Shown piece by piece: positions 1-64,000 of a DNA stretch of 64,000 bases. The first letter of the stretch is position 1, and the number at the start of each line of letters is the position of its first letter. The notes under the pieces were generated by a model. That model was not told where the DNA came from. It did not search any database and worked only from the letters and a program-made list of their open reading frames with translations. Source of the stretch: Clostridia bacterium (GTDB taxonomy: Bacteria > Bacillota > Clostridia > Christensenellales > Aristaeellaceae); the NCBI GenBank assembly GCA_017470145.1, contig JAFUFB010000002.1, forward strand, positions 17,186 to 81,185, given 5' to 3'. The translations under genes were made by a program, and so were the position numbers.

Positions 1-2207
1 TAGTTATGCGGGACGCCATACAGGGAGCAGGCGAAGGTCCGGTTGCCGATGGTGACCAGGGAGGGCCGACGCTGATACAGGTTCTTGTTGGCGATCTCCT
101 GGGCGGTGGTGACGCCATAGGCTTTGCACAGCCGGGCTGTGTCCGCTGCCGTCAGGGGCTCGCAGTCCACGTGGTAACCGCCGCTCCAGCGGTGGGCCCA
201 CCAGACGATGCCGGTCTTTACGTCATAGACCTTGTAGTTGGCGCCCTTGGCCCACATCTCGTTGATGCCGCCGGTCCACCAGTCGATCTTTTCCGCCGGA
301 TAGATGGTCATGGTCAGATTGCTGGAATCCGCCGCACCCATGGGCACGGTGCCATACAGGGCGTGCTGGGTCGCCGCGCCGGCGATGCCATCCACGCTGA
401 GCCCAGCGGCCCGCTGGAAGGCTCGAACCGCCTTTTCCACGGCGGAGGTGTATTTACTGGTAACGGTGCCGGTGAAATATCCCCGATCCTTCAGGGCCTG
501 TACCAGCTCCGTGACTGCGGTGCCGGTGGAGCCCAGCTTCAGGGTGGTGTAGGTCGCCTCCGTCTGGGAGGTGGTGGCGGTCACTACGGCGCCGGTGGGT
601 GCTTCCGTGGGTTCCGGCGTGGGGGTGGAGGATCCATCAGCATTGACGATGGTCACATAGCTGCCATGCACATAGCCATAGCCCAAGTTCGAGGTATAAA
701 CCCGATACCAGGTGACGCCGTTGACCGTGGTGGGATCTCCATAATAAGCCAGCACGGTTCCCTTCGTGGAGATGCGGCCCAGGAGGGAGGTGTAGCCCGC
801 CTTGATCCGCAGATTGACATCGGAGGAGGTGGTCTTCACATATCCGGTGGCGTTGCTGTCCGCGACGGCTGCCGGGGCCTGGGTGGCGTTGGCATCCGTC
901 GGGGAATCGCTGCTGGTGTTATCGCTGGTGTTCTCGGTAGTGGAGGTGACCTTCACCACGTCGCTGCGCAGATAGCCGCGATTGCCGTCCGCGTCCACAT
1001 AATACCAGGTGTAGCCGCTCTTTTGTACTGGGGATAGCAGATAGGGCAGAGTTACATTCTTGGCGATTTGCTTAATAGTGGTTCCCGCCGGGGTGGCCCG
1101 CAGATTGCATCCGCTCTTGGTGGTGGTCACATAGCCCAGAATGCTGGTCGTGACCGGGGCGGTGGTGGTGGTGGGCTCAGCGGTGATGATGGGGGCCGCT
1201 GTGGGGGTGGGGGTAGCAGAGACGGAAACGGAAGAGGAGCTTACCAGCTTCACGCAGTCATTCCGCACATAATAGGTCCGCCCATCCTTTTCCACGGGAT
1301 ACCAGGTGTATCCGGCGGCGTTGGTGGCAGCCCCAGCAAGCGGCAATATGGAACCCATGCCCTCCCAGTCGTTCTCCCGGTTATAGGTTCCGTTGGGAGA
1401 GGTCCGCAGATGGGCGGAGGTCAGGATCAGCTGCACGGCGTTGTAACCCGTGGTGCTGGGCGGCGCGGCCGTGGGGGTGGGGGTGGCGGTAGGACTGATG
1501 GTCACCGCGGCGGCGGCGTTGCCGGAAAGAATCCGGACAAACTCGCTGTTCACGTAGCCCTTCAGCCCTGCGTAGCTGACGCCGTACCAGTAATCATCGC
1601 CAATGCCGTCGGGCACGGAGGTAATGTTCACCACGGTCCCCCGGTCCAGCTTCATCATGCTGCGATATTTCTTGCCAGGCCCCTCCCGGAAATTGGTGCC
1701 GCCGCTGGAGATGGAACCGGTGGTTCCGCTGACGGTGGTGGAGGAAGAGTTGGAAGCGGCAGAATCGGAGGTGGCCGTAGTGGTGGTGACGGTGGTGGTC
1801 GTGGTGGCGCCCGTGTTATTGGACACGGTGGCCGTAACCGCCTTTCCCGCCAGATAATCAGCCGTTTCCTGCTCCGTCAGGGGGCGGAAATATTGATCCG
1901 TAATGTAGCCCCAATAGGTCCGGGCGGTGGAAGGATCCGTGGCCTCCGGATGGGGGGCGATGACCCGATACCAATGGTTGCCGCCGGCGTTGGTTTCGCT
2001 GTGAATTTCACAGACCCAGCCTACGGGCAGCACAAACCAGTAGGCGGAACTGGTGGAAGCCTCCCGGCGGAGGCGAACGCTTCCGTTAATCACCATCCCG
2101 TAGCTTTCCGCCTTAGCGGAGGACAAAAAGACCCCACCGGGAATCAGAGAGACCCCCAGGCACAGGGCCAGGAACAGCGATAAAACTCGGCTGCGCTTTC
2201 TCGTCAT
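1..2207 (-). CDS. Secreted multi-SH3, peptidoglycan-binding cell-wall protein (3' end outside window)
   Basis: Reading the minus strand from an ATG at 2207 (SD GAGGTG just upstream) gives 735 codons with no stop before the window edge, so the C-terminus is missing. Residues 1-33 form a signal peptide (MTRKRSRVLSLFLALC...). About five bacterial SH3-like repeats follow (near 36-115, 163-226, 255-320, 350-420, 445-525), recognisable by LR/NFREGPG-type turns and separated by Thr/Ser/Pro-rich linkers. A PG_binding_1 repeat lies at about 555-615 (LGSTGTAVTELVQALKDRGY). From about 620 a further domain begins with Trp-rich and HVDCEPL segments; I do not assign it, though an L,D-transpeptidase or other wall-active domain is possible. 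Likely a wall-anchored or secreted envelope protein. Divergent from leuS with its own promoter. Confidence 0.85.
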   Translation of the reverse strand, partial: MTRKRSRVLSLFLALCLGVSLIPGGVFLSSAKAESYGMVINGSVRLRREASTSSAYWFVLPVGWVCEIHSETNAGGNHWYRVIAPHPEATDPSTARTYWGYITDQYFRPLTEQETADYLAGKAVTATVSNNTGATTTTTVTTTTATSDSAASNSSSTTVSGTTGSISSGGTNFREGPGKKYRSMMKLDRGTVVNITSVPDGIGDDYWYGVSYAGLKGYVNSEFVRILSGNAAAAVTISPTATPTPTAAPPSTTGYNAVQLILTSAHLRTSPNGTYNRENDWEGMGSILPLAGAATNAAGYTWYPVEKDGRTYYVRNDCVKLVSSSSVSVSATPTPTAAPIITAEPTTTTAPVTTSILGYVTTTKSGCNLRATPAGTTIKQIAKNVTLPYLLSPVQKSGYTWYYVDADGNRGYLRSDVVKVTSTTENTSDNTSSDSPTDANATQAPAAVADSNATGYVKTTSSDVNLRIKAGYTSLLGRISTKGTVLAYYGDPTTVNGVTWYRVYTSNLGYGYVHGSYVTIVNADGSSTPTPEPTEAPTGAVVTATTSQTEATYTTLKLGSTGTAVTELVQALKDRGYFTGTVTSKYTSAVEKAVRAFQRAAGLSVDGIAGAATQHALYGTVPMGAADSSNLTMTIYPAEKIDWWTGGINEMWAKGANYKVYDVKTGIVWWAHRWSGGYHVDCEPLTAADTARLCKAYGVTTAQEIANKNLYQRRPSLVTIGNRTFACSLYGVPHN

Positions 2208-2244
2208 AGTGAATCACCTCGATAAAATAGCATTTCACAAACTC

Positions 2245-2273
2245 ATTTTATTTCAAAATTATTACGATGTCAA
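2245..2273 (-). promoter_or_regulatory. Sigma-A promoter of the multi-SH3 gene
   Basis: On the minus strand TTGACA (2273-2268), a 17-bp spacer and TAAAAT (2250-2245), about 38 bp upstream of the ATG at 2207. It sits back to back with the leuS promoter. Confidence 0.75.
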
Positions 2274-2319
2274 GATTTCTTTTTAAGAATTTATGTCAAA
2301 ATTATGCAAAAGTTCAATC

Positions 2320-2348
2320 TTTACACCACCCCTGTTTTTTGCTATACT
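2320..2348 (+). promoter_or_regulatory. Sigma-A promoter of leuS
   Basis: TTTACA (2320-2325), 17-bp spacer, TATACT (2343-2348). The predicted leader before the ATG at 2384 is only about 30 nt, so there is no room for a T-box leader, which many Bacillota use to control aminoacyl-tRNA synthetase genes. Confidence 0.75.
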
Positions 2349-2383
2349 TCTTTCTGTTTCAAGGAACAGGAGGTTTTTTTGTC

Positions 2384-4801
2384 ATGCCTGAAATTCCAGC
2401 GTATAACCCGAAAGCCATTGAGCCCAAGTGGCAAAAAATTTGGGCGGAGACCCATGCCTTCGAGGCAGAAAGCAGCCACGAGAAGCCGAAGTTCTACGGC
2501 CTGATCGAGTTCCCGTATCCCTCTGGCCATGGGCTGCATGTGGGCCATCCCCGGTCCAACACGGCCATGGATATCATTGCCCGGAAGCGCCGCATGCAGG
2601 GATACAACGTGCTCTTCCCCATTGGGTGGGACGCCTTTGGCCTGCCGACGGAGAATTATGCCATTAAGAATCATATTCATCCCGCCATCGTGACCAAGGA
2701 GAATATCGACCATTTCCGCAGCCAGCTGCAGATGCTGGGCTTCTCCTTCGACTACAGCCGCGAGGTGGACACCACCGATCCGGATTATTTCAAGTGGACC
2801 CAGTGGATCTTCCTGAAGATGTTCGAGCATGGGTTGGTTTTCCGGGATAAGACGCTGGTGAACTATTGCCCTCACTGCAAGGTGGTTCTGTCCAATGAGG
2901 ACAGCCAGGGCGGCAAGTGCGATATCTGCCATAACGATGTGGTGCAGCTGCCGAAGGATGTATGGTATCTGCGGATTACGGCCTACGCCGATAAGCTGCT
3001 GGAAGGGCTGAAGTCCGTGGATTATCCGGAGAACATCGCCCAGCAGCAGGTGAACTGGATCGGAAAATCCACCGGTGCCTTTGTCCGCTTCCCCTTTCAG
3101 GGCGTGGAGGAGACCATCGAGATCTACACCACCCGGCCGGATACCCTCTTCGGCGTGACCTTTATGGTCATGGCGCCGGAGCATCCCCTGATCGATAAGT
3201 ACGCCTCCCGCATCAGCAACATGGAAGCTATCCAGGCCTATCGGGAGGAATGCGCCAAGAAGACGGAATTCGAGCGGACCCAGCTGGCCAAGGACAAGAC
3301 GGGCCTGAAGATCGAGGGCCTGGAGGCCATCAACCCCATTACGGGTAAGGTGGTGCCGATTTACATTTCCGATTATGTTATGATGGGATACGGCACCGGC
3401 GCCATCATGGCCGTGCCCGCCCATGACCAACGGGACTGGGAATTCGCGAAGAAATTCGGCATCGATATCGTCGAGGTGATCCAGGGCGGGGATATTTCCC
3501 AGGAAGCCTACACCGGCGATGGCGTGATGGTGAATTCTGATTTCCTGAATGGCTACACTAATAAGAAGGATTCCATCGCTCGCATGCTGCAGGAGATTGA
3601 AAAGCGGGGCGTGGGCCGGCCCGGCGTGCAGTATAAGATGAAGGATTGGGCCTTCAACCGCCAGCGCTATTGGGGCGAGCCCATCCCGCTGGTGCATTGC
3701 CCGAAGTGCGGCGTGGTGGCGGTGCCCTATGAGGAGCTGCCCCTGCGGTTGCCGGATGTGGAGGATTTTGAGCCGGGCACCGATGGCAAGAGCCCCCTGG
3801 CCCGGATCGAAAGCTTTGTGAACTGCAAGTGCCCCAAATGCGGCGGCGACGCCCAGCGGGAGACGGATACCATGCCCCAGTGGGCGGGGTCTTCTTGGTA
3901 CTTCCTGCGGTACTGCGATCCCCACAACGCCCAGGCCTACGCGGACCGGAAGGAATTGGATTACTGGATGCCCGTGGATTGGTACAATGGCGGCATGGAG
4001 CATGTGACTCGCCATCTGCTGTATTCCCGCTTCTGGCATCAGTTCCTGTATGATATTGGCGAAGTGGGCTGCCCGGAACCCTATGCCAAGCGCACAGCCC
4101 AGGGCTTGATTCTGGGGGGCGACGGCGAAAAGATGTCCAAGAGCCGGGGCAATGTGGTGAACCCGGAGGAAGTGGTGGATGAAATCGGCGCGGATGCCTT
4201 CCGCTGCTATGAGATGTTCATGGGCGCCTTTGATCAGGCGATTCCGTGGTCCACCAACGGCGCTAAGGGCTGCAAGAAGTTCCTGGACCGGGTATGGCGG
4301 CTGCAGGAAAAGGTGGTCGAGGGGGACGCGTACTCCCCGGCGCTGAATGCCTCCGTGCATGAGACGGTGAAGAAGGTTTCCGAGGATATCGAGCGGATGA
4401 AGTTCAACACCGCCATCGCTGCCATGATGAGCCTGGTGAACGAGATGATCGCGCAGCCCAGCATCACCAAGGCGGAGCTGGAAACCCTGCTCAAGATTCT
4501 CTCTCCGGTGGCGCCCCATGTCTGCGAGGAGATGTGGCAGAACCTGGGCCATGCCGAGCCTATCCATCATCAGCCCTGGCCCGTCTGGGATGAGGAGGCG
4601 CTGCAGAAGAGCGAGGTGGAGATCGCGGTGCAGATCAATGGCAAGGTTCGCGGACGGATTCATATTCCCGCGGATCTGACCCGGGAATCCGCCGAGAAGG
4701 AGCTGCCGGAGAATCCGGAGGTCCAGAAGCTGACCACCGGCAAGCAGATTGTGAAGGTGGTCTTTGTACCTGGTCGGCTGCTGAATATCGTGGTGAAATA
4801 A
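2384..4801 (+). CDS. leuS: Leucyl-tRNA synthetase
   Basis: Class I aminoacyl-tRNA synthetase charging tRNA-Leu in the cytoplasm. The 805-residue product has the usual bacterial LeuS length. Seen directly: the N-terminal Rossmann HIGH-type signature in PYPSGHGLHVGHPRS (about residues 42-56), paired Cys motifs of the zinc/ZN1 insert (CPHCK... CDIC), the CP1 editing domain with TTRPDTLFGVTF and GYGTGAIMAVPAHDQRD, a second Cys pair near CPKCG, the KMSKS loop as GEKMSKSRGNVVNP, and a C-terminal anticodon-binding region ending in a QINGKVRGR-type domain. The start at 2384 is chosen because AGGAGG ends 10 nt upstream and the product begins MPEIPAYNPKAIEPKWQ; the reading frame stays open upstream but has no SD there. 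Confidence 0.97.
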   Translation: MPEIPAYNPKAIEPKWQKIWAETHAFEAESSHEKPKFYGLIEFPYPSGHGLHVGHPRSNTAMDIIARKRRMQGYNVLFPIGWDAFGLPTENYAIKNHIHPAIVTKENIDHFRSQLQMLGFSFDYSREVDTTDPDYFKWTQWIFLKMFEHGLVFRDKTLVNYCPHCKVVLSNEDSQGGKCDICHNDVVQLPKDVWYLRITAYADKLLEGLKSVDYPENIAQQQVNWIGKSTGAFVRFPFQGVEETIEIYTTRPDTLFGVTFMVMAPEHPLIDKYASRISNMEAIQAYREECAKKTEFERTQLAKDKTGLKIEGLEAINPITGKVVPIYISDYVMMGYGTGAIMAVPAHDQRDWEFAKKFGIDIVEVIQGGDISQEAYTGDGVMVNSDFLNGYTNKKDSIARMLQEIEKRGVGRPGVQYKMKDWAFNRQRYWGEPIPLVHCPKCGVVAVPYEELPLRLPDVEDFEPGTDGKSPLARIESFVNCKCPKCGGDAQRETDTMPQWAGSSWYFLRYCDPHNAQAYADRKELDYWMPVDWYNGGMEHVTRHLLYSRFWHQFLYDIGEVGCPEPYAKRTAQGLILGGDGEKMSKSRGNVVNPEEVVDEIGADAFRCYEMFMGAFDQAIPWSTNGAKGCKKFLDRVWRLQEKVVEGDAYSPALNASVHETVKKVSEDIERMKFNTAIAAMMSLVNEMIAQPSITKAELETLLKILSPVAPHVCEEMWQNLGHAEPIHHQPWPVWDEEALQKSEVEIAVQINGKVRGRIHIPADLTRESAEKELPENPEVQKLTTGKQIVKVVFVPGRLLNIVVK

Positions 4802-4886
4802 AGTCCACTGACTGAAGGAACGCGGATGACGCATCCATCAGCGTGAGAGCATTTTGCTGACTTTATAATTATCATAGCGTTCTCTT

Positions 4887-4914
4887 GCTTCCCCGCTTTG
4901 CGGGGGAGCTTTTC
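4887..4914 (+). terminator. Rho-independent terminator after leuS
   Basis: GC-rich hairpin GCTTCCCCGC / GCGGGGGAGC with a short TTT loop, followed by TTTTCTT. Lies about 85 bp after the leuS stop. Confidence 0.75.
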
Positions 4915-5109
4915 TTAACGACTCTATCATCCGCCCCGGGGGAGAGTGGTTTCGCTGCCAGTGGTGCGAGATTAACAATTTGAGAAGTGTTCAGCGGAAA
5001 ACGGAGAAAATAAGAAGCTTGACTTTCTTGCGTGTGTGTCTTAGAATGCTTTTGAACAACAAGGACGTGATTTTATTAGTTCTGATGCAACCATAGAGGA
5101 GAAAGGGAC
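4915..5109. other. Intergenic region with a promoter for the small genes
   Basis: This is the gene-free stretch between the leuS terminator and the small gene at 5110. It holds no other hairpin or RNA gene that I recognise. A promoter is present: TTGACT (5019-5024), 17-bp spacer, TAGAAT (5042-5047), which would start a transcript about 55 nt before the first small gene. Confidence 0.55.
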
Positions 5110-5277
5110 ATGGCGATTATGACGCAAGAGTACAAGAAGCCGAGCATGACCAACATGCCAGCGGATGTTGGGAATGTGATTTTTGCGCAAATATTGAGTA
5201 CGCCAGTTCCTGACGACGAATTGCTTGAGCAGCGGGTGAGAGAATTCGAGAAAAAAGTGAAGGAAGCGAGGGAATAG
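5110..5277 (+). CDS. Small hypothetical protein (55 aa)
   Basis: ATG preceded by AGAGGAGAAAGGGAC, a good SD, and by a near-consensus promoter at 5019-5047. The product starts MAIMTQEYKKPS and ends in a charged helix (LLEQRVREFEKKVKEARE), with no signal peptide and no membrane segment. I do not recognise the family. Its RBS, promoter and tight linkage to the next small gene support it being real. It could be an antitoxin-size regulator or a remnant. Confidence 0.5.
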   Translation: MAIMTQEYKKPSMTNMPADVGNVIFAQILSTPVPDDELLEQRVREFEKKVKEARE

Positions 5278-5306
5278 ACCTGAGGGCTGGAGAAGTGTGT
5301 AGGACA

Positions 5307-5486
5307 ATGGATGAAATTCGTAAGGACGATCAGAAGCGAAATGATATGAAAAAAGATGTTCTGCATATCAGAGATATGGTAGCGGGACTTGGAATTACGG
5401 TTGAGAAGGCAATGGATGTTATCCATATCCCTGTGGAACTGCGAAACGATGTTGCACAACTGGTACAGTCAAATTACTATCGGTGA
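5307..5486 (+). CDS. Small protein resembling the C-terminal tail of a Rpn/PD-(D/E)XK transposase-family nuclease
   Basis: 59 residues from ATG 5307 (a GTG at 5295 is possible). The N-terminal half is very basic/acidic (DEIRKDDQKRNDMKKDV). The C-terminal half, with GLGITVEKAMDVIHIP, resembles by eye the short helix-turn tail often seen at the end of Rpn-type recombination-promoting nucleases, in which case this would be a decayed remnant. It follows the 55-aa gene by 29 nt and ends just before the oppA terminator, so the two units converge. Function unknown. Confidence 0.4.
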   Translation: MDEIRKDDQKRNDMKKDVLHIRDMVAGLGITVEKAMDVIHIPVELRNDVAQLVQSNYYR

Positions 5487-5500
5487 TAATAGGCTGTTGC

Positions 5501-5532
5501 AAATAAAAGGCTCCTCCCTTTTGGGAGGAGCC
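5501..5532 (-). terminator. Terminator of the opp operon
   Basis: Perfect 10-bp stem GGCTCCTCCC / GGGAGGAGCC with a 4-nt loop (5509-5532). Read on the minus strand it is followed by TTTTATTT (5508-5501). It closes the oppBCDFA unit. Confidence 0.85.
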
Positions 5533-5567
5533 AAGCTATTTATCTCAGGGTTAAGAACTGAGACAAA

Positions 5568-7337
5568 TTAATCTACATCAGCATAGGTCCAGATTACGTC
5601 ACCGGTGGCCAGACGAATCACGTCATGGACAGCAGGCTTCAGCATCTGAGCGGTGGTGTAGTAGTACAGCGGGTTCACGCTGCCGGTCGCCATCAGAATC
5701 TTCTCAGCGTCAGCAGACAGCTTTGCACGCTCTTCAGGGTTGGTGGAGGCCTTGACAGCATCTACGATCGCATCATAGGCTTCAGCCCAGGTCTGGTTGC
5801 CATCGGTTCCCCAATAGGCACCGATACCAGCATCTGCGGTTACTTCACTGTTACGGGTGTAATCGCCGATTTCACGACCCAGACGCGGATAGTTGTTGCC
5901 ACTGGCGGAAATGAAAATCTCCAGGAAGTTGACAACATCGTTAAAGTCCGCGATCCAGCCCATACGAGCGGCTTCGGCGTCACCAGCCTTCAGCTTAGAC
6001 TGCAGGGTGGCCCAAGCTTCCTGGTTAACAGTGCCGGTAATACCAAACTGATTCCAAGTCTCCTGAATATACTGGATGATCAGGGCGTTATTGCCACTGT
6101 TATTGAAAGCAAATTCGATGGAGGGGAAGTCGGTGAAAGTGATATCGCCAGCTTCGATGCTTCCGGTGTAGGGATAGCCCAAATCAACCAGGGTCTGCAG
6201 AGCTTCCACCTGGTCAATCGTCAGATCAGGGTTCACGTCGGAAAATTCATTGGTGTTGGTATACCAAGTACCATAGTATTCCACTTCGCGAACATCGCTG
6301 TTCAGACCATCGGCCAGCCCCTTGGGGAAGAAGCCAGTGGCAGCAACTTCACCACCCTTGGTGATGTAGTTCACTACTTCATAGCGATTGATCAGCTGGC
6401 CCAGAGCGAAGCGAGCCTTGCTCTGCTCCTGTACGGTCAGCTGCTTGGAGGCGGGGCTCAGATCCTTATAAACGTTAAAGAGAATGTAGTAGGTTCCCTG
6501 GGTCGGATAGAACTCCAGTTCGCCAGGATAGGTCGCATTCAGACGATCAAACTCGGTAGAGGAGATGGACTGAATGTACTGCACTGTATCGTTTTCATAG
6601 GCAGTCAGGATAGCAGTGTTGTCCTCGGACAGGTAGAAGTTCAGACCAGCCAGTTTCACGGCATCCGCATTCCAGTAGTAGGGGTTCTTCTCAAAAGAGA
6701 TGACATCATCAACCGCATACTTGGTCATCTTGAACGCGCCCAGGCCAACATACTTTTCGGGGTCGGTGGCCCAGATGCCTTCGTTGTCCGCCAGATCTAC
6801 CCGCACAGGATAGAAAGGCACGAAAGCGCACAGATCCAGGAAATAGGCGCAGGGGTTCGGCAGATGAACCACGAAAGTACGAGCGGCATCATCTACATCG
6901 ATATCCAGGCTGCCATCTTCCTTACGATTGATGACATCATACAGGAAGCCATAGTCAGCGCCCAGTTCAGCGGAGGCAGCGCGCTCCCAGGATTCCTTGA
7001 TCTGGGTAGCGGTAGCATCAGTGCCATCGGACCACTTCAGGCCTTCCCGCAGCACGAAGCTATAGGTCAAACCATCCTCAGAAACCTCATAGGATTCCGC
7101 GATTTCAGGGGCCATTACCGGCTCGCCATTTTCGTTGTACTGGAATCCAGTCAGGCCAGCGAAGGCGCTCCGGATAATGTTGGAACCAGCGGAAGCACTA
7201 TTCAGCGCCGGATCCATAGACAGGGGTGTGCCGCCGCCCAGGAACAGGCTGATGACTTTGCCTTCGTCAGCGGAGGCAAAGGACACCATGCCCAGTACCA
7301 TGGTCAGGGCCAGGAGAAGAGCAATCAGCTTCTTCAT
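5568..7337 (-). CDS. oppA: Oligopeptide-type ABC transporter substrate-binding protein (SBP family 5)
   Basis: Extracytoplasmic solute receptor of the adjacent importer, presumably for peptides. The 589 residues fit family 5 (SBP_bac_5). A signal peptide MKKLIALLLALTMVLGMVSFASA is followed by the characteristic N-terminal PLSMDPALNSASAGSNI and later LREGLKWSDGTDATATQI, the ligand-cleft signature region of the family. SD AAGGAGGAT lies just before the ATG. It is the last gene of the operon, 56 bp after oppF. Oddity: no lipobox cysteine follows the hydrophobic core, so it appears to be secreted by signal peptidase I rather than lipid-anchored, unlike most Gram-positive OppA proteins. Family 5 also includes nickel and oligosaccharide binders, so the substrate is uncertain. 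Confidence 0.9.
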   Translation of the reverse strand: MKKLIALLLALTMVLGMVSFASADEGKVISLFLGGGTPLSMDPALNSASAGSNIIRSAFAGLTGFQYNENGEPVMAPEIAESYEVSEDGLTYSFVLREGLKWSDGTDATATQIKESWERAASAELGADYGFLYDVINRKEDGSLDIDVDDAARTFVVHLPNPCAYFLDLCAFVPFYPVRVDLADNEGIWATDPEKYVGLGAFKMTKYAVDDVISFEKNPYYWNADAVKLAGLNFYLSEDNTAILTAYENDTVQYIQSISSTEFDRLNATYPGELEFYPTQGTYYILFNVYKDLSPASKQLTVQEQSKARFALGQLINRYEVVNYITKGGEVAATGFFPKGLADGLNSDVREVEYYGTWYTNTNEFSDVNPDLTIDQVEALQTLVDLGYPYTGSIEAGDITFTDFPSIEFAFNNSGNNALIIQYIQETWNQFGITGTVNQEAWATLQSKLKAGDAEAARMGWIADFNDVVNFLEIFISASGNNYPRLGREIGDYTRNSEVTADAGIGAYWGTDGNQTWAEAYDAIVDAVKASTNPEERAKLSADAEKILMATGSVNPLYYYTTAQMLKPAVHDVIRLATGDVIWTYADVD

Positions 7338-7393
7338 AGGGGTATCCTCCTTGAATAAAATATTTGTACTCGCTTTTCAGCGGGATACACGGA

Positions 7394-8383
7394 TTAAATA
7401 TTGTGGCAGGCTACGAAATGATCCGGAGAAACCTCTCGCATGGTAGGGCACGTCTCAGCACAGGCAGCAGTTGCGCGACTGCAACGGGTGCGGAATGGAC
7501 ATCCACTGGGCACTTTTAGAGGACTTGGAACATCGCCTTCCAAAACGATTCGTTGCTGTTTCCGGCTTTCTTTGGGGTCAGGTATAGGAACTGCACTCAT
7601 CAAAGAAACCGTGTAGGGATGGAGCGGATGTTTAGTTAGTTCATTAGAGGAGGCCAACTCCATCATATGTCCTAAGTACATAACTGCAATTCGATTAGAA
7701 ATATGCTTTACCACGCTGATATCATGAGCAATAAACAGATAAGTAAGGCCCATACGTGCTTGCAGGTCTTCCAGCATATTAATTACCTGCGCCTGAATTG
7801 ACACATCCAAAGCAGATACAGGCTCATCGCAGACGATGAAATCAGGGCGAGAGGCGAGTGCGCGGGCGATACCAATTCTTTGCCTTTGTCCTCCGGAAAA
7901 CTCATGAGCGTATCGTGTCGCGTGCTCTGTATTGAGACCTACAGTGCTCATCAGTTCTCGAATTCGATCTTCACGCTCTTTCTTCGTGGAACATAGGTGA
8001 TGTACGTCAATAGGTTCTGCAACTATATCGGCTACGGTCATTCGTGGGTTAAGCGAAGAGTAGGGGTCCTGAAAAACCATTTGGGCACGCTTGCGAAAAT
8101 TCTTCAGGGACTCTTTGCTTTCAATCTTCTCTCCGTCAAACCAGATTTCTCCATCTGTAGGTTTATATAGACGCAAGAGTGTACGTCCGACGGTTGTTTT
8201 ACCGCAGCCACTTTCTCCAACAAGGCCCAAAGTCTCTCCGCGTTTAATTTGGAATGAAACATCATCCACTGCTTTTAACATGGTTGTTTTTAGGAAACCA
8301 GTGGATATAGGGAAATACTGTTTGAGATGGTTCACCTGAACCAGGTATTCCTGCCTCCCTTGTTGTGCCTGATTCTGTTCCAT
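7394..8383 (-). CDS. oppF: Oligopeptide ABC transporter ATP-binding protein
   Basis: Cytoplasmic ATPase that powers the Opp importer together with OppD. 329 residues; Walker [10 protein letters not shown] (about residues 55-63), Q-loop in [16 protein letters not shown] signature [16 protein letters not shown], Walker [14 protein letters not shown]-loop AHDISVV. The C-terminal oligopeptide/dipeptide extension carries a Cys cluster (CPFRTRC...C...C), which in this family can hold an Fe-S cluster. The ATG overlaps the oppD stop by one base (TGATG), implying translational coupling. Confidence 0.94.
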
Positions 8384-9390
8384 CAGATTTCCTCCTCCGT
8401 AGGACGCTCAGCATAGCATGCGCCATCTTTAACGTTCATCCAGCAAGCCGACAGATGATCATGTCCGACCCAATACTCTTGTGGCTTCTCTTGTAAACAT
8501 ATCTTCATCGCTCGATCGCATCGAGGAGCGAATGGACATCCAGGAGGCATGTGCAAGAGATCTATAGGAGTTCCTGTAATCGGAATTAGGGGAGTCTTTT
8601 CGTCATCATTCATGTCTGGGATGGATCTCATAAGCCCCCGTGTATACTCATGCATCGGATGATAAAAGATTGCATCTGTTGTTCCTCTTTCACATACACC
8701 ACCTGCGTACATTACGATCACTTCATCACAAATGGACGCAATTACACCCATATCATGAGTGATCATGATGATGGCCATCCCTAATTCTTTTTGAAGCTTT
8801 AACATTAGCTCCAATATCTGTGCCTGAATAGTTACATCCAAAGCTGTGGTTGGTTCATCTGCAATAAGAACATCTGGCTCACAAGCAAGAGCCATAGCGA
8901 TCATTACCCGTTGCCGCATGCCCCCGGAAAGCTCGTAAGCGTATTGATGAATCCGTTTCTCGGGTTCAGAGATGCCAACCAGGCTTAACATTTCAATGGC
9001 TCGTGCTTCCGCTTGCTTTTTATCCCGATTTGTATGCAATAGGATAGCTTCTTCTAATTGGTTTCCAATTGTAAAGGTGGGATTTAAAGACGTCATAGGA
9101 TCTTGGAAAATGATGCTGATTTTATTTCCACGGATTTTACGCATCTCTTCTTCTTTTAGTCCTACCAGCTCTTCGCCATGAAGTTTGATGGAACCGGAAA
9201 CGATTTTCCCAGGACTGGTTAAAATCTGCAAAATAGAATACGCAGTAACGGACTTCCCAGAACCGCTTTCTCCAACGATTCCCAATACTTTTCCACGATC
9301 CAGAGAAAAGGATAAACCATTCACTGCCTTTACTTCACCGGAAGGAGTGAAGAAAGACGTATGCAGATCATTAACTTCGAGCATGCTCAT
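8383..9390 (-). CDS. oppD: Oligopeptide ABC transporter ATP-binding protein
   Basis: Second ATPase subunit of the importer. 335 residues with Walker [14 protein letters not shown] (about 37-49), Q-loop [11 protein letters not shown], signature [16 protein letters not shown], Walker [14 protein letters not shown]-loop THDMGVI, and the C-terminal oligo_HPY extension with the CPFAPRC...C motif. SD AGGAGGTG is 7-8 nt before the ATG. Lies 15 bp downstream of oppC and overlaps oppF by one base. Confidence 0.94.
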
Positions 9391-9405
9391 GTCTTTTTCA
9401 CCTCC

Positions 9406-10458
9406 TCAGGAACGAAGCTTTGGGTCGAATGCATCTCGCAAACCGTTCCCCAGCAAATTAAAAGAGAGAACGATCAAGAAAATAGACAACGCAGGGAAAA
9501 TTAACTGATAGGGGTAGGAACGAAGCCCAGTCCGTGCATCTGATGCAAGGGATCCCAGGGAAGGCATTGGCACGGAGACACCTAACCCGAGGAAGCTTAA
9601 AAAGCTTTCGGTAAAAATGGCGCTGGGAATCTGCATGGCCGCAATGATAATAATAACCGAGATACAATTGGGAACCATGTGCTTTCGAATGATTCGAGCC
9701 GGCGATGCTCCTATGGCTTTAGACGCCAAGACATATTCCTGTTCCTTTATGGAAAGAATTTGACCACGTACTTGGCGAGCCATGGAAACCCAATACAATA
9801 GGCCGAAAACTACGAAGATGGAAACCATACCAGCTCCAAGTCGGGCAATGAGTTCGCTTTTAGATCCAGAAACCCAATCTTTAATCGCAACAGAGAGAAG
9901 TATCACAATCAAAACATCTGGCAAAGAATAGATAATGTCTACGATTCGCATCATGATCATATCCACTTTACCACCAAAGTATCCGGAAATGGAACCGTAA
10001 ATGATTCCGATAACGACAACGATCAGGGCAGAGAAAATTCCGACAACTAAGGAAATCCTTGTACCATAGATTACACGGATAGCATAATCTCTCCCTAACG
10101 CGTCTGTTCCCATGATGTGCGGGAAAACGCTTTGTCCTTTATCTATCTTGGCTTGTTCTTTTGCACTATATTGCATGGGGAAAAGGTTCTGTGCCGATAC
10201 GTCCTGCTTGGTATAGGTGTACGGATAGAATTCGGGGACGATGAAAGCGATTAGGGCTATTATAATAATGACCCAGAAAGAGATCATGGCGATATGATTT
10301 TTCCTTAATCGGCGCATGGCATCCTTCATGAAGGAGACGGACTCCCGCATAGTTACCTGTTGTGCCTTTTCTTCCTCCGAAGCCTGTTCGAACAAATCTG
10401 GTTTGATCTGTAGGCTAAGGGGATTCTTAAACTTGCCTTGTTTCCGTTCTTCTGTCAT
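9406..10458 (-). CDS. oppC: Oligopeptide ABC transporter permease
   Basis: Inner-membrane permease. An N-terminal cytoplasmic tail of about 55 residues precedes a TM helix (about 60-80) and five further TM segments. The BPD_transp_1 EAA loop is visible as EYVLASKAIGASPARIIRKH, and HIMGTDALGRDYAIRVIYG is the typical OppC/DppC N-terminal loop. I place the start at 10458 because AGAGG sits 7 nt upstream (product begins MTEERKQGK); an in-frame ATG at 10476 would add MNRGFN. It is 22-40 bp downstream of oppB and part of the same operon. Confidence 0.92.
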   Translation of the reverse strand: MTEERKQGKFKNPLSLQIKPDLFEQASEEEKAQQVTMRESVSFMKDAMRRLRKNHIAMISFWVIIIIALIAFIVPEFYPYTYTKQDVSAQNLFPMQYSAKEQAKIDKGQSVFPHIMGTDALGRDYAIRVIYGTRISLVVGIFSALIVVVIGIIYGSISGYFGGKVDMIMMRIVDIIYSLPDVLIVILLSVAIKDWVSGSKSELIARLGAGMVSIFVVFGLLYWVSMARQVRGQILSIKEQEYVLASKAIGASPARIIRKHMVPNCISVIIIIAAMQIPSAIFTESFLSFLGLGVSVPMPSLGSLASDARTGLRSYPYQLIFPALSIFLIVLSFNLLGNGLRDAFDPKLRS

Positions 10459-10498
10459 GTTAAAACCTCTGTTCATTCTCTTTTATTTCCTGTGGTGA

Positions 10499-11425
10499 TT
10501 AGCTTAAATCGATCCGTGGATCTACTATCTTATACAGAATATCGCTAAGAAAATTCATCAGGATAATCATTGTGGCCAAAAAGATAGTTACCCCCATAAT
10601 CATCATGTAGTCTGTTCGCAACATGCTGTTTGTGAAAAGTCGGCCTAAGCCAGGAACCGAGAAAATGTTTTCCACTACCATGGAACCTGTCAGAATGTAG
10701 GCCATCATCGGACCAGCGTAAGTGATCACTGGAGTCAAGGTATTCTTCAATGCATGCTTGAAGATCAGTTTTGTGTTTTTCACACCCTTGGCACGAGCTG
10801 TCCGGATATAATCCTGTCCGAGGACATCCAACATAGAGGAACGCTGTAATCTGGTTACATAGGCCATAGGATACAACATAAGAGAAATAATAGGTAACAC
10901 CAGACCGCCAGGCTGATTACCGAGGGAAGGAAACCAGCTTAGTTGGAGAGCAAAGATAAGCAGGAGGATCGTAGCCATTACAAAGGACGGCATGGCAACC
11001 AGTGCCGTGGTAACGACCTGGATCAGTTTATCCAGAAGTCTACCCCTGCGTAACGCAGCTACGGATCCAAGAATAATACCGAAGAACAGTGCAAGAATTC
11101 CAGCAGTAAAGCCTATTCTTGCACTGTAGTAGAAACCACCCGCAATCAATTCCATCACAGTGTTTCCAACCCACCCAGTGGACAAACCGAAATCACCATG
11201 TAAAATGTTCCACAGATAGTTCACGAACTGAACGGGAACCGGTTTGTCAAAGCCATACTTGGCCTCTAATGCAGCAATCACCGCGTCGCTTTTAGCCTTT
11301 TCGGAACTAAAGGGGCTGGCGGGAATTGCATGCATGACGAAGAACGTGATTGCTATGACAAGAAAAATGGTCAGCAGAGCCATCAGCAACCGCTTTATTA
11401 GGTAAGTCACAAACTTCGAACTCAT
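10499..11425 (-). CDS. oppB: Oligopeptide ABC transporter permease
   Basis: First gene of the operon and partner permease of OppC. 308 residues with six predicted TM helices, the OppB-type N-terminus (YLIKRLLMALLTIFLV), the GDFGLS loop after the first periplasmic segment and the EAA loop QDYIRTARAKGVKNTKLIFKH. The ATG at 11425 has SD GGAGG 6 nt upstream; a TTG directly before it is too close to the SD. Transcribed from a candidate promoter about 70 bp upstream. Confidence 0.93.
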   Translation of the reverse strand: MSSKFVTYLIKRLLMALLTIFLVIAITFFVMHAIPASPFSSEKAKSDAVIAALEAKYGFDKPVPVQFVNYLWNILHGDFGLSTGWVGNTVMELIAGGFYYSARIGFTAGILALFFGIILGSVAALRRGRLLDKLIQVVTTALVAMPSFVMATILLLIFALQLSWFPSLGNQPGGLVLPIISLMLYPMAYVTRLQRSSMLDVLGQDYIRTARAKGVKNTKLIFKHALKNTLTPVITYAGPMMAYILTGSMVVENIFSVPGLGRLFTNSMLRTDYMMIMGVTIFLATMIILMNFLSDILYKIVDPRIDLS

Positions 11426-11499
11426 CAAACGCCTCCAGATAAAGATGATCGTCCGTCGAGATTGTTCAAGCTATATGAAATAAAGCTACGAACCAAATA

Positions 11500-11528
11500 A
11501 TTATAACGATCATCAATTCGATTGAAAA
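11500..11528 (-). promoter_or_regulatory. Candidate promoter of the opp operon, with a flanking inverted repeat
   Basis: Minus strand TTTTCA (11528-11523), 17-bp spacer, TATAAT (11505-11500). A 9-bp inverted repeat, GATGATCGT at 11444-11452 and ACGATCATC at 11506-11514, brackets the transcription start and leader and could form a leader stem or operator. Confidence 0.5.
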
Positions 11529-11692
11529 GGAAAATACAAAGAAAGAACAGAAAGAACAATGCAGACAACCTGGTAACGGTATGGAACTATATGCTGGCAT
11601 CGGGATAGCTGAAGGTGGGCTGCGACGAAGTGAATGATAAGACGCTGAAAGAGGTCAGCTTCCTCTGAAATAAAACATGCGTGGCTTGCTTC

Positions 11693-11737
11693 AAAACTGG
11701 CTAAATCGTGGTATTTTTAACACATTTAGCCAGTTTT
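11693..11737 (+). repeat. Dispersed bulged palindrome, copy 1
   Basis: Left arm AAAACTGGCTAAATCGTG (11693-11710), 10-nt T-rich loop, right arm CACATTTAGCCAGTTTT (11721-11737): 17 paired bases plus one bulged C. The reverse complement of 18406-18450 matches it closely, including the bulge and loop. It lies in the AT-rich gap between the divergent opp operon and the ATPase gene. Confidence 0.7.
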
Positions 11738-11745
11738 ATACTTTC

Positions 11746-11928
11746 AATTTCGCTAAATCTATGTTTTAAATCGAGATTAAGCGGAATTGAAGAAATGTGA
11801 ATGACGCACACATTGCGCAAGACAGTACGTAATTGCATTATTCAAGAGAGCTTTGCGCTCTTGATTTTTATGTGCAAATGAATTATAATCCGCTTAATCT
11901 CATTTTTTTAAGGCGATTTAGTGGAATT
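11746..11928. repeat. Nested inverted-repeat element (MITE-like), AT-rich
   Basis: Outer arms AATTTCGCTAAATC (11746-11759) and GATTTAGTGGAATT (11915-11928) are complementary at 12 of 14 positions. Inner arms GAGATTAAGCGGA (11773-11785) and TCCGCTTAATCTC (11889-11901) are perfect. The core contains a hairpin at 11843-11863 followed by ATTTTTA that could act as a terminator. The rest of the 11426-11944 gap holds the opp promoter, palindrome copy 1 and a possible decayed gene end near 11590-11669. Confidence 0.5.
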
Positions 11929-11944
11929 AGAAAGGGACAGTAGG

Positions 11945-13366
11945 ATGATTATAGGCAGAGAAAAAGAGCGGGAAATGCTCCGTGAGGCAATGCGAGATGA
12001 TCGTTCTCATTTTATAGCAATTTATGGACGGCGCAGAATTGGAAAGACTTTCCTGATTCGGGAAACCTTTGAAGATAGGTTTACTTTTCAGCATGCGGGA
12101 TTGTCCAACCGGGGCAAGGCTGATCAACTGTTTTCCTTCGCTGCTTCGCTGAAGGATGTGGATTACTTCATAGAAAAACCATTAAACAACTGGTTGGAGG
12201 CGTTCGAGTGCCTAAAGGATGTGGTGCGCAAGTCTTCGGAGAAGAAAAAAATCATTTTCATAGATGAACTTTCGTGGATGGATTCCCGAAACAGTGATTT
12301 GCTGGCGGCGCTGGAGCATTTCTGGAATGGATGGGCTTCTGCGCGAAAGGATGTTGTCCTAATCATTTGCGCATCAGCAACCTCTTGGATGCTATCAAAA
12401 GTTATCCACCATAAGGGTGGTTTGTACCATCGACTGACAGAGCAGATTCAGTTGAAGAGTTTCACTCTTTCAGAATGTATGGAATATACGCAGAGTGAAG
12501 GCTTTGCGTTAAATCAAGAGCAGGTTCTTCAGTATTATATGATTTTTGGGGGAGTTCCTTTTTACTGGCAATTCCTTCGAAAGGGTCTGAGCATTCCGCA
12601 AAACATAGATCGCATTTTCTTCGCTCCAGACGCGCCGCTGAAGGATGAATATCAATATTTATACGCTTCCATCTTCAAACATCCAGAGCATTATTTGCAG
12701 ATCATTCACGCGCTTGGACAGAAGAAAGCGGGAATGACAAGAGAGGAGTTAGTCGAATCTGCAGGCGTGCATAATTCGGGAGATCTGACAATGCGATTGG
12801 AGGAATTAGAGAGCTGTGGATTTATTCGAAAATATTTTGCATATGGGATGAAAAAGAAAAACGCGGTATATCAACTCGTTGACTTCTTCACGCTCTTTTA
12901 TCTCCATTTCATGGATAAAAAAGGGCCTGTGGCGGAGGATTATTGGACGCTCCATTGGAATAATCCCGAAATCAATACATGGATGGGACTGGCTTTTGAA
13001 AGAGTTTGTTTGGAACATATTACGCAAATCAAAAAAGCGCTCGGAATTGCTGGGATATATACAGAAGTAAATTCCTGGTACTGTACAGCGAATCTGGAGA
13101 AAGGAATCTTTGGATCTCAGATTGATTTGCTGATTGTTCGGCAGGATCGGGTAATCAACCTCTGCGAGATGAAATATTCCGGAATGGAGTTTATCGTTAC
13201 TGAAAAGGTGAATCGGGATATACGCAAAAAAATCAATGATCTGACCGTCAGCACAAAAACAAAGAACGCAATATATCCAGTGCTGATTACGACATATGGA
13301 TTAGAGAAGGATTCCAGCGCAGGAATCTTTCAAAATGTTATCACGATGAACGCGCTGTTTGATTGA
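11945..13366 (+). CDS. Archaeal-type AAA ATPase with C-terminal PD-(D/E)XK nuclease-like domain (DUF234 type)
   Basis: 473 residues. N-terminal NTPase: IIGREKERE, Walker A YGRRRIGKTFLIRE (about 27-40), Walker B KKIIFIDELSWMD (about 98-110), then a winged-helix middle part. The C-terminus (from about 330) carries GSQIDLLIVRQDRVINLCEMKYS, whose D...E-x-K pattern matches the nuclease-like DUF234 domain. The start at 11945 makes the protein begin MIIGRE as relatives do; a GTG at 11921 is possible. Base composition is clearly AT-richer than its neighbours, and it follows a palindromic element, so recent transfer is likely. This family is often mobile; its biological role is not established. Confidence 0.85.
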   Translation: MIIGREKEREMLREAMRDDRSHFIAIYGRRRIGKTFLIRETFEDRFTFQHAGLSNRGKADQLFSFAASLKDVDYFIEKPLNNWLEAFECLKDVVRKSSEKKKIIFIDELSWMDSRNSDLLAALEHFWNGWASARKDVVLIICASATSWMLSKVIHHKGGLYHRLTEQIQLKSFTLSECMEYTQSEGFALNQEQVLQYYMIFGGVPFYWQFLRKGLSIPQNIDRIFFAPDAPLKDEYQYLYASIFKHPEHYLQIIHALGQKKAGMTREELVESAGVHNSGDLTMRLEELESCGFIRKYFAYGMKKKNAVYQLVDFFTLFYLHFMDKKGPVAEDYWTLHWNNPEINTWMGLAFERVCLEHITQIKKALGIAGIYTEVNSWYCTANLEKGIFGSQIDLLIVRQDRVINLCEMKYSGMEFIVTEKVNRDIRKKINDLTVSTKTKNAIYPVLITTYGLEKDSSAGIFQNVITMNALFD

Positions 13367-13472
13367 AGCCGTGTTCATATTTCTCGCTTGCCCTCAGGGG
13401 TTATTTTGTTTCCGATCGCAAAGCAGGCAGGAATTTGAGCGATGCATCCAGAATTAGAGCAAAGAGGTAAAT

Positions 13473-13487
13473 CTGTATTCTATACAG
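13473..13487. promoter_or_regulatory. Candidate operator upstream of uxuA
   Basis: CTGTATTCTATACAG: 6-bp arms around a 3-nt centre, 32 bp before the uxuA start. The form is compatible with GntR-family operators, which commonly control hexuronate genes; no such regulator is encoded in the window. Confidence 0.4.
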
Positions 13488-13518
13488 GACCACAGGATGG
13501 AAAGGAGCAATACCCACC

Positions 13519-14592
13519 ATGAAAATGACATTTCGCTGGTACGGCAGCCAGATCGATCCCATTCCCCTCAAATACATCAAGCAAATTCCCGGCATGACGG
13601 GCCTGATGGGCCTGCTGGATAAGCCCGCCGGCGTGGACTGGCCGGAGGAGGAATTCGTGGCCCTGAAGAAGGAAGTCAATGACGCGGGGCTGGAGATCGA
13701 GGTCATCGAGTCCGTGAACGTCCACGAGGACATCAAGACTGGCCTACCCGCCCGGGATGAGTATATCGCCAACTATATCTCCACCATTCGCATGCTGGCG
13801 AAGCATGGGGTGAAGGTCATTGTATACAACTTCATGCCCGTGTTCGACTGGCTGCGGACGGATTTGGCCCGGGTAATCCCCGAGGATGGCAGCAACAGCC
13901 TGTATTTTGATGAAAAGGATCTGGGCGCCATGGGCCCCCTGGAGATCGTCCGCAAGACCGCGGAGGACAGCCATGGCTTCACCCTGCCCGGGTGGGAGCC
14001 GGAGCGCCTGGCTCTGTTGGAGACGACGCTGAAGCAATATGAGGGGATGACGGGGGATGATCTGCGGAAGAACTACAAGTACTTCCTGGACGCGGTGATC
14101 CCGGTTTGCGAGGAAGTGGGCGTTCGCATGGCCTGCCATCCGGACGATCCGGCCTGGCCGATTTTCAATCTGCCCCGCATCGCTCACAGCCAGGAGGATT
14201 ACGATAAAATCGTCGCCCTGCATGACAGCCCGGCCAACACCCTGTGCCTGTGCACCGGTTCTCTGGGCAGCAATCCGGATAACGACATCCCCGCCATCAT
14301 TCGGCACTTTGGAGAGCGGGATCGCATCGGCGCCATGCATGTCCGCAATGTGAAGTATCTGGGCTATCATCATTTCCGGGAGGCGGCACATCTCAGCTCC
14401 ACCGGTGATCTGGATCTATACGAGATCATGAAGGCCATCCACGATACCTGCCCGGATACCTATATCCGCCCCGACCATGGCCGTATGATCTGGGATGAGC
14501 AGGGCCGTCCCGGCTATGGCCTGTATGACCGGGCCCTGGGGGCCACTTATCTGGCGGGTCTGTGGGAAGCCATTGAGAAGAACGAGAAATAA
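13519..14592 (+). CDS. uxuA: Mannonate dehydratase
   Basis: Converts D-mannonate to 2-keto-3-deoxygluconate in glucuronate catabolism; cytoplasmic, metal-dependent TIM-barrel enzyme. 357 residues, the normal length. The N-terminal [25 protein letters not shown] and the conserved segments [33 protein letters not shown] and [13 protein letters not shown] carry the His/Cys/Asp metal and substrate residues of UxuA. SD AAAGGAG precedes the ATG. Downstream lie a wall-lyase-like gene and two kinds of glucuronidase, so it probably handles uronate released by them. No uxaC or uxuB is present in the window, so the rest of the pathway must be elsewhere. Confidence 0.95.
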
Positions 14593-14615
14593 ATTGAATT
14601 TCAACAGGGAATCTG

Positions 14616-14644
14616 TTTCCCGCCTGCGGTCCGCAGGCGGGAAA
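14616..14644 (+). terminator. Terminator between uxuA and dtd
   Basis: Strong hairpin TTTCCCGCCTGC / GCAGGCGGGAAA with a 5-nt loop, followed by AATCTTT. It lies 24 bp after uxuA; the T-run is imperfect, so read-through into dtd is possible. Confidence 0.6.
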
Positions 14645-14666
14645 ATCTTTCAGGAGGTTTTTTTAG

Positions 14667-15116
14667 ATGCGTTGCGTTGTGCAAAGGGTGACCTCCGCCG
14701 CGGTTCAGGTGGGCGAGGAAACCACTGGCGCCATCGGCCCGGGGATCATGGCGCTTATAGGCGTTTCCACGGAGGATGGCCCGGCGGATTTGAAGTATAT
14801 CGCGGAGAAGGTGCTGCATCTGCGGATCTTTGACGATGAGAACGGGGTTATGAACAAGTCTATTCTGGACGCAGGCGGCGCCATTCTGGCCGTCAGCCAG
14901 TTTACGCTGTACGGGGATGCCCGGGGTGGGCGGCGGCCCAGCTATTTCCGGGCGGCCAAGCCAGAGAAGGCCAATGAAATGTATCAGCAGCTGATCCAAA
15001 CCTGGAGGGATGCGGGTGTACAGGTGGAAACCGGCCGCTTTCGGGCGGAGATGCAGGTTTCCCTGGTGAACGACGGCCCGGTGACCATCCTGCTGGATTC
15101 GGAAAAGAATTTCTAA
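14667..15116 (+). CDS. dtd: D-aminoacyl-tRNA deacylase
   Basis: Removes D-amino acids mischarged to tRNA. 149 residues, the standard length. Diagnostic motifs are both present: SQFTLYGD (about residues 77-84) and NDGPVTILLDS near the C-terminus, which carries the chirality-selecting Gly-Pro pair. Starts MRCVVQRVTSAAV as nearly all DTDs do. SD AGGAGG lies 9 nt before the ATG. It sits inside a carbohydrate region and shows no functional link to its neighbours. Confidence 0.96.
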   Translation: MRCVVQRVTSAAVQVGEETTGAIGPGIMALIGVSTEDGPADLKYIAEKVLHLRIFDDENGVMNKSILDAGGAILAVSQFTLYGDARGGRRPSYFRAAKPEKANEMYQQLIQTWRDAGVQVETGRFRAEMQVSLVNDGPVTILLDSEKNF

Positions 15117-15180
15117 AATACGATGGAGATCCTCCTCGAAGGAGGAGGAATATCCTTTTGATTACAGGGGGTGCCGGCAT

Positions 15181-16962
15181 ATGATTCGGCTGGAAAATGT
15201 GTTGCAAGCCTATGAGGGGGACTTTGTGCCCCTTTCCTTTGATTTCTCCCCGGAACGCATTCTGGAAAGCGATCGGCAGGAGATTCTCCGGCAGGCCGCG
15301 GCCTATGGGGAGCAGCCTTATCCGCCGCGGTTGGCCACGGGATTTCTGGCCTTCGTGCGTTCCGGCAGCCGAAAGGCGGACGAGGATCCCTATTTCTTCC
15401 GCCGGCGAAAGCTATGCTACGCGACCCTTGCCTGCTTTTTAGGGGAGAAGCAATATCTGGACGACGTCATCGACGGCATTTGGTGCATCTGCGAGGAAAG
15501 CAGCTGGGTCATCAGCGCCCATAATGTAAATGTCATCCCCGGCGCCCCCCGACAGGAGGACTATCCCCTGCCGGATCCGGCGCGACCCTATGTGGACCTG
15601 TTTTCCGCTCAAACTGGGATGATCCTGACCCTGGTGCGCCAGCTGCTGGGGGAATCCCTGGACCAGGTGACGCCCCTGCTAGGCCAGCGAATCTCTCAGG
15701 AAATTCGTCGTCGGATTCTGGATCCCTGTATGACCACCGATGAATTCTGGTGGATGGGCTTCCTGCGGAAGGATTTGTGCAACTGGACCCCGTGGATCGT
15801 TTCCAACGTGATGCTCTGCGGGCTCAGCGAACCCCTGGATCAACAGACCCGCAACGCCCTGATGCCCCGGGCTTTTGGCATGATTGACCGGTGGCTGGAC
15901 TGCGTGCCGGAAGATGGGGGCTGCGACGAAGGCGCAGGCTATTGGAACATGGCGGGAGGTGCGCTGCTGGACTGCCTGGAGATGCTGGAGGAATCCAGCG
16001 GAGGGAAGATCACCTTCTGGGGGGAGGAAAAGATTCGAAACATTCTGTCCTTCCCTGCCAAGGCAGAAATTGGAAACGGGTACTTCCTGAACTTTGCCGA
16101 TTGTGATGTGCGGCCCTATCTGTCAGGGGAACGGATTCAGACGGCGGGGGAAAAGCTGGGCATTCCCTCCCTCATTTCTCTGGGGGGACGCCTGCGGACG
16201 GATCCGACCACGGAGCTGTCGGATGTGCCGCATTTTATTCGGATGCTGAAAATGCTGTTCCATCCCGCCGCCCCCGCTGCGGATTTCCAGCCCCTTTCGG
16301 ATATCTGGCTGCCGGATCTGCAAGTGCGCATCCTTCGGCGGGGCGGATGGACCTTGGCGGCCAAGGGCGGACATAACGGGGAAAGCCATAATCACAATGA
16401 TGTGGGATCCTTTATGCTGTACCTGGATGGCCAGCCGGAAATCGTGGACGCTGGAAACATGACCTATACCGCGAAAACCTTCTCCCATCAGCGGTATGAG
16501 CTGTGGAATACGCGCACCGCTTATCACAACCTGCCCCTCCTGGGAGGGAAGGAACAGCTGGCGGGAAGCGAATATCGGGCCAGGGGAACGGAATCCCTGC
16601 CCGAGGGGCTGAAGCTGGATTTGGCTGCTGCCTATGACCCGGAAGCAAAGGTCCTGTCCTGCCTCCGGACGCTGACCTTGACAGAGGAGGGAGCCAACCT
16701 TTCGGATGAAATCCTTCTGGCGGAAGCAAAACCGGTCACCTGGGTTTTCCTGCTGCGGAATCAGCCCATCCTGACTGCGGAGGGGCTGGAAGCTGGCGGG
16801 ATTCAAATGCGAATTCCGGAAGGATATCAGACTGAGTGGGAGGAGATTCCCATTACGGACCCGCGCATGGCCCGGAACTGGCCTGGCAGCCTGTGGCGGG
16901 TACGAATCACAGACGGCAGCACCGAAAAACATCAAGCCTGCTGGCAAATCAGGAGGAAATGA
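15181..16962 (+). CDS. Heparinase II/III-like polysaccharide lyase family protein
   Basis: 593 residues. The N-terminal half (about 1-340) is helix-rich like the alpha/alpha toroid of alginate/heparin lyases; the second half contains the heparinase II/III core GHNGESHNHNDVGSFMLYLDGQPEIVDAG (about 398-426) with the conserved HNH residues, then the beta-sandwich. No signal peptide, so the enzyme probably acts on imported oligosaccharides. It is followed after 3 bp by a GH29 gene in the same operon and sits near uxuA and glucuronidases, which suggests a uronate-containing substrate. The specificity (heparin, chondroitin, alginate, others) cannot be read from sequence. The start at 15181 has AGGGGG upstream. 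Confidence 0.85.
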   Translation: MIRLENVLQAYEGDFVPLSFDFSPERILESDRQEILRQAAAYGEQPYPPRLATGFLAFVRSGSRKADEDPYFFRRRKLCYATLACFLGEKQYLDDVIDGIWCICEESSWVISAHNVNVIPGAPRQEDYPLPDPARPYVDLFSAQTGMILTLVRQLLGESLDQVTPLLGQRISQEIRRRILDPCMTTDEFWWMGFLRKDLCNWTPWIVSNVMLCGLSEPLDQQTRNALMPRAFGMIDRWLDCVPEDGGCDEGAGYWNMAGGALLDCLEMLEESSGGKITFWGEEKIRNILSFPAKAEIGNGYFLNFADCDVRPYLSGERIQTAGEKLGIPSLISLGGRLRTDPTTELSDVPHFIRMLKMLFHPAAPAADFQPLSDIWLPDLQVRILRRGGWTLAAKGGHNGESHNHNDVGSFMLYLDGQPEIVDAGNMTYTAKTFSHQRYELWNTRTAYHNLPLLGGKEQLAGSEYRARGTESLPEGLKLDLAAAYDPEAKVLSCLRTLTLTEEGANLSDEILLAEAKPVTWVFLLRNQPILTAEGLEAGGIQMRIPEGYQTEWEEIPITDPRMARNWPGSLWRVRITDGSTEKHQACWQIRRK

Positions 16963-16965
16963 CGC

Positions 16966-18396
16966 ATGCGGGATGAACAATTGATCCAGATTCTTCCATC
17001 CGCCCGGCAGATCGCCCTGCAGGAGATGGAGTTTTATGCTTTTATTCATTTCACGGTAAACACCTTTACGGACCGGGAATGGGGAGACGGCACGGAGAAT
17101 CCCTCCGTGTTTGCTCCCGCCGCCCTGGACGCGGAGCAATGGGTTCGGAACATTCAGGCCGCGGGCATGAAGGGCCTGATCCTGACCTGTAAGCACCATG
17201 ACGGCTTTTGCCTCTGGCCCAGCAAATATACAAGCCATACCGTGGCGGCCAGCCCCTTCCGGGGCGGCAAAGGGGATGTGGTTCGGGAGGTGTCGGAGGC
17301 CTGTGCCCGGGCAGGGCTGCGCTTCGGCGTTTACCTCTCGCCCTGGGATCGGCATGATCCCCGCTATGGGTCCGGGAAGGATTATGATGATTATTTTGTT
17401 CATCAGCTGACGGAATTGCTGACGGGATATGGGCCCATCTGCAGCGTCTGGTTGGACGGTGCCTGCGGGGAGGGGCCTAACGGCAAGAAGCAGCATTACG
17501 ATTGGGAAAGATACTATCAGGTGGTGCGAGAGCTGCAGCCGGAGGCCTGCATCCATGTTTGCGGGCCGGACGTCCGCTGGTGCGGAAACGAGGCGGGGCA
17601 AACCCGCGCCTCGGAATGGAGCGTCGTGCCCCGCAGAACCAGGGACACGGAGAAAATCGCCTCCCTCAGCCAGCAGACCGATGACGCCGCCTTCCGCCAA
17701 CGGCCCATCCGCGCCCAGGATCAGGACTTGGGCAGCCGGGAAATTTTGCGGGAGGAAACGGACTTGGTCTGGTATCCTGCGGAGGTAAACACCTCCATTC
17801 GGCCAGGCTGGTTTTGGCATGAGGCGGAAAATGATCAGGTAAAGCCCCTTTCCCAGCTGATCGAAATCTACGAAAAATCCGTAGGCGGAAACGCTACCTT
17901 CCTGCTGAACATTCCCCCGAACAGGCAGGGGCTGCTGGACGCCCCGGATGTGGAGCGACTGCAGGCATTCGGCGCTTATTTGCGAAAGTATTATACCCAT
18001 AATCTGGCGCCGGCGGCGCAGCTGGAAGCGGACCCAGCAGAAGCAGGCCATGAGGTGGAATGTATCCTGCAACAGGGAGGCGGGTATTATCTGCCCACGG
18101 CTGTTGACAAGCCCGTCCAGATTACCCTCCGCTGGCCGGAAGCAAGAGAGATGGACCGCCTGGTGATTCAGGAGGAAATATCTCAAAGTCAGCGGATCGA
18201 ACGCTTCCATGTGGAAATTCCGGGAGGAGATGGCTGGAAAACCATCGCGGAAGGAACCGTGGTGGGATATAAGCGGATTTTAAATTTAAGTGGAATAAAG
18301 ACAGACGCGCTGCGGCTGGTGATCGATGATGCCCGTGTTCGGCCTACGATTTCCTTCCTGGGCGTGTATGCTGCTACGGAGGCTTCTTCCATCTGA
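16966..18396 (+). CDS. Alpha-L-fucosidase (GH29)
   Basis: 476 residues without a signal peptide, so an intracellular exoglycosidase. Family signatures: EFYAFIHFTVNTFTDREWGDG near residue 25, ILTCKHHDGFCLWPSKYT (about 67-84), FGVYLSPWDRHD, and SVWLDGACG, in which the Asp near residue 164 fits the GH29 nucleophile. A C-terminal beta domain follows. It begins 3 nt after the lyase stop, so the two are co-translated in one unit ending at the hairpin at 18406. Expected reaction: release of alpha-L-fucose from oligosaccharides; linkage preference unknown. Confidence 0.92.
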   Translation: MRDEQLIQILPSARQIALQEMEFYAFIHFTVNTFTDREWGDGTENPSVFAPAALDAEQWVRNIQAAGMKGLILTCKHHDGFCLWPSKYTSHTVAASPFRGGKGDVVREVSEACARAGLRFGVYLSPWDRHDPRYGSGKDYDDYFVHQLTELLTGYGPICSVWLDGACGEGPNGKKQHYDWERYYQVVRELQPEACIHVCGPDVRWCGNEAGQTRASEWSVVPRRTRDTEKIASLSQQTDDAAFRQRPIRAQDQDLGSREILREETDLVWYPAEVNTSIRPGWFWHEAENDQVKPLSQLIEIYEKSVGGNATFLLNIPPNRQGLLDAPDVERLQAFGAYLRKYYTHNLAPAAQLEADPAEAGHEVECILQQGGGYYLPTAVDKPVQITLRWPEAREMDRLVIQEEISQSQRIERFHVEIPGGDGWKTIAEGTVVGYKRILNLSGIKTDALRLVIDDARVRPTISFLGVYAATEASSI

Positions 18397-18405
18397 GCGA
18401 GTCAT

Positions 18406-18450
18406 AAAAATGGCTAAATGTGTCAAAAACAACACGATTTAGCCATTTTT
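18406..18450. repeat. Dispersed bulged palindrome, copy 2, acting as a two-way terminator
   Basis: AAAAATGGCTAAATGTGT and ACACGATTTAGCCATTTTT pair with one bulged G; A-runs and T-runs on both sides make it a plausible bidirectional terminator between the converging GH29 and GH2 genes. It is the inverted counterpart of 11693-11737. Confidence 0.75.
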
Positions 18451-18478
18451 GTTTAGGGATTCCTACGATGGATGGCGG

Positions 18479-20140
18479 TCAAAGGCTCTGATGAAACAGC
18501 TCCTTCACGGTGGCATAGCTGAGCTTGGGCTGGCGCAGGCTGGTGACCACGCCCTTATTGTTCTGGGATTTGGGGCGGCTCATGGCCCATTCCTCTGCCA
18601 CATTTACGTCTGCGAACTGCCAGAGATAGACCCCGGAAAGCCGGGGATGCCCCAGCAGGGCGGTGAGCTGCTCCCGCAGGATGGTGCACTGCCGCTCCTC
18701 ACTCCAGAGGGCCTGACCGAAGGGATCATGGAAGCCGGCGATGGCGCCGGCGCCGACCTCGGTAATCAGTACGGGCTTACCCGCCGCGCCATGCTCCTCG
18801 ATCCATTGGAGCAGTCGATCCGCGTAGGAGGAAACAGGCTCCTTTACATACCATCCGGGATAAATATTCCAGGAAACCACGTCCACCAGGTCCATGCAGA
18901 TATCCGTCATGAAGCGGCAGGAAGCATAGCTGACCGGCCGGGTGGGATCCAGGCGGCGCAGATGGCTCAGCTGGGCTTCATAGATGGCGCGGCCGGCCTC
19001 CGTTTCGCTTTCGCATTCGTTCAGCACGCCCCAGATATAGATGCAGGGATGGTTGACATGCTGGGTGATCATTTCCTCATTGCAGGCGGCCTCCTGCTGG
19101 GCGAAGAGGGGTTTTTGCAAGATTTCAATGGGCAAGGCCCGGGCGTGATGCTCCTCCCAGACCAGCAGCCCGGCCTCATCGCACAGATCCAGGAAGCGGG
19201 GATCGTTGGGATAATGGCAGGTGCGGACGCTGTTGGCCCCCAGATCCAGCAGCATCTGGATATCCTGGGCCGTGGCTTCCACCGGCAGGGCAGAGCCGAA
19301 AAGCTCGTGATCCTCATGACGGTTAAAGCCTTGAATATGAACAGGTTTTCCGTTGAGCAGCAGCTGCTCCCTGGCGATTTCCACGGTGCGGAAGCCCACC
19401 CGGTCAATGAGGTCATCGATCACTTCGCCCTGCCGCAGCAGTTCGGCTTTCAGAAAATAGAGATGGGGCTGCAGCACATCCCATTCCTGCACCTGCCCCA
19501 CGGGCAGGGAAAGGGATAGCTCGACGGTCTCTCCTGCGGATAAGTCGGGCAGGGGAGAGGTGAGCTCCGCCCCGGCCAGGGACAGCTTCAACTGGGCGCC
19601 GGAGACGGGGGAAACTGCCTGCACATACGCCTTGACGACGGCGGTATACCCTTCCTTGCCCTTCACGCTGTGGAAGGCCAGACGCTGGATGTACAGCGAG
19701 GCTATTTTTTGCAGCTCCACGGAACGGTTGAGGCCGCCATAGGTGTAATAGTCATTGGGAATATGCAGGGTGGAATCCTCGGAGAAGCGATCGTCTACCT
19801 GAATTCGCAGGGTGTGCGTTCCGGGGGCCACCTGAGGCAGGAGAATATCGAAGCCGGTAAAGGCATTATAGTGCTGACCTACCGGCTGATCATCCCAGAA
19901 GACCAGCCCCGTATGGCTGACGGCGCCGATGCGCAGTAGATAATCCCCCGATTCCGAGATTTCCACAGCGCGCTCATAATCCGCCACGCCCCGGAAGCGG
20001 GCCAGGGCGGGAATACGATCCCAGACGCCGGGAACCCAGGCACTGTAAGCAGTGCCGCTGCCATCCTGGGGGCGGAGGGTCCAGAGACCATCCAAAAAGT
20101 ATACGGGACGAACATGATGTTCCGCAAAAGTACGACGCAT
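18479..20140 (-). CDS. uidA: Beta-glucuronidase (GH2)
   Basis: Hydrolyses beta-D-glucuronides; cytoplasmic, 553 residues. N-terminal sugar-binding jelly roll, immunoglobulin-like middle, C-terminal TIM barrel. The acid/base Glu lies in GVLNECESE (near residue 375), the nucleophile in VLITEVGAGAIAGFHD (near 461), and an N-N-K-G segment near residue 527 matches the NxK motif that binds the glucuronate carboxylate and separates glucuronidases from galactosidases. The start at 20140 is set by AAAGGAG 8 nt upstream and the product start MRRTFAEHHVRPVYFLDGLW; the frame extends upstream without an SD. It is transcribed toward the GH29 gene and away from the DUF2264 gene, likely one glucuronide-use locus with uxuA. 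Confidence 0.92.
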   Translation of the reverse strand: MRRTFAEHHVRPVYFLDGLWTLRPQDGSGTAYSAWVPGVWDRIPALARFRGVADYERAVEISESGDYLLRIGAVSHTGLVFWDDQPVGQHYNAFTGFDILLPQVAPGTHTLRIQVDDRFSEDSTLHIPNDYYTYGGLNRSVELQKIASLYIQRLAFHSVKGKEGYTAVVKAYVQAVSPVSGAQLKLSLAGAELTSPLPDLSAGETVELSLSLPVGQVQEWDVLQPHLYFLKAELLRQGEVIDDLIDRVGFRTVEIAREQLLLNGKPVHIQGFNRHEDHELFGSALPVEATAQDIQMLLDLGANSVRTCHYPNDPRFLDLCDEAGLLVWEEHHARALPIEILQKPLFAQQEAACNEEMITQHVNHPCIYIWGVLNECESETEAGRAIYEAQLSHLRRLDPTRPVSYASCRFMTDICMDLVDVVSWNIYPGWYVKEPVSSYADRLLQWIEEHGAAGKPVLITEVGAGAIAGFHDPFGQALWSEERQCTILREQLTALLGHPRLSGVYLWQFADVNVAEEWAMSRPKSQNNKGVVTSLRQPKLSYATVKELFHQSL

Positions 20141-20170
20141 GGGCAGAACTCCTTTCCTGATAGGAACGAT

Positions 20171-20200
20171 ATCATACCATGAAAGCAACTTGGGTTGCAA
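20171..20200 (-). promoter_or_regulatory. Candidate promoter/operator of the GH2 glucuronidase gene
   Basis: Minus strand TTGCAA (20200-20195), 18-bp spacer, TATGAT (20176-20171), about 30 bp before the ATG. The inverted repeat GCAACTTGGGTTGC (20185-20198) overlaps the -35 and spacer and could be an operator. Confidence 0.5.
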
Positions 20201-20286
20201 GACGAAACTTTGGGGAGTGGAGACCGGAAAAGACAAATCAAAAGATAAAAGAAACAGAATTTTTACAAATTAAAGATAAAATCCTA

Positions 20287-20316
20287 TTGACCGTCTAGGA
20301 ATTTGGGGCGTATAAT
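20287..20316 (+). promoter_or_regulatory. Promoter of the DUF2264 gene
   Basis: TTGACC (20287-20292), 18-bp spacer, TATAAT (20311-20316). Predicted start near 20323 gives an unusually long leader of about 190 nt containing a LacI-type operator (20361-20380) and a hairpin at 20448-20476 (GGAGGCAGGG / CCCTGGCCTCC) that could be an attenuator. Confidence 0.7.
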
Positions 20317-20360
20317 CCACGCAATAAGGTGGCTGTGGGAATTTGTTTAATGTTATACCC

Positions 20361-20380
20361 AAATGTTACCGATAACATTT
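20361..20380. promoter_or_regulatory. LacI/GalR-family operator
   Basis: AAATGTTACCGATAACATTT: 8-bp perfect arms around CCGA, matching the ATGTTA-N4-TAACAT form of LacI-family sites such as the enterobacterial gluconate operator. Placed about 40 bp after the predicted start, so it would repress as a roadblock. No LacI gene lies in the window. Confidence 0.7.
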
Positions 20381-20514
20381 TCCTGAACAGGCGGCAAAAT
20401 GCGGGATGAAGGCTATCCTCTGCTATGGAGATAACAGAACATGACCAGGAGGCAGGGGGAGTTTTCCCTGGCCTCCCTTTGTCTATAGAGAACAAACAGG
20501 AGGAGGAGAACAAG

Positions 20515-22305
20515 ATGAATCCAGTAAAGAACAATCCCCTGCGCACCCGGCAGGACCTGGTGCGGGCGGCGGTGCAGATGATGGAACCTCTGAAGGAATG
20601 CCTGACCCCGGGCCGGGCCCGGATGATCGTTGGGGAGGGATCTGCCCACTATCCGGAGGATGTGGCCGGCATGGAGGGCTGGAGCCGCGTGCTATGGGCG
20701 CTGGTGCCCATGCTGGTAGGCAAATGCCCAGAGGCCGAGCCCTTCTGGGCCCTGTGGAAGGAAGGGCTGATCCACGGCACGGACCCGGAACACGAGGAAT
20801 ATTGGGGCGAAATCGGGGATTATGACCAGCGGATGGTAGAGATGGCGGTCATTGGCACGGGGCTGTGCTTTGCTTCCGACCGGTTCTGGGAGGAGCTGAA
20901 GCCCCAGGAGCGGGAGCATCTGTACGCCTGGCTGAACCAGATCAATCTGTACGACATGCCCAAGAATAACTGGCGGTTTTTCCGCATCCTGGTGAACATC
21001 GGCTTCCTGAAGGTAGGCCGCCCGGTGGATGAGGAGCGACTGCAGGAGGATCTGGACATGATGGAGGGCCATTACGTCGGGGACGGATGGTACTTTGATT
21101 ATCCCACCAAGCGGGATTATTACACCATCTGGGGCTTCCATTTCTACAGCCTGGTGTACACCGCAGCCATGGGGGAGAAGGACCCGGAGCGCTGCCAGCG
21201 GATGAGGGATCGGGCTCGGCTGATGGCGCCCCGGTTTGCCTGCTGGTTCGATCGGGAAGGTCGAGCGCTGCCCTATGGGCGCAGCCTGACCTATCGCTTC
21301 TGCCAGAGTAGCTTCTGGGCGGCCATGGCCTTCGCGGGGGTGGATTCCCCTGAGGTTTCCTGGGGCCAGATGAAGCACCTGCTGCTGAGCAACCTGCGCT
21401 GGTGGCTGAGCATGCCCATCTTCGACCGGGGCGGCGCGCTGACGGTGGGCTATGGATATCCTAACCTATGCGCGGCGGAGGGGTATAACGCGCCGGGGTC
21501 TCCTTATTGGGGGATGAAGACCTTCTTTGCCTTGGCCGTGCCGGAGGAGCATCTCTTCTGGCAGGCGGAGGAAGAGGAATACGCGCCTCCGGCCTGCTTC
21601 CTGGATGAACAGGTTCGACTGCTGCTGACCCGGGACGCGGACAATCGGCAGGTGGTGGCTTACACGGCGGGCAACCACGCCTGGGAGCACATGCATGAGG
21701 ACGAGAAATACGAAAAATTTGCCTATTCGACGCATTTTGCCTTCTCCGTTACCAAGGAGGCGACGACCCTGAACAAGGGAGCCTTCGACTCCATGCTGGC
21801 GGTGAAGCGGCAGGGTCGGGATCTATGGCATGTGCGCAGCGGATGCGAAAGCTTCGCGCTTTCAGCGGATCGAGTCTGTTTCCGCTGGTCGCCGCTGGAA
21901 GGGGTCATGATCGACACGGAGATTCGCCCCTGGGGCCTGTGGCACATTCGAAAGCATGTGATTCACAGCGAATTCCCGCTGGAGCTGGCGGAGGGCGCCT
22001 TCTCCGTCCGCAAGGATTGGGCGGGAGACAGGAGATGCGACCGGATGGCCTCCCAGACGGTTCAGACGAAGCGCATGGCCGGGGCCCACGGCGCTTACGG
22101 CACCAGCGCCATCTTTGGCCTGGAAGGATACGAGAAGGGAGAAGTAATTCACACGGAGCCCAACACAAATCTGATCTGGCCCCGGTGTGTGCTGCCCATG
22201 CTACGGGCGGAAATGGCCCCCGGGGAGCATACCCTGATCTGCGCTGTTTTTGCGGACACGAGGGACGCGCTGCCGGAGGCCTTTCCGGAGGAAGCGCTCC
22301 TCTAA
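20515..22305 (+). CDS. DUF2264-domain protein, probable glycoside hydrolase (GH154-like)
   Basis: 596 residues, no signal peptide. The N-terminal LRTRQDLVRAAVQMMEPLKECL, EGWSRVLWALVPML, PKNNWRFFRILVN and FDYPTKRDYYTIWGFHFYSLVY segments are typical of DUF2264, an alpha/alpha-toroid family some of whose members have been assigned to GH154 with beta-glucuronidase activity. The start at 20515 follows AGGAGGAG; the frame continues upstream without an SD. It is divergent from the GH2 glucuronidase, behind a LacI-type operator. Inference: a second, unrelated glucuronidase or a related exo-enzyme acting on plant or host glycans. The family call is firm, the activity is not. Confidence 0.85.
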   Translation: MNPVKNNPLRTRQDLVRAAVQMMEPLKECLTPGRARMIVGEGSAHYPEDVAGMEGWSRVLWALVPMLVGKCPEAEPFWALWKEGLIHGTDPEHEEYWGEIGDYDQRMVEMAVIGTGLCFASDRFWEELKPQEREHLYAWLNQINLYDMPKNNWRFFRILVNIGFLKVGRPVDEERLQEDLDMMEGHYVGDGWYFDYPTKRDYYTIWGFHFYSLVYTAAMGEKDPERCQRMRDRARLMAPRFACWFDREGRALPYGRSLTYRFCQSSFWAAMAFAGVDSPEVSWGQMKHLLLSNLRWWLSMPIFDRGGALTVGYGYPNLCAAEGYNAPGSPYWGMKTFFALAVPEEHLFWQAEEEEYAPPACFLDEQVRLLLTRDADNRQVVAYTAGNHAWEHMHEDEKYEKFAYSTHFAFSVTKEATTLNKGAFDSMLAVKRQGRDLWHVRSGCESFALSADRVCFRWSPLEGVMIDTEIRPWGLWHIRKHVIHSEFPLELAEGAFSVRKDWAGDRRCDRMASQTVQTKRMAGAHGAYGTSAIFGLEGYEKGEVIHTEPNTNLIWPRCVLPMLRAEMAPGEHTLICAVFADTRDALPEAFPEEALL

Positions 22306-22314
22306 GGAAAATCT

Positions 22315-22352
22315 GACGAAAGCTTCCCCGGGTCGAGGGGAAGCGAGAAAAC
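22315..22352 (+). repeat. Post-gene hairpin repeat, copy A
   Basis: Starts 9 bp after the DUF2264 stop; stem GCTTCCCC / GGGGAAGC with loop GGGTCGA, flanked by GACGAAA and GAGAAAAC. The same framed hairpin occurs at 38772-38808. No T-run, so termination by it is uncertain. Confidence 0.5.
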
Positions 22353-22421
22353 ACTTGTAAATCAAAGAAGAAAGCAATATGTTTTTACGATGAACAAAAT
22401 CAATCAGCGTTTCTAAAAAAA

Positions 22422-22450
22422 TGGACAGAAAATCCAAATCATGGTAGAAT
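22422..22450 (+). promoter_or_regulatory. Promoter of the esterase/ATP-grasp unit
   Basis: TGGACA (22422-22427), 17-bp spacer, TAGAAT (22445-22450), about 25 bp before the start codon. Only one TGGACA is present, with ordinary spacing, so it is not a member of the double-repeat family found after 38.6 kb. Confidence 0.6.
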
Positions 22451-22474
22451 GCTGCTGTTTTTAAGAAAGGCGGG

Positions 22475-23224
22475 ATGCGGATTATGTATCGCGGAGAACT
22501 GACCCATTACAGCGCCGCCCTGGGGCGGGAAATGCATATCATGGCCTATGGGCACAGTGGCACGCCCTTTTTGGGCTTTCCTACGCAAAATTCCAAATGC
22601 AGGAATTATGAGGATTTCGGCATGATTCACCAGCTGGCCGCCCCCCTGGAGCAGGGGCGGATGCGGCTATTCGTGGTGGACAGCGTGGACGAGGAAAGCT
22701 GGTCCGACGAGCAGGGGGACCCCGTTTGGCGGGCGAACCGGCAGGAGCAGTATTATCATTACATCGTGGATGAGGCGGTGCCCCTGATGCGCAGCTGGCA
22801 GGATGAGCCGCCAGTGGTCATGGGATGCAGCATGGGCGCGAACCACGCGGCCATCGTCTTTCTGCGCCGACCAGAGCTGTTCCGGGGGATTATGGCCCTC
22901 TCCGGCGTGTACGATAGCGACTATTTCTTCCATGGGTGGATGAATCCCGTGCTGTACGAAAACTCTCCGGAGCGTTTTTTGCCCTCCTTGGCGCCGGATC
23001 ATCCCTACATCGACCTGTATAATCAGCGGAAGATGATTTTCTGCACGGGGCAAGGCGCCTGGGAGGAGGACGGGGTGCGGACCCTGGCTCATCTGCGCCA
23101 TGTGTTTGAAGAGAAGGGAATCCACGCCTGGTGTGATTTCTGGGGCGGGGATGTGAACCACGACTGGCCCTGGTGGTACAAGCAGGCAAAGTATTTCCTG
23201 CCGCATTTCGGGGTGGAGGTGTAA
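22475..23224 (+). CDS. Esterase-family alpha/beta hydrolase
   Basis: 249 residues (246 if the ATG at 22484 is used, which fits relatives starting MYRGELTHYS-like and gives better SD spacing). Cytoplasmic, no signal peptide. Nucleophile elbow GCSMGANHA near residue 115; catalytic His likely in VNHDWPWW near the C-terminus. Resembles the putative-esterase (PF00756-like) group. It is followed after 4 bp by an ATP-grasp ligase and then by two membrane proteins, so the substrate may be a small acyl or peptide-like compound made by that ligase. Exact substrate unknown. Confidence 0.8.
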   Translation: MRIMYRGELTHYSAALGREMHIMAYGHSGTPFLGFPTQNSKCRNYEDFGMIHQLAAPLEQGRMRLFVVDSVDEESWSDEQGDPVWRANRQEQYYHYIVDEAVPLMRSWQDEPPVVMGCSMGANHAAIVFLRRPELFRGIMALSGVYDSDYFFHGWMNPVLYENSPERFLPSLAPDHPYIDLYNQRKMIFCTGQGAWEEDGVRTLAHLRHVFEEKGIHAWCDFWGGDVNHDWPWWYKQAKYFLPHFGVEV

Positions 23225-23228
23225 GAAA

Positions 23229-24410
23229 ATGCTGAATTTTGTTTTCATTTCTCCTCATTTTCCCCATACCTACTGGCTCTTCTGCGACCGGCTGCGCCGG
23301 AATGGGGTCAATGTGCTGGGCATCGGCGACGCGGGATACGAGGAGCTGAGCCCGGAGCTCAAGGGTGCTCTGACGGAGTATTACCGGGTCAGCAGCCTGG
23401 AGGATTACGACCAGGTATACCGGGCGGTGGCCTTCTTCGGATGGAAATACGGCAAGATTGACTGGATTGAGTCCATGAATGAATACTGGCTGGAGCAGGA
23501 CGCTCGCCTGCGGACGGATTTCCACGTCACAACCGGCATTCAGGAGGATCGGATCAGCTTTATCAAGGAGAAATCCCTGATGAAGGAAATCTACCTGAAG
23601 GCGGGTATCCCCACCGCGCCGCAGCATCGGGTTTCCACCCGGGAGGCGGCGCTGGAGTTCATTCGCCAGGTGGGCTATCCGGTCATCGTGAAGCCGGACG
23701 TGGGCGTTGGGGCCACACAGACCTGGAAGCTGGAGAGCCAGGGGGATCTGGAGGATTTTTATGCCCATCTGCCGGAGAGTCCCTATGTGATGGAAGCATT
23801 CATCGAAGGGGAAATCTGCTCCTATGATGCCATCACGGACGCGAGCTGCGAACCGCTCTTCGAAAGCATGACGGTTTGGCCCCCGGTGATGGATATTGTC
23901 AATAAGGATCTGGACCTGATGTATTACACCTGCCCGGAGGTACCGGAAAAGCTGCGGGAGCTGGGCCGGAAGACGGTGAAGGCCTTCGGAGTGGATCGCC
24001 GGTTCGTGCATCTGGAATTCTTCCGGCTCACGCGGGATCATCAGGGGCTGGGGCAGGAAGGGGATTTTGTAGCCCTCGAGGTCAATATGCGCCCAGCGGG
24101 GGGCTATACGCCGGACATGATGAACTTTGCCCACAGCACGGATGTCTATCAGATCTATGCGGACATGGTGACCCTGAATGCTCGCCACCAGACGGAGGGC
24201 CCCCATCGCTACTGCGTCTATGCCAGCAAAAAGGATGGGCATGCCTATCAGCACACCCATGAGGAGATTATGGCAAAATATGGCGGCATGATGATGATGC
24301 AGGAGGAGATGCCGCCCATGAATTGGCCCCAGATGGGACGGTATATGTACACTGCTCGATTCGATACCTACGACGAAGCCCAGGAGTTTATTCACTTTGT
24401 ACAGGGATAG
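23229..24410 (+). CDS. ATP-grasp carboxylate-amine ligase-like protein
   Basis: 393 residues. N-terminal pre-ATP-grasp part (FVFISPHFPHTYWLFCDRLRRNGVNVLGIGD), central ATP-grasp fold with IVKPDVGVGATQTWKL (about 150-165, glycine-rich loop), EAFIEGEICSYDA, and the metal site ALEVNMRPAGGYTPDMMN (about 283-300). Such enzymes join a carboxylate to an amine via an acyl phosphate. It starts 4 bp after the esterase stop; a MATE pump follows. Inference: synthesis of a small amide or dipeptide that is exported. The partner substrates are not predictable. Confidence 0.85.
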   Translation: MLNFVFISPHFPHTYWLFCDRLRRNGVNVLGIGDAGYEELSPELKGALTEYYRVSSLEDYDQVYRAVAFFGWKYGKIDWIESMNEYWLEQDARLRTDFHVTTGIQEDRISFIKEKSLMKEIYLKAGIPTAPQHRVSTREAALEFIRQVGYPVIVKPDVGVGATQTWKLESQGDLEDFYAHLPESPYVMEAFIEGEICSYDAITDASCEPLFESMTVWPPVMDIVNKDLDLMYYTCPEVPEKLRELGRKTVKAFGVDRRFVHLEFFRLTRDHQGLGQEGDFVALEVNMRPAGGYTPDMMNFAHSTDVYQIYADMVTLNARHQTEGPHRYCVYASKKDGHAYQHTHEEIMAKYGGMMMMQEEMPPMNWPQMGRYMYTARFDTYDEAQEFIHFVQG

Positions 24411-24458
24411 GGAAATCCCATCAGCGCAACCTTTAGAGAAGAGAGGATCAACAGCCAG

Positions 24459-25835
24459 ATGCAAAAGCAGACGGAGAAATCTAACGCACAATATGAACGG
24501 ATGACGGGGGAATCCATCCCCAAATTGATCGCTACCATGTCGGTGCCGACGATTTTGAGCATGCTGGTGACGAATATTTATAATCTGGTGGACACGGCCT
24601 TCGTAGGCCAATTGGGCACCAGCCAGAGCGGCGCAGTGGGCGTCATCTTTGGATACATGGCCATCATTCAGGCCGTCGGCTTCATGTTTGGCCAGGGCGC
24701 GGGCAGTATCGCCGCCCGGCTGCTGGGGGCCAGGGATGATCGCCAGGCTTCCCGGGTGGCTTCCGCGGGGATTCTGTGCTCCTTCGCCATCGGCGTGGTG
24801 ATGAGCCTGGTCACCTTTCCGCTGCTGGACCGAATCGTGCGGGTGCTGGGCAGCACAGAGACCATCGCCCCCTATGCGAAACAGTATTTGACCTATATCC
24901 TGATCGCGGCGCCGGCCATGACTGGGGGATACACGCTGAACAACCTGCTGCGCTATGAAGGCAAGGCATCCCTGGGAATGATCGGGTTGATGACCGGCGC
25001 GATTTTGAACATCGCCCTGGACCCTCTGCTGATGTTTACGCTGAACATGGGCATCGCGGGGGCAGCCATTGCCACCGCCTTTAGCCAGATCGTTTCCTTC
25101 CTGATTTTGCTGAGCATGTTCCTGCGGCACAAGACCAGCTTGCATCTTTCCGCCCGGGAGGCGGATCTGGCTCCTCGGACCATCGGAAACATCGTGGCGA
25201 CCGGGCTTCCCAGCATGCTGCGCCAGGTGCTGAACAGCGTGGCCACCATCCTGCTGAACAGCAGCGCTGCGGCCTATGGCGATGAAGCGGTGGCGGCCAT
25301 GAGCATTGTATCCCGGGTCGCCTTCTTCGTGTTCGCCCTGGCGCTGGGCATCGGGCAGGGATATCAGCCCGTGTGCGCCTTCAATTATGGCGCGCGGAAA
25401 TATGCCCGGCTGCGGAAGGCTTTTTGGGTCACCGTTTGGATGGCCCAGGCGATCATTATCATCATGTCTGCGGCAGGGCTACTTTTCTCCGACAGCCTGG
25501 TGGCCATCTTCCGGGATGACCCGAAGGTCATCGAAATTGGAACCCGGGCCCTGAAGCTGCAGTTTTTGACCATGCTGTTTGTGCCCTTTACCATGGCGGT
25601 GGAAATGACCTATCAGAGCACGGGGCGCCGGTTCGGGGCGGCGCTGCTTTCCTCCGCCCGCAGCGGGCTCTTCTTTATCCCGATGCTGCTGATTCTTTCC
25701 GCCCTTCGGGGCTTGGCAGGCATTCAGGAGGCGCAGCCCCTGGCCTATGTGTTGGCCTTCCCCCTGTCGGTAGGGTTTGCAATCCATTTCCTGCGGGCAA
25801 CGCCGAAGGAGAATGAAGGAGGACAAAGGGCATGA
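24459..25835 (+). CDS. MATE-family efflux transporter
   Basis: 458 residues, 12 TM helices in two six-helix MatE repeats. The N-terminus ERMTGESIPKLIATMSVPTILSMLVTNIYNLVDTAFVGQLG is typical of the NorM/DinF-like branch common in Clostridia. SD AGAGAGGA precedes the ATG by about 12 nt. It overlaps the next gene by 4 bp (ATGA) and follows the ATP-grasp gene by 48 bp. Expected to export a cationic or small organic compound using a Na+ or H+ gradient, possibly the product of the upstream ligase. Confidence 0.92.
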   Translation: MQKQTEKSNAQYERMTGESIPKLIATMSVPTILSMLVTNIYNLVDTAFVGQLGTSQSGAVGVIFGYMAIIQAVGFMFGQGAGSIAARLLGARDDRQASRVASAGILCSFAIGVVMSLVTFPLLDRIVRVLGSTETIAPYAKQYLTYILIAAPAMTGGYTLNNLLRYEGKASLGMIGLMTGAILNIALDPLLMFTLNMGIAGAAIATAFSQIVSFLILLSMFLRHKTSLHLSAREADLAPRTIGNIVATGLPSMLRQVLNSVATILLNSSAAAYGDEAVAAMSIVSRVAFFVFALALGIGQGYQPVCAFNYGARKYARLRKAFWVTVWMAQAIIIIMSAAGLLFSDSLVAIFRDDPKVIEIGTRALKLQFLTMLFVPFTMAVEMTYQSTGRRFGAALLSSARSGLFFIPMLLILSALRGLAGIQEAQPLAYVLAFPLSVGFAIHFLRATPKENEGGQRA

Positions 25836-27016
25836 AGCATTTGGTTCCGGAGGAATACCGGCGAGGTGTCCGGGCGGCTATGGTGGTCATTGCCTTTACC
25901 GTGGCCCTGGTGGCGGTGCTGATTTACCTGGACCGGCTGTCCGGTTTCGTCTCTTCCGTGATGTCTAGCATGGCCCCCTTCTTTATCGGCGGAGCCCTGG
26001 CCTTCATCCAGATGCCCATTGACCGAAAGATCTCCGCGATTTTGCGGGCAACGTTGTTCAAAAAGAAGCCCCAGGCCAAGACGGTGCGGCTGGTTTCGGC
26101 GCTGATTTCCCTGCTGCTGCTGGTGCTGCTGATCTGTCTGTTCTTCTATATTTTGCTGCCCCAGGTCTTTACCTCCATGGAGAGCCTGGTGAACCAGATT
26201 ACCCGCTTCGTGAATGAAAACGACGCCGCCATCAACGATGCGCTGAAGCGCTTCGGCCTGGTGAACGAGGATGTGGATCCCTTGAACTCCGCCTGGCAGA
26301 ATATTCTGACCTATTCCACCAATTATGTGAGCCTGCTGCCGACCCTGATCCGGACCTCCTATAACCTGATCTACCGGTTCATCTTCTGGCTGTTTATCGG
26401 CTTGATCGTGTCCTTCTATCTGCTGATGGATCGGGAGCGGCTGGCCCGGCAATGCAACAAGCTGTGTTACGCCGTGCTGAACAAGGACGCCTGCGAGGAA
26501 TTCCTTTATTGGGCCCGGCAGGCCAACCGGACCTTCGCGGGGTTTACCACCGGGAAGATCATCGATTCCATCATCGTGGGGATCATCTGCTATCTCTTTA
26601 TGCTCATCGCCAGGCTGGAATATAGCGTGCTGATTTCCGTGCTGGTAGGGGTGACGAACATCCTGCCCTTCTTTGGCCCCTTTATTGGCGCGGCGCCCAG
26701 CATCTTGATTCTTCTGATCGTGAACCCCTCCTCTGCGCTGAAGTTTGCCATCTTTATTCTGGTGCTTCAGCAGGTGGATGGAAACATTATCGGGCCCAAG
26801 ATTTTAGGGGATTATACGGGGATTTCGCCCCTGCTGACCATGGTGGCCATCATTCTGGGCAGCGCGCTATTTGGGTTTGTGGGCATGCTGATCAGCGTGC
26901 CCGTTTGCGCCGTGCTGTATGCCATCTTCAAGTCCATCATGAATCAGCGGCTGAAGAAGAAGGGCCTGCCCACGGATACAGACCAATATGCCCATGCTCC
27001 GCTCAAGAAAAGCTGA
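25832..27016 (+). CDS. AI-2E family (YdiK/PerM-like) permease
   Basis: 394 residues with about seven to eight TM helices: a first pair after the short N-terminus, a soluble loop (about 110-165, DAAINDALKRFG region), then helices containing FIFWLFIGLIVSFYLLMDRERL, GKIIDSIIVGIICY, NILPFFGPFIGAAPS and QQVDGNIIGPKILGDYTGI, all hallmarks of the AI-2E_transport family. Translationally coupled to the MATE gene by an ATGA overlap. Family members move autoinducer-2, indole or Na+; here the substrate is unknown. Confidence 0.92.
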   Translation: MKHLVPEEYRRGVRAAMVVIAFTVALVAVLIYLDRLSGFVSSVMSSMAPFFIGGALAFIQMPIDRKISAILRATLFKKKPQAKTVRLVSALISLLLLVLLICLFFYILLPQVFTSMESLVNQITRFVNENDAAINDALKRFGLVNEDVDPLNSAWQNILTYSTNYVSLLPTLIRTSYNLIYRFIFWLFIGLIVSFYLLMDRERLARQCNKLCYAVLNKDACEEFLYWARQANRTFAGFTTGKIIDSIIVGIICYLFMLIARLEYSVLISVLVGVTNILPFFGPFIGAAPSILILLIVNPSSALKFAIFILVLQQVDGNIIGPKILGDYTGISPLLTMVAIILGSALFGFVGMLISVPVCAVLYAIFKSIMNQRLKKKGLPTDTDQYAHAPLKKS

Positions 27017-27075
27017 TGCATGCAGGCTAGCAGGGGAGCGTTTTGCGAACGCTGCCCTTTTGCAAAGATTTTCCG

Positions 27076-27103
27076 GCTCCTCCGTTCCGCGGGGGAGCTT
27101 TCA
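27076..27103 (+). terminator. Terminator after the AI-2E gene
   Basis: GCTCCTCCG / CGGGGGAGC hairpin followed by TTTC. The T-run is short. Confidence 0.5.
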
Positions 27104-27134
27104 TATTGATTTCGGGGAGGCAATTGAATTCTCC

Positions 27135-27163
27135 TTGACAGGGAAGAAACGGAGGCGTATACT
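27135..27163 (+). promoter_or_regulatory. Consensus promoter of the MacB-type exporter
   Basis: TTGACA (27135-27140), 17-bp spacer, TATACT (27158-27163): nearly perfect sigma-A promoter. Confidence 0.85.
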
Positions 27164-27171
27164 GACTTGGT

Positions 27172-27187
27172 GTTAGCAATTGCTAAC
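27172..27187. promoter_or_regulatory. Perfect 16-bp palindromic operator at the transcription start
   Basis: GTTAGCAATTGCTAAC begins 8 bp after the -10, so it covers the first transcribed bases and would block initiation. The TTAGCAA half-site resembles MarR/SlyA-family sites. A weaker repeat TTAGT-N4-ACTAA follows at 27195-27208. No regulator gene is adjacent. Confidence 0.7.
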
Positions 27188-27276
27188 AAATATTAGTTAT
27201 GACTAAGGGGATTGCTGGGCGGGTGCCATCAGCCCTCCCCTACATCATCAGATAAGGAGCAAGGGAGCAAAGAAAA

Positions 27277-27978
27277 ATGGCGATTGTGGAATTGAAGGAC
27301 GTATCCCGGGTGTATCGGAACGGCGACCATGAGCAGTACGCGCTGAATCATGTGAATCTGGCCCTGGACGAAGGCAAATTCGTGGTGGTGCTGGGGCCCA
27401 GCGGCGCTGGGAAGAGCACGCTGCTGAACCTGCTGGGCGGGCTGGATAACCCCACCAGCGGAACCATCCTGGTGGATGGGAAGGACATTTCCACCCTGAA
27501 GGATGATGAAATGGCGGATTACCGAGCGGCAAAGGTGGGCTTCGTTTTCCAGAGCTATAACCTGATTCCGACCCTGACAGTGCAGGAGAATGTGGCCCTG
27601 GTCAAGGAAATCGCGCCCCATCCCCTGAGCAGCCATGATATGATCGCGGCGGTGGGCCTGGCGGACCATGTGCACCATTTCCCCTCTGAGCTCTCCGGTG
27701 GCGAGCAGCAGCGGGTGTCCATCGCCCGGGCCCTGGCCAAGAATCCGAAGATTCTGCTGTGCGACGAGCCCACCGGCGCCCTGGACAGCGAGACCGGCGT
27801 CATGGTGCTGAAGCTGCTGCTGTCCATGGCCCGGGAGATGGGGAAGACCATCATCATCGTGACCCATAACCAGCAAATTGCCAAGATGGCGGACACGGTG
27901 GTCCGGGTAAAAAATGGCCGCGTCGTTTCCTGCGAGAATCAGGAAAACCCGCTGACGGCGGAAGAGGTGGAGTGGTAA
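27277..27978 (+). CDS. ABC transporter ATP-binding protein (MacB/LolD type)
   Basis: 233 residues: Walker A GPSGAGKSTLLNLLGGLDNPTSG (about 37-59), Q-loop FVFQSYNLIP, signature ELSGGEQQRVSIARAL, Walker B ILLCDEPTGALDSETG, H-loop THNQQI. The LGGLDNPTSG and NLIPTLTVQENV stretches are specific to the MacB/FtsE/LolD class that pairs with FtsX-type permeases. SD AAGGAG lies upstream. The permease gene starts 1 bp after its stop. Likely part of an export or mechanotransmission system for peptides, drugs or lipoproteins. Confidence 0.94.
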   Translation: MAIVELKDVSRVYRNGDHEQYALNHVNLALDEGKFVVVLGPSGAGKSTLLNLLGGLDNPTSGTILVDGKDISTLKDDEMADYRAAKVGFVFQSYNLIPTLTVQENVALVKEIAPHPLSSHDMIAAVGLADHVHHFPSELSGGEQQRVSIARALAKNPKILLCDEPTGALDSETGVMVLKLLLSMAREMGKTIIIVTHNQQIAKMADTVVRVKNGRVVSCENQENPLTAEEVEW

Positions 27979-27979
27979 G

Positions 27980-30253
27980 ATGCTGCGCAGAAAGCTATTT
28001 CGAACCATGCTGCGATACAAGGCCCAGTTCATCTCCATGATCATCATGATCGCCCTGGGCGTCGGCGTGTTTATCGGCTTCAATATGGAATGGTACAGCC
28101 TGGAGGTGGATACCAACGAGATCTTCGAGGCCACCGGCTTCGCGGATTATCGGATTTTCTCCGAGGCGGGGTTCACCAAGGCGGATCTGGAAAAGATTTT
28201 AGCCATCGACGGGGTGGAGGACGCCACACGCTACCTCTCCGTCAATACCACCGTGCAGGGGGATACGGACGTCATCGCTCTAACGGTGAACGAGAATATG
28301 AACGTCTCCGGGCTGCTGCTGATGGCCGGGGAACCCTACGACCCGGAGAGCCAGGACGGCATCTGGCTGTCGGACCAGTACGCGGAGAAGAACGGGGTTT
28401 CGGTAGGGGACGAGCTGACCCTGACCTATAAGCTGCTGAGCCTGAAGGGGACGGTAAAGGGCCTGGTGAAGTCCAGCGAATATATGATCTGTATTCCGGA
28501 CGAGACTCAGCTGATGCCCGATTACACGTCCTATGGCTTTGCTTTCATCTCTCCGGCCATGCTGAAGAAGGCCATCTTCTTCGAGTTCTACGCCCAGATC
28601 AATGTGCGGACGGGGATGGAGAAGGCGGAGTTTGTGGCCGCGGCGGAGGAGACCCTGAGCAAGACCACCCTGATTTTAGGGAAGGACGAGACCGTCTCCT
28701 GGGCGGAAACCCAGGGGGAAATCGAGGAAGGGAAAACCATGGGGTCCATCCTGCCGGTGCTCTTCCTGGCCATCGCAGTGCTGACCATGGTGACCACCAT
28801 GCACCGGATCACCGCCAATGAGAAGACCCAGATCGGCACCCTGAAGGCCCTGGGGTTCCATAATCGCCGGATCATCACCCACTATACGGTGTACGCCCTG
28901 ACCATTGGTATCATCGGCTCCCTGCTGGGCGTCGGGCTGGGATATCTGCTGGGCTGGTACATCTTAAGCCCGGGCGGCGCTATGGCGACCTATATCGATC
29001 TGCCCTCCTGGGCGCTGCATACGCCTTTGTTCTGCTGGGCGGTGCTGGGATTCATCCTGATTTTCCTGACCTTGATCGGCTTCCTCAGTGTGCGGAAGAT
29101 GCTGGCGGGCACGGCGGCCGACGCCCTGCGGCCCTATACGCCCCGGAAAATGCGGCATCTGGCCATCGAGGAGACGAAGCTCTTCAAGTCCCTGGATTTC
29201 GGCTCCAAATGGAACCTGCGGGATTCCCTGCGGCATAAGAGCCGCAGCTTCATGACCCTGTTCGGCATCATCGGCTGCATGATTTTGTTGGTGGGCGGCC
29301 TGGGCATGAAGGACACTATGGACGCCTTTATCGAATCCTTCTATAACCAGTCCATCCGGTATGAAAACCGCGTCAATCTGGACACGGAGAGCGTGACCAA
29401 TGAGGAAGCGGAAACCCTGGCGGCGGAGTACCAGGGGGATTGGAGCGCCATCGCCAGCGTGCAGCTGGGAGACGCCCCCGCCAGCCTGGAGGTATATCAC
29501 ATTACCCAGGATCTGGTGCGCTTCCCGGACGAGGGTACGGGCTATATTGAATTGAACGACGAGGGAGCCTGGGTCTGCGCTCGCATCGCCAAGAAGCATC
29601 AGCTGCAGGCAGGGGACAGCATTGCGGTATCTCCCTATGGCAGCGACGAAAGCTACACCCTGCGGGTGGCGGGGGTGACCCGCGCCATGACGGAGAGCAT
29701 CGTGATGACGGACGCCTATGCCCGCAGCGTAGGGTATGATTATCAGATCAATACCATCTATACCCGGGAGACGCAGATCGAGGCGAACAAGCATATCCTG
29801 AATGCCCAGAGCAAGCAGGCCATCATGGATTCCTTCGACACCTTTATGGAGCTGATGAACGTGATGGTGTTCCTGCTGGTGGTGGCCGCGGTGGTGCTGG
29901 GCGTGGTGGTGCTGTATAACCTGGGGGTGATGAGTTACACCGAGCGGTACCGGGAGATGGCCACGCTGAAGGTGCTGGGCTTCAAGGACCGCAAGATCGG
30001 CCGCCTGCTGATCAGCCAGAATCTGTGGCTGACGGTCATCGGTGTTGTCATTGGCCTCTTCGCCGGCTGGGGGGTACTGAAATATCTGCTGGAGGCCCTG
30101 GCGGGAGAATATGAGCTGATTCTGGTCATCGGTCCGGTGACCTATCTGGTCAGCATCCTGCTCACCTTTGGCGTCAGCCTGATCGTGGGCTTGATGGTAG
30201 CCCGGAAGAACAAGCACATCGACATGGTCGCCGCCCTGAAGACGGAAGAATAA
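27980..30253 (+). CDS. FtsX-like permease (MacB type)
   Basis: 757 residues, membrane partner of the preceding ATPase. TM1 near 18-38 (FISMIIMIALGVGVFIGF), a large extracytoplasmic domain to about 255, then a first FtsX core of three TM helices (about 258-370, with NEKTQIGTLKALGFHNRRI). A second half repeats the plan: TM near 425, soluble domain, and a final FtsX core (about 635-750, with RYREMATLKVLGFKDRKIGRLL). This duplicated two-FtsX design is common in Clostridia. Co-transcribed with the ATPase from the operator-controlled promoter. Confidence 0.93.
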   Translation: MLRRKLFRTMLRYKAQFISMIIMIALGVGVFIGFNMEWYSLEVDTNEIFEATGFADYRIFSEAGFTKADLEKILAIDGVEDATRYLSVNTTVQGDTDVIALTVNENMNVSGLLLMAGEPYDPESQDGIWLSDQYAEKNGVSVGDELTLTYKLLSLKGTVKGLVKSSEYMICIPDETQLMPDYTSYGFAFISPAMLKKAIFFEFYAQINVRTGMEKAEFVAAAEETLSKTTLILGKDETVSWAETQGEIEEGKTMGSILPVLFLAIAVLTMVTTMHRITANEKTQIGTLKALGFHNRRIITHYTVYALTIGIIGSLLGVGLGYLLGWYILSPGGAMATYIDLPSWALHTPLFCWAVLGFILIFLTLIGFLSVRKMLAGTAADALRPYTPRKMRHLAIEETKLFKSLDFGSKWNLRDSLRHKSRSFMTLFGIIGCMILLVGGLGMKDTMDAFIESFYNQSIRYENRVNLDTESVTNEEAETLAAEYQGDWSAIASVQLGDAPASLEVYHITQDLVRFPDEGTGYIELNDEGAWVCARIAKKHQLQAGDSIAVSPYGSDESYTLRVAGVTRAMTESIVMTDAYARSVGYDYQINTIYTRETQIEANKHILNAQSKQAIMDSFDTFMELMNVMVFLLVVAAVVLGVVVLYNLGVMSYTERYREMATLKVLGFKDRKIGRLLISQNLWLTVIGVVIGLFAGWGVLKYLLEALAGEYELILVIGPVTYLVSILLTFGVSLIVGLMVARKNKHIDMVAALKTEE

Positions 30254-30278
30254 GACATCCAGCGCGAAAGCAGCTAAC

Positions 30279-30319
30279 CCAAAACGCCCTATCTCCTTTT
30301 CGGGGATAGGGCGTTTTGG
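30279..30319. terminator. Bidirectional terminator
   Basis: Stem CCAAAACGCCCTATCTCC / GGGGATAGGGCGTTTTGG with a TTTTC loop; A and T tracts inside the stem serve both directions between the converging permease and GH2 genes. Confidence 0.75.
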
Positions 30320-30330
30320 TTAGTATGGTT

Positions 30331-33006
30331 CTATTTGACCGCCTGGTGAATCCAGTCCAGGGACAGGGTTTGCTTTGGCTGGAAGTCAGCGGAGATAATA
30401 TAATCATAGATGGCCTGCTGCAGCGCCCGGGCTTCTGGATACTGTTGCAGCTGATGAAGCCCCAGGGAAGAAACCAGTAATTTTCCAGCGCCGCACCGGC
30501 ACTCGAACAGCTGGGCCATAGGCCGCAGGAAAGCATAGGAATCCATTTCTTCCACGATACATTCGATGCGATTGGGCAGAATCATGGCCCGTTGGGTTGC
30601 CATGGGCCACCATTGCCAATTGGTATGGCTTTCTGTGGGAAAATGCCGGAACAAGGGATGCGATGTATCGATCAGCTGACCCATGCCTCCCGCCTGTTCC
30701 GGGAAGGTACATACGGACCAGAAATCTGGACTAAACTGGGCGGGAATAGAATGCGGAAGAGCCTCCGCCGTGCTGTCCGGGGACAAATACACCGTTCCCC
30801 CGGCAGCCAGGACTTCCTTCGCGGTTGCGTCCAGCGCCCGGCATTCATATACCTCCGCCGGACAACGAGGGGTGATCTGGGGATAAACCCACAGGGGATA
30901 GGTGTTCTCAAACCCGGCGAAGGAGAGGGTCAAGGTCAGTTTCTCGGCCGAGGCGGCCTCTGGCAGGGTCAAAGATAGCAAGCCCAGATCGGTCAGGCTG
31001 CCGGCCGGGGCGGAAATCTCCGGCAGGGAACCTTCCAAGGAAAGGGAGACTCCTTCCAGACGCCACTGGAGAGGCGCGACGAGCTCTTTTTTGCCATAGT
31101 TTGCCAGCTTGATTTGGACGGAAAGGTTTTCTCCACAGACGAAGGTAAACCGGGGCAGCAATGCCAGGGGCAGCACATCCCGGAAGAAAGCAGCGAAGCG
31201 CTCCGGCTGGGCAAAGGCGTAAGGCTTGGGGTGCAGATGAGCGTTCATCATGCCCACCAGTGCGGTACCCTGTCCCGGGAAGTCTTGAATCCCCAGCAGA
31301 GAGATTCCGCTGTAGCCTTCCGTGCGCAGGGCTGCTTCCACTTCCGCCCGATAGCACAGAAGGGAGCTTTCGCCTGTCGCTTCTACCCTGCGGGCCCAAT
31401 CTCCCTCCAGCCCCTTCTCCTGCACCTTCCGCTGGATATGCTTCAGGTTCTCTGGACTGGTGACGCCGCGATACTCTTGAATCTCCGCGAAATCAGGCAG
31501 AACTTCATATTGCCCCACCTCAAAGGAGAAGATGGACTGGGCGGTTCTCCGGCGCAGCTCCGCCACCGCCGGATCATAGGTTCGCCGCAAATCAGGGTAG
31601 GCATGGTTCAGCCATCCCTCCGGCCCCGGGTTGGTGGCTCTGGTTTCCAAGCTTTCCAGACACATGGAAGTATAGAAATCGCTTTCAGGATCCGGACCCA
31701 GGGCACCGTAATGTGGGTTGGAACCGTTGGCATACAGGCGGGTAGGATCATAGGCGCGGGCTTCCTGCAGCAGTTGATCCATGAAGGCATGACCGGCTTT
31801 GTCTGCATGAAGTTCATTCCCGAAGCTCAGCATCACAAAGGAAGGGTGATTTGCCAGGCAGCGTAATATCTGCATAAGCTCTGCCTGATAATAACTCCGG
31901 GCCTCCTCGGAGGCGAAGGCATGCTCCGGATCCCAGTGGGACAGCTCCGGCTGCATCAGCATCCCCAGCTGATCCGCGGCGAGGAAGGCGGCTTCCGGCG
32001 GACAATGGCTGTGGAACCGCATGCAGTTCACGCCGTAGCTCCGGTATTTTTGCAGAATATCCAGCCAGGCTTCCACCGTCATGGGAATGTAGCCCGTTTC
32101 CGGAAAAACGGCACAATTGGCTTCGCTGCGCAGGAAAATGCGCCGGCCATTCAGCGTCAGGCATCCGTTTTGAGTACAGAAGTCCCGCAGGCCAAAGGAA
32201 ACGCTGCGTGAATCCAGCCCTGGAGCGGAAACGGTCAGCTCCTGCAGGTTTCCCTCCTCCAGATCCCAACGCAGAGCATCGGGCCCTGCCTTCAGCCCTC
32301 GCAGCCAAATCTCCCGCAGACCGGGGGTAACCTGAACAACCATGGAAGCAGGCTGCGCCAAGGCAGAACTGTTCACCTGGATTTCTCCCTGCCAGGACTG
32401 GGACGCGTTTATTTCGATGCAGACGTCCAGATGATCTCCCTGGGGATAGACCCGCAGGTCAGAGAAAAATACAGGCTCTTCCACCCGCAGATAGAGAGAA
32501 CCCAGCAAGCCGTTCCAGTTGGTCTGGGTTTCATCCGAGGCGGCAGAGGCGTAGACGATGGCCTCCCGGGGCCAGCCTGGATAGCTGTTGTCCGAAAGGA
32601 AGGTCAGTTCATCCTGCCCGGTAACCAGATCGGTGACCTCAAAAGTATAGGGGGTGGAAATGTTCGCCGGGCGAAGCGAGGATACCTCCTGGCCGTTGAC
32701 CAAAAGGCGCAGATGGCGAGCCCGTTCCACGTCCACAAACACTCGTTTCCCCTGGGGAAATGCCCAGGAAATGGTTTTGCTGATTTGGGCCTGCCCTTCA
32801 AACAGATAATTTCGAGTCAGCCGGGTGACAATGGGATCCCCTTCCTGCCAGAAGCCGATGCGCTGAACCTCATCCACCTTCCACTGGCGCAAAGGATCAT
32901 CCGGATGGCCCAAACCAGCTTCATCCAGAGTGCCGGGGAGGCGAATTTCACCTCGCTGCCCGGGAATTTCACAGGTCCATATTCCAGCAAGGTCAATGAT
33001 GTTCAT
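30331..33006 (-). CDS. Large GH2 glycoside hydrolase of unknown specificity
   Basis: 891 residues, no signal peptide. N-terminal GH2 sugar-binding domain (IDLAGIWTCEIPG... and FVDVERARHLRLLVNGQEV), Ig-like middle, then the catalytic barrel: acid/base Glu in VMLSFGNELHADKAG (near residue 398) and nucleophile in SIFSFEVGQYEVLPD (near 496). About 300 further residues form C-terminal beta domains. The barrel motifs differ from LacZ and from the glucuronidase at 18479, so the substrate is open. The start at 33006 has AAGGAGGA 8 nt upstream; the open frame beyond it has no SD. It has its own promoter, divergent from the exonuclease gene. Confidence 0.82.
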   Translation of the reverse strand: MNIIDLAGIWTCEIPGQRGEIRLPGTLDEAGLGHPDDPLRQWKVDEVQRIGFWQEGDPIVTRLTRNYLFEGQAQISKTISWAFPQGKRVFVDVERARHLRLLVNGQEVSSLRPANISTPYTFEVTDLVTGQDELTFLSDNSYPGWPREAIVYASAASDETQTNWNGLLGSLYLRVEEPVFFSDLRVYPQGDHLDVCIEINASQSWQGEIQVNSSALAQPASMVVQVTPGLREIWLRGLKAGPDALRWDLEEGNLQELTVSAPGLDSRSVSFGLRDFCTQNGCLTLNGRRIFLRSEANCAVFPETGYIPMTVEAWLDILQKYRSYGVNCMRFHSHCPPEAAFLAADQLGMLMQPELSHWDPEHAFASEEARSYYQAELMQILRCLANHPSFVMLSFGNELHADKAGHAFMDQLLQEARAYDPTRLYANGSNPHYGALGPDPESDFYTSMCLESLETRATNPGPEGWLNHAYPDLRRTYDPAVAELRRRTAQSIFSFEVGQYEVLPDFAEIQEYRGVTSPENLKHIQRKVQEKGLEGDWARRVEATGESSLLCYRAEVEAALRTEGYSGISLLGIQDFPGQGTALVGMMNAHLHPKPYAFAQPERFAAFFRDVLPLALLPRFTFVCGENLSVQIKLANYGKKELVAPLQWRLEGVSLSLEGSLPEISAPAGSLTDLGLLSLTLPEAASAEKLTLTLSFAGFENTYPLWVYPQITPRCPAEVYECRALDATAKEVLAAGGTVYLSPDSTAEALPHSIPAQFSPDFWSVCTFPEQAGGMGQLIDTSHPLFRHFPTESHTNWQWWPMATQRAMILPNRIECIVEEMDSYAFLRPMAQLFECRCGAGKLLVSSLGLHQLQQYPEARALQQAIYDYIISADFQPKQTLSLDWIHQAVK

Positions 33007-33055
33007 TCTGCATTCCTCCTTCTGTTCGTACCGCTCTGGCCGGTTATCTGAGCGT

Positions 33056-33085
33056 ATTCTATCACAAAGTGAAAAGATCGGTAAA
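33056..33085 (-). promoter_or_regulatory. Candidate promoter of the large GH2 gene
   Basis: Minus strand TTTACC (33085-33080), 18-bp spacer, TAGAAT (33061-33056), about 50 bp before the ATG. Confidence 0.5.
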
Positions 33086-33096
33086 GATAAATGTGA

Positions 33097-33115
33097 ATGG
33101 GGAAACTTTCCCCAT
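33097..33115. promoter_or_regulatory. Perfect 19-nt palindrome between divergent promoters
   Basis: ATGGGGAAACTTTCCCCAT, 9-bp arms around a single central base. It lies between the -35 of the GH2 promoter (33080-33085) and the -35 of the exonuclease promoter (33117-33122), a position suited to a shared operator. Confidence 0.6.
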
Positions 33116-33116
33116 C

Positions 33117-33145
33117 TTGAATTATTTGACTGCATGGGCTATACT
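33117..33145 (+). promoter_or_regulatory. Promoter of the exonuclease/kinase unit
   Basis: TTGAAT (33117-33122), 17-bp spacer, TATACT (33140-33145), about 55 bp before the start codon at 33200. Confidence 0.7.
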
Positions 33146-33199
33146 ACCCCTCGTGCTTCGGCATAGTTGAGTAGAGATGGTAAGGAGACCTGTCGGCTT

Positions 33200-34126
33200 A
33201 TGCAATATATTATTCTGGACCTGGAGTGGAACCAGCCCATCTCCTGGCAGAGCCCGGTATACAAGCAAATCGGCAATAAGTTGATATTCGAAATGATCCA
33301 GATCGGCGCGGTGAAGCTGGATCAAAATCTGCAGATCGCGGACGCCTTGTCCCTGCCCATCGCCCCCACCCATTATATTCAGATCCATCCCCGCATCCGC
33401 AAGATGACGGGCCTGGGGAACGAGGAGCTGGCGGGGGCGCCGGCTTTCCGGGAGGCGTTGGAGCAGTTCGCGGCCTGGTGTGGAGAGGATTATGTGCTGC
33501 TGACCTGGGGCTGCGACGATGTGTCCGTGCTGCAGCAGAACATCGACTTCTTCGAGTGCCAGGATATCTCCCTGGCCCCCCTGTGCGATATTCAAAAGCT
33601 GTTCACCCAGGTCCATTCCCTGAAGGATCGGCCCTCCCTGAAGAAGGCCATGGAGCAGATGAACATCGCGCCGGACGAATCCATGGCCTTCCATAACGCC
33701 CGGAACGATGCCTGGTATACGGCGCTGGTTTTCCAGACGCTGCCGGATCCCGCCGCCGTGCTGGAATACACCCAGACCCCCAAGTCCCTGATTCATAAGC
33801 CCCGGAAAACCCGGGAGCGCACCGCAATGACGCCCTATCCCTCCGTTCAGGCCGCGCTGGAAAGCGACCTGGCTTTGAAGCCCACCTGCCCCCGCTGCGG
33901 CAGGATTTTGGCCCTGGATGGCGAATATGTACTACAGAGTCCGGATAAATACATCACCATCGGAAAATGCCGCGGCCATGGAAAAATGCTGTTGCGGCTG
34001 GCGTTGCGAACAGAGGAGGAGGGGCATGTGCTGATGCGCAGGTCCGTCGCCCCCGCCAGCTATTCCAACATCGCCTATGTGCACACCAAGCAGTTCCAGG
34101 CCCGGCAGCGAGAGGGAATATCGTAA
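33200..34126 (+). CDS. DnaQ-like DEDDh 3'-5' exonuclease
   Basis: 308 residues. Exonuclease fold with Exo I YIILDLEWNQP (D and E at about 6 and 8), Exo II around LLTWGCDDVSVLQQN, and Exo III FHNARNDAWYTALVF, giving the DEDDh set. The C-terminal 100 residues hold a basic linker and a CPRCGRILALDGEY segment with a later Cys, possibly a zinc ribbon. The start at 33200 is set by TAAGGAGA 10 nt upstream. It is followed 15 bp later by the TGS-kinase. The substrate (DNA or RNA) is not predictable; many Clostridia carry this stand-alone protein. Confidence 0.88.
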   Translation: MQYIILDLEWNQPISWQSPVYKQIGNKLIFEMIQIGAVKLDQNLQIADALSLPIAPTHYIQIHPRIRKMTGLGNEELAGAPAFREALEQFAAWCGEDYVLLTWGCDDVSVLQQNIDFFECQDISLAPLCDIQKLFTQVHSLKDRPSLKKAMEQMNIAPDESMAFHNARNDAWYTALVFQTLPDPAAVLEYTQTPKSLIHKPRKTRERTAMTPYPSVQAALESDLALKPTCPRCGRILALDGEYVLQSPDKYITIGKCRGHGKMLLRLALRTEEEGHVLMRRSVAPASYSNIAYVHTKQFQARQREGIS

Positions 34127-34141
34127 AAGGAGGGCGATCCC

Positions 34142-35788
34142 ATGTTGGTTCGAGCCAATCAGAGAGAGGTCAACCTGCCGGAAGGGACCAGGGTGCAGGC
34201 CTGTCTGGAGGCCCTGGAGGCTTTCCCGGCCGGGACCCTGGCGGCGCTGAAGGGCGGCGTGGCCGTGGAGCTGAACAGCCCGGTGAAGGAAGATTGCACC
34301 TTGCTGCCCCTGACCCTGGAGCACGAGGAAGGCCGGCGCATCTATGAGCGCTCCCTGCGCTTCGTGATGCTGCTGGCCTTGAAGCACCTTTTCCCCTACG
34401 AACAGGTGCGCATCGAATATTCCGTGGGATACGGCGTGTTCGTGCGGCTGCCGGGGCGGAATCTGCATCGGCAGGAGATCGTCCGGATTGAGAACGAGAT
34501 GCGCCGGATTATCGGCCTGGATCTCCCCTTTGAAAAGAAGCGCTGGACCCGGGAGGCGGCCATCGATTATTTCACCGAGGAGCAGCAGCCGGACAAGGTG
34601 GAGCTGCTGGAAAGACGCCCCTTCCCCTATTTTGACATGTATGCCATCGACGGTATGTGGGAATATTTCTACGGCATCATGGCCCCCTCCACGGGCAAGG
34701 TGGCGGTGTTCACCCTGTTCGAATTGCGGGGCGGCTTCGTGCTGCAGCTGCCCGCCGGGGCGGATTTCGATCACGCCGCGCCCTACCTCTATCGCCCCAA
34801 GCATCTGGATATCTTCAACCAGAGCGCCAAATGGTGCGACATCCTGGGCATTCGCAATGTGCCGGACGTGGCGGCTATGATCGAGAATCACGGGCTGCGG
34901 AATTTCATCCGCGTCAACGAAGCACTGCATGAAGGGGCCCTGAGCGAAATCGCCCAGAGGATCAGCCAGCAGTATCGCCACGTGGTGCTGGTGGCGGGGC
35001 CCTCCTCCAGCGGGAAGACTACCTTTGCTGGCCGCCTGGCGGTGCATCTGCAGGTGCAGGGGCATCCTTCCCGGCGGATCTCCATGGACGATTTTTACAT
35101 CGATCGGAATCGGATCCCCCTGGCGCCAGACGGCACGGTGGATCTGGAATCCCCCCAGGCTTTGGACCTGCCCCTGATGGCGGAAAAGATCACCGCCTTG
35201 CTGGAGGGGGAGACGGTGGCCATGCCCACCTTCAATTTCCAGACCGGAAAGCAGGAATACGTCACGGAGCCCATCTCCCTGCGGCCGGACGAGGTGCTGA
35301 TCTTAGAGGGCATCCACGGGTTGAATCCCCAGATTTCCTCCCTCTTCCCCCCGGAGGAGGTGTATCGGGTCTTCGTTTCCGCCCTGACCTGCCTGAACCT
35401 GGACGATCACAACCGCATCCGTACCACGGACGTGCGGCTGCTGCGGCGGGTGGTGCGGGATCATCAGTTCCGGGGCACCGCGCCGGAGGAAACCCTGGCC
35501 ATGTGGCCCAGCGTCCGCAAGGGGGAGGAGAAATGGATCTTCCCCTATCAGGAGAACGCTGACAGCATGTTCAACACCGCGCTGCATTATGAGCTGCCGG
35601 TGCTGAAAAGCTCGGTGTACGAGCTGCTGCGGCAGATTCCGGAGTCCTCGCCAACCTACCTGCTGGCCCGGCGGCTCATCAAGACCCTGAACTATCTGCC
35701 GGATGTGCCGGAGGAGATTTGGAACGAGATTCCACCCCTGAGCCTGCTGCGGGAATTCATCGGGGGCTGCACCCTGGAAGAAAAGTAA
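34142..35788 (+). CDS. Uridine kinase-like nucleoside kinase with N-terminal TGS/ThrRS-like domains
   Basis: 548 residues. The N-terminus resembles the TGS domain (REVNLPEGTRVQACLEAL) followed by a threonyl-tRNA-synthetase second-additional-domain-like part; YERSLRFVMLLALKHLFP is a typical marker. From about 275 lies a P-loop uridine kinase/phosphoribulokinase domain: VVLVAGPSSSGKTTFAGRL (Walker A about 282-300), RISMDDFYIDR, EVLILEGIHGLNP. This architecture is widespread in Bacillota and usually annotated as nucleoside kinase; its true substrate is not settled. SD AAAGGAGG precedes the ATG. Confidence 0.9.
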   Translation: MLVRANQREVNLPEGTRVQACLEALEAFPAGTLAALKGGVAVELNSPVKEDCTLLPLTLEHEEGRRIYERSLRFVMLLALKHLFPYEQVRIEYSVGYGVFVRLPGRNLHRQEIVRIENEMRRIIGLDLPFEKKRWTREAAIDYFTEEQQPDKVELLERRPFPYFDMYAIDGMWEYFYGIMAPSTGKVAVFTLFELRGGFVLQLPAGADFDHAAPYLYRPKHLDIFNQSAKWCDILGIRNVPDVAAMIENHGLRNFIRVNEALHEGALSEIAQRISQQYRHVVLVAGPSSSGKTTFAGRLAVHLQVQGHPSRRISMDDFYIDRNRIPLAPDGTVDLESPQALDLPLMAEKITALLEGETVAMPTFNFQTGKQEYVTEPISLRPDEVLILEGIHGLNPQISSLFPPEEVYRVFVSALTCLNLDDHNRIRTTDVRLLRRVVRDHQFRGTAPEETLAMWPSVRKGEEKWIFPYQENADSMFNTALHYELPVLKSSVYELLRQIPESSPTYLLARRLIKTLNYLPDVPEEIWNEIPPLSLLREFIGGCTLEEK

Positions 35789-35889
35789 AAGACATCGCAT
35801 TGGATCGTTCCCCTCTGTCGGGCGTGGGGCAAGGGCTCCACGCCTGATCTGCCCCTGGAAGACAAGAAAGAAAAGGAGCAAGTGTACAG

Positions 35890-37263
35890 ATGAAATTATG
35901 GGCAGGCCGGTTCGGCAAGGCAACGGATTCCCTGGTGGATGATTTCCATTCCAGCATCTCTTTCGACCAGCGGCTGTTTGAGCAGGATATCACCGGATCC
36001 ATCGCCCACGCCACCATGCTGGGGGAGCAGGGTATCATTCCCCAGGCGGACGCGGAGCAGATCGTGGCGGGCTTGCAGGGCATTCTGCAGGACGCCCGGG
36101 AGGGGAAGATCGCCTGGCAGACGGACGCGGAGGATATCCACATGAACGTGGAGGCTCTGCTGACGGAGCGCATCGGGGAGGCGGGGAAGCGGCTGCATAC
36201 CGGCCGCAGCCGGAATGACCAGGTAGCCCTGGATACCCGGATGTACGCCCGGGTGGCCTGCCGGGAAACCGAGGAGATGCTGCAGGAGCTGATTTCCGCG
36301 CTGCTGGACATCGCCCAGCAGCATCTGCATACCATCATGCCTGGATATACTCACATGCAGAAGGCCCAGCCCATTACCCTGGCCCATCATATGATGGCCT
36401 ATGTCCAGATGTTCCTGCGGGACCGGGATCGCTTCCGGGCGGCCTACGATGCGGCGGACGTGATGGTGCTGGGGTCCGGCGCCCTGGCGGGGACCACCTA
36501 TCCCCTGAACCGGGAAAGGGTGGCGGAGCTGCTGGACTTCTCCCGCATCTCCGAAAACAGCCTGGACGGCGTGTCGGACCGGGATTTCCTGCTGGATTAT
36601 CTGTCCGCCGCCTCCATATGCATGATGCACCTGAGCCGCTTCTGCGAGGAGCTGATTCTGTGGAACACCAATGAGTTCCGCTTCGTGGAGATGGACGATG
36701 GCTTTGCCACTGGCTCCAGCATCATGCCCCAGAAGAAGAATCCGGACGTGGCGGAGCTGATTCGGGGCAAGACCGGCCGGGTGTACGGCGATCTGATGGC
36801 CCTGCTGACGGTGATGAAGGGCATCCCCCTGGCCTATAACAAGGATATGCAGGAGGATAAGGAAGCCTTCTTCGACGCCCGGGACACCCTGGTGAAGGGG
36901 CTGACGGTGTTCACCGCCATGCTGAAAACCGTCACTTTCCGCACAGAGGTCATGGAGAAGGGAGCCTCCGGCGGCTTTACCAATGCCACGGACTGCGCGG
37001 ATTATCTGGTGAAGAAGGGCGTGCCCTTCCGGGACGCCCACAAGGTGGTGGGGGAGCTGGTGGCCCATTGCTTGAACGAAAACAAGGCCCTGCTGGATTT
37101 GACCCTGCCGGAGCTACAGCGGTTCCACCCCGCCTTCGCCGAGGACGTGTTCGACGATCTGAGCATGATTGCCTGCGTGGAGAAGCGGAAGATCCCCGGC
37201 GCGCCGGCGCCGGAGATGGTGCAGGCTGCTATCGACAGCGCCAGAAAGCGGCTGGAAAAATGA
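35890..37263 (+). CDS. argH: Argininosuccinate lyase
   Basis: Splits argininosuccinate into arginine and fumarate, the last step of arginine synthesis; cytoplasmic homotetramer. 457 residues, normal length. The starting sequence MKLWAGRFGKATDSLVDDF, HTGRSRNDQVALDTR, PGYTHMQKAQPITLAHH and the fumarase/aspartase-superfamily signature GSSIMPQKKNPD (about 276-287) are all present. SD AAAAGGAG. No argG neighbour; it is translationally coupled to the next gene by an ATGA overlap. Confidence 0.97.
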   Translation: MKLWAGRFGKATDSLVDDFHSSISFDQRLFEQDITGSIAHATMLGEQGIIPQADAEQIVAGLQGILQDAREGKIAWQTDAEDIHMNVEALLTERIGEAGKRLHTGRSRNDQVALDTRMYARVACRETEEMLQELISALLDIAQQHLHTIMPGYTHMQKAQPITLAHHMMAYVQMFLRDRDRFRAAYDAADVMVLGSGALAGTTYPLNRERVAELLDFSRISENSLDGVSDRDFLLDYLSAASICMMHLSRFCEELILWNTNEFRFVEMDDGFATGSSIMPQKKNPDVAELIRGKTGRVYGDLMALLTVMKGIPLAYNKDMQEDKEAFFDARDTLVKGLTVFTAMLKTVTFRTEVMEKGASGGFTNATDCADYLVKKGVPFRDAHKVVGELVAHCLNENKALLDLTLPELQRFHPAFAEDVFDDLSMIACVEKRKIPGAPAPEMVQAAIDSARKRLEK

Positions 37264-38507
37264 GCAATCAGGTCCTGATTATCGGCGCCGGCGCCGCCGG
37301 GCTCATGGCGGCCATCCATGCCAGCCGGGCGGGGGCGGAAGTGACCCTGCTGGAGCATAACGAAAAGGCCGGCAAAAAGATATACATTACCGGGAAGGGC
37401 CGCTGCAATGTAACCAACGATTGCACCCTGGATGAATTCCTGCGGGAGGTGCCTCGGAATCCTCGGTTTCTTTACAGCGCGCTGAATTACTTCTCTCCCC
37501 AGGATATGATCGCCTTGTTGGAGGAAAACGGCTGCCCGGTGGAGGTGCAGCGGGGGCGGCGAGCCTATCCCGCCTCCATGAAGGCCAGCGACGTCACCAA
37601 GACGCTGATGGCCATCTGCCAGCGCCATGGGGTGCGGGTTCAGCTGAACCAGGAGGTAGCTTCCATCCGGACGGAACTGTCGGAGGAGGGTGAGCTGCCC
37701 CGGGCTACGGGGGTGATCCTGCGGGACGGAACCTGCCTGCCCGCGGATCGGGTCATTCTGGCCACGGGCGGCCTGAGCTATCCTTCCACCGGCTCCACGG
37801 GGGATGGCTATCGCATGGCCCGGGAGCTGGGGCATACGGTCGTGCCCCAGGTTCCATCCTTGATCGGGCTGGAGAGCCGGGATCCCTGGCCGAAGCAGCT
37901 GCAGGGGCTGAGCCTGAAAAACGTGCGGGTCACTCTGCGCTCGGGGAAAAAGACCCTCTATACGGAATTGGGGGAGATGCTTTTTACCCACTTTGGATTT
38001 TCCGGCCCCTTGATTTTAGAAGCCAGCTGCCACCTGCCGGAGGGGGACAAGCCCTATGCCCTGGAGCTGGATCTGAAGCCCGGCCTGACCCGGGAGCAGC
38101 TGGACGCCCGGCTGCTGCGGGAATTGGAAGCCGGCGCGAAAAAGCAGCTGAAGAATGTGTTGCCCGCCCTGCTGCCCGCCAGCCTGGCGGAAATCTTCTG
38201 TCCGGTTTGCGGCCTGCCGGAGGGGATTCCCTGCAACCAGGTGACCACGGCCCAGCGGGAAAAGCTGTTGAATGGACTCAAACAGCTGCCCCTGAACGTG
38301 CTGGGGCGAAGACCTATCGCTGAGGCGGTGGTGACCCGGGGCGGGGTCAACGTGAAAGAAGTGAACCCCGGCACCATGGAAAGCAAGCGGGTCCAGGGGG
38401 TCTATTTTGCCGGGGAAATATTGGATGTGGACGCCCATACCGGCGGCTATAACCTCCAGATCGCCTTTGCCACGGGCGCCCTGGCTGGGCGCTCTTCCGC
38501 GGAATAA
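37260..38507 (+). CDS. BaiN/HI0933-family NAD(P)/FAD-dependent oxidoreductase
   Basis: 415 residues. N-terminal dinucleotide-binding motif VLIIGAGAAGLMAAIHASRAGAEVTLLEHNEKAGKKI (about 4-40), then ITGKGRCNVTND, ILATGGLSYPSTGSTGDGY and the C-terminal FAD motif GVYFAGEILDVDAHTGGYNLQIAFATG. The start at 37260 overlaps the argH stop (ATGA) and gives the standard family length; the frame extends upstream only as an overlap of argH. The family is flavin-binding and of largely unassigned role (YhiN; BaiN in bile-acid operons); no bile-acid genes are nearby, so I do not assign that function. Confidence 0.93.
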   Translation: MSNQVLIIGAGAAGLMAAIHASRAGAEVTLLEHNEKAGKKIYITGKGRCNVTNDCTLDEFLREVPRNPRFLYSALNYFSPQDMIALLEENGCPVEVQRGRRAYPASMKASDVTKTLMAICQRHGVRVQLNQEVASIRTELSEEGELPRATGVILRDGTCLPADRVILATGGLSYPSTGSTGDGYRMARELGHTVVPQVPSLIGLESRDPWPKQLQGLSLKNVRVTLRSGKKTLYTELGEMLFTHFGFSGPLILEASCHLPEGDKPYALELDLKPGLTREQLDARLLRELEAGAKKQLKNVLPALLPASLAEIFCPVCGLPEGIPCNQVTTAQREKLLNGLKQLPLNVLGRRPIAEAVVTRGGVNVKEVNPGTMESKRVQGVYFAGEILDVDAHTGGYNLQIAFATGALAGRSSAE

Positions 38508-38601
38508 AAGGAATGGGCTCCTGCGGATTTATAGCCATCGGCGTTTTGCCTGAAAGCCATCCAGAAGATATCCCATCACCTGTAAATAGTATATCGCAAG
38601 G

Positions 38602-38642
38602 GCCTCCGACACCACATAATGTGGACTGCGGAGGCTTTTTTT
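38602..38642 (+). terminator. Terminator after the flavoprotein gene
   Basis: GCCTCCG / CGGAGGC outer stem (38602-38635) enclosing CCACAT/ATGTGG, followed by seven T. It separates the argH unit from the next promoter. Confidence 0.85.
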
Positions 38643-38651
38643 CATTTTTAC

Positions 38652-38692
38652 TGGACTTTACTGGACATTTGTTGGACAAAGGGGGATACATT
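38652..38692 (+). promoter_or_regulatory. TGGACA-repeat promoter P1 (triple repeat)
   Basis: TGGACT (38652), TGGACA (38662) and TGGACA (38673), with 10- and 11-bp periods; -10 TACATT at 38687-38692, 19 bp after the second repeat unit. It would drive the MATE-NRPS operon. Within the gap 38508-38860 it is followed by a sortase remnant and hairpin repeat copy B. Confidence 0.75.
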
Positions 38693-38708
38693 AACCGTTT
38701 GTGTAGGC

Positions 38709-38762
38709 AGTGAGACGGAGCGCCGGGTGGTGGCGGCCAGGCGCATCAGGGACGGCAAGTAG
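38709..38762 (+). pseudogene. 3'-terminal remnant of a class B sortase gene
   Basis: Eighteen codons read S-E-T-E-R-R-V-V-A-A-R-R-I-R-D-G-K-stop. They match the end of the intact sortase at 61330 (EESRRVVAARRLREG), including the catalytic-Arg region just after its active Cys. The rest of the gene is missing; the fragment begins 16 bp after the -10 of P1. A hairpin repeat follows the stop. Confidence 0.65.
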
Positions 38763-38771
38763 GAAAAGACA

Positions 38772-38808
38772 GACGAAAACTTCCCCGAGGAGGGGGGAGG
38801 GAGAAAAC
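38772..38808 (+). repeat. Post-gene hairpin repeat, copy B
   Basis: GACGAAAACTTCCCC ... GAGAAAAC frame shared with 22315-22352; the stem is less perfect here. It begins 9 bp after the stop of the sortase remnant, the same distance as copy A from its gene. Confidence 0.5.
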
Positions 38809-38860
38809 CCTGCGTTTGACCTTTACGCGCCATGAATGAACGACTAAGGAAGAGAAGACT

Positions 38861-40228
38861 GTGAAACGGATTCAATTATCAGACCATTTTACCTGCGGGA
38901 AGATACTGCTGTTCGCCCTGCCCAGCATCGGCATGCAGATTGTGGACAACACCTATCAGATCGCGGATGGATACTTTATTTCCAACTACATCGGCGAGGC
39001 GGCCTTCGAGGCGGAGAACCTGATTTTTCCGCCGCTGCTGATCATCATGTATGTGGGGCTCATGTTCGGCACCGGCGCCAGCGCCCTGATTTCCCGGGAG
39101 CTGGGGGAGGGAAGAAAAGCTGAAGCCAATCGGCTGCTGAGCCTGATTGCCGCCGTGCTGGCGGCGGTGGGGGTGGCGCTGTCCGCAGGGTTATACTTCC
39201 TGCTGCCTTCCATCGCCGGATGGGTGGGGGCGTCGGAAGCTCTGGCGCCGGACTGTGTTACCTACGGCCGGGTGCTGGCCTTCTTCATGCCCTTCCAGAT
39301 GCTCTCCATGGCCTTCCATCCGCTGCTGATTACAGCGGAGCGGCCGGGGCTGGGGTTGGCGACCACCCTGGCCAACGCGGCGGCTAATATCCTGCTGGAC
39401 TGGGCCTTCGTGGCCGGGTTTGGCTGGGGAATGCGTGGCGCGGCCATCGCCACCGGCCTCGCCTGGCTGGTCAGCGCGGTGATTCCCTTCGTGTATTTCG
39501 CAAGCCCGAAGCATGCCCTGCATTTTGCCCGCCCGAGGATGGATTTTGGCGCCCTGGGAAAGACCCTGTACAATGGCGCCTCCGAGATGGTGGATGCGGT
39601 GGCCTATGCCCTGGTGGCCCTGATCTTCAATCTGCAGATGCTGCGGTATCTGGGGGAAGCCGGTGTAGGAGCCTACGCGGTCAGCGAATATGTGGGCGGC
39701 CTGTTCTCAGCGGTGTTCTATGGCGTCAGCATGAGCATCGTGCCGGTGGTGGGCTATCATCTGGGCAAGAAGAATCTCCAGGAGCTGCACAGCCTGCGGC
39801 GGAACGGCTTCCTGCTGATGGGCGCCTTTGGCCTGGGGATGACCGGGCTGTGCCTGGCGCTGGCGGGATCCATCTCCCGAATCTTTGTGGGATACAATGA
39901 GGAGCTGACGGCTCTGGCCATCCGGGCGCTGCGGCTGGTTTCCTTCTCCTTCCTGCTGGGCGGGATTACTACCTACGCCTCCTCCTATTTCACCGGGCTG
40001 AATCAGGGATCGGCTTCCCTGATCATCGCCGTGGTGAAGGGCTTCGCGGGGCCTTTGGCGGCGGTGTGGCTGCTGCCCAGGCTGCTGGGGGCGGACGGCC
40101 TCTGGCTGGCCACGCCCCTGGCGGAGGTCCTGGCCTTGGGCGCGGTGGGCCTGTGCTTTCTGTGGTGGCGGAAGAGAGAAGACGAGAAAGTGCGGGAGGG
40201 CATCCCGGCGGAAGGAGAAGGACAATGA
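38861..40228 (+). CDS. MATE-family efflux transporter of the NRPS operon
   Basis: 455 residues with 12 predicted TM helices; N-terminus HFTCGKILLFALPSIGMQIVDNTYQIADGYFISNYIG is typical MATE. A GTG start at 38861 with AAGGAAGAG upstream. Its stop overlaps the NRPS start by 4 bp (ATGA), so the two are translated together; the simplest reading is that it exports the NRPS product. Expressed from the TGGACA-type promoter P1. A later ATG is possible as the start, but the GTG gives the complete first helix. Confidence 0.92.
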   Translation: MKRIQLSDHFTCGKILLFALPSIGMQIVDNTYQIADGYFISNYIGEAAFEAENLIFPPLLIIMYVGLMFGTGASALISRELGEGRKAEANRLLSLIAAVLAAVGVALSAGLYFLLPSIAGWVGASEALAPDCVTYGRVLAFFMPFQMLSMAFHPLLITAERPGLGLATTLANAAANILLDWAFVAGFGWGMRGAAIATGLAWLVSAVIPFVYFASPKHALHFARPRMDFGALGKTLYNGASEMVDAVAYALVALIFNLQMLRYLGEAGVGAYAVSEYVGGLFSAVFYGVSMSIVPVVGYHLGKKNLQELHSLRRNGFLLMGAFGLGMTGLCLALAGSISRIFVGYNEELTALAIRALRLVSFSFLLGGITTYASSYFTGLNQGSASLIIAVVKGFAGPLAAVWLLPRLLGADGLWLATPLAEVLALGAVGLCFLWWRKREDEKVREGIPAEGEGQ

Positions 40229-43200
40229 ATCGGACGATAATTCAAAAATTCCTGGACCAGGCAGAACAATCTCCGGACCGGGTGGCGTCGCTGGATATTC
40301 AGGGAGCCATGACCTATGGCCGGCTGAATCAGCTGTCCGCCCATTTGGCGGAACAGACGCTGGAACGCCTGGGAGGCCGGGAGCATCGGGGCCGGGTAGC
40401 CCTGCTGCTGCCCCGGACCAAGGCCTTCCTCCTGGCTCAGATCGCTGTGCTGCGGGCGGGCTGCGCCTTGGTGCCCATCGACGCGGAATATCCGGCGGAG
40501 CGGGTGCAAAGCATCCTGGAGGATGCGGACTGCGGGTTGTGCATAACCACGGAGGCCCTGGCGGGCAAGGCGGAGGGCTTCCCCACGCTGAAGATAGACG
40601 GCATCGAAGCCTTGGAGGAGAAGGAGATCACGTGGGAGGAAACCCTGGATCTTTCCGATCTGTCCGCGGAGGGGTGCCTGCTGTTCACCTCCGGCTCCAC
40701 CGGGAAGCCCAAGGGCGTGGTCCATCGGGTGGAGATGTTCAATTATCCCGAGGTGCTGGAGGGGCGGATTCCCCTGTCCCCTCAGACCCGGACCCTGTGC
40801 ATCGCGGGCTTCGGATTCGTGGCCAGCCTGTTGGATCTGGTGACACCCCTGGGCTGCGGGGGCAGCGTGTATATTGCGGGTGAGACGGAACGTAGGAATC
40901 TGGAAATGATCTATGAACTGCTGGGCAAGCGAGGGATCACCGGCATGTTCATGCCCCCTTCCATGTACAGCGTGCTGCGCCGGCTCCATGGCCGGCTGCC
41001 CCTGGAGTATGTGCTGTTGGCAGGGGAGAAGGTAAACCCCGAGGACACGGGGGAGGAAAACGTCTGGGAGCTGTATGGCTCCACGGAGGTTCCCGCCGTG
41101 CTGATGCATATCGCTGGCCAGGGCGGACCCGGGGCGCTGGGGAAGCCCTGTGCAGAGGTACAGGTCTGCCTGATGGATGAGGATGGAAACGCGATTCAGG
41201 TGCCGGGGCAGATTGGGGAGCTGTGGGTTTCCAGCCCCTATATGGCCCAGGGCTATAGCTGCCTGCCGGAGGAGACTGCACGGAAATTCGTGGACGCGGC
41301 CAGGGACGGCGAGGGTCGGATGGTGCGCACCGGGGATTATATGGCCTATGACGAGGAAGGCAACCTGATCTTCCACGGCCGGCAGGACCGGATGGTGAAG
41401 ATCAACGGATACCGAGTAGAGCTGGGAGAGATTGAGCAGGTCCTGCGGGAAAGCCAGGAAATCCAGGAGGCGGCGGTGGTTTCCGTCCGGGTCAACGGCG
41501 GGGAGAAGATCTGCTGCTACTACACCGGGGAGGAGGCTTCCCCCACGGCCCTGAAGGAAAAGCTGGGCCGGCGGTTGCCGGAATATATGATTCCGGAATT
41601 CTTCCTTCATCTGGAGGAACTCCCCCGGAACGATCGGAACAAGGTGGATTATCCCGCACTGCAGGCCCGGGAGATTGAGACGGAGGCCGGAACCTATGAG
41701 CCGCCGGCGAATGAGGCGGAGCAAAGGATCTGCCAGGCCTTCGGGAGCGCTCTGGGAATTGAGCGGGTCAGCGCCCTGGCGGATTTCTTCGAGCTGGGAG
41801 GCACCAGCCTCAGCGCCGCGATTCTGATCAGCGATCTGGAAGGGGAAGGCTGCAGCCTTTCCTTCCAGGATGTGTCCGCCCACCCGACGCCCCGGGAGCT
41901 GGCGGCTTTCCTGGCGGAAATCCAGGAAAATACCCTGCCGGCCATGGATCGGGAGGATTATCCCTTGACCCGGACCCAGATGGGTATCTATCTGGAGAGC
42001 CTGACGGGGGGCAGCGCCCAGACCTATTCCAGCCCCTATCTGGCCCGGGCGGGGGAGGGCATCACCGCGGAACAGCTGATTCAGGCGGCCCGGGCCGTAA
42101 TTCAGGCCCACCCTGCCATGAAATATATGATCAGGGTGAACGAAGCAGGCATGCCCCGGATGGCGCTGACGCCGGAGGCGCCGGTGGAGATTCCGGTCAT
42201 CGACGGCACGGAGGAAGGCCGGCTGGACTTCATGCGGGACTTTTATCCAGTGGTGCCGATGATGGAGGAGCTGCTGTTCCATCTGGCGGTATATCGGACG
42301 CCGGAGCGGTGCTATCTGGCCATGAAGATTCATCTGATCTTCTTCGACGGCACCTCCATCAGCCAGTTCATCGGGGAGATGAACCGGGCCCTGGCGGGGC
42401 AGCCCCTGCTGGGAGAGGCCTGCACTATTCAGCAGGCGGCCCTGCTGGAGGAGCGGCAGATGGCGGATGGTACCCACGAAAAGGCGAAGGAATATCATCT
42501 GCAGCTCTTCCGGGACGCGGAGGATGTGCCTGCCCTTTCCGGAGATCTGAATGGGCCTCTGACCCCTGGCGTGAGCCAAAACCTGCGCTATGAGCCCGGC
42601 ACCTTGACCGCGGAGCGGGTGAAGCTTTTCTGCGAACAGCAGCATATCTCCGAAAGCAGCTTCTTCCAGGGAGCCATGGCCTTGATGCTGGGGAAATACC
42701 TGAACAGTTCTCATGTGTCCTTTTCCACCGTGTATAACGGCCGCCCCCTGGCGGAGATGAAGCATACCATTGGCACGCTGATCAAGCGCATCCCCGTCTA
42801 TGGAAATTTGAGCAAGGATCAGCCGGTGGGGGATTTCCTGCGGGGCGTCAGTAAGCAGATCTTTACCACCATGGCCCATGATATCTACTCCTTCGACGAG
42901 GTGCTGAAAACCTGCCCCGTCAATGAGGATGTGGAGTTCATCTATCAGGGGGATTTATTTACAGATAATATGGGCGGAGGCGAAGCGCCCGCAAATATTC
43001 CTCTCCTCCAGGGCGACAAATGGTTCATGGAGCATTATCATACCGGCATGGTGACCGGATGCATGTCCATCCAGTTCTTCTGCACCGGCGGCCTGTACAA
43101 CATGACCATCGAATATCGTAATGAGAAATTCTCCGAAAAATGGGTGCGGCGCTTCGCCCAGGATCTGTTCACCACGGCGGAGCAGCTGATGACGGTCAAA

Positions 43201-46200
43201 TCCATTGGGCAGGTATCTCTGCTGACGGCGGAGGATCGGACTCAGCTGGCAAGCTTTAACGATACCTCCATGCCCATGGACTTCATCCCAGTGCAGGAGC
43301 AGATTCACCGCCAGGCCCTGGCCCAGCCGGACAAGAAGGCGGTTCAGGCCGCGGGAAGGGCCTTGACCTTCCGGGAGCTGGATGGGCTGAGCAGCTATGT
43401 GGCGGCCCGGCTGGCGAAGGCCGGCGTGGGGAGAGACCAGCTGGTGGGCGTGCTGCTGGACCGGAGCGGCTGGGCTTATGTGGCGGAAATCGGAATTCTG
43501 AAGGCAGGAGCGGCTTTCCTGCCCTTCATCCCGGAATACCCGGACGATCGGATCGATTTCTGCCTGGAGGACGGCGGCTGTCCGCTGCTGTTGACAGAAG
43601 AGAAACAAATTGAAGGCCGCAGCCTGGGCGGGAAGGGATATCAGATCCTGACCCTGGAGGAAATCTTCGAAACTGAAGCGCTGGAAAAGGTAGATCCCGG
43701 GGCCCATGCCGCTGAGGCGCTGAAAACGCGTACCGCCCCGGAGGACCTGGCCTACTGCATCTATACCTCCGGCTCCACCGGCCGGCCCAAGGGCGTCATG
43801 ATCGAGCACCGGAATCTGATGAATTATGTCCATCGTAACGAGAAATCCATCGAGATCATGCATTATGCCGCGCCGGGGCGGATCAACCTGGCCCTGGCCT
43901 CCTTCTCCTTCGATGTGTCGGTGGTGGAGGAATTTGTGCCCCTGTGCAACGGTAACACCGTGGTCATCGCTACGGAAGAGGAGATTCATGACCCGGCGGC
44001 CCTGGCCCGGTTGATCCAGGAGACCGGGGCCAACGGGATCACCTGCACGCCCACGTACCTCTTGAGCTTGCTGGAGATTCCGGAAAGCCGGGAGGCCATC
44101 CGCCAGCTGACCTTCTTCGACATCGGCGCGGAGGCCTTCCCCCGGCAGCTGTACGACCGGCTGCGGGAGCTGCGGCAGGACAGCGTGATCCTGAACGTGT
44201 ATGGACCCACGGAGTGCACCATGGGCTGCGCCGCGGCGCTGATGACCGGCGAGGAGCAGGTCACTGTGGGGCCGCCCATCGCCAATACCACCTTCTATGT
44301 GGCGGATTCCTTCGGTAAGGAGCTGCCGGTGGGGCTGAAGGGCGAATTGATCATCTGCGGCGATCAGGTGGGCCGGGGATATGTGAACCTGCCGGAAAAA
44401 AGCGCCGCCGCCTTCTTCACCCATGAGGGGCAGCGGGCTTACCACAGCGGCGACCTGGCGGCCTGGACGGAAGAAGGGGAGATTCGGATCTTTGGCCGAA
44501 TCGACAATCAGATCAAGCTGCGGGGCTTCCGAATCGAGCTGGACGAAATCGAGAAGGTCATGACGGAATTCCCCGGCGTGTCCAGCAGCGCAGCGGCGGT
44601 GCGGAAAGCCGGGGGCAGCGAATATCTGGCGGGATACTTCACGGGGAAGGAGCCCATCTCCACCGGGGAGATGAAGGCCTTCCTGCAGGAGAAGCTGCCG
44701 GAATACATGGTGCCGAACGTGCTGACCCAATTGGCGGAAATGCCCATGACCACCAATGGCAAGGTGAACCGGAAAGCCCTGCCGGAGCCGGATCTGCGGG
44801 AGCTGAAGGCTGAATATGTTCCGCCGGAAACCGAGACGGAGCAGCGGCTTTGCGCCGCCTTTGCCCGGACGCTGAAGGCGGAGGAGGACCAGGTGGGCCT
44901 GCTGGACGATTTCTTCGACCTGGGGGGCGACTCCCTGCGGGCCATGGTGGTGCTGGCGGAGGCCCAGATCGAAGGGCTGACCGCCGCGGATGTGTTCCAG
45001 CTGCGGACGCCGGGGGCCATCGCCAGGGAATTGGAGAAGCGGAGCCAAAAGGAAAGCTTGCCGGAGCGGGAAGCGAAGGCAAGGCTCGTGCCGCACGGCC
45101 TGTCCCCGCTGCAGCTGCAGATGATCGACAACCAGCTGTTCCGCCCCGGATCCACCATGTGGAGCAACATGCATTTCTTGGTCCGGTTCGGGGAGGAGGT
45201 GGAAGCGGATCGGCTTTGCGCGGCGGTGAACGCCGCCCTGCGGAACCATCCGGCCCTGTCCGTGGCTTTCTTCTTTGACGAGGAGAATGAGCTGCGCCAG
45301 GAATATCGGCCGGGGCTGCTGAAGGAGGTTCAGGTGCGGGATATCCTGCCGGAGACGGAGGACGCCTTGGGGGACATCCTGCTTTTGCCCTTCCATCGGA
45401 TTCTGAACGCTGGCCTGTGCAAGGTCAATGTGTTCCGGGGCCGGAAGGGGTGCTATCTCTTCATGGACGTACATCATCTGCTGATGGACGGGGGCTCCCT
45501 GGGGGTGGTGCTGGCGGATATCGTGAATGCCTATTTCGGCCGGGAGCTGAAGCCGGATTATTACTTCGCCATGCTGGCGGAGGCGGAAGCTCGGGCCGCG
45601 GAGGGCAGCACGGAGAAGGATCACGCCTGGTTCCGGCAGCACTATGGGGAGGAGGACTGGCGCAACATCGTGCCGCCGGACCACCAAAGCGATAACATCA
45701 ATCAGGCTGGGCGGGTGAAGCGGCTGTCCTTCACGGCGGAGCAGGTGGCGGAGGCGGAGAAATACTGGGGCGTTTCCCACTCCGTCATGGCCATCAGCGC
45801 GGGGCTCCTGGCCTTGTCCCGCTTTACCGGGGACCAGCATGTGATGATCAACTGGATTTTCAACAACCGGCTGGCGCCGGAGACGGAAAACGCGGTGGGC
45901 ATGCTGATTCGCAACCTGCCCGCCGCTGCCCGGATGGAGGACTTTTCCTCCCTGCGGGAACTGCTGCTCTCTGTGAAGGAGCAGGTGGCGGAGGGCATCG
46001 CTCACGCCAGCTGGGACTTCATGTCCGAAAGCCGGCAGGCGTATCTGAACGATTGCATGGAGGTGAATCTGCAGCTGGGAATCAATGGGGACGAGCTGGA
46101 CGCCCTGCCCCATGAGCAGATCGAGTTGACGGATGATTTCAGCGCCGCCGGGGCCCGGCTGGAGATGGAGCTGCTGGAGAATGAATTTGGCGACGGGGGC

Positions 46201-46317
46201 TTCGACTCGGAAATGGAGTATGCGGAGGGGCTGTTTGATCAGGAAAAGATGAAGGCCTTCCACGACCTGTATGTGGAGAGCCTGGAGGCCATCGTCCGGC
46301 GGGAGGAATTGATCTGA
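40225..46317 (+). CDS. Two-module nonribosomal peptide synthetase (A-T-C-A-T-C)
   Basis: 2030 residues. A1 (about 1-480): LLFTSGSTGKPKGVVHR near 152, YGSTE near 283, RTGDY near 367, GRQDRMVKINGYRVELGEIE near 387. T1: FFELGGTSLSA, Ser528. C1 (about 575-1010): motif is HLIFFDG at 703-709, so the second, catalytic His of HHxxxDG is Leu. A2 (about 1020-1510): YTSGSTGRPKGV, FSFDVS at 1227-1232, YGPTE near 1326, NGKVNRKAL. T2: FFDLGGDSLRA, Ser near 1569. C2 (about 1600-2030): intact HHLLMDG at 1750-1756. In A1 the FDxS motif is FGFVAS (196-201): the Asp that binds the alpha-amine is Val199, so A1 may load an acid lacking an alpha-amino group. There is no thioesterase or reductase domain; release may use C2. 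Start at 40225 has GAAGGAGAAGG upstream. Confidence 0.93.
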   Translation: MNRTIIQKFLDQAEQSPDRVASLDIQGAMTYGRLNQLSAHLAEQTLERLGGREHRGRVALLLPRTKAFLLAQIAVLRAGCALVPIDAEYPAERVQSILEDADCGLCITTEALAGKAEGFPTLKIDGIEALEEKEITWEETLDLSDLSAEGCLLFTSGSTGKPKGVVHRVEMFNYPEVLEGRIPLSPQTRTLCIAGFGFVASLLDLVTPLGCGGSVYIAGETERRNLEMIYELLGKRGITGMFMPPSMYSVLRRLHGRLPLEYVLLAGEKVNPEDTGEENVWELYGSTEVPAVLMHIAGQGGPGALGKPCAEVQVCLMDEDGNAIQVPGQIGELWVSSPYMAQGYSCLPEETARKFVDAARDGEGRMVRTGDYMAYDEEGNLIFHGRQDRMVKINGYRVELGEIEQVLRESQEIQEAAVVSVRVNGGEKICCYYTGEEASPTALKEKLGRRLPEYMIPEFFLHLEELPRNDRNKVDYPALQAREIETEAGTYEPPANEAEQRICQAFGSALGIERVSALADFFELGGTSLSAAILISDLEGEGCSLSFQDVSAHPTPRELAAFLAEIQENTLPAMDREDYPLTRTQMGIYLESLTGGSAQTYSSPYLARAGEGITAEQLIQAARAVIQAHPAMKYMIRVNEAGMPRMALTPEAPVEIPVIDGTEEGRLDFMRDFYPVVPMMEELLFHLAVYRTPERCYLAMKIHLIFFDGTSISQFIGEMNRALAGQPLLGEACTIQQAALLEERQMADGTHEKAKEYHLQLFRDAEDVPALSGDLNGPLTPGVSQNLRYEPGTLTAERVKLFCEQQHISESSFFQGAMALMLGKYLNSSHVSFSTVYNGRPLAEMKHTIGTLIKRIPVYGNLSKDQPVGDFLRGVSKQIFTTMAHDIYSFDEVLKTCPVNEDVEFIYQGDLFTDNMGGGEAPANIPLLQGDKWFMEHYHTGMVTGCMSIQFFCTGGLYNMTIEYRNEKFSEKWVRRFAQDLFTTAEQLMTVKSIGQVSLLTAEDRTQLASFNDTSMPMDFIPVQEQIHRQALAQPDKKAVQAAGRALTFRELDGLSSYVAARLAKAGVGRDQLVGVLLDRSGWAYVAEIGILKAGAAFLPFIPEYPDDRIDFCLEDGGCPLLLTEEKQIEGRSLGGKGYQILTLEEIFETEALEKVDPGAHAAEALKTRTAPEDLAYCIYTSGSTGRPKGVMIEHRNLMNYVHRNEKSIEIMHYAAPGRINLALASFSFDVSVVEEFVPLCNGNTVVIATEEEIHDPAALARLIQETGANGITCTPTYLLSLLEIPESREAIRQLTFFDIGAEAFPRQLYDRLRELRQDSVILNVYGPTECTMGCAAALMTGEEQVTVGPPIANTTFYVADSFGKELPVGLKGELIICGDQVGRGYVNLPEKSAAAFFTHEGQRAYHSGDLAAWTEEGEIRIFGRIDNQIKLRGFRIELDEIEKVMTEFPGVSSSAAAVRKAGGSEYLAGYFTGKEPISTGEMKAFLQEKLPEYMVPNVLTQLAEMPMTTNGKVNRKALPEPDLRELKAEYVPPETETEQRLCAAFARTLKAEEDQVGLLDDFFDLGGDSLRAMVVLAEAQIEGLTAADVFQLRTPGAIARELEKRSQKESLPEREAKARLVPHGLSPLQLQMIDNQLFRPGSTMWSNMHFLVRFGEEVEADRLCAAVNAALRNHPALSVAFFFDEENELRQEYRPGLLKEVQVRDILPETEDALGDILLLPFHRILNAGLCKVNVFRGRKGCYLFMDVHHLLMDGGSLGVVLADIVNAYFGRELKPDYYFAMLAEAEARAAEGSTEKDHAWFRQHYGEEDWRNIVPPDHQSDNINQAGRVKRLSFTAEQVAEAEKYWGVSHSVMAISAGLLALSRFTGDQHVMINWIFNNRLAPETENAVGMLIRNLPAAARMEDFSSLRELLLSVKEQVAEGIAHASWDFMSESRQAYLNDCMEVNLQLGINGDELDALPHEQIELTDDFSAAGARLEMELLENEFGDGGFDSEMEYAEGLFDQEKMKAFHDLYVESLEAIVRREELI

Positions 46318-46384
46318 GAGGAGAGAATTCTCCTGAATATGAAGAAAATATTTTCAAAAATTTACGAAAACATGACATTTTTAC

Positions 46385-46415
46385 TGGACATTTATTGGAC
46401 ATCGGGTGCTATAGT
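46385..46415 (+). promoter_or_regulatory. TGGACA-repeat promoter P2
   Basis: TGGACA at 46385-46390 and 46396-46401; TATAGT at 46410-46415, 19 bp after the first unit. The leader to 46468 contains a small hairpin GCGGAAA/TTTCCGC (46429-46446). It drives the SH3 protein gene. Confidence 0.8.
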
Positions 46416-46467
46416 GGCTCCTGTACCCGCGGAAAATTGTTTCCGCAAAGAACGAGGAGGTTATTTC

Positions 46468-47076
46468 ATGAACAAACGGATTCTTTCCCTGGTGGCGGTC
46501 ATGGCTTTGATGATGACCATGTTCGCTTTTGCTACCCCGGCGTTTGCCCGCAGCGCGCCGACCTCTAATTATTACGCCTACTCCTTCTGCTCCAACGGAA
46601 AGGCCCTGAACGTGCGCAGCGGCCCCGGCAAGGAATATGACGTCATCGGCAAGATCCCCTACGGCGAGCAGCTGATGGTCTCCGAGAATTTGGGGAACGG
46701 CTGGGCCGAAATCTATTGGGGCAGCGTGCCCGGATTTGTGATGACCAGCCTGATCACGGATCAGCAGCCTGGCCCCTATGTGGCTCCCACCGTGCCCGCC
46801 GCTACTTCCGATAATCCCACGGCGGACGTGAATTACAACGCCCTGTTCCAGATTGCCAAGCAGGTGGAGCCCTATACCGTGACCCTGGTGGCTACCGCCA
46901 ACAGCAAGAACCTGGCGAACATCCGCTGGGCGCCCGATAAGAAATCCACTCTGCTGGACAGCGTGGTTTCCGGCACGGAGGGGACCATCATCGCCCAGCT
47001 GGGCAAGAACTGGTACCAGGTGCAGCTGCCCAGCGGCGCGGTGGGCTTTGTGAACACCGCCTATGTGCAGAAATAA
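46468..47076 (+). CDS. Secreted double-SH3-domain protein
   Basis: 202 residues. Signal peptide MNKRILSLVAVMALMMTMFAFATPAFA. Two bacterial SH3 repeats: about 35-95 (KALNVRSGPGKEYDVIGKIPYGEQLMV) and about 130-202 (NLANIRWAPDKKSTLLDSVVSGTEG ... GAVGFVNTAYVQK), joined by a Pro/Ala linker. Likely binds the cell wall outside the membrane. The start at 46468 follows CGAGGAGG; the frame runs upstream across the promoter and is ignored there. The next gene starts 38 bp later, probably the same transcript. Confidence 0.88.
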   Translation: MNKRILSLVAVMALMMTMFAFATPAFARSAPTSNYYAYSFCSNGKALNVRSGPGKEYDVIGKIPYGEQLMVSENLGNGWAEIYWGSVPGFVMTSLITDQQPGPYVAPTVPAATSDNPTADVNYNALFQIAKQVEPYTVTLVATANSKNLANIRWAPDKKSTLLDSVVSGTEGTIIAQLGKNWYQVQLPSGAVGFVNTAYVQK

Positions 47077-47114
47077 GAGTTAAGCCTGAAGCAACGCAAG
47101 GAGGAATAAATTAA

Positions 47115-47669
47115 ATGAAGAAAATCATTGCCCTGGCGCTGAGCCTGATGATGCTGCTGGGCTGCGTCTCCGCCCTGGCGGAAGCGGCCGAGAAGGAAAC
47201 CCTGACCGTGGTTGGGGCCTTTGAAATCAAGTATAACCCCCTGCCGGAATACTATACGCTGGACGCGGATGAGAATACGGACCTGGATTACACGGCGCTG
47301 ATTCTGCCTCAGTCCGAAGATAAGCCCATGATGACTCTGAACATCGCCTTCAGCGATGAATGGGATGGGGTGAACACCCTGGCTGACGCCACGGAGGAGG
47401 ATATCGCCGCGGTGAAGGCGGACTTCTATGAGCAGGCGGAGCTGAACGAAGGCGACCTGAGCTTCACGGATATGGAAACCGCCCATGGCACCCCCGTGCT
47501 GGTGGTTCGCGAAATCGATGGCACCTTGGCTTCCGTGTATACCATCTATCTGAGCCACGAGATCGAAATCGTGCTTTTCGGTTCTGACGATGCGCCCATC
47601 ACCGACGCGGATGTGGACGCGGTGCTGGCCTTCCTGTCTGACGTGGACTTTGTTCCGCTGGAAAAGTAA
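47115..47669 (+). CDS. Secreted or lipid-anchored hypothetical protein
   Basis: 184 residues, acidic. N-terminal MKKIIALALSLMMLLGCVSALAEA offers either a lipobox-like LLGC or a signal-peptidase-I site after ALAEA. The mature part has alternating strands (LTVVGAFEIKYNPLPEYYTLDADEN, TPVLVVREIDGTLASVYTIYLSHEIEIVLFGSDD), like small exported lipoproteins of Clostridia that resemble PsbP/DUF-type beta sandwiches; I cannot name the family. It follows the SH3 protein and ends before a terminator, so the pair form one envelope-related unit under P2. Confidence 0.75.
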   Translation: MKKIIALALSLMMLLGCVSALAEAAEKETLTVVGAFEIKYNPLPEYYTLDADENTDLDYTALILPQSEDKPMMTLNIAFSDEWDGVNTLADATEEDIAAVKADFYEQAELNEGDLSFTDMETAHGTPVLVVREIDGTLASVYTIYLSHEIEIVLFGSDDAPITDADVDAVLAFLSDVDFVPLEK

Positions 47670-47732
47670 TGAACGGACAGAGAAGCTCATTGAATGGAGC
47701 AAACATTCAAAAACCAATCCATTGACGAAAAG

Positions 47733-47764
47733 ACCGGCCTCCCTTAGGGGAAGCCGGCTTTTTG
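47733..47764 (+). terminator. Terminator after the P2 operon
   Basis: ACCGGCCTCCC / GGGGAAGCCGGC hairpin with one mismatch, followed by TTTTTG. Confidence 0.75.
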
Positions 47765-47792
47765 ATTGATTCAAGATTTGTTTTCGTTTTAC

Positions 47793-47823
47793 TGGACATT
47801 TATTGGACAGCCTTTGATAAAAT
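47793..47823 (+). promoter_or_regulatory. TGGACA-repeat promoter P3
   Basis: TGGACA at 47793-47798 and 47804-47809; TAAAAT at 47818-47823, spacing 19. Drives the STAS / degenerate HATPase / MATE-HATPase operon. Confidence 0.8.
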
Positions 47824-47895
47824 AAAAAAGTCTAGGTATCGAGAGATTACCCTGCACTCAATCATTACGACCAAGCTCAAAGGAGGACAATCAAC

Positions 47896-48192
47896 ATGAC
47901 CATCAACAAGACACAGAACGGGAACGCCCTGACCATCGCTCTGGAGGGCCGGCTGGACACCGTTACTTCCCCGGAATTGGAAAAGGAAGTGAAGGATTCC
48001 CTGGAGGCCGCGGAGACCCTGACCCTGGATTTCAGCAAGCTGGAGTACATTTCTTCCGCCGGACTGCGGGTGTTGCTGTCCGCTCATAAGACCATGAGCA
48101 AAAAAGGCGGCATGAAAATCACGAACGTCAATGAGATCGTGAAAGAAGTATTCGAAGTCACCGGATTTGCCGACATTCTGACCATTGAATAA
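47896..48192 (+). CDS. STAS-domain anti-sigma-factor antagonist (RsbV/SpoIIAA-like)
   Basis: 98 residues, a single STAS domain: TINKTQNGNALTIALEGRLDTVTSPELEKEV, then TLDFSKLEYISSAGLRVLLSAHKTM. The Ser pair at about 53-54 occupies the phosphorylation site that a RsbW-type kinase modifies and a PP2C phosphatase restores. SD AAAGGAGGA. First gene of the P3 operon, 12 bp before the next gene. Partners in the window: the PP2C at 53755, the RsbW-like kinase at 55059, and HATPase tails fused to MATE transporters. What the switch finally controls is unknown. Confidence 0.93.
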   Translation: MTINKTQNGNALTIALEGRLDTVTSPELEKEVKDSLEAAETLTLDFSKLEYISSAGLRVLLSAHKTMSKKGGMKITNVNEIVKEVFEVTGFADILTIE

Positions 48193-48204
48193 GAGGTGCG
48201 GCAA

Positions 48205-48810
48205 ATGAAAACAGATGTGATTGTAGTTTCCAGCAAGGGCGCCCAGATGGAAACGGCCCTCTCCCAGGTGGACAAGGTGATAGAGTACAAAGGGCTCACC
48301 GGGAAAAATGCCCTGCATCTGCGCCTGTTGGCGGAGGAAATGATGGGCATGATGCGCTCCATCACCGGGGAAACCGAGGGAAAATTCTGGATTGAAGACG
48401 AGGAGGACGTGTATCAGCTGCATCTGCAGGCGATCACACGCATGGACAGCAGCAAACGGCAACAGCTCCTGTCCGCCGCCAGCAGCGGGAAGAACGAGTC
48501 CGCCAGAGGGTTGATGGGCCGCCTGCGGGATTTCTTTGACCAGGGCGCGGATGAGGATGTGACATCTTTTTCCAGCTCTCTGCTATATCCTGAAATGTAT
48601 GAACATTCCTCCACGCCTTCGCTGGATTGGGAATGGTCCATGATGCGGTATGAAAGTGTTCTTTTCAATCGAATCAAGCAAGATGATACCGCGGCCAAAG
48701 AAGCCTGGGACGAGTTGGAGAAATCCGTGGTGGCGAAAGTCGCCGACGACGTGAAGGTATCCATCAAGGGCCGCATGGTGGAAATGATTATCGTGAAAAA
48801 GATGAACTAA
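48205..48810 (+). CDS. Degenerate RsbW-like HATPase protein
   Basis: 201 residues, cytoplasmic. The region KNALHLRLLAEEMMGMMRSITGE (about 32-54) resembles the N-box of anti-sigma-factor kinases, but the Asn that binds Mg-ATP is replaced by Met; no clear DxGxxFDP loop is visible. The middle is Ser/Gly/Lys rich, and the C-terminus (KVADDVKVSIKGRMVEMIIVKKMN) resembles the last strands of the fold. It probably keeps the fold for binding a STAS protein without ATP turnover. ATG at 48205 with AGAGGTG 7 nt upstream; a GTG at 48196 is possible. It lies between the STAS gene and the fusion transporter, 10 bp from the latter. Confidence 0.6.
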   Translation: MKTDVIVVSSKGAQMETALSQVDKVIEYKGLTGKNALHLRLLAEEMMGMMRSITGETEGKFWIEDEEDVYQLHLQAITRMDSSKRQQLLSAASSGKNESARGLMGRLRDFFDQGADEDVTSFSSSLLYPEMYEHSSTPSLDWEWSMMRYESVLFNRIKQDDTAAKEAWDELEKSVVAKVADDVKVSIKGRMVEMIIVKKMN

Positions 48811-48820
48811 AAGAAAAGCC

Positions 48821-50569
48821 ATGATACGAAAGCTGATCAAACAAATGCTGGCAGCGCAGACTCTGTCTGCGCTGACGGTATCTTTGTGCCTCCTGATCGA
48901 CAATATCATGATCGGGCGCTTCCTGGGCGTACAGGCCATCGCGGCTTACGGCCTGGCCAATCCGGTTTTGCTGGTGATTGGAGCTATTGGCAGCATGCTG
49001 ACCGCGGGCGTGCAGGTAGCCTGCAGCAAATCCCTGGGCAGCGGCTCCAAGGAGGAAACCGATAAGGGTTATTCCTCCGCCATCGGGCTGATGTTGGGTA
49101 TTTCGCTGGCGTTCACGCTGCTGGTGCTGCTTTTCCGTAACCCTTTGGCTACGGCCATGGGCGCGGGAAGCGAGGGAGAATTATACGACCAGACCCGGGA
49201 TTACCTGGCGGGCTTCATCATCGGTGCGCCGGCCACGATGGGGGCCCTGGCGCTGGTGCCATTTTTGCAGATGGCCGGGCAGAGCGGTCTGCTGATCGTG
49301 GCGGTGCTGGGCATGACCGTGGCGGATGTGGGCTTTGACCTGCTGAACGTGCTGGTATTCCATGGCGGCATGTTCGGTATGGGGCTGGCTTCCTCCCTCA
49401 GCTACTATGTAGCGATGGCGATCGCCATGGGGTACTTCCTCTCCAAGAAATGTGTGTTCAGGTTTTCCATGAAGCTCATTTCCCGGGAGAAGATTAAAGA
49501 GCTATTCGTGGGTGGCGTACCCACCGTGGTCGGCATGGCGGCCTCCGTGGTACTGGTGTTCGTCCTCAACAAAATCCTGCTGAACGTAGGCGGAAGTGAG
49601 GCGGTAGCGGCCTATTCCGTGCTGATGACCATCGGCAATGCCAGCAACTGCATCTCCACTGGCGTAGGCGGTGTGTCGCTGACGCTGTCCGGCATCCTGT
49701 ATAACGAAGAGGATCGGACGGGACTGCGGGAACTGTTGAAGCTGCTTGTCCGCTATGCGGTGATGCTGGGCGTAGCCGTTGGGGCGCTGCTCATCGCCTT
49801 TGCGCCCGTCCTGGTGGGAATCTTTATCCCGGAGACTGGTGCGGCGCAGAACATGGCTATCCTGGGCGTGCGGCTGTTCGCCCTGGGGCTGCTCTTCTGC
49901 TGTGTGAACAACGCGCTGAAGAGCATGTATCAGGGGACGGAAAGGGTCGTGCTGATGGAAATCATTTCCGCGCTGGAAGGCGCGGCGCTGCCCGCTCTGT
50001 GCGCGTGGCTGGGGAGCCTGGTGTGGGGCGTCACCGGCGTTTGGCTGTATTTTGTGCTGGGCGAAAGCCTGACCCTGCTTCTGACCGCGCTGTATGTGTG
50101 GAAGAAAAACGGGGGTATCACCCTGAAGGCCGCGCCCTTTTTGCTGCTGAAACAGGATTTCGGCGTGCAGAAGGAAAACCTGCTGGAGATGGATCTTCAT
50201 TCCATCGACGAGGTCGTGTCCGCCGCGGAGCAGGCGCAGCGTTTCTGCCGCCAGCATGGGCAAAGCGAAAAAACGGCCAATCACATCGCCCTGTGCGTGG
50301 AGGAAATGGCCAGCAACACGGTGCTGCATGGATTTGAAAAGGGTAAGAACAATCACCTGTCCATTCGCATCCAGCACAAGGAAAACAGGTGGACGCTGCG
50401 CTTCCGGGATGATTGCCGAGCCTTTGACCCGGTAAGCTATACGCCGAAGGATACGCAGGACGCGCTGGGCATCCGGGTAGTCATGGCCATGGCGGACGAT
50501 ATTCGATACACCTATTCCCTGAACCTGAACAACCTGACGATCAAGCTGTCGCCCAAAGCAACTAATTAA
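48821..50569 (+). CDS. MATE transporter fused to a C-terminal RsbW-like HATPase domain (fusion 1)
   Basis: 582 residues. About 1-440: MATE fold with 12 TM helices (ALTVSLCLLIDNIMIGRFLGVQAIAAYGLANP at the N-terminus). About 455-580: anti-sigma-type HATPase_c_2 domain with N-box CVEEMASNTVLHGFEKG, loop RFRDDCRAFDP and ALGIRVVMAMADDIRY. In the ATP loop the usual DxG is DDC, the Gly being replaced by Cys. It lies in the P3 operon directly after STAS and degenerate HATPase genes. Inference: a membrane transporter or sensor whose tail joins a partner switch, possibly phosphorylating or sequestering the STAS protein. The SD is weak. Confidence 0.9.
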   Translation: MIRKLIKQMLAAQTLSALTVSLCLLIDNIMIGRFLGVQAIAAYGLANPVLLVIGAIGSMLTAGVQVACSKSLGSGSKEETDKGYSSAIGLMLGISLAFTLLVLLFRNPLATAMGAGSEGELYDQTRDYLAGFIIGAPATMGALALVPFLQMAGQSGLLIVAVLGMTVADVGFDLLNVLVFHGGMFGMGLASSLSYYVAMAIAMGYFLSKKCVFRFSMKLISREKIKELFVGGVPTVVGMAASVVLVFVLNKILLNVGGSEAVAAYSVLMTIGNASNCISTGVGGVSLTLSGILYNEEDRTGLRELLKLLVRYAVMLGVAVGALLIAFAPVLVGIFIPETGAAQNMAILGVRLFALGLLFCCVNNALKSMYQGTERVVLMEIISALEGAALPALCAWLGSLVWGVTGVWLYFVLGESLTLLLTALYVWKKNGGITLKAAPFLLLKQDFGVQKENLLEMDLHSIDEVVSAAEQAQRFCRQHGQSEKTANHIALCVEEMASNTVLHGFEKGKNNHLSIRIQHKENRWTLRFRDDCRAFDPVSYTPKDTQDALGIRVVMAMADDIRYTYSLNLNNLTIKLSPKATN

Positions 50570-50598
50570 CAATATGGAGTACAAATTTGTATTCCTGC

Positions 50599-50629
50599 TG
50601 GACATTTATTGGACAAAGTGTGCAATACT
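50599..50629 (+). promoter_or_regulatory. TGGACA-repeat promoter P4
   Basis: TGGACA at 50599-50604 and 50610-50615; AATACT at 50624-50629, spacing 19. Drives the secreted protein at 50710 and possibly the genes to 58.4 kb. Confidence 0.75.
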
Positions 50630-50709
50630 TTTGTAACAGCCGTTCGTTGTGTAATGTGCTGCTGTGAAAGAATATGTGGGAAATTGATTCTCACGAGGAG
50701 GAAAATGAT

Positions 50710-52128
50710 ATGAAAAGAATGTTGTCCCTGCTAATGGTCTTGGTTATGCTGTTTACCTGTGTCTTCTCCGCCCTGGCGGAAACCACGGAGAATCTTGACG
50801 CCCTCAAGGAAGCGGAGATGGAAACCCTGATGGAGTGGCTGTCTACGCAGATCCCGGAGGAGGAAGTTGAGCAGGTGCTTACCTGGGATCGGGATACCAT
50901 CCTGGAAAAGCTGGAAGGGTACGACCAGCCGCTGGAGTATATCACGAAGGAAGAAGCTGCGGATCAGCTTGCGCAGGTTTTGGGCCTGTTCACGCTTTTC
51001 TCTCAGGCGGCTGAAAGTGAAGATGGGGAAGAAGCCATGATGGGCATGCTGGGCGGCCTGTTTGGCGGCCTGACGGACGGCGCAGCCGATGAAGGCGGCG
51101 AAGCCCTGGAGGGGCTGCTGGGGCTGTTTGGCGGATTCATGGGCGGTGAAGAAGGCTTTACCGGAGTGGACTATGGTGAAGATACTTCCTATGTGATTGA
51201 TAATACCTTTGACGGCACCTACTGGGAAAGCGGCGAAACGAAGTTGGCCAGTTTTTTCCAGGACGGATATTACAAGGTGCTTGTGACGAAGGGGGACGAG
51301 GAATTCGTTTACCTGTGCGATTATGCTGAGCATGTGAGCGATGACGACGTCTATTATATCAGTTTGAATTCCATCGGCACCGGGGATGATGAATTGGCGG
51401 AGGAACAGTCGGATCACGGCGTAGCCATCTTCGTATATTATCCCATGGATGAAAAGCTGATCTGGGAACCCGGGTTCGGCGAGGGCGCTACGTTCACGCG
51501 GATCATCGATCCCCTGGATGGCGCTCAGTATTTCAACGGCGTAAACACGCTGACCATCCACTGGCTGGGCGATACGAAATATCAGGTGAACATCGACGAT
51601 TGGGTCAATTTCGTGTCCTGGAGTTATGAATGCGTGCTGGATAAAGAAACCGACGTGCTGACCGGAACGGGCTCCAAGAGCATCGTCTTCGGCGGAGAAG
51701 GCTTTGAGGATGATACCGCCACCTTTGCCTTCCAGAACGCCCGGAATCAGTTGGTCTGGACCAGTGAGAAGGAAGAAGCAGCCCAGAGCGGATTAGAATT
51801 TGAACACATCGAGCAGGATCTGATGGCTGCTTACTGGTGGAATGAAGAAGGCTACTCGGCTTCCATTGGATGGGTGACCTGTTACTACCTTGTGCAGGCT
51901 TATCTTGGAGAGGAGACCTCCTATAGCTACCTGTGCACCTATGATCGTGATCAAAATGCGTTCGTATCTGTGGACGTAGCGCCCATCGATTTTGAGTCCA
52001 TCAATCTGTTCCTGGAAAAAGAAGAGTTCTCCAATGGCGGCACCTTCACCCTGAAGGATGATAATCATCTGGTCTGGAAGGATGACGCGGTCACGCCTGC
52101 TGATGGGATCGTGCTGGATCGCAGTTGA
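50710..52128 (+). CDS. Secreted acidic hypothetical protein with a Gly-rich segment
   Basis: 472 residues. Signal peptide MKRMLSLLMVLVMLFTCVFSALAE, with a possible lipobox-like Cys inside it. Next comes an acidic helical part, then a Gly/Met-rich stretch (about 115-155, MMGMLGGLFGGLTDGA and LLGLFGGFMGG), then repeated beta-rich units of about 90 residues containing Tyr/Trp (TYWESGETKLASFFQDGYYKV, WNEEGYSASIGWVTCYYLVQAYLG). The two related Trp/Tyr units suggest an internal duplication. I do not recognise the family. Start at 50710 set by GAGGAGG 9 nt upstream. Envelope or extracellular role inferred from the signal peptide and P4 control. Confidence 0.75.
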   Translation: MKRMLSLLMVLVMLFTCVFSALAETTENLDALKEAEMETLMEWLSTQIPEEEVEQVLTWDRDTILEKLEGYDQPLEYITKEEAADQLAQVLGLFTLFSQAAESEDGEEAMMGMLGGLFGGLTDGAADEGGEALEGLLGLFGGFMGGEEGFTGVDYGEDTSYVIDNTFDGTYWESGETKLASFFQDGYYKVLVTKGDEEFVYLCDYAEHVSDDDVYYISLNSIGTGDDELAEEQSDHGVAIFVYYPMDEKLIWEPGFGEGATFTRIIDPLDGAQYFNGVNTLTIHWLGDTKYQVNIDDWVNFVSWSYECVLDKETDVLTGTGSKSIVFGGEGFEDDTATFAFQNARNQLVWTSEKEEAAQSGLEFEHIEQDLMAAYWWNEEGYSASIGWVTCYYLVQAYLGEETSYSYLCTYDRDQNAFVSVDVAPIDFESINLFLEKEEFSNGGTFTLKDDNHLVWKDDAVTPADGIVLDRS

Positions 52129-52289
52129 TCCCTTCTCATCAAAAGCTGGCTCCTCGTTTCTCTCCCCATTTCAGATTTCTGGCCTGAGGAACCTGCTGAA
52201 AGGAAGAAAATCATCATGAAGCAAATGGATTATCGCTTGGAAATGGCGTGAACAGTATCTCAATCATACTCTAATTCGACGATATAAAA

Positions 52290-52348
52290 GATTGCGTTGT
52301 GGTGATCGACACCATGGAAAACCTGAACGTCAGCTTTTGATAAAGGAG
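52290..52348 (+). pseudogene. 3'-terminal remnant of an L,D-transpeptidase gene
   Basis: 59 bp identical at 56 positions to 60891-60949, the end of the YkuD-type gene: in frame it reads CVVVIDTMENLNVSF-stop (stop 52338-52340), and the similarity includes the following AAGGAG. The upstream part of the gene is gone. The ribosome-binding site of the DUF3592 gene at 52355 lies inside this duplicated segment. Confidence 0.75.
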
Positions 52349-52354
52349 TAAAAC

Positions 52355-53383
52355 ATGTTTTCGCTCAAAGGAATCCCGGTAAAAATCATTGCGGCGGTGC
52401 TGGCGGTGATCGCGCTGGCCGCAGGCGTCTATCTCACATTCTTCCATTCCGTGGGCTTTGTGAAGACCCAGGCCACCATCGTGGATCTGCGGGACAGCAC
52501 CACGGACGGGAGTACGACCTATTATCCCACGGCGGAATATACTGTAGACGGCGTGACCTACACAAAGGAGCTGGACGTTGCCAGCGGTTCCTATAAGATG
52601 GGCCAAGTGATTTCCGTGCTGTATGACCCGAATGATCCCGCTGTCGCGCATAGCGACAGCTTCCTGGGGGTATATTTCCTGGGTGTCGGCGTGGTCATCC
52701 TGGCCGTGATCATCGTGTCCGAGGTAAAAAAGAAAAAGGCGCTGGGCCAGGTGAAGACGGTGCAGGCAGAAAACGGCGGGAACACCTATCCTGCATCCGT
52801 CCCTGGCCCGGAAAGCTGGCTGTACTTCCTGACCGATCTTGGAACGACAAAAGCCGGGCACCGTATCGAGGACGCGAGCCGCAATGTGCTCTATGAGGCC
52901 AAGATGACCAAGTTCACCCTGACGGCTCCCTTCGGCTTTGATTTTATCGACCATGAGCACGGTAAAACCACGCCGCATCTGATTGGCCACGAGGAAGCGT
53001 CGGACTGGGGCAACAGCCTGCTTTTTGACAATCATTATACCTTTACCTTTGATGGGGAGGATATCTGGAAGCATCTGAAGCGTAACGGCATCACAGTGGA
53101 TTCCAGCCTGACAGGCGCAGCGCGAACCGAGTATATTATCAAGCGGAACGGCCAGGAGATTGCCACGGCGGTGAGCAGCAGCCAGAATGTGCACGAGGAG
53201 GACGAAGAAGCCAAGTCGAAGCTGGCCAGCCTGATTCCCGTGCAGGGCTTCTATCGTATCCGTACCACCGAGACCGATCTGAGCCTGCTGTTCGTCACCC
53301 TGTTGGCCTTCGCCCGCAGCGGTGCCAGCGATGATCGCGGCGGCAACCGGAAGACGCTTATGAACACGCTGAAAAAGATTTAA
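52355..53383 (+). CDS. DUF3592-domain membrane protein
   Basis: 342 residues. TM helix about 8-30, an extracytoplasmic beta domain (AEYTVDGVTYTKELDVASGSYKMGQVISVLYDPNDPAVAH, the DUF3592 core), a second TM about 104-126, then a cytoplasmic region of about 210 residues (SWLYFLTDLGTTKAGHRIEDASRNVLYEAKMTKFTL...) of unknown fold. SD AAAGGAG 6 nt before the ATG. Followed 15 bp later by a smaller DUF3592 protein. Function unknown; it lies between the P4 secreted protein and the PP2C phosphatase. Confidence 0.75.
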   Translation: MFSLKGIPVKIIAAVLAVIALAAGVYLTFFHSVGFVKTQATIVDLRDSTTDGSTTYYPTAEYTVDGVTYTKELDVASGSYKMGQVISVLYDPNDPAVAHSDSFLGVYFLGVGVVILAVIIVSEVKKKKALGQVKTVQAENGGNTYPASVPGPESWLYFLTDLGTTKAGHRIEDASRNVLYEAKMTKFTLTAPFGFDFIDHEHGKTTPHLIGHEEASDWGNSLLFDNHYTFTFDGEDIWKHLKRNGITVDSSLTGAARTEYIIKRNGQEIATAVSSSQNVHEEDEEAKSKLASLIPVQGFYRIRTTETDLSLLFVTLLAFARSGASDDRGGNRKTLMNTLKKI

Positions 53384-53398
53384 TAGGAGAAAAGAAAA

Positions 53399-53713
53399 AT
53401 GATGTATATTGGGATCGCGGTAATCGCAGTGGTTGTTATTGCCAGCTTTGTATATTCGTATCAACGCAGCAAGAAAATCAAGGAAAACGGTGTGGAGGCC
53501 GACGCCATCGTAAGCCGTGTCAAGGAGATCGAAAAAGAGGATTCCGACGGGCATCAAAGCACAGATTATGAATATTTTGTTCGGTATCAAAATCAGGCGG
53601 GCGAAACCGTGGAAGCGAAGCTGGGCAACCCGCCCCGCTTCCTTGCTGAGGGAACCCAGCTGCGCATCAAGTATCTGCCGGAAAAGCCCAAATATGCGCT
53701 GATGGTAAAGTAA
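53399..53713 (+). CDS. Small DUF3592-domain membrane protein
   Basis: 104 residues: one N-terminal TM helix (YIGIAVIAVVVIASFVYSY), a Lys-rich stretch, then a compact DUF3592-like beta domain (VSRVKEIEKEDSDGHQSTDYEYFVRYQNQAGETVEAKL ... RIKYLPEKPKYALMVK). SD TAGGAGA. It looks like a minimal paralogue of the preceding protein. Function unknown. Confidence 0.75.
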   Translation: MMYIGIAVIAVVVIASFVYSYQRSKKIKENGVEADAIVSRVKEIEKEDSDGHQSTDYEYFVRYQNQAGETVEAKLGNPPRFLAEGTQLRIKYLPEKPKYALMVK

Positions 53714-53754
53714 TAAGCAGACGCGGCGAAACCTCGCAAAGCAGGATCAGTAAA

Positions 53755-55062
53755 ATGGGAGAGTGGTTTCATATGAAGCGATTCAAAAATCTGGTGATCG
53801 GCGGCATCCAGAGCAAGGTGTTCAACCTGATTTTGCTGACAGTCATTTTGCTGACAGCCGCGTTTTCAGCGGTATCTTTGGATCACGCCAACATGCTGGA
53901 GCAATTGGCACTGGAATCCAGTCAGCGTCAGCTGACAGCTGTGCAGGAATTAATGGACGATACGCTGGCAGGCAGCATGACCGCCCAATTTATGCAGATT
54001 CAGGAAGAGGCGGCGCAAAGCTATCAGCAGAGCGTCAACCAATCCAAAATGACGGCCACGGTACTGCTGATTGCGGTCATGGTTTTGATGCTCATTGGCG
54101 CGCTGGTGCTGGGCAAGCGAATTGTGAAGCCCCTGAACACCATCACCAGGCGAATCTCTGAGCTCAGCGAAGGAAATCTGGAATTCAAGATGGAGGACGC
54201 CTACCGGACAGGGGATGAAGTAGAGGAACTGGCCCAGTCCTTTGCGAATATTTCCCATAAGACCGTGGAGTACATGGACAAGGTGGTTCAGGTAACCGCG
54301 GAGAAGGAACGCATCGGCGCGGAACTCTCCCTGGCCACTAAAATTCAGGCAGCCATGCTGCCCCATATCGTGCCCGCTTTCCCGGACCGCACGGATTTTG
54401 ACATCATCGGCAGCATGGACCCGGCCAAGGAAGTGGGCGGCGATTTCTACGACTATTTCCTCATCGACGACGACCATCTGTGCATGGTGATCGCGGACGT
54501 ATCCGGCAAGGGCGTGCCCGCCGCGCTGTTCATGATGGCCAGCAAGATCATATTGCAGAGCGTGGCCATGTTGGGGCATTCCCCGGCGGAGATTCTGGCA
54601 AAAACGAATGAAGCGATCTGTTCCAACAACGAGGCCCAGATGTTCGTCACCGTGTGGTTGGGCATCCTGGAGCTATCCACTGGCAAGCTGACCTGTGCCA
54701 ACGCGGGGCATGAGTATCCTGTATTCAAGCGCCCCGACGGAAATTATGAATTGTACAAGGATCGCCACGGCTTCGTCATCGGCGGCATGGAAGGCGTAAA
54801 ATACCGGGAGTATGAAATCCAGCTGGAGCCCGGGGCCAAGCTGTTTGTGTACACGGACGGCGTGCCGGAGGCCACCAATGCCGAAAAAGAGCTGTTCGGC
54901 ACCGATCGCATGATGGACGCCCTGAACGCGAAGCCCGATGCCGCGCCCCAGGAGGTGCTGAAAAATGTCCGTGCCCATGTGGATGGCTTCGTGAAGGACG
55001 CGGAGCAGTTTGATGATCTGACCATGCTGTGCCTGGAATACAAAGGAGGGGCGAAGCCATGA
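53755..55062 (+). CDS. Membrane-bound PP2C-type serine phosphatase (RsbU/SpoIIE-like)
   Basis: 435 residues. TM1 about 20-40, a short extracytoplasmic sensor part to about 95, TM2 about 98-120, HAMP domain about 121-175 (LGKRIVKPLNTITRRISELSEGNLEFKM), coiled linker, then PP2C about 190-430: MLPHIVPAFPDRTDFDIIGSMDPAKEVGGDFYDYFLIDD, VIADVSGKGVPAALFMM, YTDGVPEATN and EQFDDLTMLCLEY supply the metal-binding Asp/Gly set. It is expected to dephosphorylate a STAS protein such as the one at 47896, reactivating it. An ATG at 53773 is an alternative start. The stop overlaps the RsbW-like gene (ATGA). Confidence 0.93.
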   Translation: MGEWFHMKRFKNLVIGGIQSKVFNLILLTVILLTAAFSAVSLDHANMLEQLALESSQRQLTAVQELMDDTLAGSMTAQFMQIQEEAAQSYQQSVNQSKMTATVLLIAVMVLMLIGALVLGKRIVKPLNTITRRISELSEGNLEFKMEDAYRTGDEVEELAQSFANISHKTVEYMDKVVQVTAEKERIGAELSLATKIQAAMLPHIVPAFPDRTDFDIIGSMDPAKEVGGDFYDYFLIDDDHLCMVIADVSGKGVPAALFMMASKIILQSVAMLGHSPAEILAKTNEAICSNNEAQMFVTVWLGILELSTGKLTCANAGHEYPVFKRPDGNYELYKDRHGFVIGGMEGVKYREYEIQLEPGAKLFVYTDGVPEATNAEKELFGTDRMMDALNAKPDAAPQEVLKNVRAHVDGFVKDAEQFDDLTMLCLEYKGGAKP

Positions 55063-55472
55063 AGGAGCTGACGTTAGCGGCCATGCTGGACAATATCCCC
55101 GTGGTGACGGCATTTGTGGATGAACAGCTGGAGACGCTAAGCTGCCCCATGAAGGCGCAGATGCAGATCGACGTGGCCATCGACGAACTATTCGGCAATA
55201 TTGCCCACTACGCCTATCCGGGCGGTAAGGGCAATGCGACTGTACGCTTTGATTTTGACGAAACGACGCGCACAGTGTCTATCACATTTATCGACAGCGG
55301 CATCCCTTTTGATCCCTTGCAAAAGGCTGACCCGGATGTAACCGTTTCCGCGGAGGAACGTGAAGTAGGGGGCCTTGGCATCTTCATGGTCAAGAAGACC
55401 ATGGACAGAATCAATTACCAATATGAAAATGGATGTAATATCCTGATGATTCAAAAGCAACTTACGAACTGA
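55059..55472 (+). CDS. Stand-alone RsbW/SpoIIAB-like serine kinase
   Basis: 137 residues, a complete HATPase_c_2 domain with canonical motifs: N-box VAIDELFGNIAHYAYPGG (Asn about 47), G1 FIDSGIPFDPL, G2 VGGLGIFMVKKTMDRINYQY. The start at 55059 overlaps the phosphatase stop and has AAAGGAGGGG upstream. It should phosphorylate the STAS antagonist and/or bind a target. Unlike the transporter-fused tails it keeps the DxG loop. No sigma factor gene is adjacent, so the target may be a non-sigma partner. Confidence 0.93.
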   Translation: MKELTLAAMLDNIPVVTAFVDEQLETLSCPMKAQMQIDVAIDELFGNIAHYAYPGGKGNATVRFDFDETTRTVSITFIDSGIPFDPLQKADPDVTVSAEEREVGGLGIFMVKKTMDRINYQYENGCNILMIQKQLTN

Positions 55473-55589
55473 TGGCGGCGCTTTAAAAGCGAGCAATATA
55501 TGGAAAGTTGATGAAAAAGCATACGCCTGAAAAAGCAGGAAAAACGGACATGAATCTCGTGAGCAAATAGATGAGGAGAAAAGCCTCTG

Positions 55590-57365
55590 ATGCAGAAAAG
55601 CAGGATCATCAGGAATACATTTTATATACAGCTGTCAGCCTATATTATTTCTGAACTGACACACATGATAGGTAACATTGTCGATGGTGTGATCATCGGA
55701 AGATACCTTGGCGTTGACTCGATGGCGGCATTCGGCATCGTGAGCCCGATCATGGTGGTTTTCGCGCTGATAGGAGCTATCGTCCAAACGGGTTCCAGGA
55801 ATCGTTTCACAAGATTGCTGGGCGAAGGGAAGACGAAGGAAGCACAGCAGGTTTTCTCACTTTCCTTCCTTTTATCGATCATTTTTGGCGTGGCCCTTAT
55901 GATCGTGATTCTGATTTTTTCCACGCCGATCACGATTGCTCTTGGCGCATCCGGTCATGCAACAGATCTTCTTCCCAAGGCGAGATCATATCTCATAGGG
56001 ATATCATTCGGCCTTCCCGCAATAAATGCCATGAAGATACTTCATGGATTCCTCCCCATAGATAATGACAGACGGCTCCCGATGCTGTCATCTTTGGCGC
56101 TCACTGTCTCAGATATCATTTTAGATCTGATTGCTGCATTCGTTTTACATGGCGATACGTTGGAAATGGGTGTCGCAACCAGCGTAAGCTATTATGTGGC
56201 ATTCACGGTGCTTCTTCTCCATTTCAGAAAGAAAAATATAGTTCTGAAGATATCCGCAAAGCGTCTCCCTTGGAAGGAGCTTCCGGGAATCATCATTCAG
56301 GGGATTCCGATAGGGATATGTCTCATTAGCTTTACTGTCAGAGTAGCTTTCATGAACCAGATACTTGCAAGTGTTGCTGCAGCGCCGGCCATTGCGGCCT
56401 ATTCCATCTATCAGCAGGCGGATGATATCCTTTGCTGTCTCACCATTGGCATGGCGGATACGGTGGCTGTGATTGCTGGTATTTTGATGGGAGAAGAGGA
56501 CAGACCAAAGATGAAAAGGCTGCTCTTTACATCCGTTCAGGCCACGCTCCTCATTACGCTCGGCGCAGCAGTTATGTGCTGGTTTGCAGCGCCGCATTTC
56601 TGTTCCCTGTATATTCAAGGTAGCGCTGAGGCATATGCCTATGCAACAAGGGCGGTAAGAACGTATGCTGTGGGAATGCCCTTATATGGTCTGAGCCTTA
56701 TCTATTTCAACTATTTTCAAGGGATCGGGCGAAGCAGATTGTCTTCGGTCTGCGGTTTTTTATCAGAGGCCGGATTCCTGATGCTGTCTGCATTTGTGAT
56801 GTCGCGCTTTTTTAGGGCAGATGCGGTATGGTTTTCGCTTGTCGTCACGCAGATATTAATGTATATCCTCTACGCAGGGATCATTGCCGTGGAAAGCAGG
56901 CGTAATGGTACGCAAGAGATGAGCCTTTGGGATCGGGTTTTGTTACTTCCTTCGACATTTGATGTTCCAGAGGAGGATCGCATTGATTTATCCATCTCAT
57001 CCAAGGAAGAAGTAGTAAGCCTTTCGAACGATGTTTATAGCTTCTGTGAGTCCCATGGCTGCGACAAGAGAAGAACTTGTCATATGTCGCTTGCAGTTGA
57101 AGAGATGGCAGGGAATGTAATACAGCATGGATTTCCACATGATAACAGGAAACACAGTGTGGAGATTCGTGTGTTGAAGAAGGGGGAAGAGTATGTCCTC
57201 AGAATACGGGATGACTGTTTCATATTCGATCCCGTAGGTCAGCTTACAATGTATACCGATGAGGATAAGATCCATCACATCGGACTTCGGATGACTATTT
57301 ATATGTCGAAGGATGTAAGATACACCAGCATATTGAAGCTGAATAATCTCCTTGTGCGGATATAA
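55590..57365 (+). CDS. MATE transporter fused to a C-terminal RsbW-like HATPase domain (fusion 2)
   Basis: 591 residues. MATE part about 1-450 (FYIQLSAYIISELTHMIGNIVDGVIIGRYLGVDSMAAFG), HATPase tail about 465-590 with N-box LAVEEMAGNVIQHGFPHD, loop RIRDDCFIFDP and HIGLRMTIYMSKDVRY. The tail shares the DDC-x-x-FDP variant with fusion 1, so both form one subfamily. Base and codon use (more ATA, AGG, AGA and T/A-rich codons) differ from surrounding genes, suggesting separate acquisition. It follows the RsbW-like gene by 117 bp; that gap contains only a possible 19-codon ORF at 55511-55570 and the SD GAGGAG. Confidence 0.9.
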   Translation: MQKSRIIRNTFYIQLSAYIISELTHMIGNIVDGVIIGRYLGVDSMAAFGIVSPIMVVFALIGAIVQTGSRNRFTRLLGEGKTKEAQQVFSLSFLLSIIFGVALMIVILIFSTPITIALGASGHATDLLPKARSYLIGISFGLPAINAMKILHGFLPIDNDRRLPMLSSLALTVSDIILDLIAAFVLHGDTLEMGVATSVSYYVAFTVLLLHFRKKNIVLKISAKRLPWKELPGIIIQGIPIGICLISFTVRVAFMNQILASVAAAPAIAAYSIYQQADDILCCLTIGMADTVAVIAGILMGEEDRPKMKRLLFTSVQATLLITLGAAVMCWFAAPHFCSLYIQGSAEAYAYATRAVRTYAVGMPLYGLSLIYFNYFQGIGRSRLSSVCGFLSEAGFLMLSAFVMSRFFRADAVWFSLVVTQILMYILYAGIIAVESRRNGTQEMSLWDRVLLLPSTFDVPEEDRIDLSISSKEEVVSLSNDVYSFCESHGCDKRRTCHMSLAVEEMAGNVIQHGFPHDNRKHSVEIRVLKKGEEYVLRIRDDCFIFDPVGQLTMYTDEDKIHHIGLRMTIYMSKDVRYTSILKLNNLLVRI

Positions 57366-57402
57366 TACTCGTAAATTATTCTATAGTGAGGAGAGTAATC
57401 AC

Positions 57403-57528
57403 ATGATGGAATTGCGCTTTTCAACATGGCTGAACGAAATCGCCGTGAAATACGGTGATCTCCCGACGATTACATGCGAACAAATGGTTACCTATACTAA
57501 TGTGCGATTCATGAGAAGGCGAGGGTGA
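57403..57528 (+). pseudogene. 5' remnant of an AMP-binding (acyl-CoA synthetase/adenylation) gene
   Basis: 41 codons with SD GAGGAG 8 nt upstream. The sequence RFSTWLNEIAVKYGDLPTITCEQMVTYTN resembles the first 35 residues of adenylating enzymes (residues up to the YGDxPAI...LTY signature) and then stops. The following hydrolase starts 3 bp after its stop. It is either a translated leader fragment or a truncated gene. Confidence 0.45.
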
Positions 57529-57530
57529 GC

Positions 57531-58367
57531 ATGAAAATTGAAACCGTAAAAACAGAAGTCTTTTCGATGAATTACTGCCGGTTCGGGCAAGGAAAGGCAA
57601 AGCTGGTCATCGTCCCGGGGCTTAGTGTTCAGAGTGTCCTGGGTTTTGCCAAAGCCATTGAGAAATCCTACCAGGCGCTTGCAGATGACTTTACAATTTA
57701 TGTGTTGGATCGTAGAAACGAGCTTCCAGAACCCTACACCGTGCTGGAGATGGCAGAGGACACGGCAATCGCCCTACAGGCGCTTGGACTTGGCTCGGTA
57801 TGCCTGTTTGGTGCGTCTCAGGGCGGAATGATCGCCATGAAGGTCGCCGCGGATCATCCGGAATTGGTCAAGGGGCTGGTCCTTGGCTCTACATCAGCAC
57901 AAGTGACTGAAACGCTGTATTGTCAGGTATTTAAAGGCTGGGCGGATATCGCCAGGGCCGGGAACGCGATGGCGCTCTACCTGGTGTTCGGAGAAGCGAT
58001 TTACCCCACGCTTGTGTTTGAACAATCACGGCAGGTGCTTCTGGAAGCTGCAAAGTCCGTGACTGAGGAGGAGCTATACCGCTTTGCCATCCAGGCGGAG
58101 GGTATGAAGGGCTTTGATATCCGGGAGGATTTGAAGAAAATTGCTTGTCCTACACTGGTGCTGGGCTCCAGGGATGATCAGGTTTTGGGCGGAGAGGCGT
58201 CTGTACAGATAGCGGAGCGAATACAGGATTGCGAGCTCTATATGTACGACGGCTATGGTCATGCGGTCTATGATCTCGCACCGGATTACAGGGAACGCAT
58301 GAAGCGGTTTATCTTCAGCAAGCATCTTTATGGTCAAGAGGACGATGGACAGAATCTGTATCAATGA
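57531..58367 (+). CDS. Alpha/beta hydrolase
   Basis: 278 residues, cytoplasmic. Oxyanion region IVPGLSVQS near 28, nucleophile elbow FGASQGGM near residue 98, Asp in LGSRDDQVLG near 220, His in GYGHAVYD near 245: the usual order of the triad. Closest in style to proline iminopeptidase/esterase-type hydrolases. Start at 57531 preceded by GAGGGTGAGC; a GTG at 57525 is possible. Substrate unknown; a role in releasing or editing an acyl or peptide product is only a guess from the nearby NRPS and adenylation remnant. Confidence 0.82.
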   Translation: MKIETVKTEVFSMNYCRFGQGKAKLVIVPGLSVQSVLGFAKAIEKSYQALADDFTIYVLDRRNELPEPYTVLEMAEDTAIALQALGLGSVCLFGASQGGMIAMKVAADHPELVKGLVLGSTSAQVTETLYCQVFKGWADIARAGNAMALYLVFGEAIYPTLVFEQSRQVLLEAAKSVTEEELYRFAIQAEGMKGFDIREDLKKIACPTLVLGSRDDQVLGGEASVQIAERIQDCELYMYDGYGHAVYDLAPDYRERMKRFIFSKHLYGQEDDGQNLYQ

Positions 58368-58565
58368 TTGCTGCATCGCACCAAGCAGCTCTTTCGCACT
58401 CGGGAAGCTTTATTACTCCAAATTTCCGACGCTTCATCATGTGATTTCGAGCTGGGCAAAGCACTCATGGATCACTTCATATCTATAAAAAAGCCATTAA
58501 CACTACTTGACGAGGCGATTCGATTTGCAGAAAATGCCGAATTTTTTATCATCACCTGCATCTGA
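58368..58565 (+). pseudogene. Probable gene-end remnant, shared with 61124-61196
   Basis: The reading frame from a TTG directly after the hydrolase stop ends ISIKKPLTLLDEAIRFAENAEF. The same C-terminal motif, IKKPLIPLDESIQYAENAKF, is encoded at 61125-61196. The conserved frame suggests a real protein tail now lacking its front. It makes up most of the gene-free stretch 58368-58691, whose remainder is promoter P5. Confidence 0.35.
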
Positions 58566-58596
58566 TATTGGACATTTGTTGGACAGCCTTTGATAT
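58485..58596 (+). repeat. Duplicated about 110-bp segment, copy 1 (includes the P5 repeats)
   Basis: Matches 61124-61239 at most positions by eye, from ATAAAAAAGCCATTAA through GATATTGGACATTTGTTGG to the shared -10 start. Copy 1 precedes the PreA-like gene. Confidence 0.8.
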
Positions 58597-58599
58597 CAT
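58569..58599 (+). promoter_or_regulatory. TGGACA-repeat promoter P5
   Basis: TGGACA at 58569-58574 and 58580-58585; TATCAT at 58594-58599, spacing 19. Drives the PreA-like/L,D-transpeptidase operon. Confidence 0.8.
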
Positions 58600-58691
58600 A
58601 AACTAAAACTGGCGGTTCAAGGATGGATTCCTTTCGCCGCCGAACAGGCAGAACAACCCAATGATGCTATCAGCTGAGAGGAGGCTTCCGC

Positions 58692-60197
58692 ATGATCCGG
58701 ATAGATCAGACAATCACCCGCGCGGATATGATCCGCTGCGCCCTGTGTGCCGACGCCCCCTGCGACAGGGCTTGCGAAAAACTGGCCCCGACGGGATTGC
58801 TGCGCTCTGTTTGGTTTTCCAATGAGCAAACAGCGGCGCTGCGGCTGCCGGAGGGAAATCCCTGCCTTACTTGCGGCGCTCCCTGTGAGCAGGCTTGCGT
58901 CCGGGCGGGGGAGGTGCCCATCAGGGATTTGGTCAATCGCTTGTATGATCAGGTGAAGCCCGACTGCGAAACGCCGCTGCCGGAAAATGAAGATCGTTTG
59001 CAATGTGACCTGTGCGGCATCCCGCTGGAAAATCCCTTCCTGCTTTCTTCCTCCGTGGTGGCCAGCACCTACGATATGTGCGCTCGGGCCTTTGAAGCGG
59101 GCTGGGCCGGGGCTTGCTTCAAGACCATCTGCACCCTGGATATTCACGAAGCCTCGCCCCGCTTTTCGGCCATCAGCGGCAGCGACGGCGGCATCATCGG
59201 CTTTAAGAACATCGAGCAGCTTTCCGACCACAGCGTGGCGGAGAACATGGAGATCTTCCGCCGACTGAAAAAGAATTACCCCACCAAATTCATCCTGGCC
59301 TCCATCATGGGACAAAACGAAGCGGAATGGGGCGAGCTGGCGCGGCTTTGCCAGGAGAACGGCGCGGACGCGGTGGAGCTGAATTTCTCCTGCCCCAACA
59401 TGGCCGAGGGCGGTCTGGGCAGCGATATCGGGCAGGTGCCGGAACTGGTGGAGCGCTTCACCCGGGCAGCGAAGCAAGCCTGTTCCATTCCTGTGCTGGC
59501 CAAGCTGACGCCCAACGTGGCGAATATGAGCCCGGCGGCCGAGGCTGCCAAACGCGGCGGTGCGGATGGCCTTGCTGCCATCAACACCATCAAATCCATC
59601 GTGGGCATCAACCCGCACACTTATGTGTCCGCTCCCGCTGTGCACGGACACAGTGCCGTGGGCGGCTACAGCGGCAATGCGGTGAAGCCCATCGCCCTGC
59701 GTTTCATCGCGGAGCTGGGCCAGAATCCTGCCTTGCAGGGGATGCATCTGTCCGCCATGGGCGGCATCGAAACCTGGCGAGATGCGCTGGAATTTATCCT
59801 GCTGGGGGCGGGCTCCATCCAGGTGACCACCGCCGTGATGCAGTACGGCTATCGGATCATCGACGATCTGAAAGCGGGACTCAACCTGTATCTGACGGAA
59901 AAAGGCTTCCATAGCGTCAAGGAAGCGATGGGCTTGGCCCTGGATTCTCTCAGCCCCACCACGGACACCCTGGAGCGGGATACGGTCATCTTCCCGAAGT
60001 TCAACCGGGAGCGCTGCATCGGCTGTGGGCGCTGCCAAATCTCTTGCGCGGACGGCGGGCATCAGGCCATCCGGCTGGACGAAAACCGCCATCCCAAGCT
60101 GAACGGAAAGCAATGTGTGGGCTGTCACCTGTGCGTGCTGGTGTGCCCCCAGCGGGCCATTATCTCCGGTACTAAACGGATTCATCGCAATCAATAA
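58692..60197 (+). CDS. PreA-like dihydropyrimidine dehydrogenase family protein with extra N-terminal Fe-S region
   Basis: 501 residues. The N-terminal about 95 residues are Cys-rich (CALCADAPCDRAC ... CLTCGAPCEQAC), like the Fe-S entry domain of PreT/GltD-type partners. About 105-415: dihydroorotate-dehydrogenase-like TIM barrel with LENPFLLSSSVVASTYDM, VELNFSCPNM, LAKLTPNVANM and SAMGGIETW. C-terminus (about 437-485): two 4Fe-4S ferredoxin motifs, CIGCGRCQISC and CVGCHLCVLVC. Expected role: NAD(P)H- or ferredoxin-linked reduction of pyrimidines or a related flavin reaction. First gene after P5; its link with an envelope regulon is unexplained. Confidence 0.88.
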   Translation: MIRIDQTITRADMIRCALCADAPCDRACEKLAPTGLLRSVWFSNEQTAALRLPEGNPCLTCGAPCEQACVRAGEVPIRDLVNRLYDQVKPDCETPLPENEDRLQCDLCGIPLENPFLLSSSVVASTYDMCARAFEAGWAGACFKTICTLDIHEASPRFSAISGSDGGIIGFKNIEQLSDHSVAENMEIFRRLKKNYPTKFILASIMGQNEAEWGELARLCQENGADAVELNFSCPNMAEGGLGSDIGQVPELVERFTRAAKQACSIPVLAKLTPNVANMSPAAEAAKRGGADGLAAINTIKSIVGINPHTYVSAPAVHGHSAVGGYSGNAVKPIALRFIAELGQNPALQGMHLSAMGGIETWRDALEFILLGAGSIQVTTAVMQYGYRIIDDLKAGLNLYLTEKGFHSVKEAMGLALDSLSPTTDTLERDTVIFPKFNRERCIGCGRCQISCADGGHQAIRLDENRHPKLNGKQCVGCHLCVLVCPQRAIISGTKRIHRNQ

Positions 60198-60212
60198 AAG
60201 GAGAGGAACAAG

Positions 60213-60941
60213 ATGAAAAAAATGATCGTGCTATTTCTTCTGGTATTCGTTCTGATCTGCGGCGCTGCCCTGGCGGAGGATGGCCTGCACGCCTCCATCC
60301 AGCAAACGGTGGAATCTCCGGAATGGGTCAAGGCGCTGCCCGCCGCTCAGGATGAAAACGTAAAGCAGCTATTCGTCGTGGCCGGATTCAGCATGGACAG
60401 CACCGCCGCCAGCATTTCCCTGCATCAGCGGGATGAAAACAGTCAATGGCAGCGCGTCCTTTCCACGCCGGGCTTCGTGGGAAAAAACGGCCTGTGCCTG
60501 GACGCTGATCACGTGGAAGGCTGCGGTCAAACGCCCATTGGTACCTATCATTTCACCGCTGCCTTCGGTATCGCGGAAGATCCCGGATGCCAGATGCCCT
60601 ATCTTCAGGTGGACGACGACATCTACTGGTCCGGCGATTTTGACCGCTCTTACAACGAAATGGTGCGGCTCAGTGAGGTGCCCGAGCTGAATATGGAAAA
60701 CAGCGAGCACATCGTAGATTACGAATACCAGTATCAGTACTGCCTGAACATCAGCTTCAACGAGGAGGGCACGCCAGGCCGAGGTTCCGCCATCTTCCTG
60801 CATTGCCTGGGGCCGGAAAAGCCCTGGACAGGCGGCTGCGTAGCCATCCCGGAAAACATTATGAAGCAGGTGATGCAGCGGGTGCAGTCGGATTGCGTTG
60901 TGGTGATCGACACCATGGAAAATCTGAACATCAGCTTTTGA
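60213..60941 (+). CDS. Secreted L,D-transpeptidase (YkuD-type)
   Basis: 242 residues. Signal peptide MKKMIVLFLLVFVLICGAALAE. The YkuD catalytic pattern appears as FLHCLGPEKPWTGGCVAIPE, with His near 197 and the nucleophilic Cys near 209 in a TGGC context in place of the more common SHGC. The N-terminal half holds QTPIGTYHFTAAFGI, the substrate-strand typical of the family. Such enzymes make 3-3 peptidoglycan cross-links or attach proteins to the wall. SD AAAGGAGAGG; 15 bp after the PreA-like gene. The last codons are duplicated at 52290-52348. Confidence 0.87.
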   Translation: MKKMIVLFLLVFVLICGAALAEDGLHASIQQTVESPEWVKALPAAQDENVKQLFVVAGFSMDSTAASISLHQRDENSQWQRVLSTPGFVGKNGLCLDADHVEGCGQTPIGTYHFTAAFGIAEDPGCQMPYLQVDDDIYWSGDFDRSYNEMVRLSEVPELNMENSEHIVDYEYQYQYCLNISFNEEGTPGRGSAIFLHCLGPEKPWTGGCVAIPENIMKQVMQRVQSDCVVVIDTMENLNISF

Positions 60942-60987
60942 TCAAGGAGAAGGATGACGTCTCCATGGAATATCAATGGGACGAAGG

Positions 60988-61149
60988 ATGAATAATAGCA
61001 CAGAAGATAAATCTGATCCCGGCGAGCAAAGAGGAGTAAATAGATTTAAACAAGTCATACGAGATTCAAAGTACTCTGAACAGATTAAACATAATCTTTT
61101 GCTTCCGACAAATGAATTACAGGATAAAAAAGCCATTAATACCACTTGA
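60988..61149 (+). CDS. Possible small protein (53 aa)
   Basis: ATG after GACGAAGG, reading MNNSTEDKSDPGEQRGVNRFKQ and ending KKAINTT. Charged, no membrane segment, not recognised. Its end overlaps the duplicated segment in a different frame from the conserved IKKPL tail, so it may be fortuitous. Apart from this and promoter P6, I see nothing in the gap 60942-61329. Confidence 0.25.
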   Translation: MNNSTEDKSDPGEQRGVNRFKQVIRDSKYSEQIKHNLLLPTNELQDKKAINTT

Positions 61150-61239
61150 CGAGTCGATTCAATATGCAGAAAATGCCAAATTTATTTTTTAACATTACCG
61201 GCATCTGATATTGGACATTTGTTGGACAGCCTTTGATAG
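61124..61239 (+). repeat. Duplicated about 110-bp segment, copy 2 (includes the P6 repeats)
   Basis: Counterpart of 58485-58596. It ends upstream of the sortase gene. The TGGACA-repeat block and the 20 bp before it are identical in the two copies. Confidence 0.8.
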
Positions 61240-61242
61240 ATT
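61212..61242 (+). promoter_or_regulatory. TGGACA-repeat promoter P6
   Basis: TGGACA at 61212-61217 and 61223-61228; TAGATT at 61237-61242, spacing 19. Drives the sortase and surface-protein genes. Confidence 0.75.
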
Positions 61243-61329
61243 TACTTCGTATAGGTGCGGCAACGCCTTATACTGGCCATGAGTGAAAAGAATGAAAAAA
61301 CAATTGTTTGAACACGAGGGAAACGGTTT

Positions 61330-62262
61330 ATGCGCATAAGAATTTATCCGAGCCGGAAAAGGCGAAGGCGGAAGGACTTCCGGCAAAGGTGGCTTTTGCT
61401 TGGCAGCGGGCTGCTTTTGTGCGTATGCGTATTTGGACTGGTTCGCTACGGGATGAACGCCTGGCGGTCGGCGCGGATTAACCAGTCGTTTCAGGAGATA
61501 TACGAAAGTCCGGAGGAGCCCCAGGCTCAGCGCGGCCCGGTCATCCGGCAGTATGATGTGGTATTTTCCAAGGCGAGCGCGGAGAACATCGCCGCGACAA
61601 CCCAGCCCAAGGTCAGCGATTGGCCGGGGAATCCCGGCATGGTTGTATCGCCGCAGCTCAAAAAGCTCCAACGGCAGAACAAGGACATTGTGGGCTGGCT
61701 GTCCATCCCGGAGATGCTTTCCCAGGCTGTTGTGCAAAGGAATAACACTTATTATCTGAAACGGGATTATCTGGGTTACCACAACACAAACGGCGCGCTG
61801 TTTTTGGAGGAAAACATTTCCCTCAAAACCCGGCCGGATACCTACATTATTTTCGGCCACAACATGAAAACCGGCGACATGTTCGGCAGTTTGCGATTGT
61901 ATGAGGACGTGGGCTACTACCGCCGACACGCGGTGATCAATTTCAATGCACTGTATGAGGACGGACAATACGTGGTGTTCGCTATTGCGGACGTGGACAC
62001 CGTGCAAGGGATGAAGCATTTCGCACCGTTCATGCAGCTTCCTGGCATGGAGGAAAAAGCGCGGGCGGACTGCATTCAAAAGCTGCAAGCGTATTCTCAT
62101 TTTTCTTCCCCTGTTTCCGTTTCGGCAGACGATCAGCTTCTTTTGCTTGTTACCTGCGAAGGAACGGAGGAAAGCCGCCGCGTCGTAGCGGCGCGAAGGC
62201 TGCGGGAGGGTGAAACGGAAGAAACCCTCTCCGCTCTCTTGCGAAACGCGCGAAAGCGGTGA
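61330..62262 (+). CDS. Class B sortase
   Basis: 310 residues. A very basic N-terminus (SRKRRRRKDFRQR) precedes a TM anchor at about 22-42, type II orientation. The catalytic domain shows DIVGWLSIPE, the His in YIIFGHNMKTGDMFGSL (near 177), the Cys in LLLVTCEGTEESRRVVAARRL (Cys near 276), and the Arg a few residues on. Class B enzymes anchor surface proteins or haem receptors, or build pili. The next gene encodes a large exported protein that is the natural substrate candidate, though its C-terminal sorting signal would lie outside the window. SD GAGGGAAA upstream. Confidence 0.92.
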   Translation: MRIRIYPSRKRRRRKDFRQRWLLLGSGLLLCVCVFGLVRYGMNAWRSARINQSFQEIYESPEEPQAQRGPVIRQYDVVFSKASAENIAATTQPKVSDWPGNPGMVVSPQLKKLQRQNKDIVGWLSIPEMLSQAVVQRNNTYYLKRDYLGYHNTNGALFLEENISLKTRPDTYIIFGHNMKTGDMFGSLRLYEDVGYYRRHAVINFNALYEDGQYVVFAIADVDTVQGMKHFAPFMQLPGMEEKARADCIQKLQAYSHFSSPVSVSADDQLLLLVTCEGTEESRRVVAARRLREGETEETLSALLRNARKR

Positions 62263-62294
62263 AAATATACATTTTATTCCAACAGGAGGCACCT

Positions 62295-64000
62295 ATGAAA
62301 AAGCTCATTTCCGCCCTGCTGGCTTGCATATTCCTATGGCAGGCCATGCCCTTGGACGCCATGGCGGAGGCGCTGAACCCCCTGCCACCAGCCAGGAGCT
62401 TTCCGCCGCGGTGGCGATCACGGGCCTTTCCGACGACGCGCCGGGCTACCACAGCGGCATGGACCCCAATTACAGCATGACCGCCTTGCAGTTAACGGGC
62501 TGGATCAACGATTTTCAGAAAAATCAGCTGAACTACATCCTGGACAGCTTTGAAAACTACGACGTGGCGCTGTACGACATCAAGGAAAATCATCCCCTGG
62601 AATATACAACGCTGAAAAAGAACTACGGCGGCGGCATCGACATGCTGTATGAAGAATACAGCATGGCCAAGGAATGGCAGGACGAAGTGAATTATTACGC
62701 CGGCCGCCTGCCCATCCTGGCCGGGGGAATCTACAATATCGCGGAAGCCTTCCAGGGCGAAGAAGCCTTGTCCGAGAGGGATCAGGCGATCTATGCCTAT
62801 GAAATGCGCGCCAAATGGGAGGAACTCAAGCAGCTGATGGAAGAGGCCGTAGACCGGACCACGGATTGGGACAGGCTGTATACCCATTACGACCGGCTGC
62901 TCAATGTGCCCGATCCGGACGCTTCCCATGAGGAAAGCGTTTACTGGCTCATGGATACGATGGATTCCATGCGCAGCCAGGATGGACGCGCCGCCCGCAC
63001 CATGACCGTCTCCGCCAGCGCGGTTCGGGTGGCCCCGGATCAAACGCTCATGACCCGCCTGGCCCGGCTGTCGCCCATCAGCAGCGCCCTGGCGGACAGC
63101 GACCAGAAAATGATCGTCAAAATCCTGGACGATAATAACTTTGGCATCGCCTTGGTATCCGGCAGCACGAAAGTTTCCGGCGCGACGGTGACCATCTATG
63201 AAACCGGGAAAGAGGAGCATTCCCAGGAAACGGACGATTCGGGCGCTGTGACCTTTCCCATCCGCGATTTCCAGAATGACGTGGAAGGGGAAACGATGCT
63301 GAATATCAAGGTCTCCGCCAAAGGCTACCGCAAGCTGGAGGCCCCCGGCGTATGGCTCAAAAAGGGCGAAGGGCAAACCATTCCGCTCAAAAAGGACGAC
63401 GGCAAGCCCTACCTGATTTCCTGGTCCTTCTGGGATCACGATTTGCAGGCGTCTACCTACACCGTAATCACCAGCCCGATCAACGACTCCAAGCAGCCCA
63501 TTGCCCTCAAGGTATCCAGCCCCGCTGATTATCATTTGAAGGTGTACTTTACCGATAAGAGCGGGAACAACCCCGTTGCTGTTGGCGAAAAGGACGGCAA
63601 AAAGGGCGAACAGACCTTTACCTTCGAGGGCCAATGGCTCATGAAGGCTCCGGCGGAAGGAAAGCTCTTCGCCGAAATCACCTATAACGGGCAAACGGAA
63701 ACCTACCAGGCGCAATTGGAGCTGAAAGCCAGCACCCTCAAAAAGCCCCTGGGTGATCCCAACACCAAATTCGTGATGACCCCCGGCTTCCAGATCACGT
63801 TGCCCAGCGGCTGGGTGAAGCCCTTTGGCGGCATGACCATCAGCCTCAATCTGCCCCTGGCGGAAAAGTACCAGCTGCGCGGATATTTCGATATCAACGG
63901 CAGCGGCGCTTTTACCATGGGCACCACCGTCCTGGGCGACCTGACCAAGAAAATGACAGAAAACTGGAAAACGGAGGATCAGAAGGCGCTGGACAAAGCC
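62295..64000 (+). pseudogene. Large exported surface protein, frameshifted after the signal peptide and truncated by the window end
   Basis: ATG 62295 with SD AGGAGG starts MKKLISALLACIFLWQAMPLDAMAEALNP, a signal peptide, but this frame stops at 62480. From about 62385 a different frame stays open to the window end (TSQELSAAVAITGLSDDAPGYHSGM...). The switch falls at a run of five C near 62378-62382; one more C would restore a continuous LNPPATSQELS reading. The body is extracellular-type: helical region to about residue 230, then a carboxypeptidase-regulatory/SpaA-like fold (VSGATVTIYETGKEEHSQETDDSGAVTF) and further beta domains. It lies 32 bp after the sortase and is likely its substrate. 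Either a real mutation, phase-variable tract, or sequencing error. Confidence 0.75.

Follow-up and report, generated by a model that had tools for sequence, protein, structure and literature searches.

A paired TGGACA promoter box and its predicted two-component activator in gut Clostridia

The stretch of DNA analysed here (henceforth the window) comprises 64,000 nucleotides and corresponds to contig C24:17186-81185 of an assembly of 2.45 Mb that is 84% complete. Six copies of a direct repeat, TGGACA-N5-TGGACA, lie in front of genes for transport, peptide synthesis, signalling and the cell surface (Table 1). Partner-switch genes in the window encode a STAS protein, a HATPase_c_2 domain and a SpoIIE phosphatase; a search of the literature on MATE-HATPase-STAS systems found nothing to the point. 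Homologues of the 204-aa protein occur in eight of the best 80 of at least 549 regulator loci (see below) and in nine of 40 fetched loci. The initial annotation had joined the NRPS/MATE, SH3, partner-switch, L,D-transpeptidase and sortase genes into one regulon. That grouping is supported, with the amendment that the L,D-transpeptidase gene is second in line, behind a DHOD-like/4Fe-4S gene.

Table 1. Boxes and genes of the window (window coordinates), and the candidate regulator and kinase on contig C27
Feature	Position	Strand	Remarks
Box TGGACATTTGTTGGACA	38662..38678	+	-10-like TACATT at 38687-38692; precedes MATE gene 38861 and NRPS gene
MATE-family transporter (PF01554)	38861..40228	+	First gene 3′ of box 38662
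NRPS, 2035 aa	40210..46317	+	Two adenylation and two condensation stretches; overlaps end of MATE gene
Box TGGACATTTATTGGACA	46385..46401	+	Extended -10 TGC-TATAGT; precedes SH3-domain gene 46468
Secreted SH3 protein	46468..47076	+	In 9 loci a gene of the SH3 family comes first behind the box
Box TGGACATTTATTGGACA	47793..47809	+	Extended -10 TGA-TAAAAT; precedes STAS gene 47896
STAS protein, anti-anti-sigma type	47896..48192	+	In 11 loci a STAS gene comes first behind the box
204-aa protein without Pfam match	48196..48810	+	
MATE transporter with C-terminal HATPase_c_2 (RsbW-like) domain	48821..50569	+	
Box TGGACATTTATTGGACA	50599..50615	+	Extended -10 TGC-AATACT; precedes secreted-protein gene (ORF 50674 or ATG at 50710)
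484-aa secreted protein without Pfam match	50674..52128	+	
Box TGGACATTTGTTGGACA	58569..58585	+	Extended -10 TGA-TATCAT; precedes DHOD-like/4Fe-4S gene 58692 and L,D-transpeptidase 60213
DHOD-domain protein with 4Fe-4S domains	58692..60197	+	
L,D-transpeptidase (YkuD)	60213..60941	+	
Box TGGACATTTGTTGGACA	61212..61228	+	Extended -10 TGA-TAGATT; precedes sortase gene 61330
Sortase-family protein	61330..62262	+	
Response regulator, 269 aa	C27:198330-199136		Receiver and OmpR-fold winged helix
Sensor kinase	C27:199136-200443		PF06580 and HATPase_c; directly upstream of regulator

All six boxes described in the initial annotation were recovered, each exactly 8 bp upstream of the hexamer attributed to it. 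As that annotation also stated, none of the six promoters has a normal -35 at 17 bp, and the first 38 kb are free of boxes: no match with three or fewer mismatches to TGGACATTTRTTGGACA occurs there. The first repeat, TGGACA, lies 19 bp from the -10 and agrees with TTGACA at five of six positions. A TG one base 5′ of the hexamer, the mark of an extended -10, is present in five of the six promoters. Every box is intergenic, in a window of which 8.8% is intergenic by our own gene list. Chance origin was ruled out by comparison with 100 dinucleotide shuffles, which yielded a mean of 0.01 exact boxes against the six observed. If up to two mismatches are tolerated, the 10 matches found are only a weak excess over the 4.78 expected, and the signal thus rests on the exactness of the box. 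For two of the promoters, 58569 and 61212, a resemblance in the upstream DNA can be followed over roughly 100 bp; judging by this likeness, they are related via duplication of that DNA, so that the six promoters are not all independent. The remaining promoters are dissimilar outside the box and the -10.

Across the source genome 11 exact boxes were found: six in the window, three on contig C27, and one each on C1 and C11. TANNNT stands at exactly +8 in 10 of the 11 (the other reads AATACT), and the extended TG is present at 10 of the 11. Random scatter through the genome, which a genome scan had been proposed to detect, is excluded, since the reversed pattern gave no match either here or, with the strict pattern defined below, in 300 genomes of the family. 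Tolerance of two mismatches adds two further, weaker candidates, one in divergent orientation to the C11 box. Spacers vary beyond TTTRT genome-wide: the window boxes carry TTTRT, whereas the three boxes on C27 read TGGACATWTGATGGACA, with WWTGA beside that contig's own regulator. An apparent broken STAS start lies 3′ of the C11 box.

We scanned the 300 family genomes with a strict pattern consisting of the box together with its -10, and matches were found in 38 genomes (control 0). Sixty-four distinct strict boxes from many genera have in common the box, the -10 and a start-site purine only. Their -10, TANNNT at +8, is housekeeping-like; the TG extension is present in 46 of the 64, and in 55 a purine, mostly G, stands 7 nt past the -10. 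This purine is likely the start site, in which case the repeats would span about -37 to -21, with their centre near -29. A second search, made independently of the -10, returned 108 boxes in 64 of the 300 genomes; this looser pattern gave about 32 matches in the reversed control, and chance boxes are therefore present among the 108. Even so defined, TANNNT occurs at offset 8 in 41 of the 64 boxes from genomes that carry the regulator described below, against 0–8 at every other offset tried (0–18), and in five of the 44 boxes from genomes without it. For the TG of the extended -10 the commonest offset is 5, seen in 33 of the 64 boxes from regulator genomes.

The candidate regulator lies on C27, beside a gene cluster that encodes a Nif11-type leader peptide, two NHLM export ABC transporters and a radical-SAM protein, with the three C27 boxes around the cluster. 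In the source genome, 84% complete as assembled, such a regulator is present as a single copy. Homologues of it and of its kinase were found by ORF search in many of the box loci of relatives. A search of the 300 family genomes returned matches in 116 at 1e-20, and these divide into close orthologues and a second group of clearly weaker paralogues. A close orthologue was counted in 55 genomes, mostly at 250 bits or more, with four (G211, G252, G275 and G283) counted as partial matches of more than 50% identity. It is present in 33 of the 38 box genomes as against 22 of the 262 box-less ones (Fisher p=4e-24); the five box genomes without it are G010, G105, G141, G282 (96% complete) and G295. 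At the level of the order, the box was found in 10 of 297 genomes, seven of them from other families, with one match in the reversed control (G300). Outside the family a close orthologue accompanies the box in six of these seven genomes and in none of 37 controls (p=1e-6), the controls being genomes without the box, chosen by us from the same four families; the seventh genome, G424, has a weak paralogue only, and an odd spacer.

Physical linkage was assessed on a set of 119 distinct regulators, of which 118 had sufficient sequence downstream; the set includes the best 80 of at least 549 loci in named genomes. Almost all of these genomes are MAGs, and many bear titles that refer to the ruminant gut; the one strain among them, LC2019, has the regulator, the kinase and a box 7 bp past the stop codon of the regulator. 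Boxes were scored by a weight matrix trained on boxes from many of the same loci, with the two variable positions (5 and 6) masked in both repeats. Half of the regulators (59/118) have a box between -60 and +420 of the regulator stop codon (median 67), by a score cut-off of 15 that was chosen after a gap in the scores was seen: the other 59 have no box in the stretch searched (score <5), and the range from 5 to 15 is empty. With an earlier threshold of 26.4, the 99th percentile of background windows and inflated by true boxes, the covariation described next read 12/1/0/4 (p=0.002).

The letters of the box covary with the recognition region of the regulator. Where Arg follows Tyr-Asp in that region the box reads GGAC in 52 of 53 cases, at positions that include those masked in the search; where Tyr or His stands there it reads GGAA or GGAT in six of six. 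This Arg, a candidate specificity residue, is residue 183 of the regulator. The rule fits 58 of 59 pairs (p=1.6e-7 overall), the sole clear misfit being locus L118, which has Arg with TGGATA/TGGGTG. Regulators with Ile or Val at this residue, which have TGGATG-type boxes further from the regulator, were excluded from the count. On a quick tree built with this residue masked, the pairing rests on three independent changes, all concordant; a phylogenetic sign test gives p=0.25 and, with three changes only, cannot reach 0.05. We also considered a spacer code, and rejected it: between recognition-helix subtypes the five letters of the spacer show no clean separation.

Twenty regulator loci, picked because they have no exact motif, include many with an altered box of the same geometry, for example TGGAAATCTGATGGATA and TGGATATTGGATGGATG. 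These letter-changed boxes follow regulators with changed helices, which bears on the suggestion that the boxes represent a dispersed repeat, or duplicates of one promoter cassette, and have no common regulator. That suggestion could account for the likeness of the DNA upstream of promoters 58569 and 61212, and for the apparent broken STAS start behind the C11 box; it is at odds with the dissimilarity of the other promoters outside box and -10 and with the restriction of conservation, among 64 distinct boxes in many genera, to box, -10 and start-site purine, and we regard it as very improbable. We give just as little credence to a reading of the box as the -35 region for an alternative sigma factor under the window's STAS/RsbW-like partner switch. 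The STAS, HATPase_c_2 and SpoIIE phosphatase genes would fit such a role, as would the TTGACA-like first repeat 19 bp from the -10; against this, the -10 is housekeeping-like with an extended TG, a sigma element does not consist of two identical repeats spaced by one helical turn, and the box tracks a response regulator together with the sequence of its helix. The reading we favour, and consider highly likely, is that the box is the operator of a single two-component response regulator, represented in this genome by the protein on C27.

Activators of the OmpR/PhoB family (Bacillus PhoP with its TTAACA repeats, E. coli PhoB) bind direct repeats with an 11-bp period in place of the -35. The C27 regulator resembles them in its receiver and Trans_reg_C domains and in its predicted use of direct repeats with an 11-bp period that stand in for the -35; matches to PF00072 and PF00486 at E<=1 were obtained for all 48 of its orthologues. 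It differs in that its own PF00486 match is weak and partial (27.5 bits against a cut-off of 26.2, positions 8–62 of 77), in a conserved extra C-terminal tail, and in a partner kinase of PF06580 rather than HisKA type. The proposal in the initial annotation of one orphan OmpR-family regulator is consequently retained as to the winged-helix class and revised as to the orphan: the best candidate adjoins its own kinase gene.

The closer parallel is with the SARPs. As described in PMC10936776, SARP promoters have direct repeats with a period of 11 or 22 bp, the 3′ repeat lying 8 bp from the -10 and the 5′ repeat overlapping the -35; on the afsS promoter of Streptomyces, AfsR occupies a 22-bp afs box centred at -29.5. 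The box described here has the 11-bp period, the 8 bp to the -10 and, if transcription starts 7 nt past the -10, a centre at about -29; of the earlier comparison with PhoP, the period and the replacement of the -35 stand, and the geometry follows the published SARP rule rather than that of Bacillus PhoP. Likeness extends to the OmpR-type winged helix and to the predicted antibiotic-type targets (NRPS, RiPP). In hhalign comparisons, for which both sets were small, the profile of the DNA-binding part matched six Streptomyces plasmid SARPs plus a protein encoded on C14 with probability 64%, E 6.6e-5 and 24% identity over 108 columns, and three local OmpR proteins with E 0.012 and probability 3.5%; against solved structures it gave weak matches alone (best E 0.0075). 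The differences are that in the C27 regulator the winged helix stands behind a receiver domain that has a kinase of its own, that the BTAD domain (PF03704) was detected at E<=1 in none of the 48 orthologues, which have just a conserved ~45-aa tail, that the host belongs to the Clostridia, and that the predicted targets include surface and partner-switch genes. On the strength of promoter geometry, with a tentative likeness in profile, and given the lack of a detectable BTAD, the C27 regulator appears to work like a SARP and not to be a member of that family. Titles and abstracts of the open-access PMC literature yielded no description of the box or of a receiver plus SARP-type regulator in Clostridia.

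The genome holds eight PF00486 matches and one full BTAD protein, and another winged-helix regulator might therefore bind the boxes (one of six classical OmpR-type proteins or the C14 SARP), with the C27 regulator a passenger or paralogue. The C14 protein, which combines a winged helix with BTAD and a GGDEF-like domain, is of a class with exactly this promoter geometry (PMC10936776), and the spacers of the C27 boxes differ from those of the window. Yet among the fetched box loci nothing closely homologous to the C14 protein was found, the sole match being one of 16 bits to a response regulator, and the protein was dropped as a candidate. Moreover, regulators of the C27 type adjoin boxes in many genomes and track the box inside and outside the family, and the very subtype found on C27 adjoins TTTGT boxes in relatives. 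We consider this explanation improbable. A second paralogue of the C27 regulator could serve the window boxes, given that their spacers differ and that the assembly is 84% complete.

The composition of the regulon in relatives was surveyed in 1.65 Mb of fetched loci chosen for boxes or regulators, in which 162 distinct boxes score above 18 (none in the reversed sequence). First genes, called for 149 of these with a simple gene caller, encode the regulator itself (14), STAS proteins (11), SH3 proteins (9), double-glycine peptides (9), large secreted repeat proteins (8), DUF3592-like proteins (8), the kinase (4) and others, including 39 singletons. The same gene families stand behind boxes in different genera. 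Near the regulator, in the best 80 of at least 549 loci in named genomes, homologues of the kinase were found at 66, double-glycine peptides at 16, DUF3592 at 15, STAS at 14 and L,D-transpeptidase at seven, each count being of best matches among 21 query proteins and those for ABC transporters and kinases possibly including relatives. Because boxes precede regulator and kinase genes in relatives, the circuit probably feeds back on itself.

Self-activation is also a property of the Blp, Pln and Com bacteriocin circuits, which have LytTR regulators and direct-repeat operators; PF06580-type kinases are the usual partners of LytTR regulators. Shared with these circuits are a kinase and regulator beside a double-glycine peptide and a peptidase-containing ABC exporter, the direct-repeat operators and, as predicted here, self-activation. 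The C27-type regulator differs in having no LytTR domain, which was absent from the Pfam families of the 48 members, and the double-glycine peptide (leader ...LSxDQLExVSGG) is strongly conserved beyond its leader, unlike most pheromones.

The comparisons establish the box, its geometry, its co-occurrence and linkage with the regulator, and the way in which helix and box vary together; from them we infer the following mechanism of binding and activation. The kinase would phosphorylate the C27 regulator, and two molecules of it would then occupy neighbouring TGGACA repeats, which are spaced by one turn of the helix. The bound pair would span about -37 to -21 and, by analogy with the AfsR complex, recruit housekeeping RNA polymerase to an extended -10 that lacks a usable -35. 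Its predicted targets in the window are the MATE/NRPS, SH3, STAS/MATE-kinase, oxidoreductase/L,D-transpeptidase and sortase operons, and on C27 the Nif11/NHLP-type peptide cluster with its export ABC transporters. As a tentative extension, which we hold to be rather unlikely as a whole, the regulon might form a three-part peptide circuit: a double-glycine peptide exported by NHLM-type ABC transporters would be sensed by the kinase, and the SARP-mode regulator would then activate the peptide, NRPS products and a partner-switch module in which an RsbW-like kinase is fused to a MATE transporter.

Taken together, the analyses point very probably to a new, previously unlisted regulon, in which peptide, surface and signalling genes of gut Clostridia stand under one two-component activator. 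If this is correct, SARP-style activation, in which sigma region 4 rests on two side-by-side activators, would extend from the Actinomycetes to a two-component regulator of the Clostridia. Genes under common control, including NRPS and RiPP clusters as well as unusual MATE-kinase fusions, could then be recognised by the box alone; and for abundant, little-studied gut Clostridia there would be a whole operator–regulator pair in which the box can be read and the specificity residue tested.

Double-glycine peptides form a family of nine members, encoded by the first genes after boxes (TGGACA-N5-TGGACA) in the fetched loci, at L035 and at others besides. The mature part is strongly conserved (LGVYRPGF...ESLxFFRxCVG...), and homologues occur at 16 of the named loci (the best 80 of 549 listed). 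At L052, L061 and L071 the boxes stand in divergent pairs less than 100 bp apart, an arrangement predicted from sequence to serve genes on both strands.

On contig C11 of the organism's own genome (G000) the box is followed by ATG ATC ATC AAC CAG TAA, which resembles a decayed STAS start; this points to a promoter and its gene having been duplicated and then decayed. The only BTAD protein of this genome, on contig C14, is a real SARP-type protein within a member of the Clostridia.

Coordinates of the features discussed
Feature	Location	Strand	Context
Box	G000 C11:197772 (L034)		then apparent decayed STAS start
Winged helix, BTAD and GGDEF-like tail protein	G000 C14:39426-40088; L032:613-1809	- (in L032)
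Double-glycine peptide gene	L035:18720-19106	-	downstream of box
NRPS	window 40210-46317		directly downstream of MATE gene
MATE transporter with C-terminal HATPase_c_2 (RsbW/SpoIIAB-like) domain, copy 1	window 48821-50569	+
Same, copy 2	window 55590-57365

The NRPS is of two-module size, with two AMP-binding, two condensation and two carrier stretches. Genes for STAS, HAMP-SpoIIE phosphatase and RsbW-like proteins lie near the two MATE-HATPase_c_2 genes in the window; the target of the partner switch may be a MATE transporter instead of a sigma factor.
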